The notes beneath the pieces are model-generated. The model searched no databases and had not been told where the DNA came from. It saw only the letters and a list, made by a program, of their open reading frames with translations. From contig CP136069.1 in assembly GCA_032622095.1 (NCBI GenBank), positions 40,152,194 through 40,216,193 of the forward strand: a stretch of DNA of 64,000 nucleotides, given 5' to 3'. Positions 1 to 64,000 of the stretch are shown one piece after another. Source of the DNA: Siphonodentalium dalli (Eukaryota; Mollusca; Scaphopoda; Gadilida; Siphonodentaliidae). The position numbers were made by a program, and so were the translations under genes. How positions within the stretch are numbered: position 1 is the first letter of the stretch; the number at the start of each line of letters is the position of its first letter.

Positions 1-297
1 GTTTAATCTAGTAGCATTTTCTCAGACCATGCCATGAACATCTATGTATCTATGTATCTATGCCTGTCAAGAATAATGCCATTCCTCCCGGGCAATTATT
101 AAAATGTTCATATACTATCAGATGCCTCTTAACCAATAGTGTCAGCACGTGTCGCATGATTAGTAATTTTAGATAAAATTCTCAACGATCATTAAGTTTT
201 TTGGCAAAGAGACATATATAGAATTAAATTGAAATAGAATTAAATATAATTAAATTTCCATCAATATTGTTAATTTCAGTCTAGGTCTCCGCTATCA

Positions 298-588
298 CTA
301 TTGTTGACCATCACAATGATTAGACATCTGAGAGTACGATAAAAGCTCACAAAAGTCATGAACAAGCATGCAATCTCGAGCTGGGACCACCCTTAATACT
401 TGTTTCTTATCATCTACTTCACAGAAGGGGTCACCCCTAAGTAGTAACCATATAGGAAATGCACCAAACATATCACTATTGCACAATGACATCAGTTTGT
501 TTGATCTAAAATATTTATCCACTCCAGCCCCAAAACAATATATAGTCATTTGGCAAATTATCTCATTCACTTTTGAAGTGCCTATCAT
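298..588 (-). CDS. possible unrecognised coding exon or gene remnant
   Basis: A 96-codon open frame on the minus strand, ending in TAG at 298. Its composition looks protein-like: few low-complexity runs, mixed codon use, and a stretch reading DMFGAFPIWLLLRGDPF. A possible acceptor (a tract ending cag/tag) lies just upstream on that strand near position 590, so it could be a terminal exon. I recognise no family. No AATAAA is visible on the minus strand between here and the window edge. The overlapping plus-strand frame of 75 codons looks less coding-like. It could equally be a transposon gene fragment or chance. Confidence 0.2.
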   Translation of the reverse strand: MIGTSKVNEIICQMTIYCFGAGVDKYFRSNKLMSLCNSDMFGAFPIWLLLRGDPFCEVDDKKQVLRVVPARDCMLVHDFCELLSYSQMSNHCDGQQ

Positions 589-721
589 CTACTGAAGTTG
601 GATCCTACAACAGGCCATAAATTATGTCTCATTGAGTCATTGTGCCCCATCCACGTAACCCGTTTTCATTAAAATGTATTCAGTATTATATGTAAATTTA
701 TCCAATAAAGATATTTTTCCC

Positions 722-1174
722 TTAAAGGTCCTCAATCCGAATCAATAGTCCCCATATCATCAGATTCCAACAACAAGAAGATTTTTTGAAATGCCGCTTC
801 AGTTGACAGAATCGATTAATTGCTCCAAAAAAAAACTGCAGTCAATTATAGCATAAAATTGACAAAAACTTGTAATTTATCAACACTTTGCTCAACGAAT
901 ATTGCTGATTTGTCAAAAATCTGACACACACACAAAAAAACAGTTGATTTTAGAATTATCCATCTTCATCTGCAATTTGGGCAGAAAAAGTATTCTCTGC
1001 TGTTTGCTGGGCCACTAAAAAATTTAAATGATAGATTTTAAAAATCGATATCTGCATGATCACTATGAGCTTTGATGTTGTGGGTTCCTCGACTTGAATC
1101 AAATATTTTTCACCTCCGAAGTCAAGGAAATAATAATCTGCGAGGGTTAATTTGGATTGAGTACCTTTAAAATT
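722..1174. mobile_element. non-autonomous TIR element, 'ttaaaggtactcaatcc' family, full copy
   Basis: The left end reads ttaaaggtcctcaatcc and the right end is its reverse complement ggattgagtacctttaa. The interior (clauses such as gatggataactctaaaat-like and atcgatatct...gagctttgatg) recurs in three other places: about 1840-2073, 3818-4077 and 27657-28038. No coding potential is seen. This is the most complete copy in the window at about 453 bp. Confidence 0.55.
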
Positions 1175-1699
1175 GCAAAAATTAAATTAAAATAATTTTG
1201 CCTTGAAAATTGGTCGCTTGGCCAGATTCAACCTTCACCTGATGATTGCATTTTGAAGAAATATAGTAAAATGTGCTATATGGCTAATATCGCTTGACTG
1301 GCGCCATGGATATTGGTCTGGAAATTAGAGAAATGTTAGAGGCAATATCTCACTCTGACCCATGTCTAACTGTGGCCCACATTCCTCTATATCTGGTGCT
1401 GCAACATATTCTCGTGCAAATAGGTTTATTTGTACCTGAATATTCACATATGTTCATATTTTTTTTATTCATTTAAATTTTTTTAAATCAAAATTTAGAA
1501 AAACTAACGCCATTATACACTCTGCCAGGGCACCCTGAGTCACCACACCACATTTCGTTGAAATCTGGGCACCAAAACTAACAAAGACATGTTGGTCTCA
1601 ACTTTACTCCAGTCTTATATATGTATATATAAACAGTCCCATGAAACATGTATACATTTATTGATGGACGTGTCATGGGCTCTTCATACAGGATCGCGT
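1175..1699. other. no recognisable feature
   Basis: AT-rich sequence without a supported gene or repeat. A 60-codon frame at 1294-1476 ends in a poly-T tract and has no coding support. Confidence 0.5.
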
Positions 1700-2260
1700 T
1701 CATTATTTCGAAGGTTACATATTCGCTATTCCAAAGGTTCTTATATATTCAGACATCGAAGGTTCGCTATTCTGAAGGTTTGCTATTCTGGGCGTATTTA
1801 ACCAGAAAAGATGGACAACTCTAATACCAAGTAGTTATTATTACCACGATTTTACAGTTATCCATCTTTATCTGGAAGACCGCACATTTGACCTCGTCCT
1901 TCTGGCATGATCAGGCCCAGAAACAATAAAAATAGCAAACTGCAAAGATCGATATCTAATTACTCTGAGCTTTGATGGGTGGGTTCCTCGACACTAATCA
2001 AATATTTTTTCCCCCCACCGAAACCAAGGAAGGAGTAATTTAGCAGCGTCTTATCGGATTGAGTACCTTTAAGTTATTTTCTTCATAAAAAGAGTCTTAT
2101 GATAAAGAAACCTCTCAAAACTTTAGAATATAGAATGAAACTTCAAAATAAAAGTTATAAAAACCTTCTGAATATCGAGGAATATAGAGAACCTTGGGAA
2201 TAGCGAAACTTCGGTATAATGAACCTTGGGATTAGCGAACCTTTGGACACAGAGTGACAT
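1700..2260. repeat. 'ggttcgctattc' simple repeats in inverted arms around a partial TIR element
   Basis: At 1702-1798 the motif 'gaaggttcgctattc' repeats imperfectly three to four times. At 2160-2250 the reverse complement (gaatagcgaa-ccttggg) repeats in the opposite orientation. Between them, about 1840-2073 is a partial copy of the element at 722-1174, ending gattgagtacctttaag. The arrangement looks like a foldback structure that enclosed or received the other element. Confidence 0.45.
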
Positions 2261-2389
2261 GTCGCCGTCCTACGGTCCATACGTACTGGCGTGATCGTAT
2301 ATATCCCAAGTTGGCCAGAAATACAGGCACTCCTATGAAACATATATTTTTCATTTTATAGATGAACGTACGTGTTTTTGGGTTGTCCA

Positions 2390-3808
2390 TACGTACTGAC
2401 GTAATCATATTATTGACATGTAGATGGGAACGAGTGATTTTGGGGTCGTTCAGCCAAAAAACATGGCCGCCAGCAGCCATCTTGGATTTTACTCTTTGCA
2501 TGACTAAATTCTTTGGCGCGGGCTACATGTTGTAGCTTTGGTCTGACGTTTATGAAATTTGTCATGGATGTTAACAATGACATGGAGATGGGAACTAGTG
2601 ATTTTGGGGTTGTTCGGTCAAAAAACATGGCCGCCAGCAGCCATCATGGATTTTACTCTTTGCATGACTAAATCCTTTGGCGCGGGCTACAGGTCGTACC
2701 TATGGTCTGATCTTTATGAATTTTGTCATGAATGTTGACATTGACATGTAGATGGGAACGAGTCATTTTGGGGTCATTCGGACAAAAAACATGGCCGCTG
2801 GTGGCCATTTTGGATTTCAAAATTCAATCCATTGGCTCGGGCTACAGGTCGTGCTGTTCTTCTGATCATGATCATCATGAAATTTGTCATGGATGTTAAT
2901 ATTGACATGTAGATGGGAACGAGTGATTTTGGGGTCGTTCGGCCAAAAAACATGGCCACCAGCAGCCATCTTGGATTTTACTCTTTCAATGACTAAATCC
3001 TTTGGCGCGGGTTACAGGTCGTACCTTTGGTCTGACCTTTATGAAATTTGTCATGAATATTGATATTGACATGTATATGGGAACGAGTCATTTTGGGGTC
3101 ATACGGCCAAAAAACATGGCCGCTGGCAGCCATCTTGGATTTCAAAATTCAATCCATTGGCACGGGCTACAGGTTGTACTGTTTGTCTGATCATCATGAT
3201 ATTTATCATGGATGTTAATATTAACATGTAGATGGGAACGAGTAATTTTGGGGTCGTTTGGCTAAAAAACATGTCCGCCAGCAGCCATATTGGATTTTAC
3301 TCTTTGCATGAATAAATCCTTTGGTGCGGGCTACAGGTCACTTCAAGAAATTTGTCATGTATGTTAACAATGACATGTAGATGGGAAACGAGTCATTTTG
3401 GGGTCGTTCAGCCGAAAAACATGGCCGCCAGCAACCATCTTGGATTTTACTCTTTGCATGACTAAATCCATTGGCACAGGCTACAGGTCATACCTTTGAT
3501 CAGATCATTATGAGATTTGTAAAGGCTGTAGATGGGAACAAGTCATTTTGGGGTAATTCGGAAAAAAACATGGCTGCCGGTGGCCTTTTTAGAATTTACT
3601 CTTTGCATCAATAAATCCTTTGGCACACCATAATCACCACATCCCTGATCCGATCATTATGAAACCTGTTATGAATGTTGATATTGACATGTACACCTAG
3701 TCTTACTTAGACATTTCAATTAGCACTTTTCCTATTCCTCCATTTACTGTCGACCATTAAATTATTCCCCTACCTAAGTTGAGCTACAGTGTCATTGACA
3801 CTTTCATT
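2390..3808. repeat. diverged tandem array, 149-164 bp unit ('aagatggctgc/ttgaaatttgtcatg' family)
   Basis: The phrase gatgggaacgagt occurs at about 2423, 2587, 2751, 2912, 3076, 3231, 3380 and 3531, giving a period of 149-164 bp. Each unit also carries catggccgccagcagccat and a variant of ggctacaggtcgtac. The array ends with gttgagctacagtgtcattg, then acactttca, near 3777-3808. The same terminator closes the arrays at 41287 and 49730. Short ORFs here are by-products of the repeat. Confidence 0.85.
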
Positions 3809-3817
3809 TAAATCTAT

Positions 3818-4077
3818 TGTTTTTCACCATCGAGAATTATTAGTGAAGGTGGATAACTCTAAAATTAAGACGTTTTGTGTTGATAATAAGGCAAATTTGG
3901 TCGAACAACATGTTGATAAATAACATGTTTCTGCCAATTTTATACTATAGTTGACAGTGGTTAGCACTATTTTTGGGAAACTAATCAATTCTGATAACTG
4001 AAGCGGCATTTCTAAAAATGTCATTGTTGTTGGAATCGGATTATATGGGGCTATCGAATTGGATTGAGTACCTTTAA
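3818..4077. mobile_element. partial copy of the 'ttaaaggtactcaatcc' TIR element
   Basis: It ends ggattgagtacctttaac at about 4062-4079 and shares the internal 'ggtggataactctaaaat' clause with the copy near 27840. The left terminus is missing or too diverged to place. Confidence 0.45.
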
Positions 4078-4129
4078 CATCAGAATGTCGAAAATCATGA
4101 GATTCCCTTAAAAAATCATGAGATTCCAA

Positions 4130-4998
4130 TAGTGAGATTTTTATAGCGGCTTAAAACTGTTCTAAAGAGGCATTTTTAAAGTGACATTGTACATTCTGCA
4201 CTGTAGTTGGAAATGTCAAATTGAGCTTTGAGCTGCTTTGCGAAGAAGCTATGTCTTCATTTTACTTTATTCCGCCTGGTCCTTTTGTAACCGCAAATGG
4301 TAGAGCCATGCATGGTCATTGCAGAGCAAGCAGTACTATGTGAACATAGCATGCTGTCTTTTTAATATGTGTATGCATTTAAACCTTAAAAATATCCAAA
4401 AAATTACAAATTTATGACAGTAGTTTGTGTCTGACTCCATTTCCCAATCCAACTTTTTTTACGCATGGGAGTTGCAGATATATTTGGAAACAATAGCATG
4501 TACTTGCTTACTATTAAAGACAAATTTTGTACTTATATCATTGAATAAAACCAATCAGTTGGTATCCAAAAACTATCCCCATGGCATTGGAAGAAAGTAG
4601 CAATGAACTAAGATTGTCGGAAGTTCCAACCACATCGACGATAACATTTCAGAGAACACAGCATTTAAACTTCGCCCAAAATTAAATATTAACTACTTTA
4701 TTCGGGACGCTTGATTCGGCATAAATATTACAGCAATGATTGTGCCAATGATATTTACGGTGTATAATTCGTTTACAACAATAAAGCTGTTTTCTGACTA
4801 TTATGATATCAAATATAAGAAAATAACTTACTTCGGTATAAGTGCGGTATGTCTTATACTGTTCGGAACACCTCATTGGAGTGTTTTGCATCACTTTAAA
4901 CATCAAGCTTTGAGTTTGAATGTGCATTGAAAGTAGTTAATTTGATGTTCTTACTTAAAACAAAGATCTTATTAGAAACTAATACTTTCCATACTCAT
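4130..4998. other. no recognisable feature
   Basis: AT-rich non-repetitive sequence. An open stretch at 4736-4930 was tested as an upstream RCC1 exon, but its possible donors do not supply the phase 2 that the exon at 6094 needs. Confidence 0.5.
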
Positions 4999-5121
4999 TT
5001 AACCATTTCATGACTGGAGCTTCCTGAAATTTACCTGTGGGAGACTCGCATATATAAGAGAATGCACTGGCACAGGATGTTTAATGGTGCACCAGCGCAG
5101 ATCCCGTCATGAAAGGGTTAA
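4999..5121 (+). mobile_element. TTAA-flanked MITE, type I, internally deleted
   Basis: Begins TTAAccatttcatgactgg and ends cgtcatgaaagggTTAA. Only one half of the palindromic core remains (gagactcgcatatataagag). The TTAA flanks and CCC/GGG termini are as expected for a piggyBac-type non-autonomous element. Confidence 0.7.
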
Positions 5122-5501
5122 AAAGATTAATTTGTGTCAAAAGTGTGTTTGCTATTTACACTTGATGCATTGTTGATGTCTTATCGGCTGCCCACGTGCA
5201 CTTACAACCATGTTGTTTTGCACTAATTAACACCAGTTACAACTAGTATTAACTTTGTCAGAAAGTATTTACTCACACGGTGGCTCAAATCGTGAGAGTT
5301 ACCATGTCTTGAACCAGCTGACTAGGCCAACAGTGCGAACATTTGCTGTTTTCATTCTTTTTTCCAGCTTGATTGTAATATATTTTTGGCAAATTTCAGT
5401 TACTTTATCAAATTCTTTCTATTGTGTAAATTAGGGGAAAATTATTGTTAATAATACTTGAATTTAACCAATTAGACTGAATAATATTATAAAGTTATTA
5501 T

Positions 5502-5646
5502 ACAATGTTGTGTACAGTATGTGTTTTTCTTGTACTCATCCAGGTTGTGGTGAAAAGTCATATTGCAGTGTCGAGTCCAATATGACTTTTCACCACAATC
5601 TGGACGAGTACAAGAAAAACTCATACTGTACACAACATTGTATAAT
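5502..5646. repeat. long hairpin (about 145 bp palindrome)
   Basis: The left arm from 5502 (acaatgttgtgtacagtatg) is answered by the right arm ending near 5646 (catactgtacacaacattgt) with few mismatches. The centre has aaaagtcatattgca against gtccaatatgactttt. A second, shorter copy of the centre occurs at about 5918-5972. Probably a small foldback transposon. Confidence 0.75.
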
Positions 5647-6093
5647 GACATTTTTATTATCCATCTGTATGTTTATCCAAATTTTAGGAATACAACTTTA
5701 GTGGTTACTTTTGGTATTTGTCGGCACTTAATTCTCTATTAAAGCCTGTATTGATCATCAGAAAGCATAATTTGGAACAGTAAACACGGAAATGAAAAAA
5801 AAAACTCAATGCGGAAGTGAAACATCTGCTAATCCACCAGTGTTGCACACGCATCACAATTTCACCGATTCATTTCGCAAATGTTAATTCGTGACGTCAC
5901 AGAGTCCCGATAAAAAAGTCATATTGCACACTTGGGAGTCCAATATGACATTCGGGAGTCCAATATGACTTTTTCCAGGACTGTCACGTGGCGGCTTTTG
6001 CCCAATCGGAAATGGTGTTAGTTAAGGGATGGATAATAATATATTATATAATAGTGACTTATACTAGTATGTTGTTTTATGCAATCATTGCAG

Positions 6094-6248
6094 CCATAAC
6101 AAGTTGAGTTTAGAGAACACATTTACGACTGACAAATTTAACGCCTCGGTAACTGGGGCAAGACATTTCACACCAGTCAAGGGCATTATTGCCAATCTCC
6201 AGATCCGAAATGTCGGAATAGGGAAGGATCATACAGTATTCATAACAA
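6094..6248 (+). CDS. RCC1–dsRBD gene, first exon visible in the window (RCC1 blade)
   Basis: Acceptor tcattgcag at 6085-6093 and donor gtaagt at 6249. The exon is open in one frame, starting in phase 2 and ending in phase 1, and gives 51 full codons. The C-terminal half reads RNVGIGKDHTVFIT, the 'GxGxxHTxxxT' strand-and-turn of an RCC1 propeller blade. The next exon supplies the matching 'DGG..HMGSN' start of the following blade, and the split codon across the junction is Ile. There is no start codon, so at least one more exon must lie upstream. I did not find it with matching phase between 1 and 6093. RCC1 propellers act as protein-binding or exchange-factor scaffolds; which role applies here cannot be read from the sequence. 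Confidence 0.75.
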
Positions 6249-6312
6249 GTAAGTATTCCAAAGATCTCAAATGTTGATATTATTCAACCCTTGAAATAGT
6301 GTGTCTTTCATT

Positions 6313-6405
6313 TGCAGAATGAGGTCCCCAGAGGGTGAATTTAGTGATGCTATCCCGCATGTCTGATTAGCATCACCAAATCACCCTTTGTGAACCTCAT
6401 TCTGC
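6313..6405. mobile_element. palindromic MITE, 'gcagaatgaggtcc' family
   Basis: Starts gcagaatgaggtccccagag and ends with the inverted form (cctcattctgc). The interior is an imperfect palindrome around tagtgatgctatcc. Other copies: 6584-6668, a half copy at 6786-6834, 15242-15335, 15484-15578, a decayed piece near 15722-15768, 36554-36646 and 44575-44667. Several sit within a longer shared repeat ending ccctaatttgcagaagat. Confidence 0.75.
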
Positions 6406-6583
6406 TTAGGACTCAATTGCTATGGGAAACCTAGGATCAGATTGAAGTTCCCCATTAATCACCTCGATTATGCATTTCATCTTCTGCAAATTAGGGGATA
6501 TAGAAACGGAACAGAAAGGAAAAAGTAACTAAAAACAATGTTAATTTGAGGCTATAGATACATCCCAGAAGATTAGGCCTAAT

Positions 6584-6668
6584 CAGAATGAGGTCCACAG
6601 AGGATGAATTTTAGTGATGCTTGCCGACTGTGCATCACTAAATTCACCCTCTGGAGACCTCATTCTGC
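6584..6668. mobile_element. palindromic MITE, 'gcagaatgaggtcc' family
   Basis: Second copy of the family, with ends cagaatgaggtccacagagg and ctggagacctcattctg. A decayed right half follows at 6786-6834. Confidence 0.75.
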
Positions 6669-6954
6669 AAATGTCTGACATAAAAAGTTCAACTAACAGT
6701 CTAATGATCGAATGAAATAAAAAACATTGATTAAGGTACAGTAATTATTACGACAACAAGAATCTAAAAACATTAATAAGGGTACCAAGTATAGCATCAC
6801 TGAATTCATTCTCTGGAGACCTCATTCTGCAAATGATAGACACACTATTTCAAGGCTTGATATTAATACGATATCCCTTTTGTTTATCTCATCAAACGTT
6901 GAGCACAATTTGAGACCCGTGTTTGTGTTATGAAGATTTGCCTAATTGGCAGCT

Positions 6955-7299
6955 TTAACCCTTCCATGACTGGAGCTTCCTGAAGTTTTGCGAAAACCCT
7001 GAGCCAATGCATTCTCTTATATTTGCGAGTCTCCCAATAGGGAGCTTCGCATATATAAGAGTATGCATTGGCCTAACAATATTTACCGTGACCTTGTAAG
7101 ACAGAGCATTCTCTTATATGTCCCTAAAGGAGACTCCCATATATAAGAGAATGCACTGGCACAGGATCTTTAATGCTGTGTCAGCGCAGTTCCTATCATA
7201 TACGGGATAAAGGGCTTTTCATCCTGTCCTTAGAATATATGAATAGTGAAATTTTGTCTGTCAGATTTCAGATCAGATTTTTCATAATGAAAGGGTTTA
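6955..7299 (+). mobile_element. TTAA-flanked MITE, type I, with a disrupted right end
   Basis: Starts TTAAcccttccatgactgga. It holds two copies of the palindromic core (cattctcttatatttgcgag with its inverse, then a second pair). Near 7199 the right terminus is interrupted by about 90 bp before the final aatgaaagggtttaa at 7286-7300. Confidence 0.7.
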
Positions 7300-7656
7300 A
7301 ATACAAAAATGTGAAAAATGCCTTCCATAATGAGTGGCATAATAATTTTTGTCCCCACATCTGGTTGTAACATTCAATCTGATTGCATACAAAGATACAC
7401 CAAAATTACCATGATCTCAGTCACCAGGGGCAACATGGATATAAGAGCAGTGAAACTACAGGTGTTCATGAATTACATGTACCTTTGCTCTGGCATTTTC
7501 GACCAATTGTGACATTGTTCTTGCGTCACCTCGCTGACGACACATGTCATCTACTGAATTTGTGCTGTTGATGTGAATCAGTATGAGAATCTGATGAAGA
7601 CCAAACCATACTTGAGATTCTATGCCCATTGTTGTGGAGACAGAATGTTATCTTCA
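7300..7656 (+). repeat. segmental duplication, copy 1
   Basis: Contains tgtccccacatctggttgta and a 'tgatgaagaccaaacc' stretch. It is repeated, with a MITE before each copy, at 7922-8066. That second copy is interrupted and resumes at about 14755-14935. Period to the second copy is about 617 bp. Confidence 0.8.
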
Positions 7657-7921
7657 TTAACCCTTCCATGACTGGAGCTTCCTGATATTTTGCGAAAACC
7701 ATGTGCCAATGCATTCTCTTATATATACGAGTCTCCCATAGGGAGCCTCACATATATATAAGAGAATGCATTGGCCTAACAATATTTACCTTGATCTTTT
7801 AAGCTAGTGCATTCTCTTGTATATGCGAGGCTCCCTATTTGTGACTTGCATATATAAGAGAATGCACTGGCACAGGATTTTTAATGCTGCACCAGCGCAG
7901 CTCCCATCATGAAGGGGTTAA
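7657..7921 (+). mobile_element. TTAA-flanked MITE, type I, near complete
   Basis: Starts TTAAcccttccatgactgga and ends catgaaggggTTAA. Two palindromic cores (about 7707-7770 and 7807-7867) are separated by a spacer containing aacaatatttaccttgatc. Reference copy for type I. Confidence 0.85.
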
Positions 7922-8066
7922 AATGTGAAAAAGGCCTTCCGTAATGAACGGGGAATGTTTGTCCCCACATCTGGTTGTAACATTCAATCTGATTGCATAC
8001 AAGGATACACCAAAATTACCATGTTCTCAGTCACCAGGGGCAACATGGATATAAGAGCAATGAACC
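7922..8066 (+). repeat. segmental duplication, copy 2, left part (interrupted)
   Basis: Matches 7305-7450 closely (tccccacatctggttgtaac, caccaggggcaacatggat). Homology stops at about 8066 after ataagagcaatgaac and resumes at about 14755. Confidence 0.8.
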
Positions 8067-8164
8067 AATGGGTATATAGTGTATTGTAATTCAATTGAGT
8101 ATTTGTCACTAAAAACAAGCATTCTGATTGGCCGAGAGCGGCTAACTTTAGTTTTCGATTCACC

Positions 8165-8370
8165 GACATCGGCCACTTCAGCGTGCATCAAATCTGAATG
8201 TAGCACATTCAAATTGCATCGGCGCAGAACGAGTAGCGAAACGAGCACACCCGCGCGTTGTTGTCTATAGATACCGTTCATCGGCCGCTTCAGCGTGCAT
8301 CAAATCTGAATGTGGCACGGTCAAATTTCAACGGCGCAGAACAGAGTAGCGAAACGAGCCAACCCGCCCC
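8165..8370. repeat. two tandem units of about 113 bp
   Basis: The phrase cagcgtgcatcaaatctgaa occurs at about 8179 and 8291, followed in both by cggcgcagaac and gtagcgaaacgagc. The segment is GC-richer than its surroundings and lies inside the inserted block 8067-14754. Confidence 0.75.
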
Positions 8371-8539
8371 ACAGGAAATGGTTACGGAGCAGTGTTCCGA
8401 GTAACGCAATGAACAAACCCAATGATTTGTGCACGGTGACAATGGCGAAATGAAAGTCTCGATTCGTGTCATGAAAATGACTAAATGATACTTTTTATAC
8501 AGTTTTTTTGCAAATTCCTTGCTAGATTGAATTACAATG

Positions 8540-8683
8540 GAGATAAACGTACCCTGTTTCGTTGTACATTCTGGGATTCGAGCATGAAAACAGTTTGTGA
8601 ACTCGCCGGCAAGCCGGCTCGTTCACAAACTGTTTTCATGCTCGAATCCCAGAATGTACAACTCAACAGGGTATGTTTATCTC
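8540..8683. repeat. 144-bp near-perfect hairpin
   Basis: The left arm begins gagataaacgtaccctgttt and the right arm ends with the inverse (ggtatgtttatctc). The arms of about 70 bp meet at cgccggcaagccggc. It abuts the left end of the long-TIR element at about 8690. ORFs on both strands are mirror images and not genes. Confidence 0.85.
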
Positions 8684-8689
8684 CTAAGT

Positions 8690-10173
8690 GACTTAGCGAC
8701 AAAATTTTGTCATATTGGAACGGACTGGCCAAAAGTGCTATTTTTTTATATTATGTCAAGTTAGGTGTGCTCTTTCAGAAAGTGAACTAGAAACAGGTTT
8801 CTGGTCAATATTAACCCTTGTTTCCAGTATAAATCCAAGATGGCGGCCAAATTAAATCATTATTTCACCATGACGTTCCAACTGGTATACAATTTAAGGC
8901 ACATGCATAATAAAGGCGTCATTCCATCCGGCATTGTCATATTTTGAAGATATTAGCAATCCAGGTTGACCAAATTTGAAAATTATCACTTTTTGGACCA
9001 AAAGCATGAAATTTTGTCATAAAATCATTCTCGTTTCAATTATTTCGGAATAATCAGACAATTTCTCAAAACTGTTCCAGTGCAGATCAAAAGTTAAGAT
9101 CTTAAAAATTTCAGAAATGTATAATGCAAACAAAATATACAACATCTAGGACAAATTCATAACCATATTTTAGACATTTTGGATTATGTTACCCCTCACC
9201 CCAAAAATCATGAAATTTTGTTTTTGTGATAAACATCCGATAGAACATGGATGAGAATCTATAAAGGACACTATTCGATAACATTTCTAAATACTGTAAT
9301 TCCAATTACACACACAATTACCAAAGTTGAAATTTACAACTTTTTCGACTAAAATATGCAATTTGGTAAGAAAATCCTCGTCATTTCAAATATTTTGGTC
9401 CAATAAATGATCATTTACACATAGGATATTTGCGATATTTCAAAATGTTTGGTCTTAAATGTTTTGGACATATATACTGAAAACAATGAATACATTTTCT
9501 GTGGTTAATATGTTACAACGTTTCAGAAAATTTGGTTTATGTTACCCCTCACCCCAAAAATCACGAAAATGTGACTTGGTTGTAACGATTCAATAAATCT
9601 TTGGTTAAATCTTATAAAGTGAGTTTTTCGATGACAATTAGTCATATATTGTTATGTAACAATCTCATTGACAGTATACTGTTTAAATTTACAATTGTAT
9701 GCCTAATAACAGCTATATTTTATGGTAAAATAACCATCATTTCAAATATTTTCAACCAATATATGGGCAATTTCTCAAACATTTCCCAAGATCGTATACC
9801 ACATGTGGCCTTGAAAGTTTCGAAAATGACTGTCGAATACAACACATTTAAAGGTGTATACATGTCATGTCTTGGTGAAATAGAATAAAATTCTAAAAAT
9901 CTATTATACCATAAATAATTTGAAGGTGTTGACTTATATAATCTACAAATGTAACATACAAGAGGGGGTATATATAGACATGTATGTAGTTCAGATCACA
10001 ACTTTTAATTTGTCTATCAATAATACACATAACATAAAGATGTTCTATCGTTGTTTATACTCTGTTCTTAAATTCACGTTTGTTATGTCGTACCTGTATA
10101 ACAATAATGTGCACAGTCTGATCATACCAAACGGATATATAGCAACTCATAGATTGTCATGTTATAATCACCG
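8690..10173 (+). repeat. left terminal inverted repeat of the long-TIR element
   Basis: Key landmarks shared with the right arm are gttacccctcaccccaaaaa, found twice (about 9188 and 9540), and aagatggcggccaaatt near the outer end. Open frames at 9601-9888 and 9920-10177 lack conserved features and are not called. Confidence 0.8.
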
Positions 10174-10213
10174 GTGACCATATTGATACATTGAACAAAT
10201 ATTTTAGGCATTC

Positions 10214-11491
10214 TTAACTCATTGAGTGCCAGGTCTCCTGAGGGGAATCGATATCTGTACGCCATGTCTCCTGGGAAAAAAGAACATTATTCACACTAAC
10301 TATATATTTAGTTTGACTATTCAATATAGGACAGAATCGAATTGACAGCAGGCATTGCTAGTATAGAATCTATGACCTGCTTTTAAACTCCATGTCCGGT
10401 ACTCGGGGGTCATCATAGGTCAAAAATTTCATGTTGCCATGGCAACGAGGAATTAAAATTGACACCGATTGACTGAAATCACAAAGTTGTTGTTTTGTGT
10501 GGCCATCTAAATAATTTATTCAGTGTAGTTTTAGACATTAATTTTGCTGGTGTAATAACATAGCATTTTAGAATGGCAATTAGGATCTGGGGGGGAGGGT
10601 AATCAGTGTGACTAAACGAATTTTGTGAATGGGATGACGTTTACAATGAACACTCTCCGAGAAAAGCAGATTATTAAATTGAAAACTATTTGGAAATGTA
10701 TATATGAGGTTCGGCACAGCAGCAATTTGGAAATGTATTGTTTCGTTCTTTTTGGCCTATAATAGTCGCACTTTCCGCTGTGGGACGTACTTCCAGTTTG
10801 TACTGTATCTAGGTGACAATGCCACATATTAGTACATCGGATTAACCCGGTGACGATTATATCCGATTCAGCGCATTGACCCCCCCCTTAAGATACAGAG
10901 TTTGATTGACATAATGTGTATGTTGTCGACATCAGTGTTCCTGTGTCATTTGGTGTCAAACCAAGTTTACGATGGATCAGGGCATGCCCGACTTTATAGG
11001 AATCGACCTTTACGCAATTAAAATCGGTTTCCAATTAACAGATATGTACGCTGTATCCGTTGACCTCTTAGAGAGTTTGAACTCTGCAAGTCTAAGTCAC
11101 GCCCACAGATCACATCAATTTTCACCACCTGTTTTCATACGACTGTATCTCCTAAACGCCTCGACATGCGGAGCTGCCTGATGCGTCATTTTAACGGAGA
11201 CATGCTGGGCTATACCCCGATGTACAAGTTGAATCTGCGCATGCGCGTATATACAGAACCCTCCCCCCCCCCCCCCCCCCCCCTTGAAAATTAAACAAAC
11301 ACTTCTCCCAAAATGTGACTTGTAGTATGCAGGGTTCTAATCATGTGCAAACAGATTGAAATTGTGAGATTGGATTAGAAGGCAGAATGTTACAAACGGT
11401 GTGTGTTGGGCGACGAGTTATCTCGTCGCCAGCGCTCAGATGGTGTCTTTCGGGCGACGAGATTTCTCGCCGCCGGCACTCAATGAGTTAA
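10214..11491. mobile_element. TTAA-flanked element, 'ctcattgagtgcc' ends, type IV
   Basis: Begins TTAActcattgagtgccagg and ends ggcactcaatgagTTAA. Near the right end are two short GC hairpins, ggcgacgagttatctcgtcg and gggcgacgagatttctcg. The ends resemble type III MITEs (TTAAccctttgagtgccagg). Frames inside (for example 10972-11181) have no support. A C tract of about 24 nt lies at 11260-11284. Confidence 0.6.
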
Positions 11492-11513
11492 TATCACAAT
11501 TACAACTGCATAA

Positions 11514-12530
11514 TTATGTGCATGGTAAATCAGCTATTGCACATTTGCACCAGTTACAAGTTTGGGATTTGCAACAACACTTGATGAGTTCTGAACACAC
11601 AGCTGCAGCTTCTGGTAATGTAGTCCACAATGGTTTACATCCATGATCTTCAACTGTCCATTCCCAGTCATGCGGGCCATGTATTGGAATTGTTATGTCA
11701 TGACAAGTGTACCACAATCCTGCCTGGTATATGGCTCATTTCATATGCTGTATTAGGGCCCCTTTTGAGCGACAAGATTTGGAGAATTCTCTTCATATGC
11801 CTCGTTATCAGCAACTTTTGACAAACTTTATTATAATTAATGGTAATGAAACGTTCGAGTTCTTTGAAAATATATGAGGACGAATCTAGTTGAATAAAAG
11901 GTTGATTCGCCTATAGAAGAAATGTACATGTATCTGTGATAACGGGATAATATTTCCATGCTATCCAGAAACTTTTTCTGCCCTTTATATGAAAGAACAA
12001 AGTGGTATCAAAACCAGATATCGAATGAAAATTGGGTATGATAACAATTGTCATCGCCCAGAGCGGAAAATGTGCTGTTGTCATGGTACAATGTTTTAGC
12101 TTTTGTATCACCACCACTGTTAGCATCTGTAAACTTTGAAAACAGACCGATGACCATTACCAGGACATCTGTGTCAACAATCCGAACACGGATGGTCGTC
12201 AGCCCAAAAGAAAGCGCATGGATAATGTGCAGCGCAATTCTAATATCAGCTTCCTCCTGACAACAGTTTCTCAAGATTTACTAGGAAGAATTTGCTATTT
12301 TGAGAGTTGACGAACATTCTGTCACATTTAACACTTTATCATAATGTTCTGACGCATTACTTGTCAGGAATACAAAAAGTTCAAGCTTATTGTCAGAATG
12401 ACGGAGGAAGTCGTTCCATTTTTAAAAAATCTTAGTTTAGCCACTAACTTTTCGTCCAAGACCTATACCACGATTCTTATTAGTGCTGCCTTTTGTGCTG
12501 ACTTCAAGATACCTATCCCACACAACACAC
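11514..12530 (-). pseudogene. degenerate C-terminal part of an invertebrate transposon-borne gene family
   Basis: Reading the minus strand from 12530 down, pieces in different frames line up in the order I know for this multicopy family. They are WNDFLRHSDNKLELFVFL (about 12415-12360), EEADIRIALHIIHALSFG then VRIVDTDVLVMVIG (12256-12150), FHSISGFDTTLFFHIKGRKS (about 12030-11970), and a Cys-rich tail with WTTLPEAAAVCSELIKCCCK (11625-11555). Frameshifts and stops separate them, so it is broken. The family is common in invertebrate genomes. I do not know its biochemical function and give none. It lies inside the long-TIR element, next to an opposite-strand N-terminal piece. Confidence 0.6.
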
Positions 12531-12614
12531 ATGACATTAACACTTCTTAGTTTGTAGAGTAGAAACTTCATTGGTGACTGTGTAATCATTAAAAGTACAT
12601 GTAGGCACAATTAT

Positions 12615-13301
12615 ATGCACAAGAACGCCTCCATCAAATATCTTGCACGTACTTCCAATATTTTATTTCTTGTAATAGTGTGTTCAAACAACATTTGGGC
12701 AGTTCAAAAAACCCGAAATCGCTTCTCCGCTATTCCAAACAATCAAGTGCAGGAACAGGAGAACATCAAATTGAAAGGAAATGGAGGGTTGATAGGTTTA
12801 AAAGAGAGCTCATCGACAATAACGAGATGGCTAGAACTCCCCGAACCAGACATGTTTTTCTCTCATGAGAGTCGGCTATTTCCCCCGCCTTATCAACGGG
12901 AGATAAATTCACGGGGACACAATCTGATTTGCTGGGATGTATCCGGGAAGCAATTGGAGATATATCGGACCCACCTAAAAATGTTCAGTGCAAGATATTT
13001 GATGGAGGCGTTCTGTGGATATGATTGTACCTGCGATATAGTATCTACTTTTAATGATTATGCCCAGTCACTCATGAAGTTTCTACTCTACAGACTAAGA
13101 AGTGTTACTGTCATATATATGTGGTGTGGGACATATGAAACGAGCTGCCTACCAGGTAGGATTGTGGTACACTTGTCATGCCAAGCTGGAGCTGTGTGCT
13201 CAGAACTCATTAAGTGTTGTTGCAAATCACAAACGCTGATTTACCATACACAGAGTTATGTAGATGTAATTGTGTTCTTAAAATATTTGTTCAACGTATA
13301 A
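12615..13301 (+). pseudogene. N-terminal part of the same transposon-borne family, rearranged
   Basis: A 228-codon open frame. Its middle reads AVQKTRNRFSAIPNNQVQEQ, then ENIKLKGNGGLIGLKE, then a TRWLELPEPD-type stretch. This matches the conserved 'QKT.N.FS.IP.DQ..EQ.N...KG.GG..GL..N...L.RW' block that I know from the same multicopy family. Toward its end the frame also carries GAVCSELIKCCCKSQT, a second copy of the Cys-rich tail found on the minus strand at about 11560-11610. The tail has therefore been duplicated and inverted relative to the rest. The frame is open but the protein is incomplete and shuffled, so I call a pseudogene rather than a gene. Confidence 0.55.
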
Positions 13302-13311
13302 ACACAGGCAG

Positions 13312-14745
13312 CGGTGATTATAACATGACAATCTATGAGTTGCTATCTATCGGTATTATCAGTCTGTGAACATTATAGTTATATAACATAACAAACATGA
13401 ATTTAAGAACACAGCATAAACAAAGATAGGCCATCTTTATGTGTATTATTGATTGACAATTTAAAGTTGTGACCTGAAATGCATATCTATATATACACCC
13501 CTCTTGAATGCTAGATTACATAAGTCAATGATATTGGGTCAAATATATCCATTAATGGTATTATAGATTCTTTATTTTTATTTTATTTCACCAAAACATT
13601 ACATGTATATACCCTTATATGTGTTGTATATATATTCGATGTTCATTTTCGAAACTTTTATGACCGCATATTGTATATTATTGCATATTGCCATTCTATT
13701 GGTTGAACATATTTGAAATGATCAAATAAATTGTTATTAGGCATACAATTGTTAATTTCAACAGTATACTGACAATGAGATTGTTAATTATAATATATGA
13801 CGAATTGCGATCGACAAACTCACTTTATAAGATTTAACCAAAGATTTATTGAATCCTTACAACAAGTCACATATTTGTGATTTTTGGGGTGAGGTATAAC
13901 ATAAACCAAGTTTTCTGAAACGTTGTTACATATTAAACACATACAATGTATTCATCGTGTTCAGTATATATGTCCGAAACATATAAGACCGAACATTGTG
14001 AACTATCGCAAATATCCTATGAGTAAATGACCATTTATTGGACCAAAATATTTGAAATGAAGAGGATTTTCTTACAAAATTGCATATGTTTTGTCGAAAA
14101 AGATGTTATATTTCAACTTTGGTCATTGTGTATGTAATTTCCATTGCAGTATTTAGAAATGTGATCAAATAGTCTCCTTTATAGATTCTCATCCATGTTC
14201 TATCGGATGCTTATCACAAAAACAATATTTCATGATTTCTTGGGTGAGGGGTAACATAATCCAAAATTTCTAAAATACGGTTAAGAATGTGTCCTCGATA
14301 TTGTATGTTTTGATAAGAGTATACATGTCCAAAAATGCTATGACCTTAACCTTTGATCTACACTGAAACATTTTTGAGAAATTGTCTGTTTATTATTCCG
14401 AAATAATTGAAACGAGAATGATTATATGACAAAATTGCATGTTTTTGGTACAAAAAGTGATAAATTTCCAAATTGATCAGCCTGGGTTGCTACTATCTTC
14501 AAAATATGACAATGTCAGGTTGAATGACGCCTTTATTATGCATGCGTCTCAAATTTTATACCAGTTGGAACGTCAGAGTGAAATAATGATTGAATTTGAC
14601 CGCCATCTTGGATTTATACTGGAAACAAGGGTTAATATTGATCAGAAACCTGTTTCTAGTTCACTTTCTGAAAGAGCACACCTAACTTGACAAAATATAA
14701 AAAAATGGCACTTTTGGCCAGTCCGTTCCAACAAAAATGCTAAGT
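13312..14745 (-). repeat. right terminal inverted repeat of the long-TIR element
   Basis: Inverted counterpart of 8690-10173. It begins cggtgattataacatgacaa and ends cttttggccagtccgttcc plus gctaagtcact. Confidence 0.8.
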
Positions 14746-14754
14746 CACTACACT

Positions 14755-14935
14755 AATATGAATTGCATGTACCTTTGCACTGGCATTTTACACAAATCGT
14801 GACGTTGTTCTTGCGTCACCTCGCTGACGATCTATGTCAGCTACTGAATTTGTGCTATTGATGTGAATCAGTATGAGAATCTGATGAAGACCAAACCATA
14901 CTTCAGATTGTTGTGGAGACAGAATGTTATCTCCC
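14755..14935 (+). repeat. segmental duplication, copy 2, right part
   Basis: Homology to copy 1 resumes here (cttgcgtcacctcgctgacg, gatgaagaccaaaccatact) and continues to the junction with the following MITE. Together with 7922-8066 it reconstructs the site before insertion of 8067-14754. Confidence 0.8.
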
Positions 14936-15115
14936 ATAGGTCGCCTTGCATATATAAGAGAATACATTGGCCTAACAATATTTACCTTGACCTTGTAAGC
15001 CAGAGCATTCTCTTATATTTGCGGCTCCCTATGGGAGACTCGCATATATAAGAGAACGCACTGGCACAGGATATTTAATGCTGCACCAGCACAGCTCCCA
15101 TCATGAAAGGGTTAA
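14936..15115 (+). mobile_element. TTAA MITE, type I, 5'-truncated
   Basis: Starts inside the first core (cataggtcgccttgcatata) and ends catcatgaaagggTTAA. The second core is intact. Confidence 0.75.
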
Positions 15116-15241
15116 CTTACCGGGTAAATGGAGATTTGATACCTGACTTTCTCTAAACGGACCGACAAAAAATTGACATCCAGTAATCAAATCATGTACC
15201 CCAATGTTGCCAGAGATAATGATTTTATGGTGCTGGACATT

Positions 15242-15335
15242 TGCATAATGATGTCCCCAGAGGGCAAATTTTGTGACTCTACCCCCACATAGTGGGCTAT
15301 CATCACTAAATTCACCTTCAGGAACCTCATTCTGC
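15242..15335. mobile_element. palindromic MITE, 'gcagaatgaggtcc' family
   Basis: Ends gcataatgatgtccccagag and ggaacctcattctgc. Slightly decayed. Confidence 0.65.
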
Positions 15336-15483
15336 TGGTATAAGCTGAGGTACGCCTGGCTACAACCTTAAATTTGGTGTGGTTGTCACGGTATCCTCAC
15401 ATTGATTCACATAAATCAGACGACTTTTGTTTGATGGCAGATGCATATGTTGATCAAGCCTAAATTTAGTGTACCTGACATTT

Positions 15484-15578
15484 GTAGAATGAGGTCCCCA
15501 GAGGATCAATTTAGTGATGATATCCCGTAAATTGGGCTAGCATCACCGAATTCAATCCCTCTGGGGACCTTCTTCTGC
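15484..15578. mobile_element. palindromic MITE, 'gcagaatgaggtcc' family
   Basis: Ends tagaatgaggtccccagagg and ggggaccttcttctgc. The flank at 15582-15700 is an inverted copy of 6447-6570, so the MITE is part of a longer repeat. Confidence 0.65.
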
Positions 15579-15849
15579 TTAGGTCTCATCTTCTAGGAAG
15601 TATCTATAGTCTCAAATTAACAATGTTTTTAGTTACTTTTCCCCTTCTGTTCAGTTTCTGTGTCCCCTAACTTGCAGAAGATAAAATGCAAAATCAAGGT
15701 GACTACTGGGTGATCATCAACAACTTCAACTGGGGAACCTTATTGTGATCCTGTGGGGACCTTATTCTGCAAATGTCAGACACACTAAATTCAGACTTGG
15801 GCAGATGCATATGTTGATGTTTTAAAGCAACCATCCTTATGATTTTCAG

Positions 15850-16008
15850 TTGATGGTGGATGTATTCATATGGGATCCAACACAAATTTCCAGCATGGAT
15901 TCAGCTCTCAGAATACTAAAACTAAACAACCAATGGAGCGACTGTTAGGACTCTACAGTCCTACAACCATCGCTTGTGGGGATTCCATAACATTCTGCAT
16001 CACAGATG
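15850..16008 (+). CDS. RCC1–dsRBD gene, second visible exon (RCC1 blade)
   Basis: Acceptor tatgattttcag ends at 15849 and donor gtaagt starts at 16009. Length is 159 nt, phase 1 to phase 1. It encodes one complete RCC1 blade: DGGCIHMGSNTNFQHGF at the start and TTIACGDSITFCITD at the end, the usual 'DG.l..wG.N..gQlG ... ia.G..ht..lt' pattern with Ser in place of the usual His. An ATG inside the exon (the HMGSN Met) is not needed as a start, because the frame stays open to the acceptor and joins the exon at 6094 in phase. The intron before it is 9.6 kb. Confidence 0.85.
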
Positions 16009-16097
16009 GTAAGTTCCACATCCACAGCCCGACAGTGGTTCCTTATAATAAACACCTAAAAAAAAGTAACTCTCCCTCATAAATAACCTGTATCTCC

Positions 16098-16330
16098 GTC
16101 AAAGTTATCTTGCCCACTGAACTATATGGTATATTCCCCAATTAACTAGGAAGGGTTAACAAACCCCTGAGTTGAAAACTGTACGAAAATTCTATGGTAC
16201 ATTTTATCATGGTTCATGACCTCCTGTATCTGACCACGTGATCTCCAAACGATATAAACTCGAAGCCATGTCAATATTCTCCCACTTTTTTTCCCTAGTT
16301 GACTACTGGAGGGACACAAAGCAAAGTGTT
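16098..16330 (-). repeat. inverted copy of the 20.9-21.2 kb repeat
   Basis: Contains agttatcttgcccactgaac, accatatagttca in inverse, and tggttcatgacctcctgta, all of which recur in reverse orientation at 20927-21200. Confidence 0.7.
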
Positions 16331-16339
16331 GACAGTTTT

Positions 16340-18440
16340 TTGTGTTATACAAAAAACATTATTTCCTTTGATTGTTATTGCTTTTGTGCAGTTGACACAA
16401 GACTATGCCGATAAACAATAATGGCATCTGTCCATAAATTGGCATAATATTTGTCGCCGAAAGGCAGAAGAATAGATGCACATTGGGATATGACTAAAGA
16501 TGCTCATCTTTATACCAAGAATCTATTGCATACATGTGCAATTCTATGGTCCAAGCGAAGGCGCCACGTGCTCTGGCGTGTGCGATAACGGTATCACGAA
16601 ATTAGGTGACTTACTTTCGGCCGTCTGACGGCTTTGTCGCTACAATGTTTATTTATACTATGAGAGTCGTCGTCTGGTGTACAACTGACGGAAGCAGTAT
16701 TTAACTCTTGTGAAATAGGATTGAAATATGCATACATCCTGAATGTAAAATTGCACTTGTTAAATTTTTCAACTTAATAATATTGTCATTATTGATATTG
16801 TGTTAAAAATTGATATCGTGCAAACCAAGCCTATCCAAGGTTATTTGACAGTCACAATCGAATATCTTATTGTCGTTAGTCGCCACAGCCAAGGTGCTTA
16901 TCAACATAACACAAAATAACAGGTGTATTTTTGGTTGTGAAACAGACATGACGGGTGTTGACAGTGCAATCACTCTAAAAAGTCTAAATACCTTCTCAGG
17001 ACAAGGACTGCTACACGATGTAAGACCAGGTACAGAAGATCTCCTTCCCTGTAGCTCCCCTAGAGATGCTTTTCTCCTCGTTTCGAGGGTCACGCTGCCT
17101 CTGAGACCTGGACACTAGAGAATAGTGGTCTCCTCTTTGGCTTAGAAACTCGGGGCGATAGTTACCTCAAACAAGGATCTGGAGGGGCACCCCATCCATC
17201 CACCAATAGTGGGCTCCTTGGACTATCGTACGGGACGTCAATCTGCTTCCTCGGGCCGACTGTTGGCGGGTTGGCGTGCCCAGGTACGGCCATGGCTTCT
17301 CATCTAACATTTGAACCACGCCGTCCATCGCTACAAGTCACCATTTTGGGGTTAGCACCGCTGGGGGTTCGCCCTGGCCCTATTATCATCCTATATGCCT
17401 TCGGTCCCTGCTGGGCTTGGGCTGGGGCCGAAAATTTCCAAACATGCTTCCTCCTTGTTGCCAACTCCATGTCTGTGGGCCTGGAATTCCAGTTACTGGC
17501 CGCCTTCTGATCAACAGCAGCCAGTACCTTCGAGTTTGAGTCCTAATGCACAAGAATTTGTTCCCCGATGCCGTTCGAGGCATGCTTCGGATACTGCCCC
17601 TCCTAACAACCCATCGCCAGTTCGGACGGATGGAGATCGGGACGAGCTGTAGCTCCACCCCCGAGGTGAAAAGGCTTTGGACATACATGCGCTCACAAGG
17701 GAGCTCAGATAGTTGTTCAGGGTTCTCTGATGCAGCCATTATTCTCGTATTGTGCAGAGTTCAACTCCTTGCTTTATAAGTTGTTGTTTCTTTCGACCTG
17801 CGAGGTCATTGTCATTGCTGGAATAGAGTGTCGCCTGTGTCGCTAGTCTTCATGAATAATCTTTGGATGATTGGTCAGTCATATCAGTAAGGGCGGTAAT
17901 GATACACTGGGTCACTATATGAATCGCGACCGTTAACATTCTTGACTTTAATACCACCTCTGGTTGAAAAATACCCATATATAGGTATCAAGAATATCTT
18001 GTAAATATGGTACATGTGGGTTATATATTTTATGAGGGTGCATCCGCATATTTTTATCCGCAAGTTGCATTCAATTCAAACTACAATTCAGTCTCGTAGT
18101 TAAATAGTAACTATATGAGTCCATTATACATACTAAACAGATGCTCATCTTCAGAAAGCAGCTGATTTCCTCTCATCACGATTCACATTACTCAATGCAA
18201 TACACATTCTCATAATCAGGAAGTTATCCTTGATCAGTCTGTTGGGACGACTATTGGATTTAATTACATGATTTTGTGACATGGTCTCGGCAGTTGAAGT
18301 GAGGTCTATATCAGCCATCCCACTCGGGGCTTAATGAGCGACACAGCGTTGTCAGACTTCTGTGATACCGGCCTTTGGGTCTAATATGTAATTCTTCTTA
18401 TTGGCACTGTTGTCAGTACACAATGGTTAATATATTAATA
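16340..18440. other. decayed, locally GC-rich sequence; partly an unidentified repeat
   Basis: From about 17160 to 17520 the sequence is GC-richer and related to 18555-18800. Shared phrases are ggaggggcaccccatcc, a variant of tgggggt-cgcc-tggtct, tgggctgg-gcc and ccaactccatg. Overlapping open frames on both strands (17386-17739 and others) are mutually inconsistent and match no family I know. The related pair suggests remains of a retroelement, but I cannot show which. Nothing is recognised in the rest. Confidence 0.35.
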
Positions 18441-20066
18441 ATGGTGTGCGCACTTCATACAGACAGAAGAAGATCCTTGCCAGATGCTTCCCCTCGTGCG
18501 AGATATTCACTAGTTTTGGGTGTAGGATGCCAGATCATATGATCCGCCCACTGGATTCGCAATCGGAGGGGCACCCCATCCGTCCCAGAAGGGGTACCTT
18601 GAACCATCGACCCATCGGGGATCAGCCAGAAGAGCAAGAGTGGTTGGGGGTGCGCCTTGGTCTCTGTATTTCACTTCCTACCTGCCATCTGTTTCTGCTG
18701 GTTTTGGGCTGGTGCCACAATCGTGGTGCCTGTTTCTCACATTTTTTCATTCTCCAACTCCATGACATAGGGATCTTGGTTCCTGGCTGCCTTCAGGTCA
18801 TGGATACAGTGGCCTGTGATTTCTCAGTTGGGTTTAACTTTAGAGCTGGCCGGTATTTCAACATATTGAATATCATCATGATGGAAATGCAAAGCCTTAT
18901 TGGAACCATGAGTAAATTATATCTCAACGCCAGGCTCCAAAATACGTTTACTTTTGTGAGAATCAACTGCTGCATCAAGTTAGTCATACAGCACTGAACT
19001 TTGAAAAGTTTCGCGAGAATCATTACGAGAATCGTTTTGGTGATTCTCATTGAATCTTAAGGCTTGCATCCACTTGTTGAATACTTTAGCGGACAGCTGA
19101 TTAGAAGTAGCCTTTCTCGGTTACTCTGATTTTTTCTCGTACCATTCTCTTATCAATGACACGAGACACATTGACAGCGACGGTGGTATTTTGGGGCTTC
19201 ATTTAGACCAATAAATTGTTGAATGACGGCTCATGGTCCTTAATGTTCACATGCCAATGAGGTCATTCCACGAATAGATTACTCCTTTACTTCCTGGTTA
19301 TACAGTAAACGCTACATTTTCTATCTCTCATTTAACATGTGATTTCACGTTATCTTTTTCGAAAGAAAAATAGTTTTTAGTAACAACCTTATATCGCAAT
19401 GTTATTTGGGACAAAATCACCGTTTCATTTTTAGTAAACGCTAATACTACACGGCCCTATTTAAATCTCCATTAGTGGGTCATCTTGGCACATTTGATTC
19501 TTCTGGTGCTTTACGAAAGCAGCATTGCAGGGTGTTCTGTCATCAAAGGGAATCTAGGTTTCTTACAAATTTTCTTTTTGTTCCAAATTACATGTATGGT
19601 TCACTATATGTCAGAAGTGTGACAGGCTACTATTCAACTTTCTTCTGGCTATCTTACAGGGTTTGTGCAATCAACTATTTCGCCGGGAATCTGTTCCCGG
19701 TCACTAGTAAAGATTATCGGTCAACGATATCAAAATCCTTTATAGACAAGGGCATATCATGGATTAGTGGGTGTCTGGGCCCTTTTTGATCTTGCAGCTG
19801 TTTTTTCATCACGCTACATGTAGATCTCGTACTAGGACACTGCCCCCCTCAAGAATTGATTTTGGGATTGGTTCTATAGTTTTTATAGGGGTCTCCTTTA
19901 TAATTTGAGGCCTTTGCCTCTGGTTATTTCTTCATGTCCCTTATAAGACTGTTTTTTCCTTATTGTCTTTGTCTCCACAGGGATTAGCCCGTTAAATGCA
20001 TTATTTCGCAATCAGACAGTATTTTTCTTTTTCTATTCCATCAGGAAATAGATATTTCTTCCCTTC
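18441..20066. other. second decayed copy of the GC-rich repeat, then unassigned sequence
   Basis: 18555-18800 is the diverged partner of 17175-17510. The 183-codon frame at 18446-18997 runs across this repeat and into AT-rich DNA and is not supported as a gene. From 19000 to 20066 nothing is recognised. Confidence 0.35.
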
Positions 20067-20092
20067 CAGGGGGGGGGGGGGGGGTGGGGGTG
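20067..20092. repeat. poly-G tract
   Basis: A run of about 18 G, one T, then five more G. Likely length-unstable and prone to assembly error. Confidence 0.8.
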
Positions 20093-20334
20093 TTGTACAT
20101 TCCTTATCCAACAAGTATTCAGCTGATGCATTGATAGCTCTAAGCTCCGAAGGGGAGGTAATCTCCGTCTACATCTTTCTGAAACTATCTACTTTACTTG
20201 CAGGATCTTCAATCCAAGTCATGACTATTTGTTTCGTTTGGGCCCTCTGGTAGCTGGCCAACATGTATTAGTCTTATAGTGTAATTACATACATTGGCTT
20301 ATGGTGTGATATCTCATATATATTTTGAAGACCT

Positions 20335-20815
20335 CTGTCTGTTTGTCTGTTTGTCTGTCTGTCTGTCATTTATACAAATCTACGATTCTCGACCGATCGG
20401 GATGAAACTTGGTACGTGTGTGTAGTTTGACCAGGTGGTCGACGTTGTCGTATTGGCGAGCCCGTGCGGCCCCCGCTTCGCGCATGCGCAGACGAGATCT
20501 CGGAAACGGGTGGAGCTATCGACTTGAAATTTGCTATGTGAATGTATCTTGCCCCGGATACGAATTTTATCGGGTCGCCGCGCCCGTGCGACGCCAGCTT
20601 CGTGCATGCGCAGATGAGATCTCAGAAACGGGTGGAGCTATCGACTTGAAATTTGCTATGTGAATGTATCTTGCCCCGGATACAAATTTTATCGGGTCGC
20701 CGAGCCCGTGCGACGCCAGCTTCGCGCATGCGCAGACCAGATCTCGGAAACGGGTGGAGCTATCGACTTGAAATTTGGTTTTTGAATAGCCCGGACAACG
20801 TCGGGCTCATCGGCT
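20335..20815 (+). repeat. GTCT microsatellite followed by about 2.7 copies of a 120-bp tandem
   Basis: A (gtctgttt)n lead-in at 20335-20367 is followed by copies of gcgcatgcgcagacgagatc, cgggtggagctatcgacttg and tgccccggatac spaced 120 bp apart (20480, 20600, 20720). It ends near 20815 with gcccggacaacgtcgggct. The organisation (gtct lead-in, GC-rich units, 'gggctcatcggctag' end) resembles the 'ctagctggtggacccgactt' repeats at 50.2 and 55.1 kb. Confidence 0.8.
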
Positions 20816-20926
20816 AGTTGTATATATTGTAGGTTATCAGGTCAATCCAGTTCTTTGATTGAGGTGCATAGAGGTTTTTATTTTTCCTCGTGGCCTCCAC
20901 CTGCCAGAAAATTCTATATTATACCA

Positions 20927-21270
20927 TATAGTTCAGTGGGCAAGATAACTTTGACGGAGATACAATATTTTTCAAAATAAGTAAAATATATATCTCCCAG
21001 AAGTATCTTGCCCACTGAGCTCCCTCCCAGGGTTTTCGCACCCACCACGCTCATGAGGAATGTCCTACTGGGGGGAAAAACGTGGGAGAATATTGCCATG
21101 GCTTCGAGTGTATATCGTTAGGAGATCACGTGGTCAGATTACAGGAGGTCATGAACCATGATAAATTGTATGTTAACCCTTCCTAGTTAATTGGGGAATA
21201 TACCATATAGTTCAGTGGGCAAGATACTTCTAGGAGATATATATTTTACTTATTTTGAAAAATATTGTAT
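20927..21270. mobile_element. hairpin MITE pair, 'catatagttcagtgggcaag' family
   Basis: 20927-21023 is a hairpin with arms catatagttcagtgggcaag and gtatcttgcccactgagc around an AT-rich loop. 21197-21270 repeats the left arm and loop. The segment between them includes tgaaccatgataaattgtat and is the inverse of 16120-16300. Confidence 0.65.
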
Positions 21271-22299
21271 CTCCTATATTATTCGTCCGATCACGTTGAA
21301 AATTTGAAGGAATTGAGAACACATGGTAAATGAAGTACATTGTGGGAGCCAATTATTCCGACGATTTTCTAACCTTCTGAATGTTGCTTAATTAGAGAAA
21401 TGTCATTTTCCAAAATCACACTTTTAACTTGGATGCTCAACATTATTGGGTGTTAATGTGTTAAATGCATGATCAGTGGTTAAGTGTCACCGGCCTTATT
21501 ACTGCGGGGAATTTTCTTGTACTTGACCAGTTGTAAATATGTAGGAATTTAAGAGCATGATTTTGACCTACCCCCATGGCTGGTCCACTGCATTCACTCG
21601 AAATGACCCCTGACCTTTATGGCAGAACCAAAAAGTGTCATCGCCATCAATTTGTTGAAGGCAAACAACCCTGCATATTTCCGCTAAAGGAAGCCGTTCA
21701 CACTGAACTATATGGATATATGTCCTGCGTTTGTAAACCATAGTAGAAAAGGGGTTACCTTTTTGTGGTCGCCTACGATCCCTCGCGGTCTTCAGTGGCT
21801 TGCTCGGAATCAGTCACGCATGCGCAGTCCCAATATAACCGATTGAATTCGTCAGTTTATTTTCTGCTACGAACCGAACGGGAGTATTTTTCCGAATTTG
21901 TCGTTTAACAACTAGACAACAAATTCAATTTATCGATACAATAATTACTGGTCGCCTACGCGTTAGTTTTTAGAATTATTGTTTCGGATTCACAGACCGT
22001 TTCGCTTCAAACATACAAATTGTCCGGGTTTTCGACAGGCGGCGGACTTAAAAATTTTCGAATATGAAAATCGACATTTCGCCATAATCAGCCGCCATTT
22101 CAAGGCCTTACGAGGCGCATAGATTATTGTGAGCAATTCATCTATGTAATTATTGTAGAACCTATAAGGTATGATATAATTTGTCAGATATAAATGCCAC
22201 GTGATTCGCTACCGGAAATCTCCTAATTTCGTGGGAATTTATTTAAGCGTGGACATTTATTTAGCAATAATTACCATCGCTACTGACGCTATCTATCAT

Positions 22300-23060
22300 A
22301 ATGTTATGAACAACATTCTTTCTCATAATACTTTGTTGTTTTATGGTTCAATACAACTGATCCAGATGTGTTGGTCACATTTGAACTTAAAGTTGATTAC
22401 AATTTACATCTGGGTTTATTGACAGAGATTGATATTGGACAAGTGTTATAATTCTGTTCATGGTTTGATTCTCGTAACGGAGCATCACCTTCAATGTAAC
22501 AATCTCAGCCATGTGCTAGCGGACCGGGGATCGCACCCTGGTCAGGGTATTCTGACAGAAATCAGAACTCAGTCCGATACCAAGTTTGTCAGGCTAACAA
22601 GTCCCATTCGAGATTACTGAATAAAATCCGAATGCAAATGCCGACTTTCCTCATTACAACACTTGTTCAGGTATGTTGTCGTGGGTGCACTACGCTGTGC
22701 GATCGGGTGTGGACAATAAAAACTTAATGGCTGACCCATGTACACACCTAGGTGTGTGCATGTTACAGAACACTACTGGAGTCACTAGATCTCATCAAAA
22801 CAACATGCTTTCACAAAATACTTTGTGTTTTCTGTTTTAATACTGTCACACATGTCTCCTATGATTTAGATGTGTTGGTCGACGCTTGAAGTTATCAGAA
22901 AAATAATGACTGTCGTCGTACTAAGATTCGTTGGTGTCATTAATTTCAGACAGGGATTGACATCTGACAGGAGTCAGAATTCTGTTGAGTACATGATTCG
23001 ATTCTCGTACAGTGCTTCAACTTCACTGTCAAATTTTGAACTGCTAGCATTTAATGATTG
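22300..23060 (+). repeat. diverged tandem duplication of about 490 bp
   Basis: 22303-22560 (aacaacattctttctcata, gatgtgttggtcacatttga, gattctcgtaacgg) is related to 22798-23030 (aacaacatgctttcacaaa, gatgtgttggtcgacgcttg, gattctcgtacagtgc). Both sit inside the 21.3-27.0 kb element. The frame 22870-23190 is not recognised. Confidence 0.5.
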
Positions 23061-23291
23061 CAAGCATGACACTAAAATTAATCGTGATGACAGTTTCACT
23101 ATTGTCTCAATTCCAGATTTTAGTTATTATTCTGAATTGTATCCAAAATTAACCCATCCTTTCAAAATTGCTGGGTTGTTTCTCGACTAAATGGTGTCTC
23201 CTTCCGGAATACAAACATAATTGCTTTCCTTCCTGTGTAGGTTTACCGAAAAGAAGCGGTGGGGGCTGGGTTACTACGATTCTGGATATGG

Positions 23292-23351
23292 CTCTAATTG
23301 GGACACAAAATTACAAATCATCTCTAATTGGGACACAAAATTACAAATCAT
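23292..23351. repeat. two perfect 30-bp tandem units
   Basis: The unit starting ctctaattgggacacaaaat occurs at 23292 and 23322 without a mismatch, so this is a recent duplication. Confidence 0.9.
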
Positions 23352-24886
23352 GGGTGCTCCGGTTTGCATTCTCTAGAGTAAGGCAAGAAGCTTATCGTCA
23401 CTTTGACGGTGTTTAATCATGGTTTCAATATCTACAAATATATTTGAAGATACTTTGGTTTGAAAAACCTTTCCCCTTCTTGATTCAATTATGAGAATGA
23501 TTCCAGCCTGACAGGTATTTAGAATCGTGGTGACTTGACCTCTCCAGGTAACTGGCCCACTGGCAATAACTGGCGACCGTGGCCTGGATGACGTTCCCCA
23601 ATGAATAACGATATAATAGCAGTGGTATTCCAAGACGAGGAAGGTGGGGGGGACATTATTTATGGCAAGTAACCATATCAAATGTGAGCTTGGTACAAGA
23701 ACAGGCTGTACATCCAATACAGCATGCATTGTTCATAAAGGGCATGGTAGGTGTTTTGAAGGTATTCATGGATTAGCTGGAGTCTCAATGAATTTTCAAA
23801 TATTTACGTGTCCCGACCTTTCATACCGTTGATATGGCGAATATACTTCACACACGAATGAAGCATATTTACATGGAAAGCATTTATATTGTCACGTGTC
23901 CCACGACCACTGCCAATAGCCTTTCCGACAAGAGGCCATCAGCATGGCTCTTCATACTTCTATTGCCCATATCAATTTGATTATCTGGCACATAGACAAT
24001 AAAACAGGCAAAGACGTTTGCGCTGTCCAGCTAAGCTTTCGAGGAAGCTCATTGACCAGCATTACCGACCTTTCCTAAGACGCAGGCAGGGGACCACCCC
24101 GTACAAGTGGATCCTATCCCCATGGCACAGATGCCCGATCATAAGGGCCTGAAGCCATGCTGCCAACTCTGCGCATTTCGGTCTATGCTGGGTTTGTCCT
24201 CTCTTCCTTAAACATGCCATAAGCGGGACCACTTAGGTCGGGGGAGTTCCTCTCTATCTTGGCTCTTCAAATTAAAATAAAACAACATTAAAAAAGGGAT
24301 GTGTATCCTTTACTAGGAGGATGATAATTTCATTCGTTTCCTTCCTAGGGGAGCCATTTTTAGAGCGGGTCTTCCCCTAGTTTGCTGCATGCTTCAGACT
24401 AACCGACCTATCACACACCTAGGTCGTTCTACTGCATGTTTGGGGGGGGCAGAGGCTCCGACCTGAATATTCCGTATGGTGACCGTGAAAATTTACCTGT
24501 GTTCATCATCTGACTACAGTGTACATCATTTGATCTGATTTCGGTTGTAGAAGGCGCACCTTCATTTCTTAGAATCGGATCGCGGTGGGTATTCCGCTGG
24601 GAACGCGGACTGCTCTCAGGTGCCTAGTGGTCGTGATGGCCTAATAATAGTAATGTGTGTGGATTTAGGCTGAACATAATACTTGTGATTGCACATTTTG
24701 CTGTCTGTCTTCATTCCAAAGGATGGTGCTCGTTGGGAAATTTCTCCAAAATTAATACTCGTACCGACACTATTGTTTGGCACCTGAGGGTGGCGGTTTG
24801 CTTTCTCATTGGATGCTCTGGTCACCTGCGGTGTTAGGCCATGCGCTCCTGATGCTCATGGCTGTTAGTCATGTTTTCTGAGGGGC
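23352..24886. other. no recognisable feature
   Basis: Mixed composition with GC-richer patches at 24020-24470. Frames on both strands (for example 23373-23729 minus) match nothing I know. Possibly old retroelement remains. Confidence 0.4.
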
Positions 24887-25350
24887 TATATATATATCTT
24901 TAATGATACATTGGATTGTGCCAGGGATCTCTGCTCTGGCTCCGACCATGGGATTGTTGGGCGCAGCTTTAGTAGGGTCTTCTGACATGATCTCATGATG
25001 ACTTATATATCACCATGATATATCTATTATATCATTTTATATATCTATATATGCGAAAGATTTGTGTCACCGAGTTTCTGCAATGATATCTTGTGACACA
25101 TAGGTACCTCAGAGACATGAGACATGTTCTCTGTGGGGTTGTATATCTATATTTAGTGATACGTTGGATCATGACAGGGAGCTGTGATCTGGCTCCGCCC
25201 ATTAGATTGATGGGCGCAGCTTTGGAAGGGCCTTCTGACATGGTCTAATGAGGAAAACTTAATATATATATCCACAGGATATATATATTATATCATTTTA
25301 TATATATATATACGCAATGTGTATATTGTGATACATAGGTACCTCAGAGA
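24887..25350 (+). repeat. tandem duplication of about 252 bp
   Basis: Two diverged units share ctctggctccg, gggcgcagcttt, cttctgacatg, tatatcattttatatat and gtgacacataggtacctcag/gtgatacataggtacctcag. They start at about 24887 and 25139. AT-rich tracts of (ta)n separate the conserved blocks. Confidence 0.7.
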
Positions 25351-25361
25351 CATGTGAACGT

Positions 25362-25655
25362 GTGATAACTGTTCTAAGGGCAGGACCAGTTCACGCTTCT
25401 CCGGTTACGTCTCGACGGTTCAACCAATTCATGGGGATACGTCTGGTGGAGTTGTCGGGGTACTTGGGACCTCCGGAGAGGGAGTTAGTCTCCTCGCATC
25501 TCAAATCGGCTGGATTCTTAGAACTGACGGATGAAGAACAGAGAATTGCTCGGTTCGCTCGCAATTCTGAATTGAATGGCACCACCTGGGATGTTGCTTC
25601 CAAAAACAAGGGGGGGAGGTACATGTTTGGGCAATATAGCACTCTAATTATATGA
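25362..25655 (+). other. 97-codon open frame, status uncertain
   Basis: The translation includes LVELSGYLGPPERELVSSHL and LTDEEQRIARFARNSELNG, which look protein-like and GC-richer than the surroundings. An open frame of 83 codons on the other strand covers the same bases. I recognise no family. It follows the 252-bp duplication and lies inside the 21.3-27.0 kb element, so a relic of a transposon protein is the likeliest reading. Confidence 0.25.
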
Positions 25656-25794
25656 GTTATTTCACGTACCTAATCATAACAGATTCATTAAAGAGTTCAT
25701 ATTTAGGTATAATCTGTTTTAGAAGAGTGCATTCCCTCCAAAATTTGGCTATTAACTTTATTGCTCGTGCCTCCTCCTGGGCTTGCATTCTAAT

Positions 25795-25896
25795 CCATAT
25801 AGTTCAGTGTGAACGGCTTCCTTTAGCGGAAATATGATATTTTTAAAAATATAATATATATTTCCTTAAAGAAAGCCTGAACACTGAACTATCATA
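25795..25896. mobile_element. hairpin MITE, 'catatagttcagtgtgaacg' family
   Basis: Arms catatagttcagtgtgaacg and the inverse (ctgaacactgaactat) around an AT-rich loop with ggaaatat. Further arms lie at 26105-26172 and 21655-21712. Shares its first 14 bases with the 20.9-kb hairpin family. Confidence 0.7.
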
Positions 25897-26410
25897 GGGC
25901 CCTCCCATGGCGGTGCCATTCCCAACCCCGCAACTCGCCAATCTCCTGATTGAGTTGAAAATAAACTGACGAATTCAATCGGTTATATTGGGACTGCGCA
26001 TGCGTGACTGATTCCGAGCAAGCCACTGAAGACCGCGAGGGATCGTAGGCGACCACAAAAAGTTAACCCCTTTTCTACTATGGTTTACAAACGCAGGACA
26101 TATATCCATATAGTTCAGTGTGAACGGCTTTCTTTAAGGAAATATATATTATATTTTTTAAAATATCATATCAGGTCGCTCGAAGGATGGGTGTTTCACT
26201 GAATACGACAAGAAAACACAGCCACTCTCAAGAAACTGGCCTCGCGAAAGATCATTTCAAAATTGGACAGGCTTTCATGACATAGCCAGTTTCATGACAA
26301 TGAGTTTTCTTATCGCAGTCTGTGAAAAAAAACCATTCTACGAGTGACAATCATTAGGGAGGTGTTTACATCAAACACTTCTATGGTGATAACTCTTGCT
26401 TGGTCCGCCA

Positions 26411-26667
26411 TTAACCCTTTGAGTGCCAGGTTGATTTTTGTATCAACCCATATATCCTGTACCAATGCATTCTCTTATATATGCGAGTCGACCATAGGTC
26501 GTCTCGCATATATAAGAGAATGCATTGGCCTAACAATTTTTTTTTGTTTGTTTTTTTTTTTTTTTACAATTTTTTACAATTTTAATAATTTATTCTTATA
26601 TTCTCCAACAGACTTATTTTGTAGGTTTAGGGCCGATGAGATCGGCCCCTGGCACTAAAAGGGTTAA
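26411..26667 (+). mobile_element. TTAA MITE, type III, 'ccctttgagtgccagg' ends
   Basis: Begins TTAAccctttgagtgccagg and ends tggcactaaaagggTTAA. One palindromic core, about 26463-26529, with the centre gaccataggtcg. Poly-T follows. It has inserted into the right inverted repeat of the 21.3-27.0 kb element. Confidence 0.85.
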
Positions 26668-26975
26668 TGCAGTGGACCAACTGTGGGGGTTGTTCAAAAT
26701 CATGCCACTAAGTTCCCACAGAGTGGCAACTGGTCAATATCACACACATCAATAAGGCAGAGGACACTTTAGAAACACATATCACCCAGTTATCCGATCA
26801 ACACGCAATTCTCTGTCAAAGTTGAAAGTGTGATTTTTGAAAACGGCAAATGTTTCCAATCAAGCGATATTAAGAAGGTTAGAGAAAATCATTGGGATAA
26901 TAATTGACTTCCACAAATGTACTGCATTTACCATGTTCTCAAATTGTTCAAAATTTCAACGTGATCAGGCATATA

Positions 26976-27477
26976 ACATAGGGGCTACAGGGTATTATAT
27001 TAGGGGGGACTTACTTTTAATTAGGTGTTTATATGCCCCAGAAAGACCTGCCGACTTTGTCCTATGTTGTACCATTGATAAAGGCCGTGATGGAGAAAAA
27101 ACTAAGTCACCTCAAAAAAACATTCCAAGGTCGCAGTGGATGCACCATTACTAAACATTAAGTATTTTCTGTGATATTTTCCTTATATGGTATAACTAAA
27201 GATCTTACAGGTTGGCTCTGTGCTGAAATTTAGCATCATACTCCAAACAGATATTGGTGTGCTAGAAAGTATCAATTTTAACTCAACTTGACGAAGTTAA
27301 GTATGTTAAGTATATATGTTCAAAATTTATTTGGTATTTGATTAATGCAAGCATGTTTTAACATGGGCTTTTCCCAATAAAATTTATTGTTAAGTGGGGT
27401 ATACTATAGGTATACCCTAATTTAGGTTTGACCATGCATTATAGGTCAATATAAATTATTCTGATTTATATTTTTAG
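26976..27477. other. intronic sequence, no recognisable feature
   Basis: AT-rich DNA before exon 27478-27636. Nothing repeated or coding is seen. Confidence 0.5.
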
Positions 27478-27636
27478 GTGGCAGTCTATTTTCTTGGGGA
27501 CGATATTCAGAACATCACCAACCCAGTGTGCCGTACATCCCGCACAGAATACAGTTGAATACTAAACAATATCGAGGTGTTTTTTCTATGGTATCAATGG
27601 CATGCAGCTCAAAGAATATACTTATAGCTATTACTG
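27478..27636 (+). CDS. RCC1–dsRBD gene, third visible exon (RCC1 blade)
   Basis: Acceptor ttatatttttag ends at 27477 and donor gtaatt starts at 27637. Length is 159 nt, phase 1 to 1, the same length and phase as the previous exon. The junction reads CITD-GGSLFSWGRYSEHHQ, the textbook RCC1 'DG.lfsWG' turn, and the blade ends MACSSKNILIAIT, where the usual Gly and His are lost. Equal-length symmetric exons encoding single blades are what blade duplication by exon copying would leave. The last blade is degenerate, so this may be the end of the propeller before the linker in the next exon. Confidence 0.87.
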
Positions 27637-27656
27637 GTAATTAAAGATTCATAATC

Positions 27657-28038
27657 CAAATTAACGCATTTTTGGCTTTGGGGGTAAATATTTGAATCGA
27701 GTCGAATAACCCACCCATCAAAGCTCAGAGTGATCAGATATCAATTTTTGAAATTTGTTATTTCCCGAGATATGTAATTCTTGGCAGCCTGCAAATAATC
27801 GTCAAGCCGACGGTCTCGGACCTATTGCGGATGAAGATGGATAACTCTAAAATCAAGTGGCTTTGGTTGTTAGATATTTGATAAGTAACACGTTTTCGGC
27901 AATATTTTATAATATAGTTGACTATAGCATTATATTTGGGCAATTAATCATTTGTGATAACTAAAGCGGCATTTAAAAAAATGTTGTTGTTGGAATCTGA
28001 TGAGATGGGAACCATCAAATCGGAATTGTACCTTTAAC
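27657..28038. mobile_element. copy of the 'ttaaaggtactcaatcc' TIR element
   Basis: Starts ttcataatccaaattaacgc just inside the intron and ends ggaattgtacctttaac. The interior matches 1840-2073 and 3818-4077 (caaagctcagagtgatc in inverse, gatggataactctaaaatca). Confidence 0.5.
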
Positions 28039-28189
28039 CACCAAGATAAATACCGTTAGTAAAGTGGAAAGTATTGTCCTCGTAGGTTTTGCAAAGGCCA
28101 AGTTTCCTTCGACCAGCTAGTGAAGTTGGTTGGGATAATGCTGATTTTCGTTGAAGCGCCATGCATATATCTTTCTATAGCAGACTTTA

Positions 28190-29560
28190 TATGCAGATAC
28201 AGTGGCGGGATTATTTAGTCAAGTTTATTTTTATCAAAAACTCAACTTATGGTTTGATGAGGACTGGCGGCTGGCTGGGCATTCCCAAACCTGTATAACA
28301 TAGCTGTTTAAGATTGAATCTGGCAATTTTTGTTACGTGAGTTTATTGTCACATGAGACAGCTGCATACAGAAAATCAGGGTCTGCTCCGACTTTCTAAC
28401 CAGATTTATGCCATTTGTTTCTATATGTAGCAAAGTTATGTCCCTCATCGCGATAACTTAAACAGTTACAGATACAATTTTCTTATAACCCATGTCTAAG
28501 CAATCACTGAAGCACTGCCCAGAGTCCATTGAATGCCATGTGATTTTCATTGACCAGCACACTTGAATACTGTAGGTAAAAACATATCGTGATACTTCCA
28601 CATTGTATGAATTTTGGACTGAAGTTTCTTAGGCCTTTTTCATTATGCATATATTTCAATCACTACCAGCTACCAGTGCTAATTTATGGGCATGGGTTTT
28701 GTTTTATGATCTTGTTTGTGTTAAGTCTACTACCATTCCACTATTTTTAGTCAATTTTTTTTTCATAAACTTGACTTATAGTTTGATGAGGGACGAGTTC
28801 GAAAACCAGATCCTTTTTAGCTCAGCTCAACTTTACTTTGTAAAGTTTGAGCTATTGCTGGGGGTTGCTGTCTGTCATCCGTCCATCCATCCGTCAACAA
28901 TTTCCTTTGGCCCACCCTACAGGCCATATCCCTCATCCGATCATCACCAAACTTCATATGGCTCTTCGGGGTGACCTCTAGATGGGAGCCATCGATATTT
29001 TCCGAAATTTAAAAAAATTTAAAACATTGCCGCCGACAGCCATTTTGAATTTCAAATTTGAATTGACACACCCTGCAGCCCACATTTATTGCAGGAATGT
29101 TTTGAAAATTAACAGGCATGTTTGGGATCACCTCTAGATGTGAGCCGTGGAGCTTGAACAATTTACAATGAAAAACATGGCCGCCGGCAGTCATCTTGGA
29201 TTTAACTTTTTGCATGACTAAATCCTCACATATATAAGAGAATGCATTGGCCTAACAATATTTACCTTGACCTTGTAAGCCAGTGTCTTTTCTTATGTGT
29301 GCGAGGCTCCCTAAGGGAGACTCACATATATAAGAGAATACACTGGCACAGGATCTTTATTGCTGCACCAGCACAGCTCCCCGTCTTGAAAGGGTTAATT
29401 CATGGGTTTTGTTTTTCCATTTATCATCTTGTTTATAAGGTTACTAGTACTACCATTCCACTGTTTTTAGTCAATTTTTTATTCTTAAACTCAACTTATG
29501 GTTTGACGAGGAATAGTTTTAAAACCAGATTTGTTCGATCCTTTTTACCTGAGTTATGGC
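28190..29560. repeat. cluster of dispersed repeats in intron 3
   Basis: The phrase ctcaacttatggtttgatga and its variants occur at about 28233, 28765 and 29490 (also 36166). Between them, 28816-29222 begins agctcaactttactttgtaa and carries two units of the 'ccgcc-gcagccat' array. Open frames at 28645-28974 and 29242-29580 run across repeat borders and are not genes. Confidence 0.7.
29225..29398 (+). mobile_element. TTAA MITE, type I, 5'-truncated
   Basis: Starts inside the first core (tcacatatataagagaatgc) and ends cttgaaagggTTAA. The second core has diverged. Confidence 0.7.
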
Positions 29561-29775
29561 CCTTAGTTGGTCTATTTTAAGAACATTTGTCACCAATGAA
29601 TAGGAATCTATATAAATACAAAATACAATACCATATATATATACTTTTATTCCTTCTGCACTTATATTATCTTTTTGCCTGTCCGTTGTCTATTTTTCAA
29701 TTTTCTAATTTCCCCCATATGAATAATAGACCATTCATTCGCACATACACTTTTAGAACTGAATGGCAAAATTCA

Positions 29776-29960
29776 TTAATCCTTCCATGACTGGAGCTTC
29801 CTGAAATCTAGCAAACACACTGTGGCCTAATAATATTTACCGTGACCTTGTAAGTCAGGGCATTCTCTTATATATACAAGGCTCCCTATGGGAGACTCGC
29901 CTATAAAAGAGAGTGCACTGGCACAGGATCTTTAAAGCTGCACCAGTGCAGTTCCCATCG
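29776..29960 (+). mobile_element. TTAA MITE, type I, decayed
   Basis: Starts TTAAtccttccatgactgga. It retains one core pair (about 29864-29918) and stops at cagtgcagttcccatc without the terminal repeat. Confidence 0.65.
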
Positions 29961-30111
29961 TTACATTCATGTACTTGTGAAAACTTTATATTTATATTAT
30001 CTATCGACCAGGGACATATCATTTTATTAATATACTTGTATATATGTTTAGTGAAATCATCACCTGACTTATTATTTCTCTGCACATGGAGACAGTCCTC
30101 GTGACTATGTC

Positions 30112-30228
30112 ACATTCCCGAGAGCTTTCCGATGAATGGCAACAAGCCATATTTCCGACTAAATCCTGAAAAGTTACCCATAATTCTGCTGTGGTTAAGA
30201 AGTCGATTACTTAGAGCATTACTGTACC
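30112..30228 (+). mobile_element. MITE, 'cagtaatgccctaa' family, left end lost
   Basis: Matches 44767-44898 from gagagctttccgatgaatgg to gcattactgta. The left TIR is missing. It ends 54 bp before the acceptor of the next exon. Confidence 0.75.
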
Positions 30229-30282
30229 ATACCATACCATCAATTGGTTACATAATTTGATAGTCTCTGGCTTTTATTTCAG

Positions 30283-32179
30283 ACCGAGAGAAGGCATTAC
30301 CTGGAGAAAATCTCCTGCGATCAAGCAGGAAGTTTCTGTCTGCACAGCCATTTCAGACGGTAGGAGATTGCACACCAGGCTCTTTTACACAGCTGTCGAA
30401 ACAGAAATTTCCACAGGTGGAAATGGAAACCACCAACCCTGTAATTGGTAGCCCGATTACATCAATGAAAAGCCAAGTTAGCACAGTTGGTAGCCAAGCC
30501 AGTGCAATTGGTAACAAAGTCAGTGCAAAGCAGTGCAATGAAATATCTGGTAATAACAGTGGAATATCTGCCCAATTCGGTGGAATGTCAAAACCTATAG
30601 GTTTGATGAGTATATCCGTGGATCGACCTGACAGCCTAGACGAAAAGCAGGACAATGAAATGTCTGGTGTTGACAGTGGAACGTCCGGTGGAATCTCAAA
30701 ACCTATCGGATTGATGAATATCTCCGTGGATCGACCTGACAGCCTAGCTGAAATACCTTGGAGTATTTTACAAGGCAGGCCTGTCAAAAAGAAATTTATT
30801 AAAGCCAAGAAAGTAAATCCTCTCATGCCAGTGACTAATCCTCGTATCAATTCCACGACTAATCTTTCTAAACTCGTGAAAAATGAATTGAGGCTTGGAG
30901 ATTTCCATGAAGTAAAGAAATACTTTGCTCATAATCAAATTACTGAAAAAACAAACCTTGGTGATTACTTACGCAAGGCGTTGACAACCGGGTATATGCA
31001 TTTTGCCTGTTATTTTGGTGTTTATCTCATCAAAGGTGAGAAGATGTCAGTTGGCTCAATGGAGTTTGTTAGCAAGTTTCCAGGCCGAAGAAGAACAGTA
31101 ATGACCGCTGAAGGACTTTCTGGACAAGACGCTCGAACTAAGCTCTGCAAAAAAACTGTTGAAATGATTGAAACATATACGCCAGAGGAACTTGAAAATG
31201 TTTCGTGCAAAAGTCTGAACGACACTGTTGTCGAGTTAAATGGCATTGGATCAATGGATAGGGGCTTCACTATGGAGCAAAAGTTTGAGGTATTGCAGAA
31301 GTTCATAAGAGATAGTAAAGCTTTGGCATCATCAATGTGGGAACGACCGCTGATGTTATTTGGCGCGGCACTCAAAGAAGTAACTAAGATGGATCCACGA
31401 TTTAAGCATGAGGCATTCCCGGGTAAAACACGTTGCTTTCTGTACATTGAGGAAATTCTTGTTGGGTATGCTGAAGGATCAGGATTGAAAGCCGCTAAAT
31501 ACCAATGCGCTCTTGTCACAATGAAAAATTTTGTTGAAAAACCTGTTGGCGAAATCTTAAAAGGAATTAATTTAAGTGATATTCCAGAAGAAACAGAGTT
31601 AGAGGTCAAATACCAGCCTCAAAATCTGAGCATCGAAGGTAAATTAAAAGTTGCATCCTTGGCATTTACTAAACTTAAATATAAATTTGCGTTGAAGAGA
31701 GCTGGGATCTCAGCTAGTTATGTGTTTTACAAGGATAAATCTGGGGCAAACCACTGTGAGTTCTATCTCGAAAACTATTCAATTGCTTCTGTATTAGTCA
31801 CTTTGAACCACCAGGGATTTATTCGTGATGACTGCTTCAATGCTGCAGCTGATGTCCTGCAAAACAAGTCGCCTCAACAAATTCTCGAGGTGGCGAAGAT
31901 TTTACCCAGCGACGCTCGCAAACGTCGAGATTATTATGTTAATGATATCTGTGAGGGAATTTTGCAGAACAATAGGATCACGCATATTCTCTGGTCGCCA
32001 TCCTATGAGGACTGTGTTCAACAGAAGTCGCTCGACTCTATGGTGCTGTTTCAAGAAGCCTATCTTCCCAAAAGGACACCTCTTACGCCACAATCACATG
32101 TCAGGGACAACGCCAACATTTGTGGGATGCTACTTGAATGGCCGATTGTCAGAATACATGAATTAAGTGATATCTATAA
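30283..32179 (+). CDS. RCC1–dsRBD gene, large fourth exon (linker and dsRBD-like array)
   Basis: Acceptor cttttatttcag ends at 30282; donor gtgagt starts at 32180. Length is 1,897 nt, phase 1 in, phase 2 out, 631 full codons. The frame is open up to the acceptor, so an internal GTG or ATG near 30417 is not the start. Order: a Ser/Thr linker with a short 'SQ.S..G' repeat; a 36-residue tandem duplication (SKPIGLMSISVDRPDSL and SKPIGLMNISVDRPDSL, starts 30588 and 30696); a basic patch RPVKKKFIKAKK (possible nuclear signal). Then dsRBD-like units: one ending RTVMTAEGLSGQDARTKLCK (about 31095-31150), the clearest with RCFLYIEEILVGYAEG then KAAKYQCALVTMKNF (about 31430-31530), a third around ANHCEFYLENYSIASVL (about 31748-31860), and the start of a fourth completed in the next exon. 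Fold calls are by eye. Role unknown; RNA binding in the nucleus is inference. Confidence 0.93.
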
Positions 32180-32193
32180 GTGAGTATATTATA

Positions 32194-32668
32194 TATACCC
32201 TTTGAGTGCCAGGGGCCGATCTCATCGGCCCTAATTAATGGTCTGTAAAATCGGCCCTAAAAAATAAAAAAAATAAAAAATTTGTTTGTTTTTTTGGTTG
32301 AATTTTTTTTGGGTATGCTTAAGCATGCTATAGCGAATTTAAAAACAAACTGGATAAAACCTTAAGTGCATGTTATAACTCAAAACTATCACCAAGTATT
32401 CATAGTAATAATTTTGATGCCCATGAAAAACGTGAGATTCCCTGGCACTAAACCTACAAAATAAGTCTGTTAATGAATATAAGAACAAATTATTAAAATT
32501 GTAAAAAATTGTAAAAAATAATAACAAATGATGAAAAATTGTTAGGCCAATGCATTCTCTTATATATGCGAGGCGACCTATGGTCGACTCGCATATATAA
32601 GAGAATGCATTGGCACAGGGTATATGGGTCGAAACAAACAAAATCGGACCTGGCACTGAAAGGGTTAT
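32194..32668 (+). mobile_element. MITE, type III, long form, just after the exon donor
   Basis: Starts ccctttgagtgccaggggcc and ends tggcactgaaagggtta. The flanks read TATA/TTAT rather than clean TTAA. One core lies at about 32545-32617. The extra interior (32240-32460) is AT-rich and not shared with 26411-26667. It begins 14 bp beyond the splice donor of the large exon. Confidence 0.7.
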
Positions 32669-33709
32669 ATATATACTGGATTGACTTGTCCATCTGTCTG
32701 TCCATGCATATATCTCAGCCATCTGTTAACTAATTATACCCCCACTCTCAAAGAGAATTGGGGTATACTGAATTGGCTGGGTCTGTCCATCCGCTCCAAT
32801 GAAAGGGTTTATTGGGTTTGGACTTCGGTATATACAGGTTTACGCACTATTTGGATTGATAGGCTCAGGCCTTTTTATCCAATGCCATATTAACTGTTGT
32901 TAAATCATTTTAACACAACTTTCTGAAAACCATGATAAGTTGGACCAAGTCTGATTGCCATACTGTCCTTGCATACTGGACAACTTAATCACATATATAC
33001 TGGCTGAAACAGGCTCCCCTTTGGGAGTGTCATGTAAATTTATAGTAAAAAAGCATGTGTTTTTAATATTTTCAATAGTAAACAACCTTTCTTGTGGCAT
33101 AATTATCATCTGCAAACGAAGTTTTGCAGCTAATATAGACTATCTCAGTAATCATAGATATACTTATGAACCAAAATGGGGGAGGAATATCCAGGTGGAA
33201 CGGATTTCATCCATTCATTTGTTACAGAGTTGTTATACGACACTTTTCAAAGACAAATTGTGGTTAAACTGCATTGAATTTGTAGTCTGTCTGTCTGCCC
33301 GTCCGTCCATCCAGGCATATATTTCTGCCTTGGTGTTATCAGATCTGAATAAAATAACAGCTTTCAAAATGGGGCCAAATTATGTTGTTCGCGTTTTCCA
33401 TTCTAGAGTTATCCTTCTTTGTTTACCTGGATAACTTGGGTTTTTTTTGTCCGTCTGCACAGATTATCAGATCTGACTAAAATGTGGAATGGAGGTTCGC
33501 CGTCATGTTGCCTTCAAAAGAGTACCCAAATAATTATAACAGTGTTTACATTTTCTGTTCTAGAGTTACCATTTTTTGTATATCTTTAATTTGTATTTTA
33601 ATTTGACAAAGTGGGGGTATGTCAGCACCTGAGGTGCAACTTCTTGTTTTCCTTAGTGTAAAAATGTGCCAAATTTGGATCTCTGCATCTCCATCATTGT
33701 AGGTCATGT
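32669..33709. other. intronic sequence with short 'gtccgtctg' repeats
   Basis: Contains several diverged clauses such as gtctgtctgcccgtccgtcc and gttatccttctttgtttacc, related to 41880-42060 and 58650-59020. No gene is seen. The frame at 32955-33434 crosses these repeats. Confidence 0.45.
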
Positions 33710-33965
33710 TTAACCCTTCCATGACTGGAGCTTCCTAAAATTTTGCGAAAACCCTGAGCCACTGCATTCTCATATATATGGGAGTCTCCCATAGGGAGCT
33801 TTGCATATATAAGAGAATGCATTGGCCTAACACTATTTACATTGTCAGCCAGTGCATTCTTTTATATCTGTGAGGCTCCCCATGGGAGACTTGCATATAT
33901 AAGAGAATGCATAGCACGATGTCTTTAATGCTGCACCAGTGCAGCTCCCGTCATGAAAGGGTTAA
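33710..33965 (+). mobile_element. TTAA MITE, type I, near complete
   Basis: Starts TTAAcccttccatgactgga and ends cgtcatgaaagggTTAA. It has two palindromic cores. Confidence 0.85.
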
Positions 33966-34100
33966 ATGATCTTTAATATGCTCATGAAGCAGAATAAATG
34001 GAACAATATCCACATGTAGCAGATGTTGTTCATTCATTTCTTCTGAAGTTATGGCCCTTAGAGTTTTTAACCATTCTTTACTAAATACTCATTGATGGGT

Positions 34101-34190
34101 AGTTCCCTTAGGAAATGTTCAGATAATAAGTTCAACAAACTACCATAGTAGGTCTTTTGTTGAATGTATTATCTGAACATTTCTAACCAA
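34101..34190. repeat. hairpin, 'aggaaatgttcagataata' arms
   Basis: Arms ggaaatgttcagataataag and tattatctgaacatttc around a short centre. Partial copies occur at 38995-39058 and 62326-62360. Confidence 0.65.
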
Positions 34191-34589
34191 AGAATATGAA
34201 TCCTCCTGCACTTAGATAACTTTTTGTTTGTCTGTCGTCTGCTTTTATTACCTGAACATCCCTTCAAATAAATAATACACCACTCTAATCTATACTTGTA
34301 TAACTGAATCTAACTGAATGGGAGAATACAATTAAGTCACCTCAGCAGATTAATATACATCAGCGAAAGCCACCTTTGCGGGGGATACTCCTGTTTTAAA
34401 AACGCTGTCATTTCCTGTGAATACTGTTCTTGATGGCTTAGTTTTAAAATAAAATAAATAAATTTTAAATAAAATAAGTGCAAGTACACAGCGATTGTCC
34501 GGCTCAAATTTGTAAGATTTCATTAAAAGTTATAGATTAAAAAGTTCAATTTTATTGACCAATTAGGCGGGAGAATGAAGTTTCAGTAA

Positions 34590-34995
34590 TTGCATCCTTT
34601 AACATGAATTTTTCATGCCTCATAAGGTACTGGGACAACCAGAATATAATATTTAGTTGTCAGTTGATTAAGTAACATGTTTAATAACCAAGTGAGTCAC
34701 AATTTCTACCTTTTCGGAATATCAGAGAATAATGTATTGGATATATGCGAAAAACAACTTTTTACCAAATTTGGTTGCCATTTTGCAAGCTGTCTTGAGT
34801 AATTTTGTCTAAAAAACACCTCAGTGTGACACGTTTAAGACAGATCAAAACAATAAACACCTTTGAAACCAAAGATAGTTCCATTTTACTTCAATATTTC
34901 TGGTAATGTCAGTGGTTACAATAGTAACAATTCGCCAAGGTACATCAGCAATGTTTGTATTCAATGGAGAGAAGTCATATTAGTCAATTTATTCA
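34590..34995 (+). repeat. dispersed repeat shared with 53540-53990
   Basis: Shared clauses: ataaccaagtgagtcacaat, ctaccttttcgga, gatcaaaacaataaacac, and ggttacaatagtaacaat/ggtgacaatagtaacaat. The repeat ends about 100 bp before exon 35095-35215. The open frame at 34863-35261 joins this repeat to that exon in the wrong frame. Confidence 0.75.
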
Positions 34996-35094
34996 AGTGT
35001 GAGTGTTGCTTGAGGTTTGTTTGTTGTATTTTTAAAGCTCATAAGCCAATTTGTGAAAATTATGCCATTTCCATTAATCCTATATATTTTGCAG

Positions 35095-35215
35095 ATGTTG
35101 TGTGCAACTGGAAGGCTTTGAGATTGGAGGTGCCACTGGAAAACAGAAAGGTCTTTTGGAGCAGGCCTTCAGAAATGCCCTGCTCCAATTGTATGAAACA
35201 TGTCCAGTTATTGAG
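35095..35215 (+). CDS. RCC1–dsRBD gene, fifth visible exon (end of the fourth dsRBD-like fold)
   Basis: Acceptor atatattttgcag ends at 35094 and donor gtatag starts at 35216. Length is 121 nt, entering in phase 2 and leaving in phase 0. In the frame set by the previous exon it reads CCVQLEGFEIGGATGKQKGL then LEQAFRNALLQLYETCP. This is the last beta strand, the Gly-rich loop with GKQK basic residues, and the second helix of a dsRBD. The first half of the fold lies at the end of the large exon (LLEWPIVRIHELSDIYK). The other two frames also stay open for some distance, but only this one fits phase and fold. Confidence 0.85.
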
Positions 35216-35299
35216 GTATAGGATACATCTCTCTTACTTCATATTTATATTTATCACATAATTTGCCCATAAAAGCAGTTTCATAATTATCGATAAGAG

Positions 35300-35580
35300 A
35301 CACGTTTAATATCAGCGCGTGCGATGACGTCACATCGTTCTTCAAATGACTTGCGATCGCTGCGGTTTTTATCGTTGTTTTCGATGGATATTTCGCATTG
35401 CTTCGCGTTTATTTGATCATGTGATAAAAAGTATCTCACACTCGTCCTATTTTATACGTAATTTATCAACCTCGTCCACTAAATTCTATTTGAGCCTCGG
35501 TAAACCTCTGCTCAAATCGAATTTAGTGAACTCGGTTAATAAATTCCGTATAAAATAGAAACTCATGTGAGATCCTCTAT
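35300..35580. repeat. hairpin of about 147 bp (35428-35574)
   Basis: Left arm tctcacactcgtcctatttt, right arm aaaatagaaactcatgtgag, with tatacg/cgtata, aatttat/ataaatt, actaaattc/gaatttagt and gagc/gctc paired inward. The preceding 100 bp are GC-rich, with gatgacgtcacatcg. Confidence 0.75.
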
Positions 35581-35606
35581 TTCTCAATAGTTTATACCAG
35601 TTTCAT

Positions 35607-35859
35607 ATAAACCCTTTCCTGACGGGAGCTGCGCTGGTACAGTATTAAAGATCATGTGCCAGTGCATTCTCTTATATATGCAAGTCTCCCATATATAAGA
35701 GAATGCACTCACGTACAAGGTCAAGGTAAATATTGTTAGGCCAATGTATTCTCTTAATATATATGTGATGCTCCCTATGGGAGACTCGCATATATAAGAG
35801 AATGCATTGGCACAGGATTTTTGCAAAATTTCAGGAAGCTCTCGTTACGAAAGGGTTAA
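35607..35859 (-). mobile_element. TTAA MITE, type I, reverse orientation
   Basis: Begins accctttcctgacgggagct and ends gttacgaaagggTTAA. Cores at about 35659-35711 and 35748-35812, the first shortened. Confidence 0.8.
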
Positions 35860-36553
35860 ATTATTATGAAAATATTCATCCCCATAAATTGTAGTTAGTG
35901 ACCTCTCTGCAGAAATGGCACAGTTGGTTGGATATAAGATGTGTTATATTCAGTATTGAACAGAGAATAGAAATAATGATGGAAAAATCCAAATTGCTTG
36001 AAAGAAAAAGAGTGTTTCCACAGCCTACATGACGTGCGTCACAGTTGCCATCCAGGATATGGCTCAATGCTATCCAGCATATTGAATCACAAACTGCCTA
36101 ATCATTTCCGCACATATTTATTGATGTATTCAGGGATCCAGTTGTTTTTTTTTTTTTTAATTTGACTTATGGTTTGACGAGTGACGGCTAGCTCGCAGTC
36201 ATCCAGGCGTGCGGCCCCAAACCTATATAACATAGCTGTTTATTGATGAATTTTGAAAAAATTTGGTATGTGAGTTTATTGTCAGAGTTTTGCCACTTGT
36301 TTCTATTTATAGAAATTTTATCTCCGTTAGCACAATAACTTGAACAAACGTCAACCAATTTCATCCATATTTGGTGTATGTATCTTTCACAACAATATCT
36401 CATTTGAGTTTGAAAACCAAGTTTGTTCGATTTTTTGTTGGTGGGCGGCAAGGCGATCCCCAAACATATATAACTTAGCCGTTTATTAATGGATTATGAA
36501 AATTTTTAGTATGTGAGTTTATTGTTATGTGCAAAAGCTGCACACAAATATTC
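35860..36553. other. intronic sequence with a partial dispersed repeat
   Basis: Around 36150-36240 and 36410-36500 there are clauses shared with 28230-28330 (tgacttatggtttgacgag, cctatataacatagctgttt). Otherwise nothing is recognised. Confidence 0.5.
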
Positions 36554-36646
36554 ATATCAGGTTTCCAGAGGGTGAATTTGGTGATGCTAGCCACCATGTG
36601 GGATAGCATCACTAAATTCTCCCTCTGGGGACCTCATTCTGCAAAT
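36554..36646. mobile_element. palindromic MITE, 'gcagaatgaggtcc' family, left end decayed
   Basis: Right end ggggacctcattctgc is intact. The left end begins in ggtttccagagggtgaattt. Confidence 0.65.
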
Positions 36647-36847
36647 TTCAGCAACTATATTCAGACTTGGACTGTTGAGGTGGATAAATACCATCTCTGA
36701 TCCATTTATTCATGTCCCCATGACATGGGCTTTTTGTGAGGAACATCGAAAATTAATGCAGATGAAATCAAAGCCATTCACAGAACATTGTTTGGAAATA
36801 TTCACTGCAGACATGTTTGATATTAGCCAGGTCTAGTCAGGAGTATG

Positions 36848-37247
36848 TACCCGTTGGACAAAACAAGTGTCCATTGGCACCGCGGGATATTTGCGTTCGG
36901 CCGCGGTGTCAGAGTTTGTAACTGCAGTTGAGCACTGCGGCAGAACGGCAAGTACACCACAGCCGAATGGCAAGTACACTGTGGCTGAACGGCAAGTACG
37001 CCATGGCCGAAAGGCAACTACAACGCAGCCAAATGGCATGTACACTGTGGTTAGATTTCTGGTTTGTATTGTGTTTTTTTCAGTTTGATGAACATACACT
37101 GCGGCAACTACACCATGGCCGAATGGCAAGTACACCGCGACCCAACTCTAGTTAGCCGGTGGAGCCGTGGTGTACTTGCATTTTGGCCATGGTGGCAACG
37201 CTAACCGCACTGCGGTTAAGTGGACACTTGTTTTGTCCAGCAGGGTA
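36848..37247. mobile_element. 400-bp TIR element with an internal 22-bp minisatellite
   Basis: Left end tacccgttggacaaaacaag, right end inverse (cttgttttgtccagcagggt). The interior repeats variants of gaatggcaagtacactgtgg with a 22-bp period at 36945-37060 and again at 37095-37140. Overlapping frames on both strands here are repeat by-products. Confidence 0.75.
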
Positions 37248-37753
37248 TAACTTGTGATATGTGTTGCCATTGCCAACAAATGTCTCCTACTCACGTAACC
37301 ATTTTGGCTACATTTACATGGTCATTCTGTTTAGAAGTTTTGTGTCTAACATACAGCATACAGAACTTGTTGCAAACGGGAATAATCCAATCTTTTAATA
37401 GCCTGATGAGCGATCAATGCTAAGCTGACAGTGGGAGAATAGGATTTGCCTACGTGGAAAGATCTTATTTTTATTTAAGCCAATTAAGCTTATCGGTGGT
37501 TGAGTTTGGACCAGTTATCCTTGCTCCCGACTATTATTTACATCTTTCGCTAGACGTTTGGCCCAGTATCTATAAACATAGGTTTGGCACTGTAAAATCA
37601 TATGACCTTTCCTGCCAAGTAAATTTCCATATAGAGCAATACCATAGTATTAAAAGTTACACATACATAAGTTATGGCTAAACCTGACTATTATCTTTAT
37701 CTTTGCTTGATCATATATATTACATGCATATTATGTCAAGATTGAACATGTGT
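37248..37753. other. intronic sequence, no recognisable feature
   Basis: Nothing repeated or coding is supported. The 75-codon frame at 37454-37681 has no known match. Confidence 0.45.
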
Positions 37754-38950
37754 TTAACACTTCCATGACTGGAGCTCAGTGTTTGCGCTGGACCTAAATA
37801 TTTTGTAGCCAAAAGTTTAGCCAAATGAAAAAAACTTTGGCCAAATTTTTTTTGGCCAAATTAAAAATATTTTTTTTAAACTTTATTTGTTACTCAGAAT
37901 AAAAACATACTAAAACAACACAAAAACAACTTTAAAAACAATTTTATACGAACATTGGTATGTGTTATATCGCACAGACAGATCAATTCATGTAAAGCAT
38001 TAATACAAAATACGGCAGGATTTCACATCTGACCATATGCAAAAAGCCCGGTGAAAATCAGTCAGAATTTGTTTATCGCGGAGACGATGGACTGTTCTAG
38101 CTATGGTTGATACGTATTTTCCTTCATGTTTTACTCTCCTTCAACATTTGTTCAGTAGTTAACTGAAATGAAATTCGCAAACATGAAACCAACATTCTAT
38201 ATAATTATTTATATTTCACATACGCTAACTATTGCTTATTGTAGGAAGGTGATAACTGTTGAATATATATTGTATTCAAACCTTTTGTGATTTGAAGCCA
38301 GGTCGTTATTAGACGGGATGCAGTTTACGTAATCACTGAGTTAAGACCTTCTTGTCTGTACACCCAATTAATGAACAATGCATTTAGGTATTTTATCTTA
38401 CAGACTGCCTAATCAACAAAACATTACAGATTAACGAGCTCACTGGTTAAATGTTAGAGCTTACCTGTTGCTGTCTTGTGAAGTTTGATTTTGTGTAGTG
38501 AATGTGAATGATGGATACTATTCCGATCTGCCAATTTATTGGACATTACAAAAACACTCCATTCGATCTATTCAGCGCTTTTTAAATAATTAGCTTTCCG
38601 TCTCCATTTCAGGTAAAAAAAAAATTAGCCAAATGAATTTTTTATTAGCCAAATTCGAAAAAGTTTGGCCATAGGCTAATTTGGCCACCGACAGCGCGAC
38701 CACTGCTGGAGCTTTCTGAAATTTTGCTAATACCCTGTGCCAGTGCATTCTATTATTTTTGCGAGTCTACAATTGGGAGCCTCACTTATATAAGAGAATA
38801 CATTGACTTAATAATATTTACCTTGTCCTGATAAGTGCATTCTCTTATATATGCGAGGCTCACTGCTGGAGACCCGCATATATAAGAGAATGCATTGGCC
38901 CATGATTTATAATGCTGCACCAGCACAGCTCCCTTCATGAAAAGGTTAAA
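37754..38950 (+). mobile_element. TTAA MITE, type I, split by a hAT-like insertion
   Basis: The left piece, 37754-37776, is TTAAcacttccatgactgga plus gct. The right piece, from 38706, resumes ctggagctttctgaaatttt and ends tcatgaaaaggTTAA. It has two cores in the right piece. Removing 37777-38713 restores an ordinary type I element. Confidence 0.85.
37777..38705. mobile_element. hAT-like non-autonomous element, 929 bp, 8-bp TSD
   Basis: Flanked by ctggagct on both sides (37769-37776 and 38706-38713). Ends are CAGTGtttgcgctgg and, inverted, CAGTGgtcgcgctgt. An 8-bp target duplication and CAGTG termini are hAT hallmarks. Sub-terminal inverted clauses ttagccaaatg/catttggctaa and ggccaaat are seen. 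No transposase frame is present. Confidence 0.85.
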
Positions 38951-39058
38951 GAGCAATGTTAATTAAATCTTTCTTTTGTAAATACTCATTGACGAGTAGC
39001 TCCCATAGGACATGTTCAGATATTAAGTTCAAAAAACACTTTTGTTGAACTTATTATA

Positions 39059-39457
39059 TTAACCCTTTACCCAACAAAGCGGCCAAAACCGGCCAAATAA
39101 AGCTTCAACAGCCTAAAATATCTTCGGTCTGTCTCAATAGAACCATACAAATATGGATATCATTGGAACCGGCTCATTGACCACATTGTGATGGTTACAG
39201 TTATACCCTGTGCCAATGCATTCTCTTATATATGCGAGTCGACCATAGGTCGCCTCGCATATATAAGAGAAAGCATTGGCCTAAAAAAAATCTTTTTTTA
39301 ACACTTTTTACCATTTTTTCTTACATTCTTTAACAATTTTATAATTTTTAATGTGTTAAGCCAATGCATTCTCTTATATATGCGAGGCGACCTATGGTCG
39401 ACTCGCATATATAAGAGAATGCATTGGCACAGGGCCTTCTGTTGGGTAAAGGGTTAA
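39059..39457 (+). mobile_element. TTAA MITE, type II, 'ccctttacccaacaaa' ends
   Basis: Begins TTAAccctttacccaacaaa and ends tgttgggtaaagggTTAA. Two near-perfect 66-bp cores (about 39215-39280 and 39362-39427) with centres gaccataggtcg and cgacctatggtc. Confidence 0.9.
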
Positions 39458-39485
39458 CAAATTAATGGAAATCATTCTGCACTTG

Positions 39486-41287
39486 TTAGCTCAACTTTAC
39501 TTTGTAAAGTTTGAGCCATTGCCATGGCTTGGTATCTGTCGTCCGTGTGTGTGTGTGTGTGTGTATGCGTGAGGGTGTGTGTGCGTGTGTGATTCATCAA
39601 CAATTTCCTTTAGCACGGGCTACAGGTCGTACCTTTGGTCGGATCATTATGAAATTTGTCATAGCTGTTGACATTGACATGTAGATGGGAACGAGTCAGT
39701 GGCCATCTTGGATTTAAAAATTCAATCCATTAGCACGGGCTACAGGCCGTACTGTTTGTCTGATCATCATGAAATTTTTCATGAATGTTAATATTGAGAT
39801 GTAGATGGGAACGAGTCATTTTGGGGTCATTCGGCTAAAAAACATGGCCTGCAGCAGCCATTTTGGATTTTACTCTTTGCATGACTAAATCCTTTGGCAT
39901 GGGCTACAGGTCGTACTTTTAGTCGGATCATCATGAAATTTGTCACAGATGTTGACAATGACATGTAGATGGGAACGAGTCATTTTGGGGTCATTCGGCC
40001 AAAAAACATGGCCACCAGCAGCCATCTTGGATTTTACTCTTTGCATGACTAAATCCTTTAGCACGGGCTACAGGTCGTACCTTTGGTCGGATCATTATGA
40101 AATTTGTCATATATGTTGACATGTAGATGGGAACGAGTCATTTTTGGGGCATTTGACCAAAAAAAATGGCTGCCAGTGGCCATCTTTGATTTCAAAATTC
40201 AATCCATTAGCACGGGCTACAGGCCATACTGTTTGTCTGATCATCATGACATTTTTAATGGATGTTAATATTGAGATATAGATGGGAACGAATAATTTTG
40301 GGGTCATTCGGTTAAAAAACATGGTCGCCAGCAGCCATCTTGGATTTTACTCTTTGCATGACTAAATCCTTTGGCACGGTCTATAGGTCATACCTTTAGT
40401 CGGATCATCATGAAATTTGTCACGGATGTTGACAATGACATGTAGATGGGAACAAGTCATTTTGGGGTCATTCAGCCATAAAACATGGCCGCCAGCAGCC
40501 ATCTTGGATTTTACTCTTTGCATGACTAAATCCTTTGGCACAGGCTACAGGTCGTACTGTTCGTCTGATCATCATGAAATTTGTCAAAGATGTTAATATT
40601 GACATGTATATGGGAATGAGTCATTTTGGGGTCGTTCGGCCTAAAAACATGGCTGCCAGCAGCCATCTTGGATTTTACTCTTTGAATGACTAAATCATTT
40701 GGCATGGGCTACAGGTCCTACCTTTGGTCGGATCATTATGAAATTTGTCACGGCTGTTGACATTGACATGTAGATGGGAACGATTTATTTTGGGGTCATT
40801 CGGCAAAAAAACATGGCTGCCAGTGGCCATCTTGGATTTCAAAATTCAATCCATTAGCACGGGCTACAGGTCGTACTGTTCATCTGATCATCATGAAATT
40901 TGTCATGGATGTTAATATTGACATGTAGATGGGAACGAGTAATTTTGGGGTCATTCGGCCAAAAATCATGGCCGCCAGCAGCCATCTTGGATTTTACTCT
41001 TTACATGACTAAATCCTTTGACACAGGCTCCAGGTCGTATCTTTTGTCGGATCATCATGAAATTTGTGATGGATGTTAACAGTGACATGTAAATGGGAAC
41101 GAGTCTTTTTGGGGTCATTCGGCAAAAAAACAAGGCTGCCAGTGGCCATCTTGGATTTTACTCTTTGTATACATGTAACTAGGCCTTTCAACTTTCCACA
41201 TTCCTAATCACTCCATTGAGTGTAACACATGAAATTATTCCCTTTCCAAGTTGAGCTACAGTGTCATTGACACTTTCATATTATCTT
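39486..41287 (+). repeat. tandem array of the 'gatgggaacgagt' family with both ends
   Basis: Starts gctcaactttactttgtaaa and ends gagctacagtgtcattgaca. A (gt)n tract lies at 39543-39590. Units of about 160-170 bp alternate two subtypes, catggccgccagcagccat with ttttactctttgcatgacta, and a 'gccagtggccatcttggat' subtype with caaaattcaatccatt. No gene. Confidence 0.85.
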
Positions 41288-41475
41288 TTCACCTGTCTGT
41301 GTCTTCAGCTTACATTTCCTGAACACCCCTCCAGATTAATAATAGACAATTCCCATATATACTTTTATAACTGATGGGAGAAATCCATTCAGTAAAGAAA
41401 GGCTTAAACAAATTCTCTCGTTTGGTGAATGCAAAACTTCCTACATGTAGCTAAAATAATTTTCATCATTCACAG

Positions 41476-41671
41476 AAAAGTGAACTCACTGATGACTACA
41501 TTGAAAACATTGCAACAACAATGACTGATTTGGAGGTACTATCCAGAAAGTATACCAACAAAGAAGGTAGCAGTTTTCCAGAGGACGGCCATCCTGGCAG
41601 ACAGAGAGGCATGAATCGTGCAAATCAACAACAATACACAGGACCCACAATTCATCCCAGTTCCTCTGCAG
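41476..41671 (+). CDS. RCC1–dsRBD gene, sixth visible exon
   Basis: Acceptor cattcacag ends at 41475 and donor gtattg starts at 41672. Length is 196 nt, entering in phase 0 and leaving in phase 1. The frame begins KSELTDDYIENIATTMTDLE, an acidic, helix-like stretch, then a low-complexity Gly/Arg/Gln/Asn region (GRQRGMNRANQQQYTGP). No domain is recognised. Both junction phases fit the neighbours. The exon is too short and has no ATG near its start, so it would be missed by an ATG-based search. Confidence 0.8.
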
Positions 41672-41879
41672 GTATTGTATGATTTAAGAAATCAACAACT
41701 CGGTACTCTAGTGTTCCAAATGAAAGTGCATGTATGGGGAGGGGGGAGTTGAGAGGTGGGGGTAAATCCGTCTGGTCAGATATCTCAACCACTGGTTGTC
41801 GGATCCCAATGATATGGTATAGATGTTCATATGAGAGCATTCAATGGAGTGTTCATTCATTTTGTTCAGGTTTTCCGTT

Positions 41880-42126
41880 ATTATTCATCATTGTTTATCT
41901 GGAAATGTTGAATTTTTTGTCCGTCCAACAGCATCCAAGCAGATATCTCCACCACCGGCTGTTGGATCTCAATGAAATTTGGTATGGTTGTTCATAGGAC
42001 ATTCAATGAAGTGTTCAGTTGTTTTGTTTGGATTTTCCATTTTAGAGTTATTCATCTTTGTTTATCTGGAACTCTTGATTTTATGTCCTCCCCAGCAGAT
42101 ATCTCAGCCACAGGTTTCCTGATCTC
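41880..42126 (+). repeat. dispersed repeat, 'gtttatctggaaatgtt' family
   Basis: Two clauses of about 120 bp, each with ttcatctttgtttatctgga, a gtcc-rich stretch, agcagatatctc and aatgaaatttggtatgg. Related copies lie at 42735-42860 and 58640-59110. Confidence 0.65.
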
Positions 42127-42729
42127 AATGAAATTTGGTATGGATGTTCACTATGAGGTCATTCAGAAGAGTGTTCAATGAAATTTGGTACGGATGTTCA
42201 CTATGAGGTTATTCAGAAGAGTGTTCAATGAAATTTGGTATGGATGTTCACTATGAGGCCATTCAGAAGAGTGTTCAATGAAATTTGGTATGGATGTTCA
42301 CTATGAGGGCATTCAGAAGAGTGTTGAATGAAATTTGGCATAGATGTTCACTATGAGACCATTCAGAAGAGTGTTCAATGAAATTTGGTATGGATGTTCA
42401 CTATGAGGCCATTCAGAAGAGTGTTCAATGAAATTTGGTATGGATGTTCACTATGAGACCATTCAGAAGAGTGTTCAATGAAATTTGGTATGGATGTTCA
42501 CTATGAGGGCATTCAGAAGAGTGTTCAATGAAATTTAGCATAGATGTTCACTATGAGACCATTCAGAAGAGTGTTCAATGAAATTTGGTATGGATGTTCA
42601 CTATGAGGGCATTCAGAAGAGTGTTCAATGAAATTTGGCATAGATGTTCACTATGAGGCCATTCATAAGTGTGTTCAATGAAATTTGGTATGGATGTTCA
42701 CCACTATGAGGGCATTCAGAAGAGTGTTC
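42127..42729 (+). repeat. 50-bp minisatellite, about 12 copies
   Basis: Unit begins aatgaaatttggtatggatg and ends cattcagaagagtgttc. Copies start at 42127, 42177, 42227 and so on. Two subtypes (ggtatgg and ggcatag; gaggcc, gagacc and gagggc) alternate irregularly, so the array grew by multi-unit exchanges. Confidence 0.95.
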
Positions 42730-42899
42730 CATTGTTTTATTTGGGTTTTCCGTTCTAGAGTTTTTCATCTTTGTTTATCTGAAAATGTTGATTTTTTTTG
42801 TCCGTCTGCCTGAGTATCTCAACCACATATAGGTTATAGGTATGTCCACATTGGGGTTTGCACCGGGAAACAGCCCAGCTCTTGTTTCAAACACCATCT

Positions 42900-43975
42900 A
42901 TAAGATGTCACGTTTGTTTATGTTTTGACAACTGCGTGGAAGAGGGACACCGGAACAAGCATAACAATAACCATCTCACAGACTGGATAGATGCGCTGTA
43001 GTGGAAATGCCAGTTTCTGTTTATGCACATTCCAGGCAATTTCTTTATCCCGTAATTACTAGTAGGTAGGTAAGAAATTGGCGCAGTTGATAGCTCCCTA
43101 GTAGCAAAAACAATTGTTATTTTAAACCCTTGGTGATCTTTATAACTATGTTAAATTCTCTCAATGTATCGAACATGCAACTAATTAAACATGTATCTAC
43201 ACACATACACTTAGTCCTGCCATATATTTCCCCTGTGAAAAGTAGTCACCGTGATGGTGATCTGCACTTAGCTGCACGTTTATTCGGGGTTCCTCATTTA
43301 GTAAGTTTTATGAGGATTTCCACTCTGCATGTTTGTTTGGGACTGCACGTTTATTATGAACACTAGAGTAATGGGCTGAAGATAGTGACATTTCCCGTCC
43401 CTGCGTTGCATACACAGCAGGAGTGACATCTGGCGGCCATGGAAAATGTGTTGATTGTCAGCAAGAAATCATTTGCGTGATCTAGAACTATTGAATGTAT
43501 GTGGACACTATATTATACCATGCTCCAAAAGTGATCCTTGAAATCTGAAATGATTTTTCATTCTCAGAAAAAAACTACTTTTATTATTTATCGCACATCC
43601 ACATGTCTCTGTTTATATATACAGAGCTGGGAAATTCCGTACTCTGCTCGAAAACCCGGGAATTTGCGAACCAGAAAACTTTATGAGGAAAACAATACCA
43701 TGAGACATTTTTGACCAATCGGATGTTGAATTGATTGCATGACATGACCTTGCGAACCCAAACACAAATAATCATTCCAAGTAATTGCTATTGATTTCAT
43801 CACCCCACCCACGTGTTTGTATTGATATCTATCTAATATGCTGTAATTATTGTACTAAACACTGGCTGCAGAATCTCTTATGATATAGATGTATGCTTGG
43901 CTAATCTTATTAGATTGTGTTGCTATCAACTGAGGAATAGGAAAGACGTTAGTGCAATTGAGTAAAATGTTAATT
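42900..43975. other. intronic sequence, no recognisable feature
   Basis: Ordinary AT-rich DNA. Frames at 43130-43366 and 43584-43775 (minus) have no recognisable product. Confidence 0.5.
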
Positions 43976-44375
43976 TTAACCCTTTACCCAACAAACCGGC
44001 CAAAACCGGCCAAATAAAGCTTCAACAGCCTAAAATATCTTGGGTCTGTCTCAATAGAACCATACAAATATGCATATCATTGGAACCGGCTCCTTGACCA
44101 CATTGTGATAGTTACAGTTATGCCCTGTGCCAATGCATTCTCTTATATATGCGAGTCGACCATAGGTCGTCTCGCATATATAAGAGAATGCATTGGCCTA
44201 AAAAAATCTTTTTTTTTAACACTTTTACCATTTTTTCTTACATTCTTTAACAATTTTATAATTTTTAATGTGTTAAGCCAATGCATTCTCTTATATATGC
44301 GAGGCGACCTATGGTCGACTCGCATATATAAGAGAATGCATTGGCACAGGGCCGTTCTGTTGGGTAAAGGGTTAA
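43976..44375 (+). mobile_element. TTAA MITE, type II
   Basis: TTAAccctttacccaacaaa to ttgggtaaagggTTAA, with two cores. Nearly identical to 39059-39457 and 45919-46307, so recent. Confidence 0.9.
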
Positions 44376-44574
44376 ACGGTTATTAGAGGGGGTGACTCAC
44401 CCCCCATTGAACGTAAGTGAGCCTGGGGATGAAACTTAACTATGGCTGAAGCATGTGTTCAGAAAATAACCTTTGAAACTATGTCAAGACGACTTTCATT
44501 GGGGACATAACAGTTTGAAGCTATTTATAAAGTGATTGATAGCATCAAGCCTTGATATAGTGTGTCTCACATTT

Positions 44575-44667
44575 GCAGAATGAGGTCCCAAGAGGGTGAA
44601 TTTAGTGACCCTATCCCGTACTGCAGGCTAGCATCACAAAATTCACTCTCTGGGACCTCATTCTTCT
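44575..44667. mobile_element. palindromic MITE, 'gcagaatgaggtcc' family
   Basis: Ends gcagaatgaggtcccaagag and tgggacctcattctt. It is followed by a tail shared with 15582-15700 (ttgtttttagttacttttg, ccctaatttgcagaagat). Confidence 0.7.
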
Positions 44668-44766
44668 CAAACTGCATCCTCTGGAAAGTGTCTATAGTAT
44701 CAACCTACATTGTTTTTAGTTACTTTTGTTACTATTCAGTTTCTATACCCCCTAATTTGCAGAAGA

Positions 44767-44898
44767 TACAGTAATGCCCTAATACCTCACTGAGAGCTTT
44801 CCGATGAATGGCAACAAGCCATATTTCCGACTAAATCCTGAAAAATTACCCATAATTCTGCTGTGGTTAAGGAGTCGATTATTTAGGGCATTACTGTA
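44767..44898 (+). mobile_element. MITE, 'cagtaatgccctaa' TIR, TA-flanked, complete
   Basis: TA-CAGTAATGCCCTAA at the left and TTAGGGCATTACTG-TA at the right. The TA duplication and CAGT end fit a Tc1/mariner-type MITE. Copies: 30112-30228 and 62204-62325 (reverse). It lies 70 bp before the last coding exon. Confidence 0.8.
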
Positions 44899-44968
44899 AA
44901 TCACATGGAATTATAACCCTTGTTAGCCCTGAATCAGGCTGATCATTGCATTTAATTAATTGTTACAG

Positions 44969-45552
44969 GTAGTGCAATCACAGGAACCGGAATGATAATT
45001 AATATAGCCCCACCTGTCGACGATCTGTCTCCACCGATGGACAGCCAAGGTTCACAAGCTCCAACAGCTGAAATATCAAAATGTGATCCGAATATAATTG
45101 TTGCCATCAACGGAATTCTCGACGCTCTTATTAATGGACATAAATCAGAGTTTACGGTTTTCGGTGTGGACGTTCTCAGATGTTATCATGATCACATAAA
45201 GAATTATAACAAAAAGAAACTCTGCTTTCGGCAGCAGAGGTCACATGACCCACAAAAACCTTATATAATCTTGCACCATAATCTGAATGCTCAGGAAATC
45301 CTAAGTCTTGCGTATGAAGACAGGCATAATTACATATGGCGACTGCTCAGCAAAGAGGAATACTGGAAGTTAGGCAGTCTTGCTGGGGCTGAAAATGATG
45401 TTGTTGTTGTCAAATCTCTTCCAGTAGCTGCAACAAGTACTGTTTCTGCGCGTTGTACTTCACCTACAAATGATGACATTCATGGGATTGTTCAAGGGGA
45501 TGAGGAGTTTGACATTTCTGGGATACCTGTTGTAGAAGGAATGATGTTCTGA
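44969..45552 (+). CDS. RCC1–dsRBD gene, last coding exon
   Basis: Acceptor aattgttacag ends at 44968. The exon enters in phase 1 and runs 193 codons to TGA at 45550-45552. It opens with a Gly/Thr/Pro/Ser linker, then a block of about 90 residues that looks folded: IVAINGILDALINGHKSE, VDVLRCYHDHIKNYNKKKL, KPYIILHHNLNAQEILSLAY, and RHNYIWRLLSKEEYWKLG. The tail is acidic and ends IPVVEGMMF. I recognise no domain. The stop lies in the first, diverged unit of a 39-bp tandem that continues into the 3' UTR. AATAAA follows 353 bp after the stop. A start at the exon's own ATG (44992) is possible only if this were a separate gene, which the matching splice phase argues against. Confidence 0.88.
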
Positions 45553-45838
45553 TGCGGATGGCTCATTATACATGAAGGAATGTTATTTTGACGCGGATTG
45601 CACATTATACATGAAGGAATGTTATTTTGACGCGGATTGCACATTATACATGAAGGAATGTTATTTTGACGCGGATTGCACATTATACATGACGGAATGT
45701 TCTGATGAGGTTTGCACTTTATACATGAAGGAATGTTTCTCTGATGCGGATTGCATTTTATACATGAAGGAATGTTATTTTAATGCGGATTACACATTAT
45801 ACATGAAGGAATGTTGTTGTAATGAGGATGGTTTATGA
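45536..45838 (+). repeat. 39-bp minisatellite at the stop codon and in the 3' UTR
   Basis: Unit atgaaggaatgttattttga plus cgcggattgcacattatac, at 45572, 45611, 45650, 45689 (36 bp), 45725, 45764 and 45803. A diverged first unit at about 45536-45571 contains the gene's own last codons and stop. Because units are multiples of 3, the gene's frame meets the same EGMxF-stop in the first units. A different frame gives a continuous 88-codon repeat (MKECYFDADCTLY units), which I take to be a by-product. Confidence 0.9.
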
Positions 45839-45905
45839 TTTGAAGACTGAGTGAAAGAAATATTATTCTAATTTGAACAAAAGAACTTGTGTTCATGTAC
45901 ATTGC

Positions 45906-45911
45906 AATAAA
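45906..45911 (+). promoter_or_regulatory. poly(A) signal AATAAA
   Basis: AATAAA in ttgcaataaatttatc, 353 bp after the TGA and 8 bp before a TTAA MITE. Cleavage would be expected near or just inside that MITE. Confidence 0.6.
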
Positions 45912-45918
45912 TTTATCA

Positions 45919-46307
45919 TTAACCCTTTACCCAACAAACCGGCCAAAACCGGCCAAATAAAGCTTCAACAGCCTAAAATATCTTCGGTCTGTCTCAATAG
46001 AACCATACAAATATGGATATCATTGGAACCAGCTCCTTGGCCACATTGTGATAGTTACAGTTAGCCCTGTGCCAATGCATTCTCTTATATATGCGAGTCG
46101 ACCATAGGTCGCCTCGCATATATAAGAGAATGCATTGGCCTAAAAAAAATCTTTTTTTACCATTTTTTCTTACATTCTTTAACAATTTTATAATTTTTAA
46201 TGTGTTAAGCCAATGCATTCTCTTATATATGCGAGGCGACCTATGGTCGACTCGCATATATAAGAGAATGCATTGGCACATGGCCCTTCTGTTGGGTAAA
46301 GGGTTAA
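45919..46307 (+). mobile_element. TTAA MITE, type II, at the 3' end of the gene
   Basis: TTAAccctttacccaacaaa to ttgggtaaagggTTAA, with two 66-bp cores. It sits immediately after the poly(A) signal, so its hairpins may be transcribed at the end of the message. Confidence 0.9.
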
Positions 46308-46474
46308 TACATCAGCAGCAAGATGTATGTAGCTTATGTATTATACTAACATGTAATATAATCAAGCAATACACATGCAAAGTATTGTTTGTGTATTGTG
46401 CATGTAACCACGGCTGGCCATTGTCTGTTGTGGCGTGATTGTTTGATGGGATCATCAATGCTAAACTCGGGTGT

Positions 46475-47062
46475 TACCTTACTCGTATCTACATTCGCAC
46501 AGTACTATTTTTTGCTCACTTTTGAATTCGCGCACTTTAAATTCGTGCACCTAGCTGCACGAATTCAAAACTGACAAAAATATTTTCGTAATATTTCCGT
46601 GATATTTTCATATATCTTGGAGCTAATGACAGTTTCCGTTCTTAGTCATTGCTGGAGATAGTATGTGTATAATAAACACCATTGCAGCGGAATTAACATT
46701 GTGTAGACAATAAACTAGTAACTACATACATCATCCCATTATTTTGTGGCGACCTGGATTATTAGTATTTCTTATACAAGTTCAACAATGTCTATGTTAC
46801 CATGATTTGTCACTTTGCATTTTGAGCAATGGTCTTGATAGTGGTTGGCCTAATGTAAGTATATGCATACATGTATAGGCGTAATTGCCTATTCACCCGT
46901 CAATTATATATGTAAACTCAGCAACATAGCCCTCTTGTATTACCTGTGGACTGTGGTTTAGATTAAATTTGGGAGTCTTACTATTTTTCGCTCAGTTTTA
47001 AATTCGTGCACCGATGGGTGCGCGAAAAATAGTACTGCGCGAATTTAAATACGAGTAAGGTA
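46475..47062. mobile_element. 588-bp TIR element, 'taccttactcgtat' ends
   Basis: Left end taccttactcgtatctacat, right end inverse (aatacgagtaaggta). Both ends carry gcacagtactatttttt/aaaaatagtactgcgc and a palindrome attcgtgcac-ctag-ctgcacgaat or gtgcaccgatgggtgcgc. Confidence 0.7.
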
Positions 47063-48880
47063 GATTGGCATTGAGATTAACAGTTTATATTGCTGAGTCG
47101 ATGTTGCTGTTGGGTCACATTTCATGAAGGTTGATCAATGGCAGAACTGGACACTCTTTTCATTTTGCGTAGACATTATATACAGTCAAATAAAATGCCC
47201 CTGCATTCTAATCATGTGCTCACAGTGTGCAGGCCTAGATGATTATGATTGTGTTATCAACTGATACGTCCAATGATCACCCATTTAAAAAAATGCCACA
47301 TGAGGATACACCGGGAATATTTTGTCGTTCACAAGATTGCTTGTGTATATCCCATGGATACACATGTATATAATACACAAGCTTCATACATCTTGCCCCA
47401 TTCCTTTATTTTGTTGTGAAGTTTCCATATTGGTGTATTCTCATATATGAGAATCTGTGTCGTCAAATAAAATAATTTTTTCTTCACAGTGAGAAATCTT
47501 CTTTAATCTGTTCTAATCTGTTTGTCACCCTGATAAAAATTTCAGGAGACTATGGAAATCACTGGTGTCCTTACCGTCCATCCCATATGATGTCCGGATG
47601 ATAACTTTAGTTTTAGTAATCTGATAGTTTTTTTTATTTTGCATGTGGATTTCCCACAGGTCAAGTTTTAATTGTGATAACAATTCTATAGGCATATACA
47701 GCTGCCCAGTACAGCTTTGGTCGAAGCTAAACGTCGATATATGGAAACATCTAATAAATACATGTTACCGCTGCAGTGAATTGATCTGGAGTAAGTATCA
47801 AACGAGCCACCGCAGGCATCGATTTTGATACAGCGATCTGACTTCTTCAATGAGACGTGATGCGAAGCCCAGATCAATTCACTGCAGCGATAACAGGTTT
47901 ACTATATTACATGCTTTTTATTTAAAAAGCACAATTAATTATGAAATGAAACCACATGTAGACCACTAGAAGGAACTATTTTTTAATAATAAATCATCTG
48001 GGGCAGTATGCAAGATAGAGAAGGGTGGTATGACATCGGATCAAACTGTAGCTGATCCAATGGTTGGGAAATGATTGCATTACTATAGCGGTATTGGGGG
48101 GAGAAAAATGATAGTCATATAATAAATATTTGTTTTAGCTATAAATATAAGGTAGTATATATATGTTATTACAGGCATGATTAGGATCACCTCTAGATGA
48201 GAGCCAGTCTTATTAAAACTAGATCTAATTTTCATTACTTTCATCTTATGGTCTTGAGACACTAATAAATTATTTCAAAGGGGAGAAATCCAGGCAATGC
48301 ATATCAAAGAGTGCGTTGCTCAACCAATCAATAGCTTCCTGCAAAACCATTGACTATTCACATTCTGGTCTCAATAATAATTATTCATACAACCCCACCC
48401 AATATTTCTAAAAATAAGTAGTACGAAAGGCGGAAATGATGAATGAAACCGAGACTTTGTGAAAAGCTGATTTCAGCGAAATCCAAATTATCAATATTGC
48501 AATTAAGAATGTATTGCAAAAAATAGGTATTGAATCGCTGAAACAAGAACAGGAGCATATTATAAGGAGTTTATTTATAATTAGAAAAGATAGATACGGC
48601 AATTCATTTCCGACCGAATTGGCTTTCAGGGATTGAAGCGACAGCTATTGTTATTCATGCATGTAGGAATTGTCACACGTCAATCAAATCAGTAAACCGG
48701 ATTGTCGAGTGTCATAGCACCATCACTGACCTTTGACCCACTGCATACATTCTAGTGTTGATGTGCTTTATTTGGAAACATAAATATTAATGAGCTGTCG
48801 CGAGCTGGGAATTCCCCGTCCATCTTGGAAATGAATTTAAGTACCAGTGTCTCCAGACTGAGAGTTAACTGTAAAGAAAC
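47063..48880. other. mostly unassigned; hairpin at 47765-47896
   Basis: The only clear structure is an inverted pair, ttaccgctgcagtgaattga and tcaattcactgcagcgataa, separated by about 80 bp. No gene is supported elsewhere in the stretch. Confidence 0.5.
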
Positions 48881-48889
48881 CTTGGTCTC

Positions 48890-49730
48890 CTTATAATTAG
48901 ACTAGATGAGAGCTATAAAATTTGACGATTTTCGATTAAAAACATGACTGCCGGCAACCATCTTGTATTTTAGTATCTAAATTCTATGGCACACGTACAT
49001 ACCACATCCCTCTTCCGTTCATCACCAAACTTTATTTGCATCTTCAGGGTGATCTCTAAGGATTTTACTCTTTGCATAACTAAATCGTTCGGCACAAGCT
49101 ACAGGCCACATCCATCATTCGATCATCACCAAACTTAAGGATCTTCGGGGTGTCTTCTAGATGGGAGACAACAATCGTTTCCGAAATTTGTTAAAAAAAT
49201 ACATGGCTGCCAATGGCCATCTTGGATTTTACTCTTTGCATGACTAAATCCTTAGGCACAATCTACTGGCCACATCCCTCATCCAATCGTCACCAAACTT
49301 CATAAGGATCTTCAGGGTGACCTCTAGATGGGAGCCAACGTTATTTTCCGAATTTCATAAAAAAACATGGTCGCCAGTGGCCATCTTGGATTTTACTCTT
49401 TTCATGACTAAAATACTTCGGCACACCCTACATGCCACATCCCTCATCCAAACCTCATATGGTTCTTTGGTGTGACCTCTAGATGGAAACTGTCTATTTC
49501 TTCAAATATTTGTTAAAAAACATGATCACCTGGAGCCATCTTGGATTTCACATTTGAATCCATCGGCACACCCAGCAGCCCACATATAGTGGAGAAATGT
49601 TTGAAATTAAATTAATTTCATTTACACAACTTTTTGACTTTCCTTCTTTTAAATCATTCTATTGACTGCTCAGCATAAAATTAGTAACACCTCCCCAAGT
49701 TGAGCTACAGTGTCATTGACACTTTCATTG
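48890..49730 (+). repeat. diverged array of the 'ccatcttggattttac' family
   Basis: About five units with atggccatcttggattttac, gactaaat, cacatccctcatccaatc and tctagatgggag. It ends ttgagctacagtgtcattga at about 49699-49720, as at 3808 and 41287. Confidence 0.75.
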
Positions 49731-49739
49731 GTGGTTATG

Positions 49740-50230
49740 TTCCCTTTGTGACTGGGGTTCAGACTTGTTCAAAAGAGGCCACCAGGTCAAATAGGGTGGA
49801 GCCAGGGACATAAAAACTATTCCCCACCTGAGTAATTCTTAAAACGGCTTACACACAAGAATCCTATTTGGCTTATATTTCGTACGGAGGGTACTTGTGT
49901 GACCAGGATTCAAATTTGTTGTCACCCGGTCAAATAGGGGTGGAGCCTGGCACACAACTCTTTCCCATCAATAGTAATTGTTAAAAGGTCTTCTCCAGTT
50001 CTCCAGAACTCAAGACCAAATGTGGTCAATTTGGTGTGGTGTTTAAAATCTAATTTAAAAAAAAATTAATCATGACATCGGATTAATTGACGCTGTATTG
50101 ATAAACAACAGAAACTGGAGAGAAAATGTTAATTAGTGTCATTCATTTCAATTTAAATATGATATGAATTCCATATGTTGTTTTATGCAGTCTTGTTATC
50201 TTTTGCTTTAGAAGGGCCATAGCATCTAAC
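49740..50230. other. two diverged clauses of about 140 bp, then unassigned
   Basis: gactggggttcagacttgtt with caggtcaaatagggtggagc is echoed by gaccaggattcaaatttgtt with cggtcaaataggggtggagc. No gene. Confidence 0.5.
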
Positions 50231-50244
50231 CATATAATATACTA

Positions 50245-50570
50245 GCAGGTGACCCGACTTTGTCCGGGCTTTGACCTCGAATTGACCATTTTGAAGGTCA
50301 AGGTCAGGTCGGAGTCACGATTTGACCCGTCCAAAACACTCCCCGGACAAAAGCACACCTAGCGAAATCAGTCAGTTTTACCCGATTTGACCTTGAATTG
50401 ACCATTGTGAAGGTCAAGTTCAGGTCGGGGTCACGATTTGACCCATCCAAAACACTCCCTGGACAAAATGATCCCTAGGTATCAAATTTCGTCGAAATCC
50501 GTCTGGCAGTTTTCCCGGCCATAGCTAACAGACAAACAAACAGAAGTCCCAAAATATATATTAGATATAT
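50245..50570 (+). repeat. 'actagc-ggtgacccgacttt' repeat
   Basis: Starts actagcaggtgacccgactt and ends agaagtcccaaaatatatat. Contains two clauses of gaccttgaattgaccattt plus gaaggtcaaggtcaggtcgg. Same family as 55035-55915. Confidence 0.8.
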
Positions 50571-51116
50571 GAGAAGGTCATTTTCGTTAGCCAATCGCGA
50601 TCACTGCGTACCCGTTTCAAGGTGAAGATCACCTCGGGCGGAAAAACTTACCCGATGAAAATCTCCCCCGTTCCTTGGAACCCCTAATAAGTGGGGGGGA
50701 TAGTTGCAAAATCGTTCACTTTGTGATAGAAGCGCCAAACTTTCAGAATTTGTTAAGTAGTTGGTGAGTATCACTAAACTGGCTGGTTCCAGATTTTGGA
50801 GGTCACCTTGACCTTCAATTTGACCTTGACCTTTTTGAAAATCTCAGTTTTTGGGTTGGGTGGTTTATGCCATCCTCTTCTTGTGAAAATCGCATCTTCT
50901 CACAGTTTTCTCAATACAGTTATAGTTGGGAGGTGACTACGGTTCATTTGGGCCAAAACATATCTAAATTTTCATAAGATGGCCGCCAATATGGCTGCCG
51001 GAAGTTGAAAATGTGACAATTTTTCACAAATATCATCTAGTTCAATTCATGCTGTTTGGAACTGGTTGAGTAATGCAACTTTATTTTGTGTTTTGTATAT
51101 TAACCGATCATTGGAG

Positions 51117-52610
51117 ATGTCATGGTCAGGTGTGAGGTGAATCGGTATTCATGGAGTGACTGTATAGTGTATGATTGAGTATATCCAGGTGTGCCTGTAT
51201 GGGCATTGGTGTGGTGTATGGATATAGCTACATGGTCATCTATGTGTTGATTATGTATATATGGAGTGACTCTAAGGGCATGGGTGTGATGTACATGTGT
51301 TGTCTGTATGATCATAAATGGGTGTGTTGGTAAATAGGGTGTGATTTGATGGTTACGGGTAATGTGTATAGGTATACATGGAATGACTGTACGGACATGA
51401 TTGAATATGATTACCTGGAGTAAGCTTGGTGGACATTGTCGAGTGTGTGAGTATATAGGGAGCGTCTTTGTGGTAACGGGTGGGATGCATATTTATATAT
51501 CTTATGGATGTATTATCATTGGTTGGTGTATAGGGATTAGCTCTATTATCATGGATGGCATGTATGATTATACAGTGAATTGCTGAATTGTCATGTGTGA
51601 GGTGTATATGCAAGTATGGATTGTTTGGGTGGTTGTGTGTATATCTGGAAGGGCTGAATGGCCATTAGTGAGGTTTACTTGTATGCTTGGAGTGAATCTA
51701 TGGTCTAGGGTGGGCTGTATATGTATATTGAGTGGTTATATGACTATGTGTGTCGATATAGGTATACAGGTAGTGAATGTATGGTCAATGGTGAGATGAG
51801 TACATGTATGTATACAAGTAGTGACAGTATGGTCATAAATATAATGGACATCTATACAGGGGGTGACTATTAAAATGGTCATGTGTCAGGCGTATGAGTA
51901 TACCTGGTGTTCCTGTTTGGTGACTCGTGGCTGTATGGTCATGTGTAGGTTATATCAGTATACACATGTGTTGCTTTTTGTCATGGGCAAGGGATATGTG
52001 TATATAGCAAGTGGCTATATGGCCATGGATAAAGTGCATATGCATACATGGAGTGACTATACTGACATGGCTGGGATGTATTAGTATATATTGAGTGACT
52101 ATGCGGCTATGGTGTGACAAATAGGGATACAGGGAGTGACATGGCCAATGTTGAGGTGAATATGTATGCAAGGATTGACCATGGTCGTGTATGAATGTTT
52201 TGAATAGGTACACACGGTGTGACTATATGGCCATAGGTCAGGTACCATTGGTGAAGGTATGTGTATGAAGCGAATGGCTATATGGCCATTGGTGAGGTGC
52301 ATATGTATACCCGGAGTGACTTTATGGTCATTGTTGATGTATATATTGATTGTCTATTTGACCACGTGTTTGGAGAATATGTATACAGGGGATGACCTTA
52401 TGGCCAATGGTGAACTGAATGGGTATACAAGGAATGACTATATAGTTATCGGTCATGTTTAGAAGTATCCCCGGTGTGCCTGTATCGTGACGCGTGGCTG
52501 TAAGGTCACCCGTGGTCATGGGTCAGGTGTACATTTATACAGTGGGTCACTATATTGTTATGTCTGTGGTGTTTATGTATATAAGTAATGACTGTGTGGT
52601 AATAGGTGGC
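51117..52610 (+). repeat. degenerate 41-42 bp minisatellite, forward arm
   Basis: About 35 diverged units of the form gagtgactatatggccatgg then tgaggtgtatatgtataca. Good adjacent examples are at 52041-52130 and 52270-52320. Period is 39-45 bp. Open frames on both strands are by-products of the low stop density. Confidence 0.8.
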
Positions 52611-52689
52611 CATCGTTTTCCGTGTTTAACGCCCCCCCCCCATGTTTTTAAACACCATCAAGATAGAGAACTCTCTGACATGACCTCTC

Positions 52690-53345
52690 CATTGATTAAC
52701 ATATCCTTGAGTTATTGTGTCACCAAGGTACACATGTACAACCCACCCATTACCTCAGTCACTCCATATTTACATAAACACAACACAAATGACAACATAG
52801 TCACCCACTTTATACACGTACACCTGATCATACAGCCATACTTGGTTATACCCATACATACCACAAACGACGATACAGCCACGAGTCACCATGTATGAAC
52901 ACCAGGTATACACATACACCCGACACATGGCCATATAGTCACTCTATGTATACATATTCACTGTATTCACGATCATACGGTCACGCGTTGTATACCTATT
53001 CACCTCACCGTGGACTATACAGCCACTACATGTATACTTATTCTCATATCCATTACCATAGAGTAAATCCAGTTATACATATGCACATCACCAATGGTGA
53101 GCCCTTCCAGATATACCAATACCCGCACATACAACATCTCATAAGTTCCACACTTGCCTACTCATGATCATGCATCTACTACCCATACACCATCAATGAT
53201 AACACATCCACAACATATATAAATATACAACCCACCGTTGCCAACAGGGCACTCCCCATATACCCACACATCATCCATGACCATACAATAACTCGCGGTA
53301 TACCTATTATCCTCATCTACGATCATAGAGTAACTCCCTGGCTGT
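52690..53345 (-). repeat. degenerate 41-42 bp minisatellite, inverted arm
   Basis: Units of the opposite strand: tatacacatacacccgacac, catggccatatagtcactc, tatacatattcac. About 15 units. Junction with the forward arm lies near 52620-52690, marked by a C tract. Confidence 0.8.
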
Positions 53346-54280
53346 CATCTTGGCTTCCACCCTGTATCCAGTAGATAAATTTTTATCATAATGGGCCAGA
53401 CTATACCCACATCTCATGGTTCATCTCAGTTCCGTCTCAAAGTTCTGCCCATTTCCTTTCAATAATATGACCATAATCACAAAAGAGGTTATCCGCAAAA
53501 TTCCATACTGCAACTTTAAAATGAATTTGTCATGCCCCATACGGAACTAGGATAAACATAATAGAACATAGTTGTCAGTTAATTAACTAACAGGTATAAT
53601 AACCAAGTGAGTCACAATTTGCTACCTTTTCGGATAACGCAGAGAATAATTTTCTGGATATGTGTAAAAAATTTACTTTTTACAAATTTGGTTGCCATTT
53701 TGGAAGCCATCTTGAGCAATTTAGTCTATAAACACCATAGTGTGACACATTTAAGATAGGTCAAAACAATAAACACATTTGATACCAAAGGTAGTTGCAT
53801 TTTATTTGAAAAAATGGTCGAACCTTGAAAAGTGATTTTTTGCCGATATATATGTCAAGTTTGTGAGAGAAAAATCCAATATACCTGGTGATGTCAGTGG
53901 TGACAATAGTAACAATGACACATGGTGTATCAGACATGTTAGTATTCAATGTATAGAATACAGATTAGCCAATGTTATACATCAACCACAACTTGTAAGC
54001 AATTGCATGACACCCTGGTGCAATATTTACAATTTTCCATATTTTGGCGGCCATTTTGGCAGCCATTTTGAGCCAAGGTAAGATTTTTGGTTCCAGAGAA
54101 ATGGAATATTTATAGGTAATGATATGCCTCACTTGCATTACAATTTTCTTTTCATTTCTAGTTGAAATATGACTAGAATCCCAATTGTGATATTTTTGTA
54201 AAATTTTGTACCGCGTTCTGTAAAATCGAATTTTTGACGGATTGGAAGGGGTTAGGGCCCCAATAATTGCATATTTAATT
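53346..54280 (+). repeat. copy of the 34590-34995 repeat with flanks
   Basis: 53540-53990 matches intron DNA at 34590-34995. The remainder is not recognised. It lies inside the 50.7-54.7 kb element. Confidence 0.65.
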
Positions 54281-55034
54281 GCTCCAATGATCGGTTAATA
54301 TACAAAACACAAAATAAAGTTGCATTACTCAACCAGTTCCAAACAGCAGGAAATGAACTAGAAGATATTTGTGAAAAAATGTCATATTTTCAACTTCCGG
54401 CGGCCATATTGGCGGCCATCTTATGATAATTTAGATATGTTTTGGCCCAAATGAACCGTGGTCACCTCCCAACTATAATTGTATTGAGAAATCTGTGAGA
54501 AGATGCGATTTTCACAAGAAAAGGATAGCATAAACCACCCAACCCAAAAACTGAGATTTTCAAAAAGGTCAAGGTCAAATTGAAGGTCAAGGTGACCTCC
54601 AAAATCTGGAACCAGCCAGTTTAGTGATACTCACCAACCACTTAACAAATTCTGAAAGTTTGGCGCTTCTATCACAAAGTGAACGATTTTTATGTTTTCC
54701 TGTAATTATCCCCCCCACTATAAGTACGAAGACAGACATAAGAATCACACAACACGCTCATGTCTGGATACAGACACACTCACATCTGGCCCCAGACAAA
54801 AGAATCGCACTACACGCATACGCTCTTTATCAACGACACTGCAGATACGAACGCTCTTTAACTATCAATGCGATTAACCCCACAGTGCCAAGGACGGTCA
54901 TTTTGGTGACAGGGAGTGGAGAAGGGGTGCTCGGAGCTTCTCCAAAACTGGCGGTAAACACTGCCCGTGGCTTTTTAACCTTAGATTGGAAGTTTGAGCT
55001 TAATCGGTCTGGCCGTTTTCCCGGCCATAGCTAA

Positions 55035-55935
55035 CAGACAAACAAACAGAAGTCCCAAAATATATATTAGACTAGCTGGTGGACCCGACTTCGTCCGGGC
55101 TGTTTTCCCTCTGCTTTTCGGCGAATTGCGCGATTTGACCTTGAATTGATCATTTTGAAGGTCAAGGTCAGGTCGGTGTCACGATTTGACCTGTCCAAAA
55201 CACTCCCCGGACAAAAGTACCCGACAGAAGTACCCGTCGAAATCTGTCCACTTTTACCCGATTTGACCTTGAATTGACCATTTTGAAGGTCAAGGCCAGG
55301 TCGGGGTCACGATTTGACCCTTCCAAAACACTCCCTGGAAAAAATTACTCCTAGGTATCAAATTTCGTCAAAATCCGTCTGGCAGTTTTCCCGGGCCATA
55401 GCTAACACACACACACAGACAGAAGTCCCAAAATATATATTAGACTAGCTGGTGGACCCGACTTCGTCTGGGCTGTTTTCCCTCTGCTTTTCGGCGAATT
55501 GCGCGATTTGACCTTGAATTGATCATTTTGAAGGTCAAGGTCAGGTCGGATTCACGATTTGACCCGTCCAAAACACTCCCCGGACAAAAGTACCTGTCGA
55601 AATCAGTCAGTTTTACCCGATTTGACCTTGAATTGACCATTTTGAAGGTCAAGGTCACGATTTGACCCGTCCAAAAGACTCCCCTGTCCAAAAGTACCTC
55701 TAGGTATCAAATTTAAATTTCATCGAAATCCGTCCCGTTTTACCCGATTTGACCTTGAATTGACCTTTTTGAAGGTCAAGGTCAGGTCGTGGTCACGATT
55801 TGACATGTCCAAAATACTCCCTGGACAAATTTATCCTTAGGTATCAAATTTCGTCAAAATCCGTCTGGCAGTTTTCCCGGCCATAGCTAACACACACACA
55901 GACACACATGCCCACCCACGCCAAATTCTTTAACC
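55035..55935 (+). repeat. tandem 'ctagctggtggacccgactt' repeats, about 372 bp period
   Basis: ctagctggtggacccgactt starts at 55073 and 55445. Each unit holds two or three clauses of gatttgaccttgaattga plus aaggtcaaggtcaggtcg and ends with ttttcccggccatagctaac and an acac/agac tract. The minus-strand frame 55440-55691 is a by-product. Confidence 0.85.
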
Positions 55936-56635
55936 CGTCTTAAGACAAATAACTTGAGCTCTTGAATTCAAGTTGATATATAGAATCATGCAATCTTATT
56001 TTTGATCAATTATCAGTTGTATGTGTAGCAGGTGTTACAATATTATGTATATATAGGCTATTAACTCTCTTTCATCTTTGCTAATGATATGTCTATCCGT
56101 TATGCTGATAATTTCAAGGAAAAATTATCAGTGGTGCCATGCTGTAACCATTCCATAAATTTTGTAACTAATTTTGAGGAAAATGAATTTAAACTACTCT
56201 AGTTGTCTAATGTCTATACTTGATATATGGTGTGATGATGTCCTAAGAGCAAACGCAATTGATTTTATTTTCAGTTTTCAGCCAAAATTTATTGGTAAAT
56301 GTTTAGCACAGTTCTACTGGTACCTATCCAGATATCACAACATTGGAACTCACATGGACCTAAGTGTATGCAGAAGGTACATGGTCGCTATATCTGTACT
56401 GCCATGATAATTGTGTTTGATAGGTATACAACAACTACATAAATATAATAATAGAATTCTGATTAATCCAGCCTTGGATATAATAAGCAACACCGTTTAG
56501 CACCTTCATTTACAAAGACATTGCACAATTACATATATTCATAAATGTTAGAAAAACAAATCGATTTAAATAAAAAAAATCTGATTTAAATTTTATCATT
56601 TTTTTTTTAATTGAAAAAAATCACCTACCCTGGCT
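55936..56635. other. unassigned; one 77-codon frame
   Basis: The frame at 56174-56407 reads LMSILDIWCDDVLRANAIDF and onward. It is not in any repeat I see, but has no recognisable match and no clear splice or start context. Poly-T/A tracts follow at 56560-56620. Confidence 0.35.
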
Positions 56636-58627
56636 GCAGGCTGTGCCGGTGAATTCAAATTAGAAATCCAAGATGGCTGCTGGTGCCATATTTTTTTTTT
56701 TTACAAATTTCGGAAAAAAATGATGGCTCCCACCCAGAGGTCACCCCGAAGATCCATATGAAGTTTAGTGGCAATCAGATGAGAGATGTAACATGTTGGG
56801 TGTGCCACAGGGTTTAGTCATACAAAGAGTAAAATCTGCCATGATGCCTGCTGGCGGCCATAATTTGGAAAAATTTGATGGCTCCCATCTAGTGATAACC
56901 CAATAGATTCATAGGAAGTTTGGTGACGATCGGATGAGGGATGTGGTCTGTGCCTAATCATGCCTGTAAAATTACAAAACATTTCTTTGATATTTGCGAG
57001 CTGCAGGGTGTGCCGATGGATTCACATTTGAAATCCAAGATGGCTGCTGGTGGCATTGTTTTTTAACGAATTTCAGAAATAATTGATGGTTCCCATCTAG
57101 AGGTCACCCCGAAGATCCGTATGAAGTTTGGTGATGATCGGATGAGGAATGTGGCCTGTAGGGTGTGCCGAATGATTTAGTCATGTAAAGGGCAAAATCC
57201 AAGATGGCTGCCGGCGACCATGTTTTTTATTGAATTTCCGAAATAATCAATGGATCCTATCTAGAGGACACCCCCAAAGATACATATGAAATTTGGTGGC
57301 AATCGGATGAAAGATGTGACCTGTAGGGTGTGCCATAGGATTTAGTCATACCAAGAGTAAAGTCCAAGATTGCTGCTGGTGGCCATGTTTTTCAACAAAA
57401 TTTAGAAAAATTTGAAAGCTCTCATCTAGTGGTCACCCAATATATTCATACGAAGTTTGGTGATGATCGGATGAGGGATGTGGTCTGCACCTAATCATGC
57501 CTGTAAATTTACAAAACATTTCTCTGACATATGCAAAGTTTGCTGATGGATTCAAATTTGAAATCCAAGATGGCTGCTGGCGGCCATGGATTTTAATGAA
57601 ATTTCAGAAATAATTGATAGCTCCCATCTAGAGGTCACCCTAAAGATCCATATGAAGTTTGGTGGCGATCAGATGTGAGATGTGACCTGTAGGGTGTGCC
57701 ACAGGATTTAGTCATGCAAAGAATAAAATCCAAGAGGCTACTGGCGGTCATGTTTTTCAATTTGGAAAATTTGATGGCTCCCATCTAGTGGTCACCCAAT
57801 AGATTCATAAGAAGATTGGTGACGATCGGATGAGGGATGTGCTCTGTGCCTAATCATAACTGTAAATTTTCAAAACATTTTTTAGATAAATGCGGGCTGC
57901 AAGGTAGATGGATTAAAATTTGAAATCCAAGAAGTGCTGCTGGTGGCCATGTTTTTAAAAGAATTTCAGAACTAATCGATGGCTCCCATCTAGATGTCAC
58001 CCCGAAAATCCGTTTGAAGGATTTACTCATTCAAAGTGTAAAATCCAAGATGGCTGCCGACTGCCATGTTTTTCATCAAAAATCAATCAAATTGGATTGC
58101 TCCCATCTAGAGGGGATCCTAAACATCCCTGTATATTTTCAAAACATTTCTCCAATAAATATGGGCTGCAGGGTGTGCCGATGGATTCAAATTTTATATC
58201 CAAATTGGCTGCTGGTGGCCATATATTTTTTTAAGAATTTCGGGAAAAGAAATTGATGGCTCCCATCTAGAGGTCACCCCAAAGATCCATGTGAAGTTTG
58301 AAGATGATCGGATGAGGGATGCAGCCTATAGGGTGAGCCAAAGGAAATTGTTGACAGACCCCAATCCATGGGAATATGCCTTGTCACTAACTCGTGGCCA
58401 TATTTGATCCACCAGGCCCGGTTCCATGGTTTTAGTTCTACAGGTCAAAGTTCTGGAGTAGCATTTCCATATATGGAAGTGATGAATATTCAAAAGCTCC
58501 ATACATGGAAATGATACTTCAGAACCGGGGCTGGATGAATCTCTGAAAACATGGAACGGAGCTGGATGAATCTAATATGGCCGATCTCGCTTATAGCTCA
58601 AGCTTGACTTTGTTAAGTTGAGCTAAA
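56636..58627 (-). repeat. array of the 'ccatcttggat' family, inverted relative to the others
   Basis: Repeated clauses aaatccaagatggctgctgg, atggctcccatctagaggtc, gatgatcggatgagggatgt and gtaaatttacaaaacattt, every 180-220 bp. It ends near 58627 with the inverse of the usual start (ttgactttgttaagttgagct). Confidence 0.8.
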
Positions 58628-59560
58628 AATGGAGGGCATACTGTTTTGCATCTGACTCAGCTTCTGTCCATCCGTCCAATGTCTATTCAGGTCATAACTT
58701 GAACAGCAGAGCTCGGATCTCACTGAAATTTGGTGTGGATGTCCACTACTATCAGGACATTCAATTGAGTGTTCTATCATTTTGTTCGGGTTTTCCATTC
58801 TAAAGTTATTCATCTTTGTTTATCTGGAAATGTTGGGGTTTCTTTTTCCTTCCAAGCAGATATCTCAACCATAGATTGTCGGATCATCATGAAATTTGTT
58901 ATAGATGTTCACCGCTATGAGGACATTCAATGGAGTGTTCAATAATTTTGTTCAGGTTTTTTGTTCTAGAGTTATTCATCTTTGTTTATCTGAAGATGCT
59001 GATTTTTGGTCTATATGCCTGCATGAGTATCTCAGTCATTAGTTATAGGGAATCCCACACTAGGCAGTATGCCACATGGGGATATGCACCAGGTGACAGT
59101 GTGTCCATCTCCTGTTAGCTCAACTTGACAAAGTCAGGTTTGGGCCATTGCCAAGGGTTTGTCGTCCATCATCCGTCTGTATGTGTGTCCATCAACAATT
59201 TCATTTAACACACCCAACAGATCACATCTCTCATCCGATCTTCAGCAAACTTCATATTAATCTTCTGGGTTATATCTAGATGGGAGCTTCCCATTTAAGA
59301 GTTCAACTTTACTTTGTAAAGTTTGAAGTATTGCCATGGGTTGGCGTCTGTCCATCAACAATATCTTTTGGCTCACCCTACAGGCCGCATCCCTCATCAG
59401 ATCATCACCAAACTTCATACAGATCTTCAGGGTGACCTCTAGATGGGAGCCATTGTTTTTGTATGAATATTTTTTTTTTTAAACATGGCTGCCGGTTGCC
59501 ATTTTGGATTTCAATTTTAATCCATCATAACACCCTGCAGCTACAGTGTCATTGACACAT
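58628..59560 (+). repeat. dispersed repeats of the 'ttcatctttgtttatctg' and 'agctcaactt' families
   Basis: 58640-59110 is the family seen at 41880-42126. 59113-59150 and 59300-59551 are short elements starting agctcaacttgacaaagtca or gttcaactttactttgtaaa and ending ctacagtgtcattgacac. Confidence 0.7.
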
Positions 59561-60009
59561 TCTTTTTATGTCCCACTAAGTCAGTAAACTGGATAAAAAC
59601 AAGACTGACCAACATTATTATAATTCTCGCAATCTCCGCTGTCTGCAACATTGGTATGTGCTGTACTATATGCCTTCATAATGGGTATATCTGAAAAATA
59701 ATAAAAGTCTGTGAATCCATTATCACTAAAAAAAAAGCAAATGAGAAGTAGATTGACTTTGTTCTTATTCTCATTTATATCAAGAAGCCTTGGATAACGA
59801 GATTTCTAATATTGAAACAATTGTTATGTAAATGCAAGACATTTTTTCTGCTAACAGTTTATCTTAATTTGAACAAATCTTGAAGGCATACATAATTATA
59901 TAAAGGTCAGAGCATTGAAAAATGTTCCAGCAACAGTTGCTCAATAATTGTATTTGAATTACAATTTCCATCCCCAATGATTGTTGATAAAATGACTGGC
60001 ACTGTAAGA
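59561..60009. other. no recognisable feature
   Basis: AT-rich, nothing supported. Confidence 0.5.
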
Positions 60010-60398
60010 TTAACCCTTTACCCAACAGAAGGGCCATGTGCCAATGCATTCTCTTATATATGCGAGTCGACCATAGGTCGCCTCGCATATATAAGAGAAT
60101 GCATTGGCTTAGCACATTAAAAATTATAAAATTGTTAAAGAATGTAAGAAAAAATGGTAAAAAGTGGGTTTTTTTAGGCCAATGCATTCTCTTATATATG
60201 CGAGGCGACCTATGGTCGACTCGCATATATAAGAGAATGCATTGGCACAGGGCTAACTGTAACTATCACAATGTGGTCAAGGAGCCGGTTCCAATGATAT
60301 CCATATTTGTATGGTTCTATTGAGACAGACCGAAGATATTTTAGGCTGTTGCAGCTTTATTTGGCCGGTTTTGGCCGGTTTGTTGGGTAAAGGGTTAA
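60010..60398 (-). mobile_element. TTAA MITE, type II, reverse orientation
   Basis: TTAAccctttacccaacaga at the left and tttgttgggtaaagggTTAA at the right. Two 66-bp cores at about 60045-60110 and 60179-60244. The sub-terminal ggccggttttggccggtttg is at the right, opposite to the other three copies. Confidence 0.9.
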
Positions 60399-60916
60399 AG
60401 TGACGTGATCAAATAGAACTGGAGAATAATCTTGCTAAAAGTTGTTAATTTTTACAAATAGTATATCCAACTTGACATGGCACACCATCATTCTTATATA
60501 TTAATTAAATTTAGCGATTATCGATGGTGAAATCATTTTCGTTAGTTTATCACAGGTATAGTTGCGTCCTGAATCAAGAGGTAAATATTTACAATTGAGG
60601 GTACTTTAGATGATGTTTTCTATGGAGTGGTATGGTCGATTTGCTTGAGATATGTTGGGTGATTCTAGTAGAATGCTACATTCTTCCAGTTGGCATATAG
60701 CACCTGAATACTAACTTATCAGTTTCACCCACCCAAATAAGTCCATAATATCTCTTTAATATTTACATACCAATGGTTTCAACACACAAAATAACATTAT
60801 CAATAATAGACAGAAGAACAAAGTTGAAAGTTTGTTCTTGGGGATATTGTTTTATAGTTTAGCACATGTGCCCACAGTAACTGCCTTATGTCCCTTTAAG
60901 TTATGGTATCATCATC
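60399..60916. other. no recognisable feature
   Basis: AT-rich, nothing supported. Confidence 0.5.
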
Positions 60917-61029
60917 GTTTGAACCACAGGCATCTGGGGTAAATACTAAAATACCAATATAGACTATACCATGCAGTCACTGGTATTAGTCTATATATTT
61001 GTATTTTAATATTGGCCTGTGGTTTGAAC
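60917..61029. repeat. hairpin of about 113 bp
   Basis: Arms gtttgaaccacaggc and gcctgtggtttgaac, with taaaataccaatatagacta against tagtctatatatttgtatttta inside. Confidence 0.75.
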
Positions 61030-61338
61030 TGGGAACTGGATTCTAACTTCACCCGTGTCCCACACCTGCCTTTTGATTGAGGTATCAATTATTAATTGAT
61101 GTTTCTTGAATTTGAAAGTAAAAATAGTACCGTTATAGCAAGTAGGTTGTGTCACCCACTACCCAAAAAAACCACTCCATCCCTCTTTAATACATTGAAT
61201 AGCCATTAATGTTATGATATCTATGACATTAATTGCGATCGATTGATAATGTCAGTCACTCTTTAGAAAGCAATTTGGTGCATCATACCTTAACACACGT
61301 TTGGAACGTTTCCAGCCTTATTGTTTTCAATTGACTTA

Positions 61339-61861
61339 CCCCTGGTCAAGTGGTCCTGCAACTGTGCTATGTTGCGGTTGGCTCCTGCTGAATTGCTATG
61401 ATGCTGTTAGAACAAACTGATGCTGTTAAGAAAAAGTACCGTTATTTTTTCTAAAGTTGTCATTTTTGTGGTGTTTGGCTAATCGGAGGGATTTGAGAAA
61501 AACCCAGCGTCTGTATGAAACATTCAAGAACATACTAGTATATATTTTTGAAAATTGAATAATGGCTGCGCTGGTGTTGTAAAATAACATGAATAACCAA
61601 ATTGATTAGTCGATTTTCAACAACTAATACAATTAGTATTATACAACTATTTTGCAAAATATATGTTTCTCAAATATTTGATATACAAATAATGGCTTTT
61701 CCTTGATATGCTCAGATTATTCGAAAACCACAAAAATGACAACTTTAGAAAAAACAATGGTACTTTTTCTTAACAGCATCAGTTTGTTCTAACAGCATCA
61801 TAGCAATTCAGCAGGACCCAACGGATACCATAGCACATTAGCAGGACCACTTGACCAGGGG
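61339..61861. mobile_element. foldback element, about 523 bp, arms about 135 bp
   Basis: Left arm begins cccctggtcaagtggtcctg and includes gctgttagaacaaactgatg and ctaaagttgtcatttttgtg. The right arm is its inverse, ending ccacttgaccagggg. The loop (about 61480-61725) is AT-rich without a coding frame. Confidence 0.8.
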
Positions 61862-62203
61862 TGTGACTGAAATAGAAATTAAGGATGAATGTGATGCTTC
61901 TCTACAACTATAGAGGCATAATAGGTGTTTGTTCCCAGGACATTGTGGTTACTCACAAAGTAATTATCTAAATTTATGGATATGGGGGAGATAGACGTCT
62001 TGACCAATCCTGCATGGGATTAAATTGAAAACATGGACAGTTATAACCTGGAAAGTTTGGAGACAAATACTACAACAATATGCATAGCACGTAAAGTAAA
62101 TTTGTCTTCAAACTTTTTCGTTATAAACTTGAAACAATTAGAGCTATTTCTTGAATCAGACTGGTTATTTAACCCTTTCTTTACTAAATGCTCCTTTTTT
62201 GAG
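61862..62203. other. no recognisable feature
   Basis: The 82-codon frame at 62033-62281 runs into the following MITE and is not supported. Confidence 0.5.
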
Positions 62204-62325
62204 TACAGTAATGCCCTAAATAATCGACTCCTTAACCACAGCAGAATAATGGGTCATTTTTCAGGATTTAGTCGGAAATAATGGCTTGTTGCCATTCATA
62301 GGAAAGCTCTCACTGCATTACTGTA
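62204..62325 (-). mobile_element. MITE, 'cagtaatgccctaa' family, reverse orientation
   Basis: TACAGTAATGCCCTAA at the left. The right end has lost a few bases (tgcattactgta). The interior is the inverse of 44767-44898. Confidence 0.75.
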
Positions 62326-62715
62326 GTTCCCTTAGGAAATGTTCAGATATATATATAATGGTTATTTTAGATAAAGCATCAAAACAAAACACACACCTAC
62401 ATATGTATATGCCTCTTTTTTTTATCTTTTTTTTTTTTTTTTAAGTAATCAAAGACTTGATAAGTTCAACACTTAAAGAGGTGTGGGTTTAATTTTCAGC
62501 AAAATTAGTCATTGGGCTATAAAATTAGTAAAACATAATTTTAATAATTTACATTGTATTCTTGTATTATATAAGAATGAATGTTGTCAATTTGGATTAA
62601 TGTTCATTAAAAATAACTACTTAGAGCAAGATTATTCTCAGTTTCTATTTGATCACACCCTACCGTAGTATTTCACACCACTTTAAACTATTCATGTAAT
62701 GTTGACCAAAGTTGG
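62326..62715. other. no recognisable feature
   Basis: Short copy of the 'ggaaatgttcagata' clause at 62336, a poly-T tract at 62420, otherwise nothing. Confidence 0.45.
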
Positions 62716-62750
62716 TGGTGGGGGGGGGGGAGATACCCCCCCCCCCCATA
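62716..62750. repeat. G-tract / C-tract hairpin
   Basis: A run of about 12 G, the spacer agata, then about 13 C. It can fold on itself and each strand has a quadruplex-forming run. Length may be unreliable. Confidence 0.75.
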
Positions 62751-62834
62751 TTCACATCCCTTTGTTCAAGCCTCAGATCAAACATAATACTCTGGGCCTC
62801 AATTGTTTGCGTTTAGTTCTAGTCTGAAGATTTT

Positions 62835-63054
62835 GAGTTAGTTACTTTAAAGTGATATATATTGATTAGTCTATCATGGAGTTAGTTACTTTAAAGTGAT
62901 ATATATTGATTAGTCTATCATGGAGTTAGTTACTTTAAAGTGATATATATTGATTAGTCTATCATGGAGTTAGTTACTTTAAAGTGATATATATTGATTA
63001 GTCTATCATGGAGTTAGTTACTTTAAAGTGATATATATTGATTAGTCTATCATG
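62835..63054 (+). repeat. 44-bp tandem, five essentially identical copies
   Basis: Unit gagttagttactttaaagtg then atatatattgattagtctat then catg, starting at 62835, 62879, 62923, 62967 and 63011. No mismatch is seen between units. Confidence 0.95.
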
Positions 63055-63284
63055 TCCAAAAATTGCACCTATACTCTCATAGTTGTACCACTTTTTAGTA
63101 GAACATATTTGTAAACAGCCTGGTTTCTCTAAGATTGCAATTATTGTCTGAACCAAGAACATGTACGTGTCTATATATATATATAACCAGAATTGTTTCC
63201 TGCACTGAAATATCTACAGAAGAAAACCAATGATGATTTATGTGAGGGAATCAGGTGCGCGATGAATTAACTTACACCCTTATG

Positions 63285-63835
63285 GTGTGCCGTTTTTTAT
63301 ATTTATTACCTATTTTCTGATATCACAAAATTGAGTATATGATAATCATTAAATATTTTCTGATATCACAAAATGATTTTAATATAGATATCACTAATTC
63401 CAATTTGTGATATCATAATTTTTTATTTTTTTTATTAATTAGCATATTCGATTTTGTGATATCATAATTTTTTTTTATGATATCATAAATTGAATTTGTG
63501 ATATCACTAATTCATTTTGTGATATCAATAAATAGAAAATGGCATATAGCTCACAGGACTACTATTCCTTCAACATTTTGTGATATCATTAAATCATTTT
63601 ATGATTATTTAGTGATATCACTATAATTCCCCAACATTTTATAATATCACAAAATCAAATTATTGATATAACTAAATACTTACTATTGTGTGATATCAAT
63701 AATTCGATTTTGAGATGTCCAAAAATTAATTTATGATATCACAAATTGGAATTCGTGATATCTTAAAATCATTTTGTGATATCATAAAATATTTATCATA
63801 TATTCAATTTTGTGATATCATATATTAACTTTTTA
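63285..63835. repeat. AT-rich array of GATATC palindromes
   Basis: About 25 near-copies of ttgtgatatca or its inverse tgatatcacaa, spaced roughly 20-35 bp, in both orientations, separated by AT-rich spacers. No fixed period. Confidence 0.8.
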
Positions 63836-64000
63836 AAACTATATTTGCCAGTGTGTAGGAAAATTAAAAATCATGATAATTATGACCTACCAAATAAATC
63901 ATTACCATATTTATAGTATACAGAGATAGATTATAAAAATATAAGTTAAGATTAAGACTTAGTGTTAATTGGCTGTTACAAATTGGAAGTTCAATGTTTT

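Follow-up and report, generated by a model that had tools for sequence, protein, structure and literature searches.

The 3' part of a putative gene with an RCC1-like propeller and a tail of small units possibly of dsRBD fold

The window, that is, the whole stretch of 64,000 nucleotides analysed here, contains seven exons that may form the 3' part of one gene with large introns. The split structure and the size of the introns suggest that the DNA is eukaryotic. Re-derivation of the exon model from the DNA returned the seven exons of the original prediction with the same GT-AG borders and the same junction phases (1-1, 1-1, 1-1, 2-2, 0-0 and 1-1), resulting in an open, phase-matched frame of 1090 codons including the stop, with no internal stop. 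All six donors are GT and all seven acceptors are AG, and the single stop of the joined frame lies at 45550-45552. The features are as follows.

6094-6248, + strand: exon 1, an internal exon of the gene, encoding the closing part of an RCC1 blade (...GIGKDHTVFIT); flanked by AG and GT, ending in phase 1, RCC1 homology.
15850-16008, + strand: exon 2, encoding an RCC1 blade (...ACGDSITFCITD); splice borders, Pfam and PDB homology.
27478-27636, + strand: exon 3, encoding the RCC1 blade GGSLFSWG...SSKNILIAIT, the last recognisable one.
30283-32179, + strand: exon 4, 1897 nt, encoding a low-complexity linker, then U1-U3 and the first part of U4; free of stops between its acceptor and its donor.
30579-30746, + strand: linker, with the motif SKPIGLM(S/N)ISVDRPDSL present twice, as read from the translation.
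30951-31184, + strand: U1, a possible dsRBD-like unit; Pfam DSRM_2 at E 0.17, no match in the PDB.
31308-31547, + strand: U2, a possible dsRBD-like unit; best dsrm stretch, PDB match to Loquacious at E 0.7.
31623-31877, + strand: U3, a possible unit, by pattern only (SGANHCEF, AAADVL); no dsRBD family in Pfam.
35095-35215, + strand: exon 5, encoding the second half of U4, which starts near the end of exon 4.
41476-41671 (alternative end 41566), + strand: exon 6, 196 nt; splice candidates, open frame, codon score.
44969-45552, + strand: exon 7, the terminal coding exon, about 193 codons; no known domain (no Pfam match).

The list of exons stands, but exon 1, the first in it, is not the first exon of the gene. 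It begins at an acceptor and in mid-codon, and the gene therefore has earlier exons; the 5' end was not found within the window.

The splice sites were scored by a simple scheme, in which tttatttcag, the acceptor of exon 4, reached 6.1, the highest of the six acceptors scored. Low scores were obtained for the donor of exon 5 (0.1) and for two acceptors, those of exon 7 (0.1) and exon 1 (0.3). Exon 6 could end at either of two donors, and use of the earlier one shortens the joined model to 1055 codons. Three of the ten candidates scanned for exon 6 were stop-free. A competing candidate at 37898-37991, also free of stops, had a higher splice score than the exon listed (4.3 vs 1.8 and 1.5); exon 6 can thus be chosen in more than one way. 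Coding potential was assessed with a codon model trained on exon 4 alone and compared with 500 null windows. The score of exon 6 (first 30 codons) was reached by none of these windows, that of exon 7 also by none (the windows being allowed to contain stops), and that of exon 5 by 23. The scores of exons 1-3 fell within the null distribution (fractions 0.24, 0.16 and 0.47), for which the tiny training set may be the cause. In our judgement, neither the open frame of exon 4, at 1.9 kb, nor that of exon 7, at about 193 codons, is short enough to have arisen by chance. Pfam scans of ten other ORFs in the window revealed no recognisable gene, and Rfam gave no match at gathering scores.

The RCC1 blades claimed for exons 1-3 are real, as both Pfam and the PDB recognise them. 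Pfam matched WD40_RLD with an E value of 6.9e-14 and RCC1_2 with 3.2e-10, the latter at 39.9 bits against a cut-off of 22, so that the RCC1 repeat signature is present. WD40_RLD (52.4 bits, cut-off 150) and RCC1 (21.1 bits, cut-off 21.7) stayed below their thresholds, on a domain that is only partly present. The PDB matches of exons 1-3 are UVR8 (the best, at 1.2e-13), HERC2, RCC1 and RPGR, all RLD proteins that share the blade repeats and the GxDHT- and DGGSLFSWG-type signatures with the present sequence. The homology spans junctions 1-2 and 2-3, and because the Pfam and PDB matches cross both, these two joins have homology support. Exon 2 was also the top match in the window (7.5e-19) of a blade HMM that had been built with the exon 2 sequence included. 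Scanning of 2504 ORF fragments from both strands with RCC1 queries and the blade HMM revealed no further convincing blade, the best E values outside exons 1-3 being 0.22 and 0.57, respectively. Exons 1-3 are predicted to encode part of an RCC1-like β-propeller, the recognisable blades of which end at exon 3. Unlike in the known RLD proteins, blades were recognised in three exons only, within a window that lacks the 5' end of the gene; a closed propeller ring would have seven blades. As the scan found no further blade, either the window cuts the gene, with the earlier exons lying upstream, or those exons are unrecognisable.

Splice signals, phase and the open frame suggest the join of exon 3 to exon 4, by which exons 1-3 and 4-7 would belong to one transcript. 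The ends of exons 1, 2 and 3 share phase 1 and fall one base past FIT, CITD and AIT, respectively, and thus within one codon of a common blade position (FIT/IDGG, CITD/GG and SSKNILIAIT), and exon 4 resumes the phase. As a regularity of the sequence this favours the join, short of proof. Alternatively, two genes might meet here, one being an RCC1 gene that closes with exons 1-3 and an unseen last exon, and the other a separate gene beginning with METTNPV. The in-frame ATG at 30423 in exon 4, with a purine at -3 and G at +4, provides a start in fair context for the second gene. In addition, junction 3-4 has no homology support and no relatives on which it could be tested: exon 4 as the query returned no pattern match from viral contigs and four, with no relative among them, from genome contigs, and exon 7 returned five from viral contigs, again with no relative. 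However, the acceptor at 30283 is good and matches in phase, and the frame stays open from there through the 46 codons ahead of this first ATG. Of 500 stop-free null windows, 29 equalled the codon score of this segment. Just upstream of the acceptor, at 30261-30263, the same frame contains a stop. Moreover, the interval between exons 3 and 4 (27637-30282) holds no clear terminal RCC1 exon but only weak blade fragments, the best of them (28431-28496) at E 0.35. Two genes are unlikely on this evidence, and the single gene is the reading followed below.

The tail begins with the linker, a low-complexity region rich in S/T/G/N, which is followed by U1-U4. The α-β-β-β-α patterns of the units were read by eye. 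Multiple alignments of U1-U4 lined up poorly and nothing was drawn from them. When the units were compared with each other, 59 of 1000 shuffles did as well as U2-U4, the best of the six pairs.

The three to four dsRBD-like units claimed for exons 4 and 5 were not confirmed; what was found are sub-threshold matches in addition to the patterns seen by eye, and no unit passed a dsRBD profile cut-off in Pfam. The match of U1 to DSRM_2 spans positions 16-78 of the 79 in the profile, has an E value of 0.17 (12.8 bits against a cut-off of 27) and ranks below that to DUF5038 (E 0.11). On the 830-residue piece from exons 1-5, dsrm reached a summed E value of 0.11 (13.6 bits against a cut-off of 23); no stretch reached E 5 singly, and the best one, of 29 residues, lies in U2. 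U2, U3 and U4 scanned alone matched no dsRBD family in Pfam. The profile test proposed with the original prediction thus had a mixed outcome, with a dsRBD score for U1 and, as a sum peaking there, for U2, but not for U2 alone, U3 or U4. The 438-residue array by itself matched only Skp1 (E 0.082) and no dsRBD family. Because no dsrm stretch passes alone and the array alone shows no dsRBD, we slightly lowered the probability of a dsRBD fold. In a control with ten other ORFs of the window, two of them matched Pfam by chance, with three matches in all at E 0.03-0.043 and no dsRBD among these. Any single weak dsRBD match could thus be due to chance.

Among 177635 PDB sequences, the sole match of U2 was Loquacious, over 43 residues at E 0.7, which we take to be its C-terminal dsRBD, the one that binds Dicer. 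U1 and U4 gave no match in the PDB, and the one match of exons 4-5 taken together, at E 0.77, is not a dsRBD. The third dsRBD of Loquacious, TRBP and PACT is a type-B dsRBD. U2 resembles this class by its alignment to Loquacious; however, our own type-B HMM, built from three fragments of Loquacious, PACT and TRBP, did not find U2 and gave a score of 0.4, which is not significant. To our knowledge, the known type-B members occur in small RNAi cofactors and not behind a propeller. The Loquacious fragment, used as a query, ranked the exon 4 ORF first among the 2504 ORF fragments of the window, at E 0.15. Our own dsRBD HMM, built from 14 dsRBD sequences, scored 0.7 bits on exons 4-6, and at least 12 of 2000 shuffles reached 3.5 bits or more, the best 10.1. 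The same HMM gave exon 5 (U4) 4.3 bits, the fifth place among the 2504 fragments, which is not significant. In pairwise alignments of the units with each other and with dsRBDs, 3 of 22 pairs were matched by at most 50 of 1000 shuffles, with about one such pair expected. These were U1-PKR (27 of 1000), U4-Loquacious (14 of 1000) and U2-Loquacious (0 of 1000), the last being post hoc, as the pair was chosen after the PDB search.

AF2 without an alignment modelled most of exon 4 (30864-32177) with a pLDDT of 36. U2 alone, also without an alignment, was modelled with a pLDDT of 52 as a helix followed by four strands, the fourth of them short, with the last helix absent. These predicted models are too poor to decide the fold. 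Foldseek with the U2 model (pLDDT 52) returned 273 matches at E ≤10, none at or below 0.001 and none below 1.1, and no usable dsRBD was among the 50 matches listed. A row for yeast Dcr1 was not counted, as it lacks the C-terminal dsRBD and has an rmsd of 17.9.

The tail of a single RCC1-like gene might instead be no dsRBD array at all, but a lineage-specific α/β region or a partly disordered one, with its patterns an impression of the eye. This would agree with every dsRBD score lying below its cut-off, with dsrm having no stretch that passes alone, with the lack of significance of our own two profiles, with the control ORFs that match Pfam by chance, and with a likeness between units no better than that of shuffles. 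It accounts less well for two different dsRBD families peaking in two different units, and for the one PDB match of U2 being a dsRBD. We regard such a tail as quite possible, though doubtful. The dsRBD idea is kept only because several weak matches point to one fold class. A dsRBD array is hinted at by the sequence but not established, and a dsRBD fold of U1-U4 falls somewhat short of being probable.

The original prediction had the protein couple the propeller to structured RNA. To bind RNA, dsRBDs need a GPxH loop, and KKxAK at the start of helix 2. Neither motif was found in any of the four units, and the claimed coupling is therefore not supported; for the same reason, RNA binding is not our favoured reading. 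The only relative of solved structure that is hinted at, the C-terminal dsRBD of Loquacious with its binding of Dicer, does not speak for the coupling either. An RCC1 propeller followed by canonical dsRBDs gripping structured RNA would draw on the confirmed RCC1 half, on the weak dsRBD matches, and on weaker motif forms, namely KAAK kept in helix 2 of U2 and GxxH in U1 and U3, in the latter as a GANH loop. However, shuffles of the 480-residue region also yielded KxAK in 627 of 2000 cases and GxxH...F in 204 of 2000. With both canonical contacts absent from all four units and no unit above a dsRBD cut-off, this arrangement is very improbable.

The reading we put forward instead is that the window holds the 3' part of one gene, whose product would run from an RCC1-like β-propeller through a flexible S/T/G/N-rich linker to a C-terminal region of several small α/β units. 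These units may be strongly diverged dsRBD-fold domains. With the canonical RNA contacts missing from them, binding of proteins or a part in holding the protein together would be more likely for them than a grip on dsRNA. If the fold is correct, their nearest counterpart in behaviour would be the third dsRBD of Loquacious, TRBP and PACT, which binds proteins. RCC1 propellers are binding platforms in many proteins, and the accompanying parts decide the pathway. We propose a two-ended protein scaffold in which the propeller would hold one partner and the C-terminal array another. Within this reading a scaffold would be the likely mechanism, and the reading as a whole, diverged protein-binding dsRBD folds included, is plausible without quite reaching an even chance. 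The bolder version, a new family that combines an RCC1-like propeller with four degenerate protein-binding dsRBD-fold domains and possibly bridges to the RNAi or dsRNA machinery, is somewhat unlikely. If the tail is a dsRBD array, the domain combination would be one without announcement in the literature searched, where titles and the beginnings of abstracts, with most subscription journals outside the search, announce no pair of RCC1 and dsRBD. If it is not, the gene would simply add to the RCC1-like proteins whose tails are unrecognised.

Compared with other RLD proteins, the tail is unusual in that it matches no domain known to follow an RLD (Pfam). In NEK8 and NEK9, a kinase stands N-terminal, ahead of the RLD. 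The HERC family combines the RLD with a HECT domain, whereas the tail here is without HECT, no Pfam match to it being present in exons 4-7 (scanned with the form of exon 6 that is shorter by 35 residues); the two are alike in having a long C-terminal region after the RLD.

The repeated sequences of the window include dispersed elements and tandem arrays:

26326-26658, 32339-32725, 44018-44386, 46055-46438 and 59864-60262, both strands represented: dispersed elements
2411-3627, 39724-41167, 49060-49451 and 57031-58003: four tandem arrays with a unit of about 164 bases (or multiples)
42125-42729, within the last intron of the seven-exon gene: 50-base repeat, 12 copies
62835-63054: 44-base repeat, 5 copies, 100% matches

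The translations of the five dispersed elements have in common ANAFSYICESTIGRLAYIRECIGL or CQCILLYMR(G/V)D...RIYKRMHW, and these are probably short repeated elements. Judged by eye, the consensus units of the four ~164-base arrays seem to be related to one another, in the manner of a dispersed satellite.

A minisatellite with a 39-base unit (45535-45829, 7.6 copies) starts within the final codons of exon 7, the terminal coding exon, whose stop codon is provided by the first repeat unit. Read in a different frame, the minisatellite stays open over 97 codons that form a 13-residue repeat, DADCTLYMKECYF. In the linker of exon 4 (30579-30746), SKPIGLM(S/N)ISVDRPDSL is present twice through internal duplication, and may be a docking motif.
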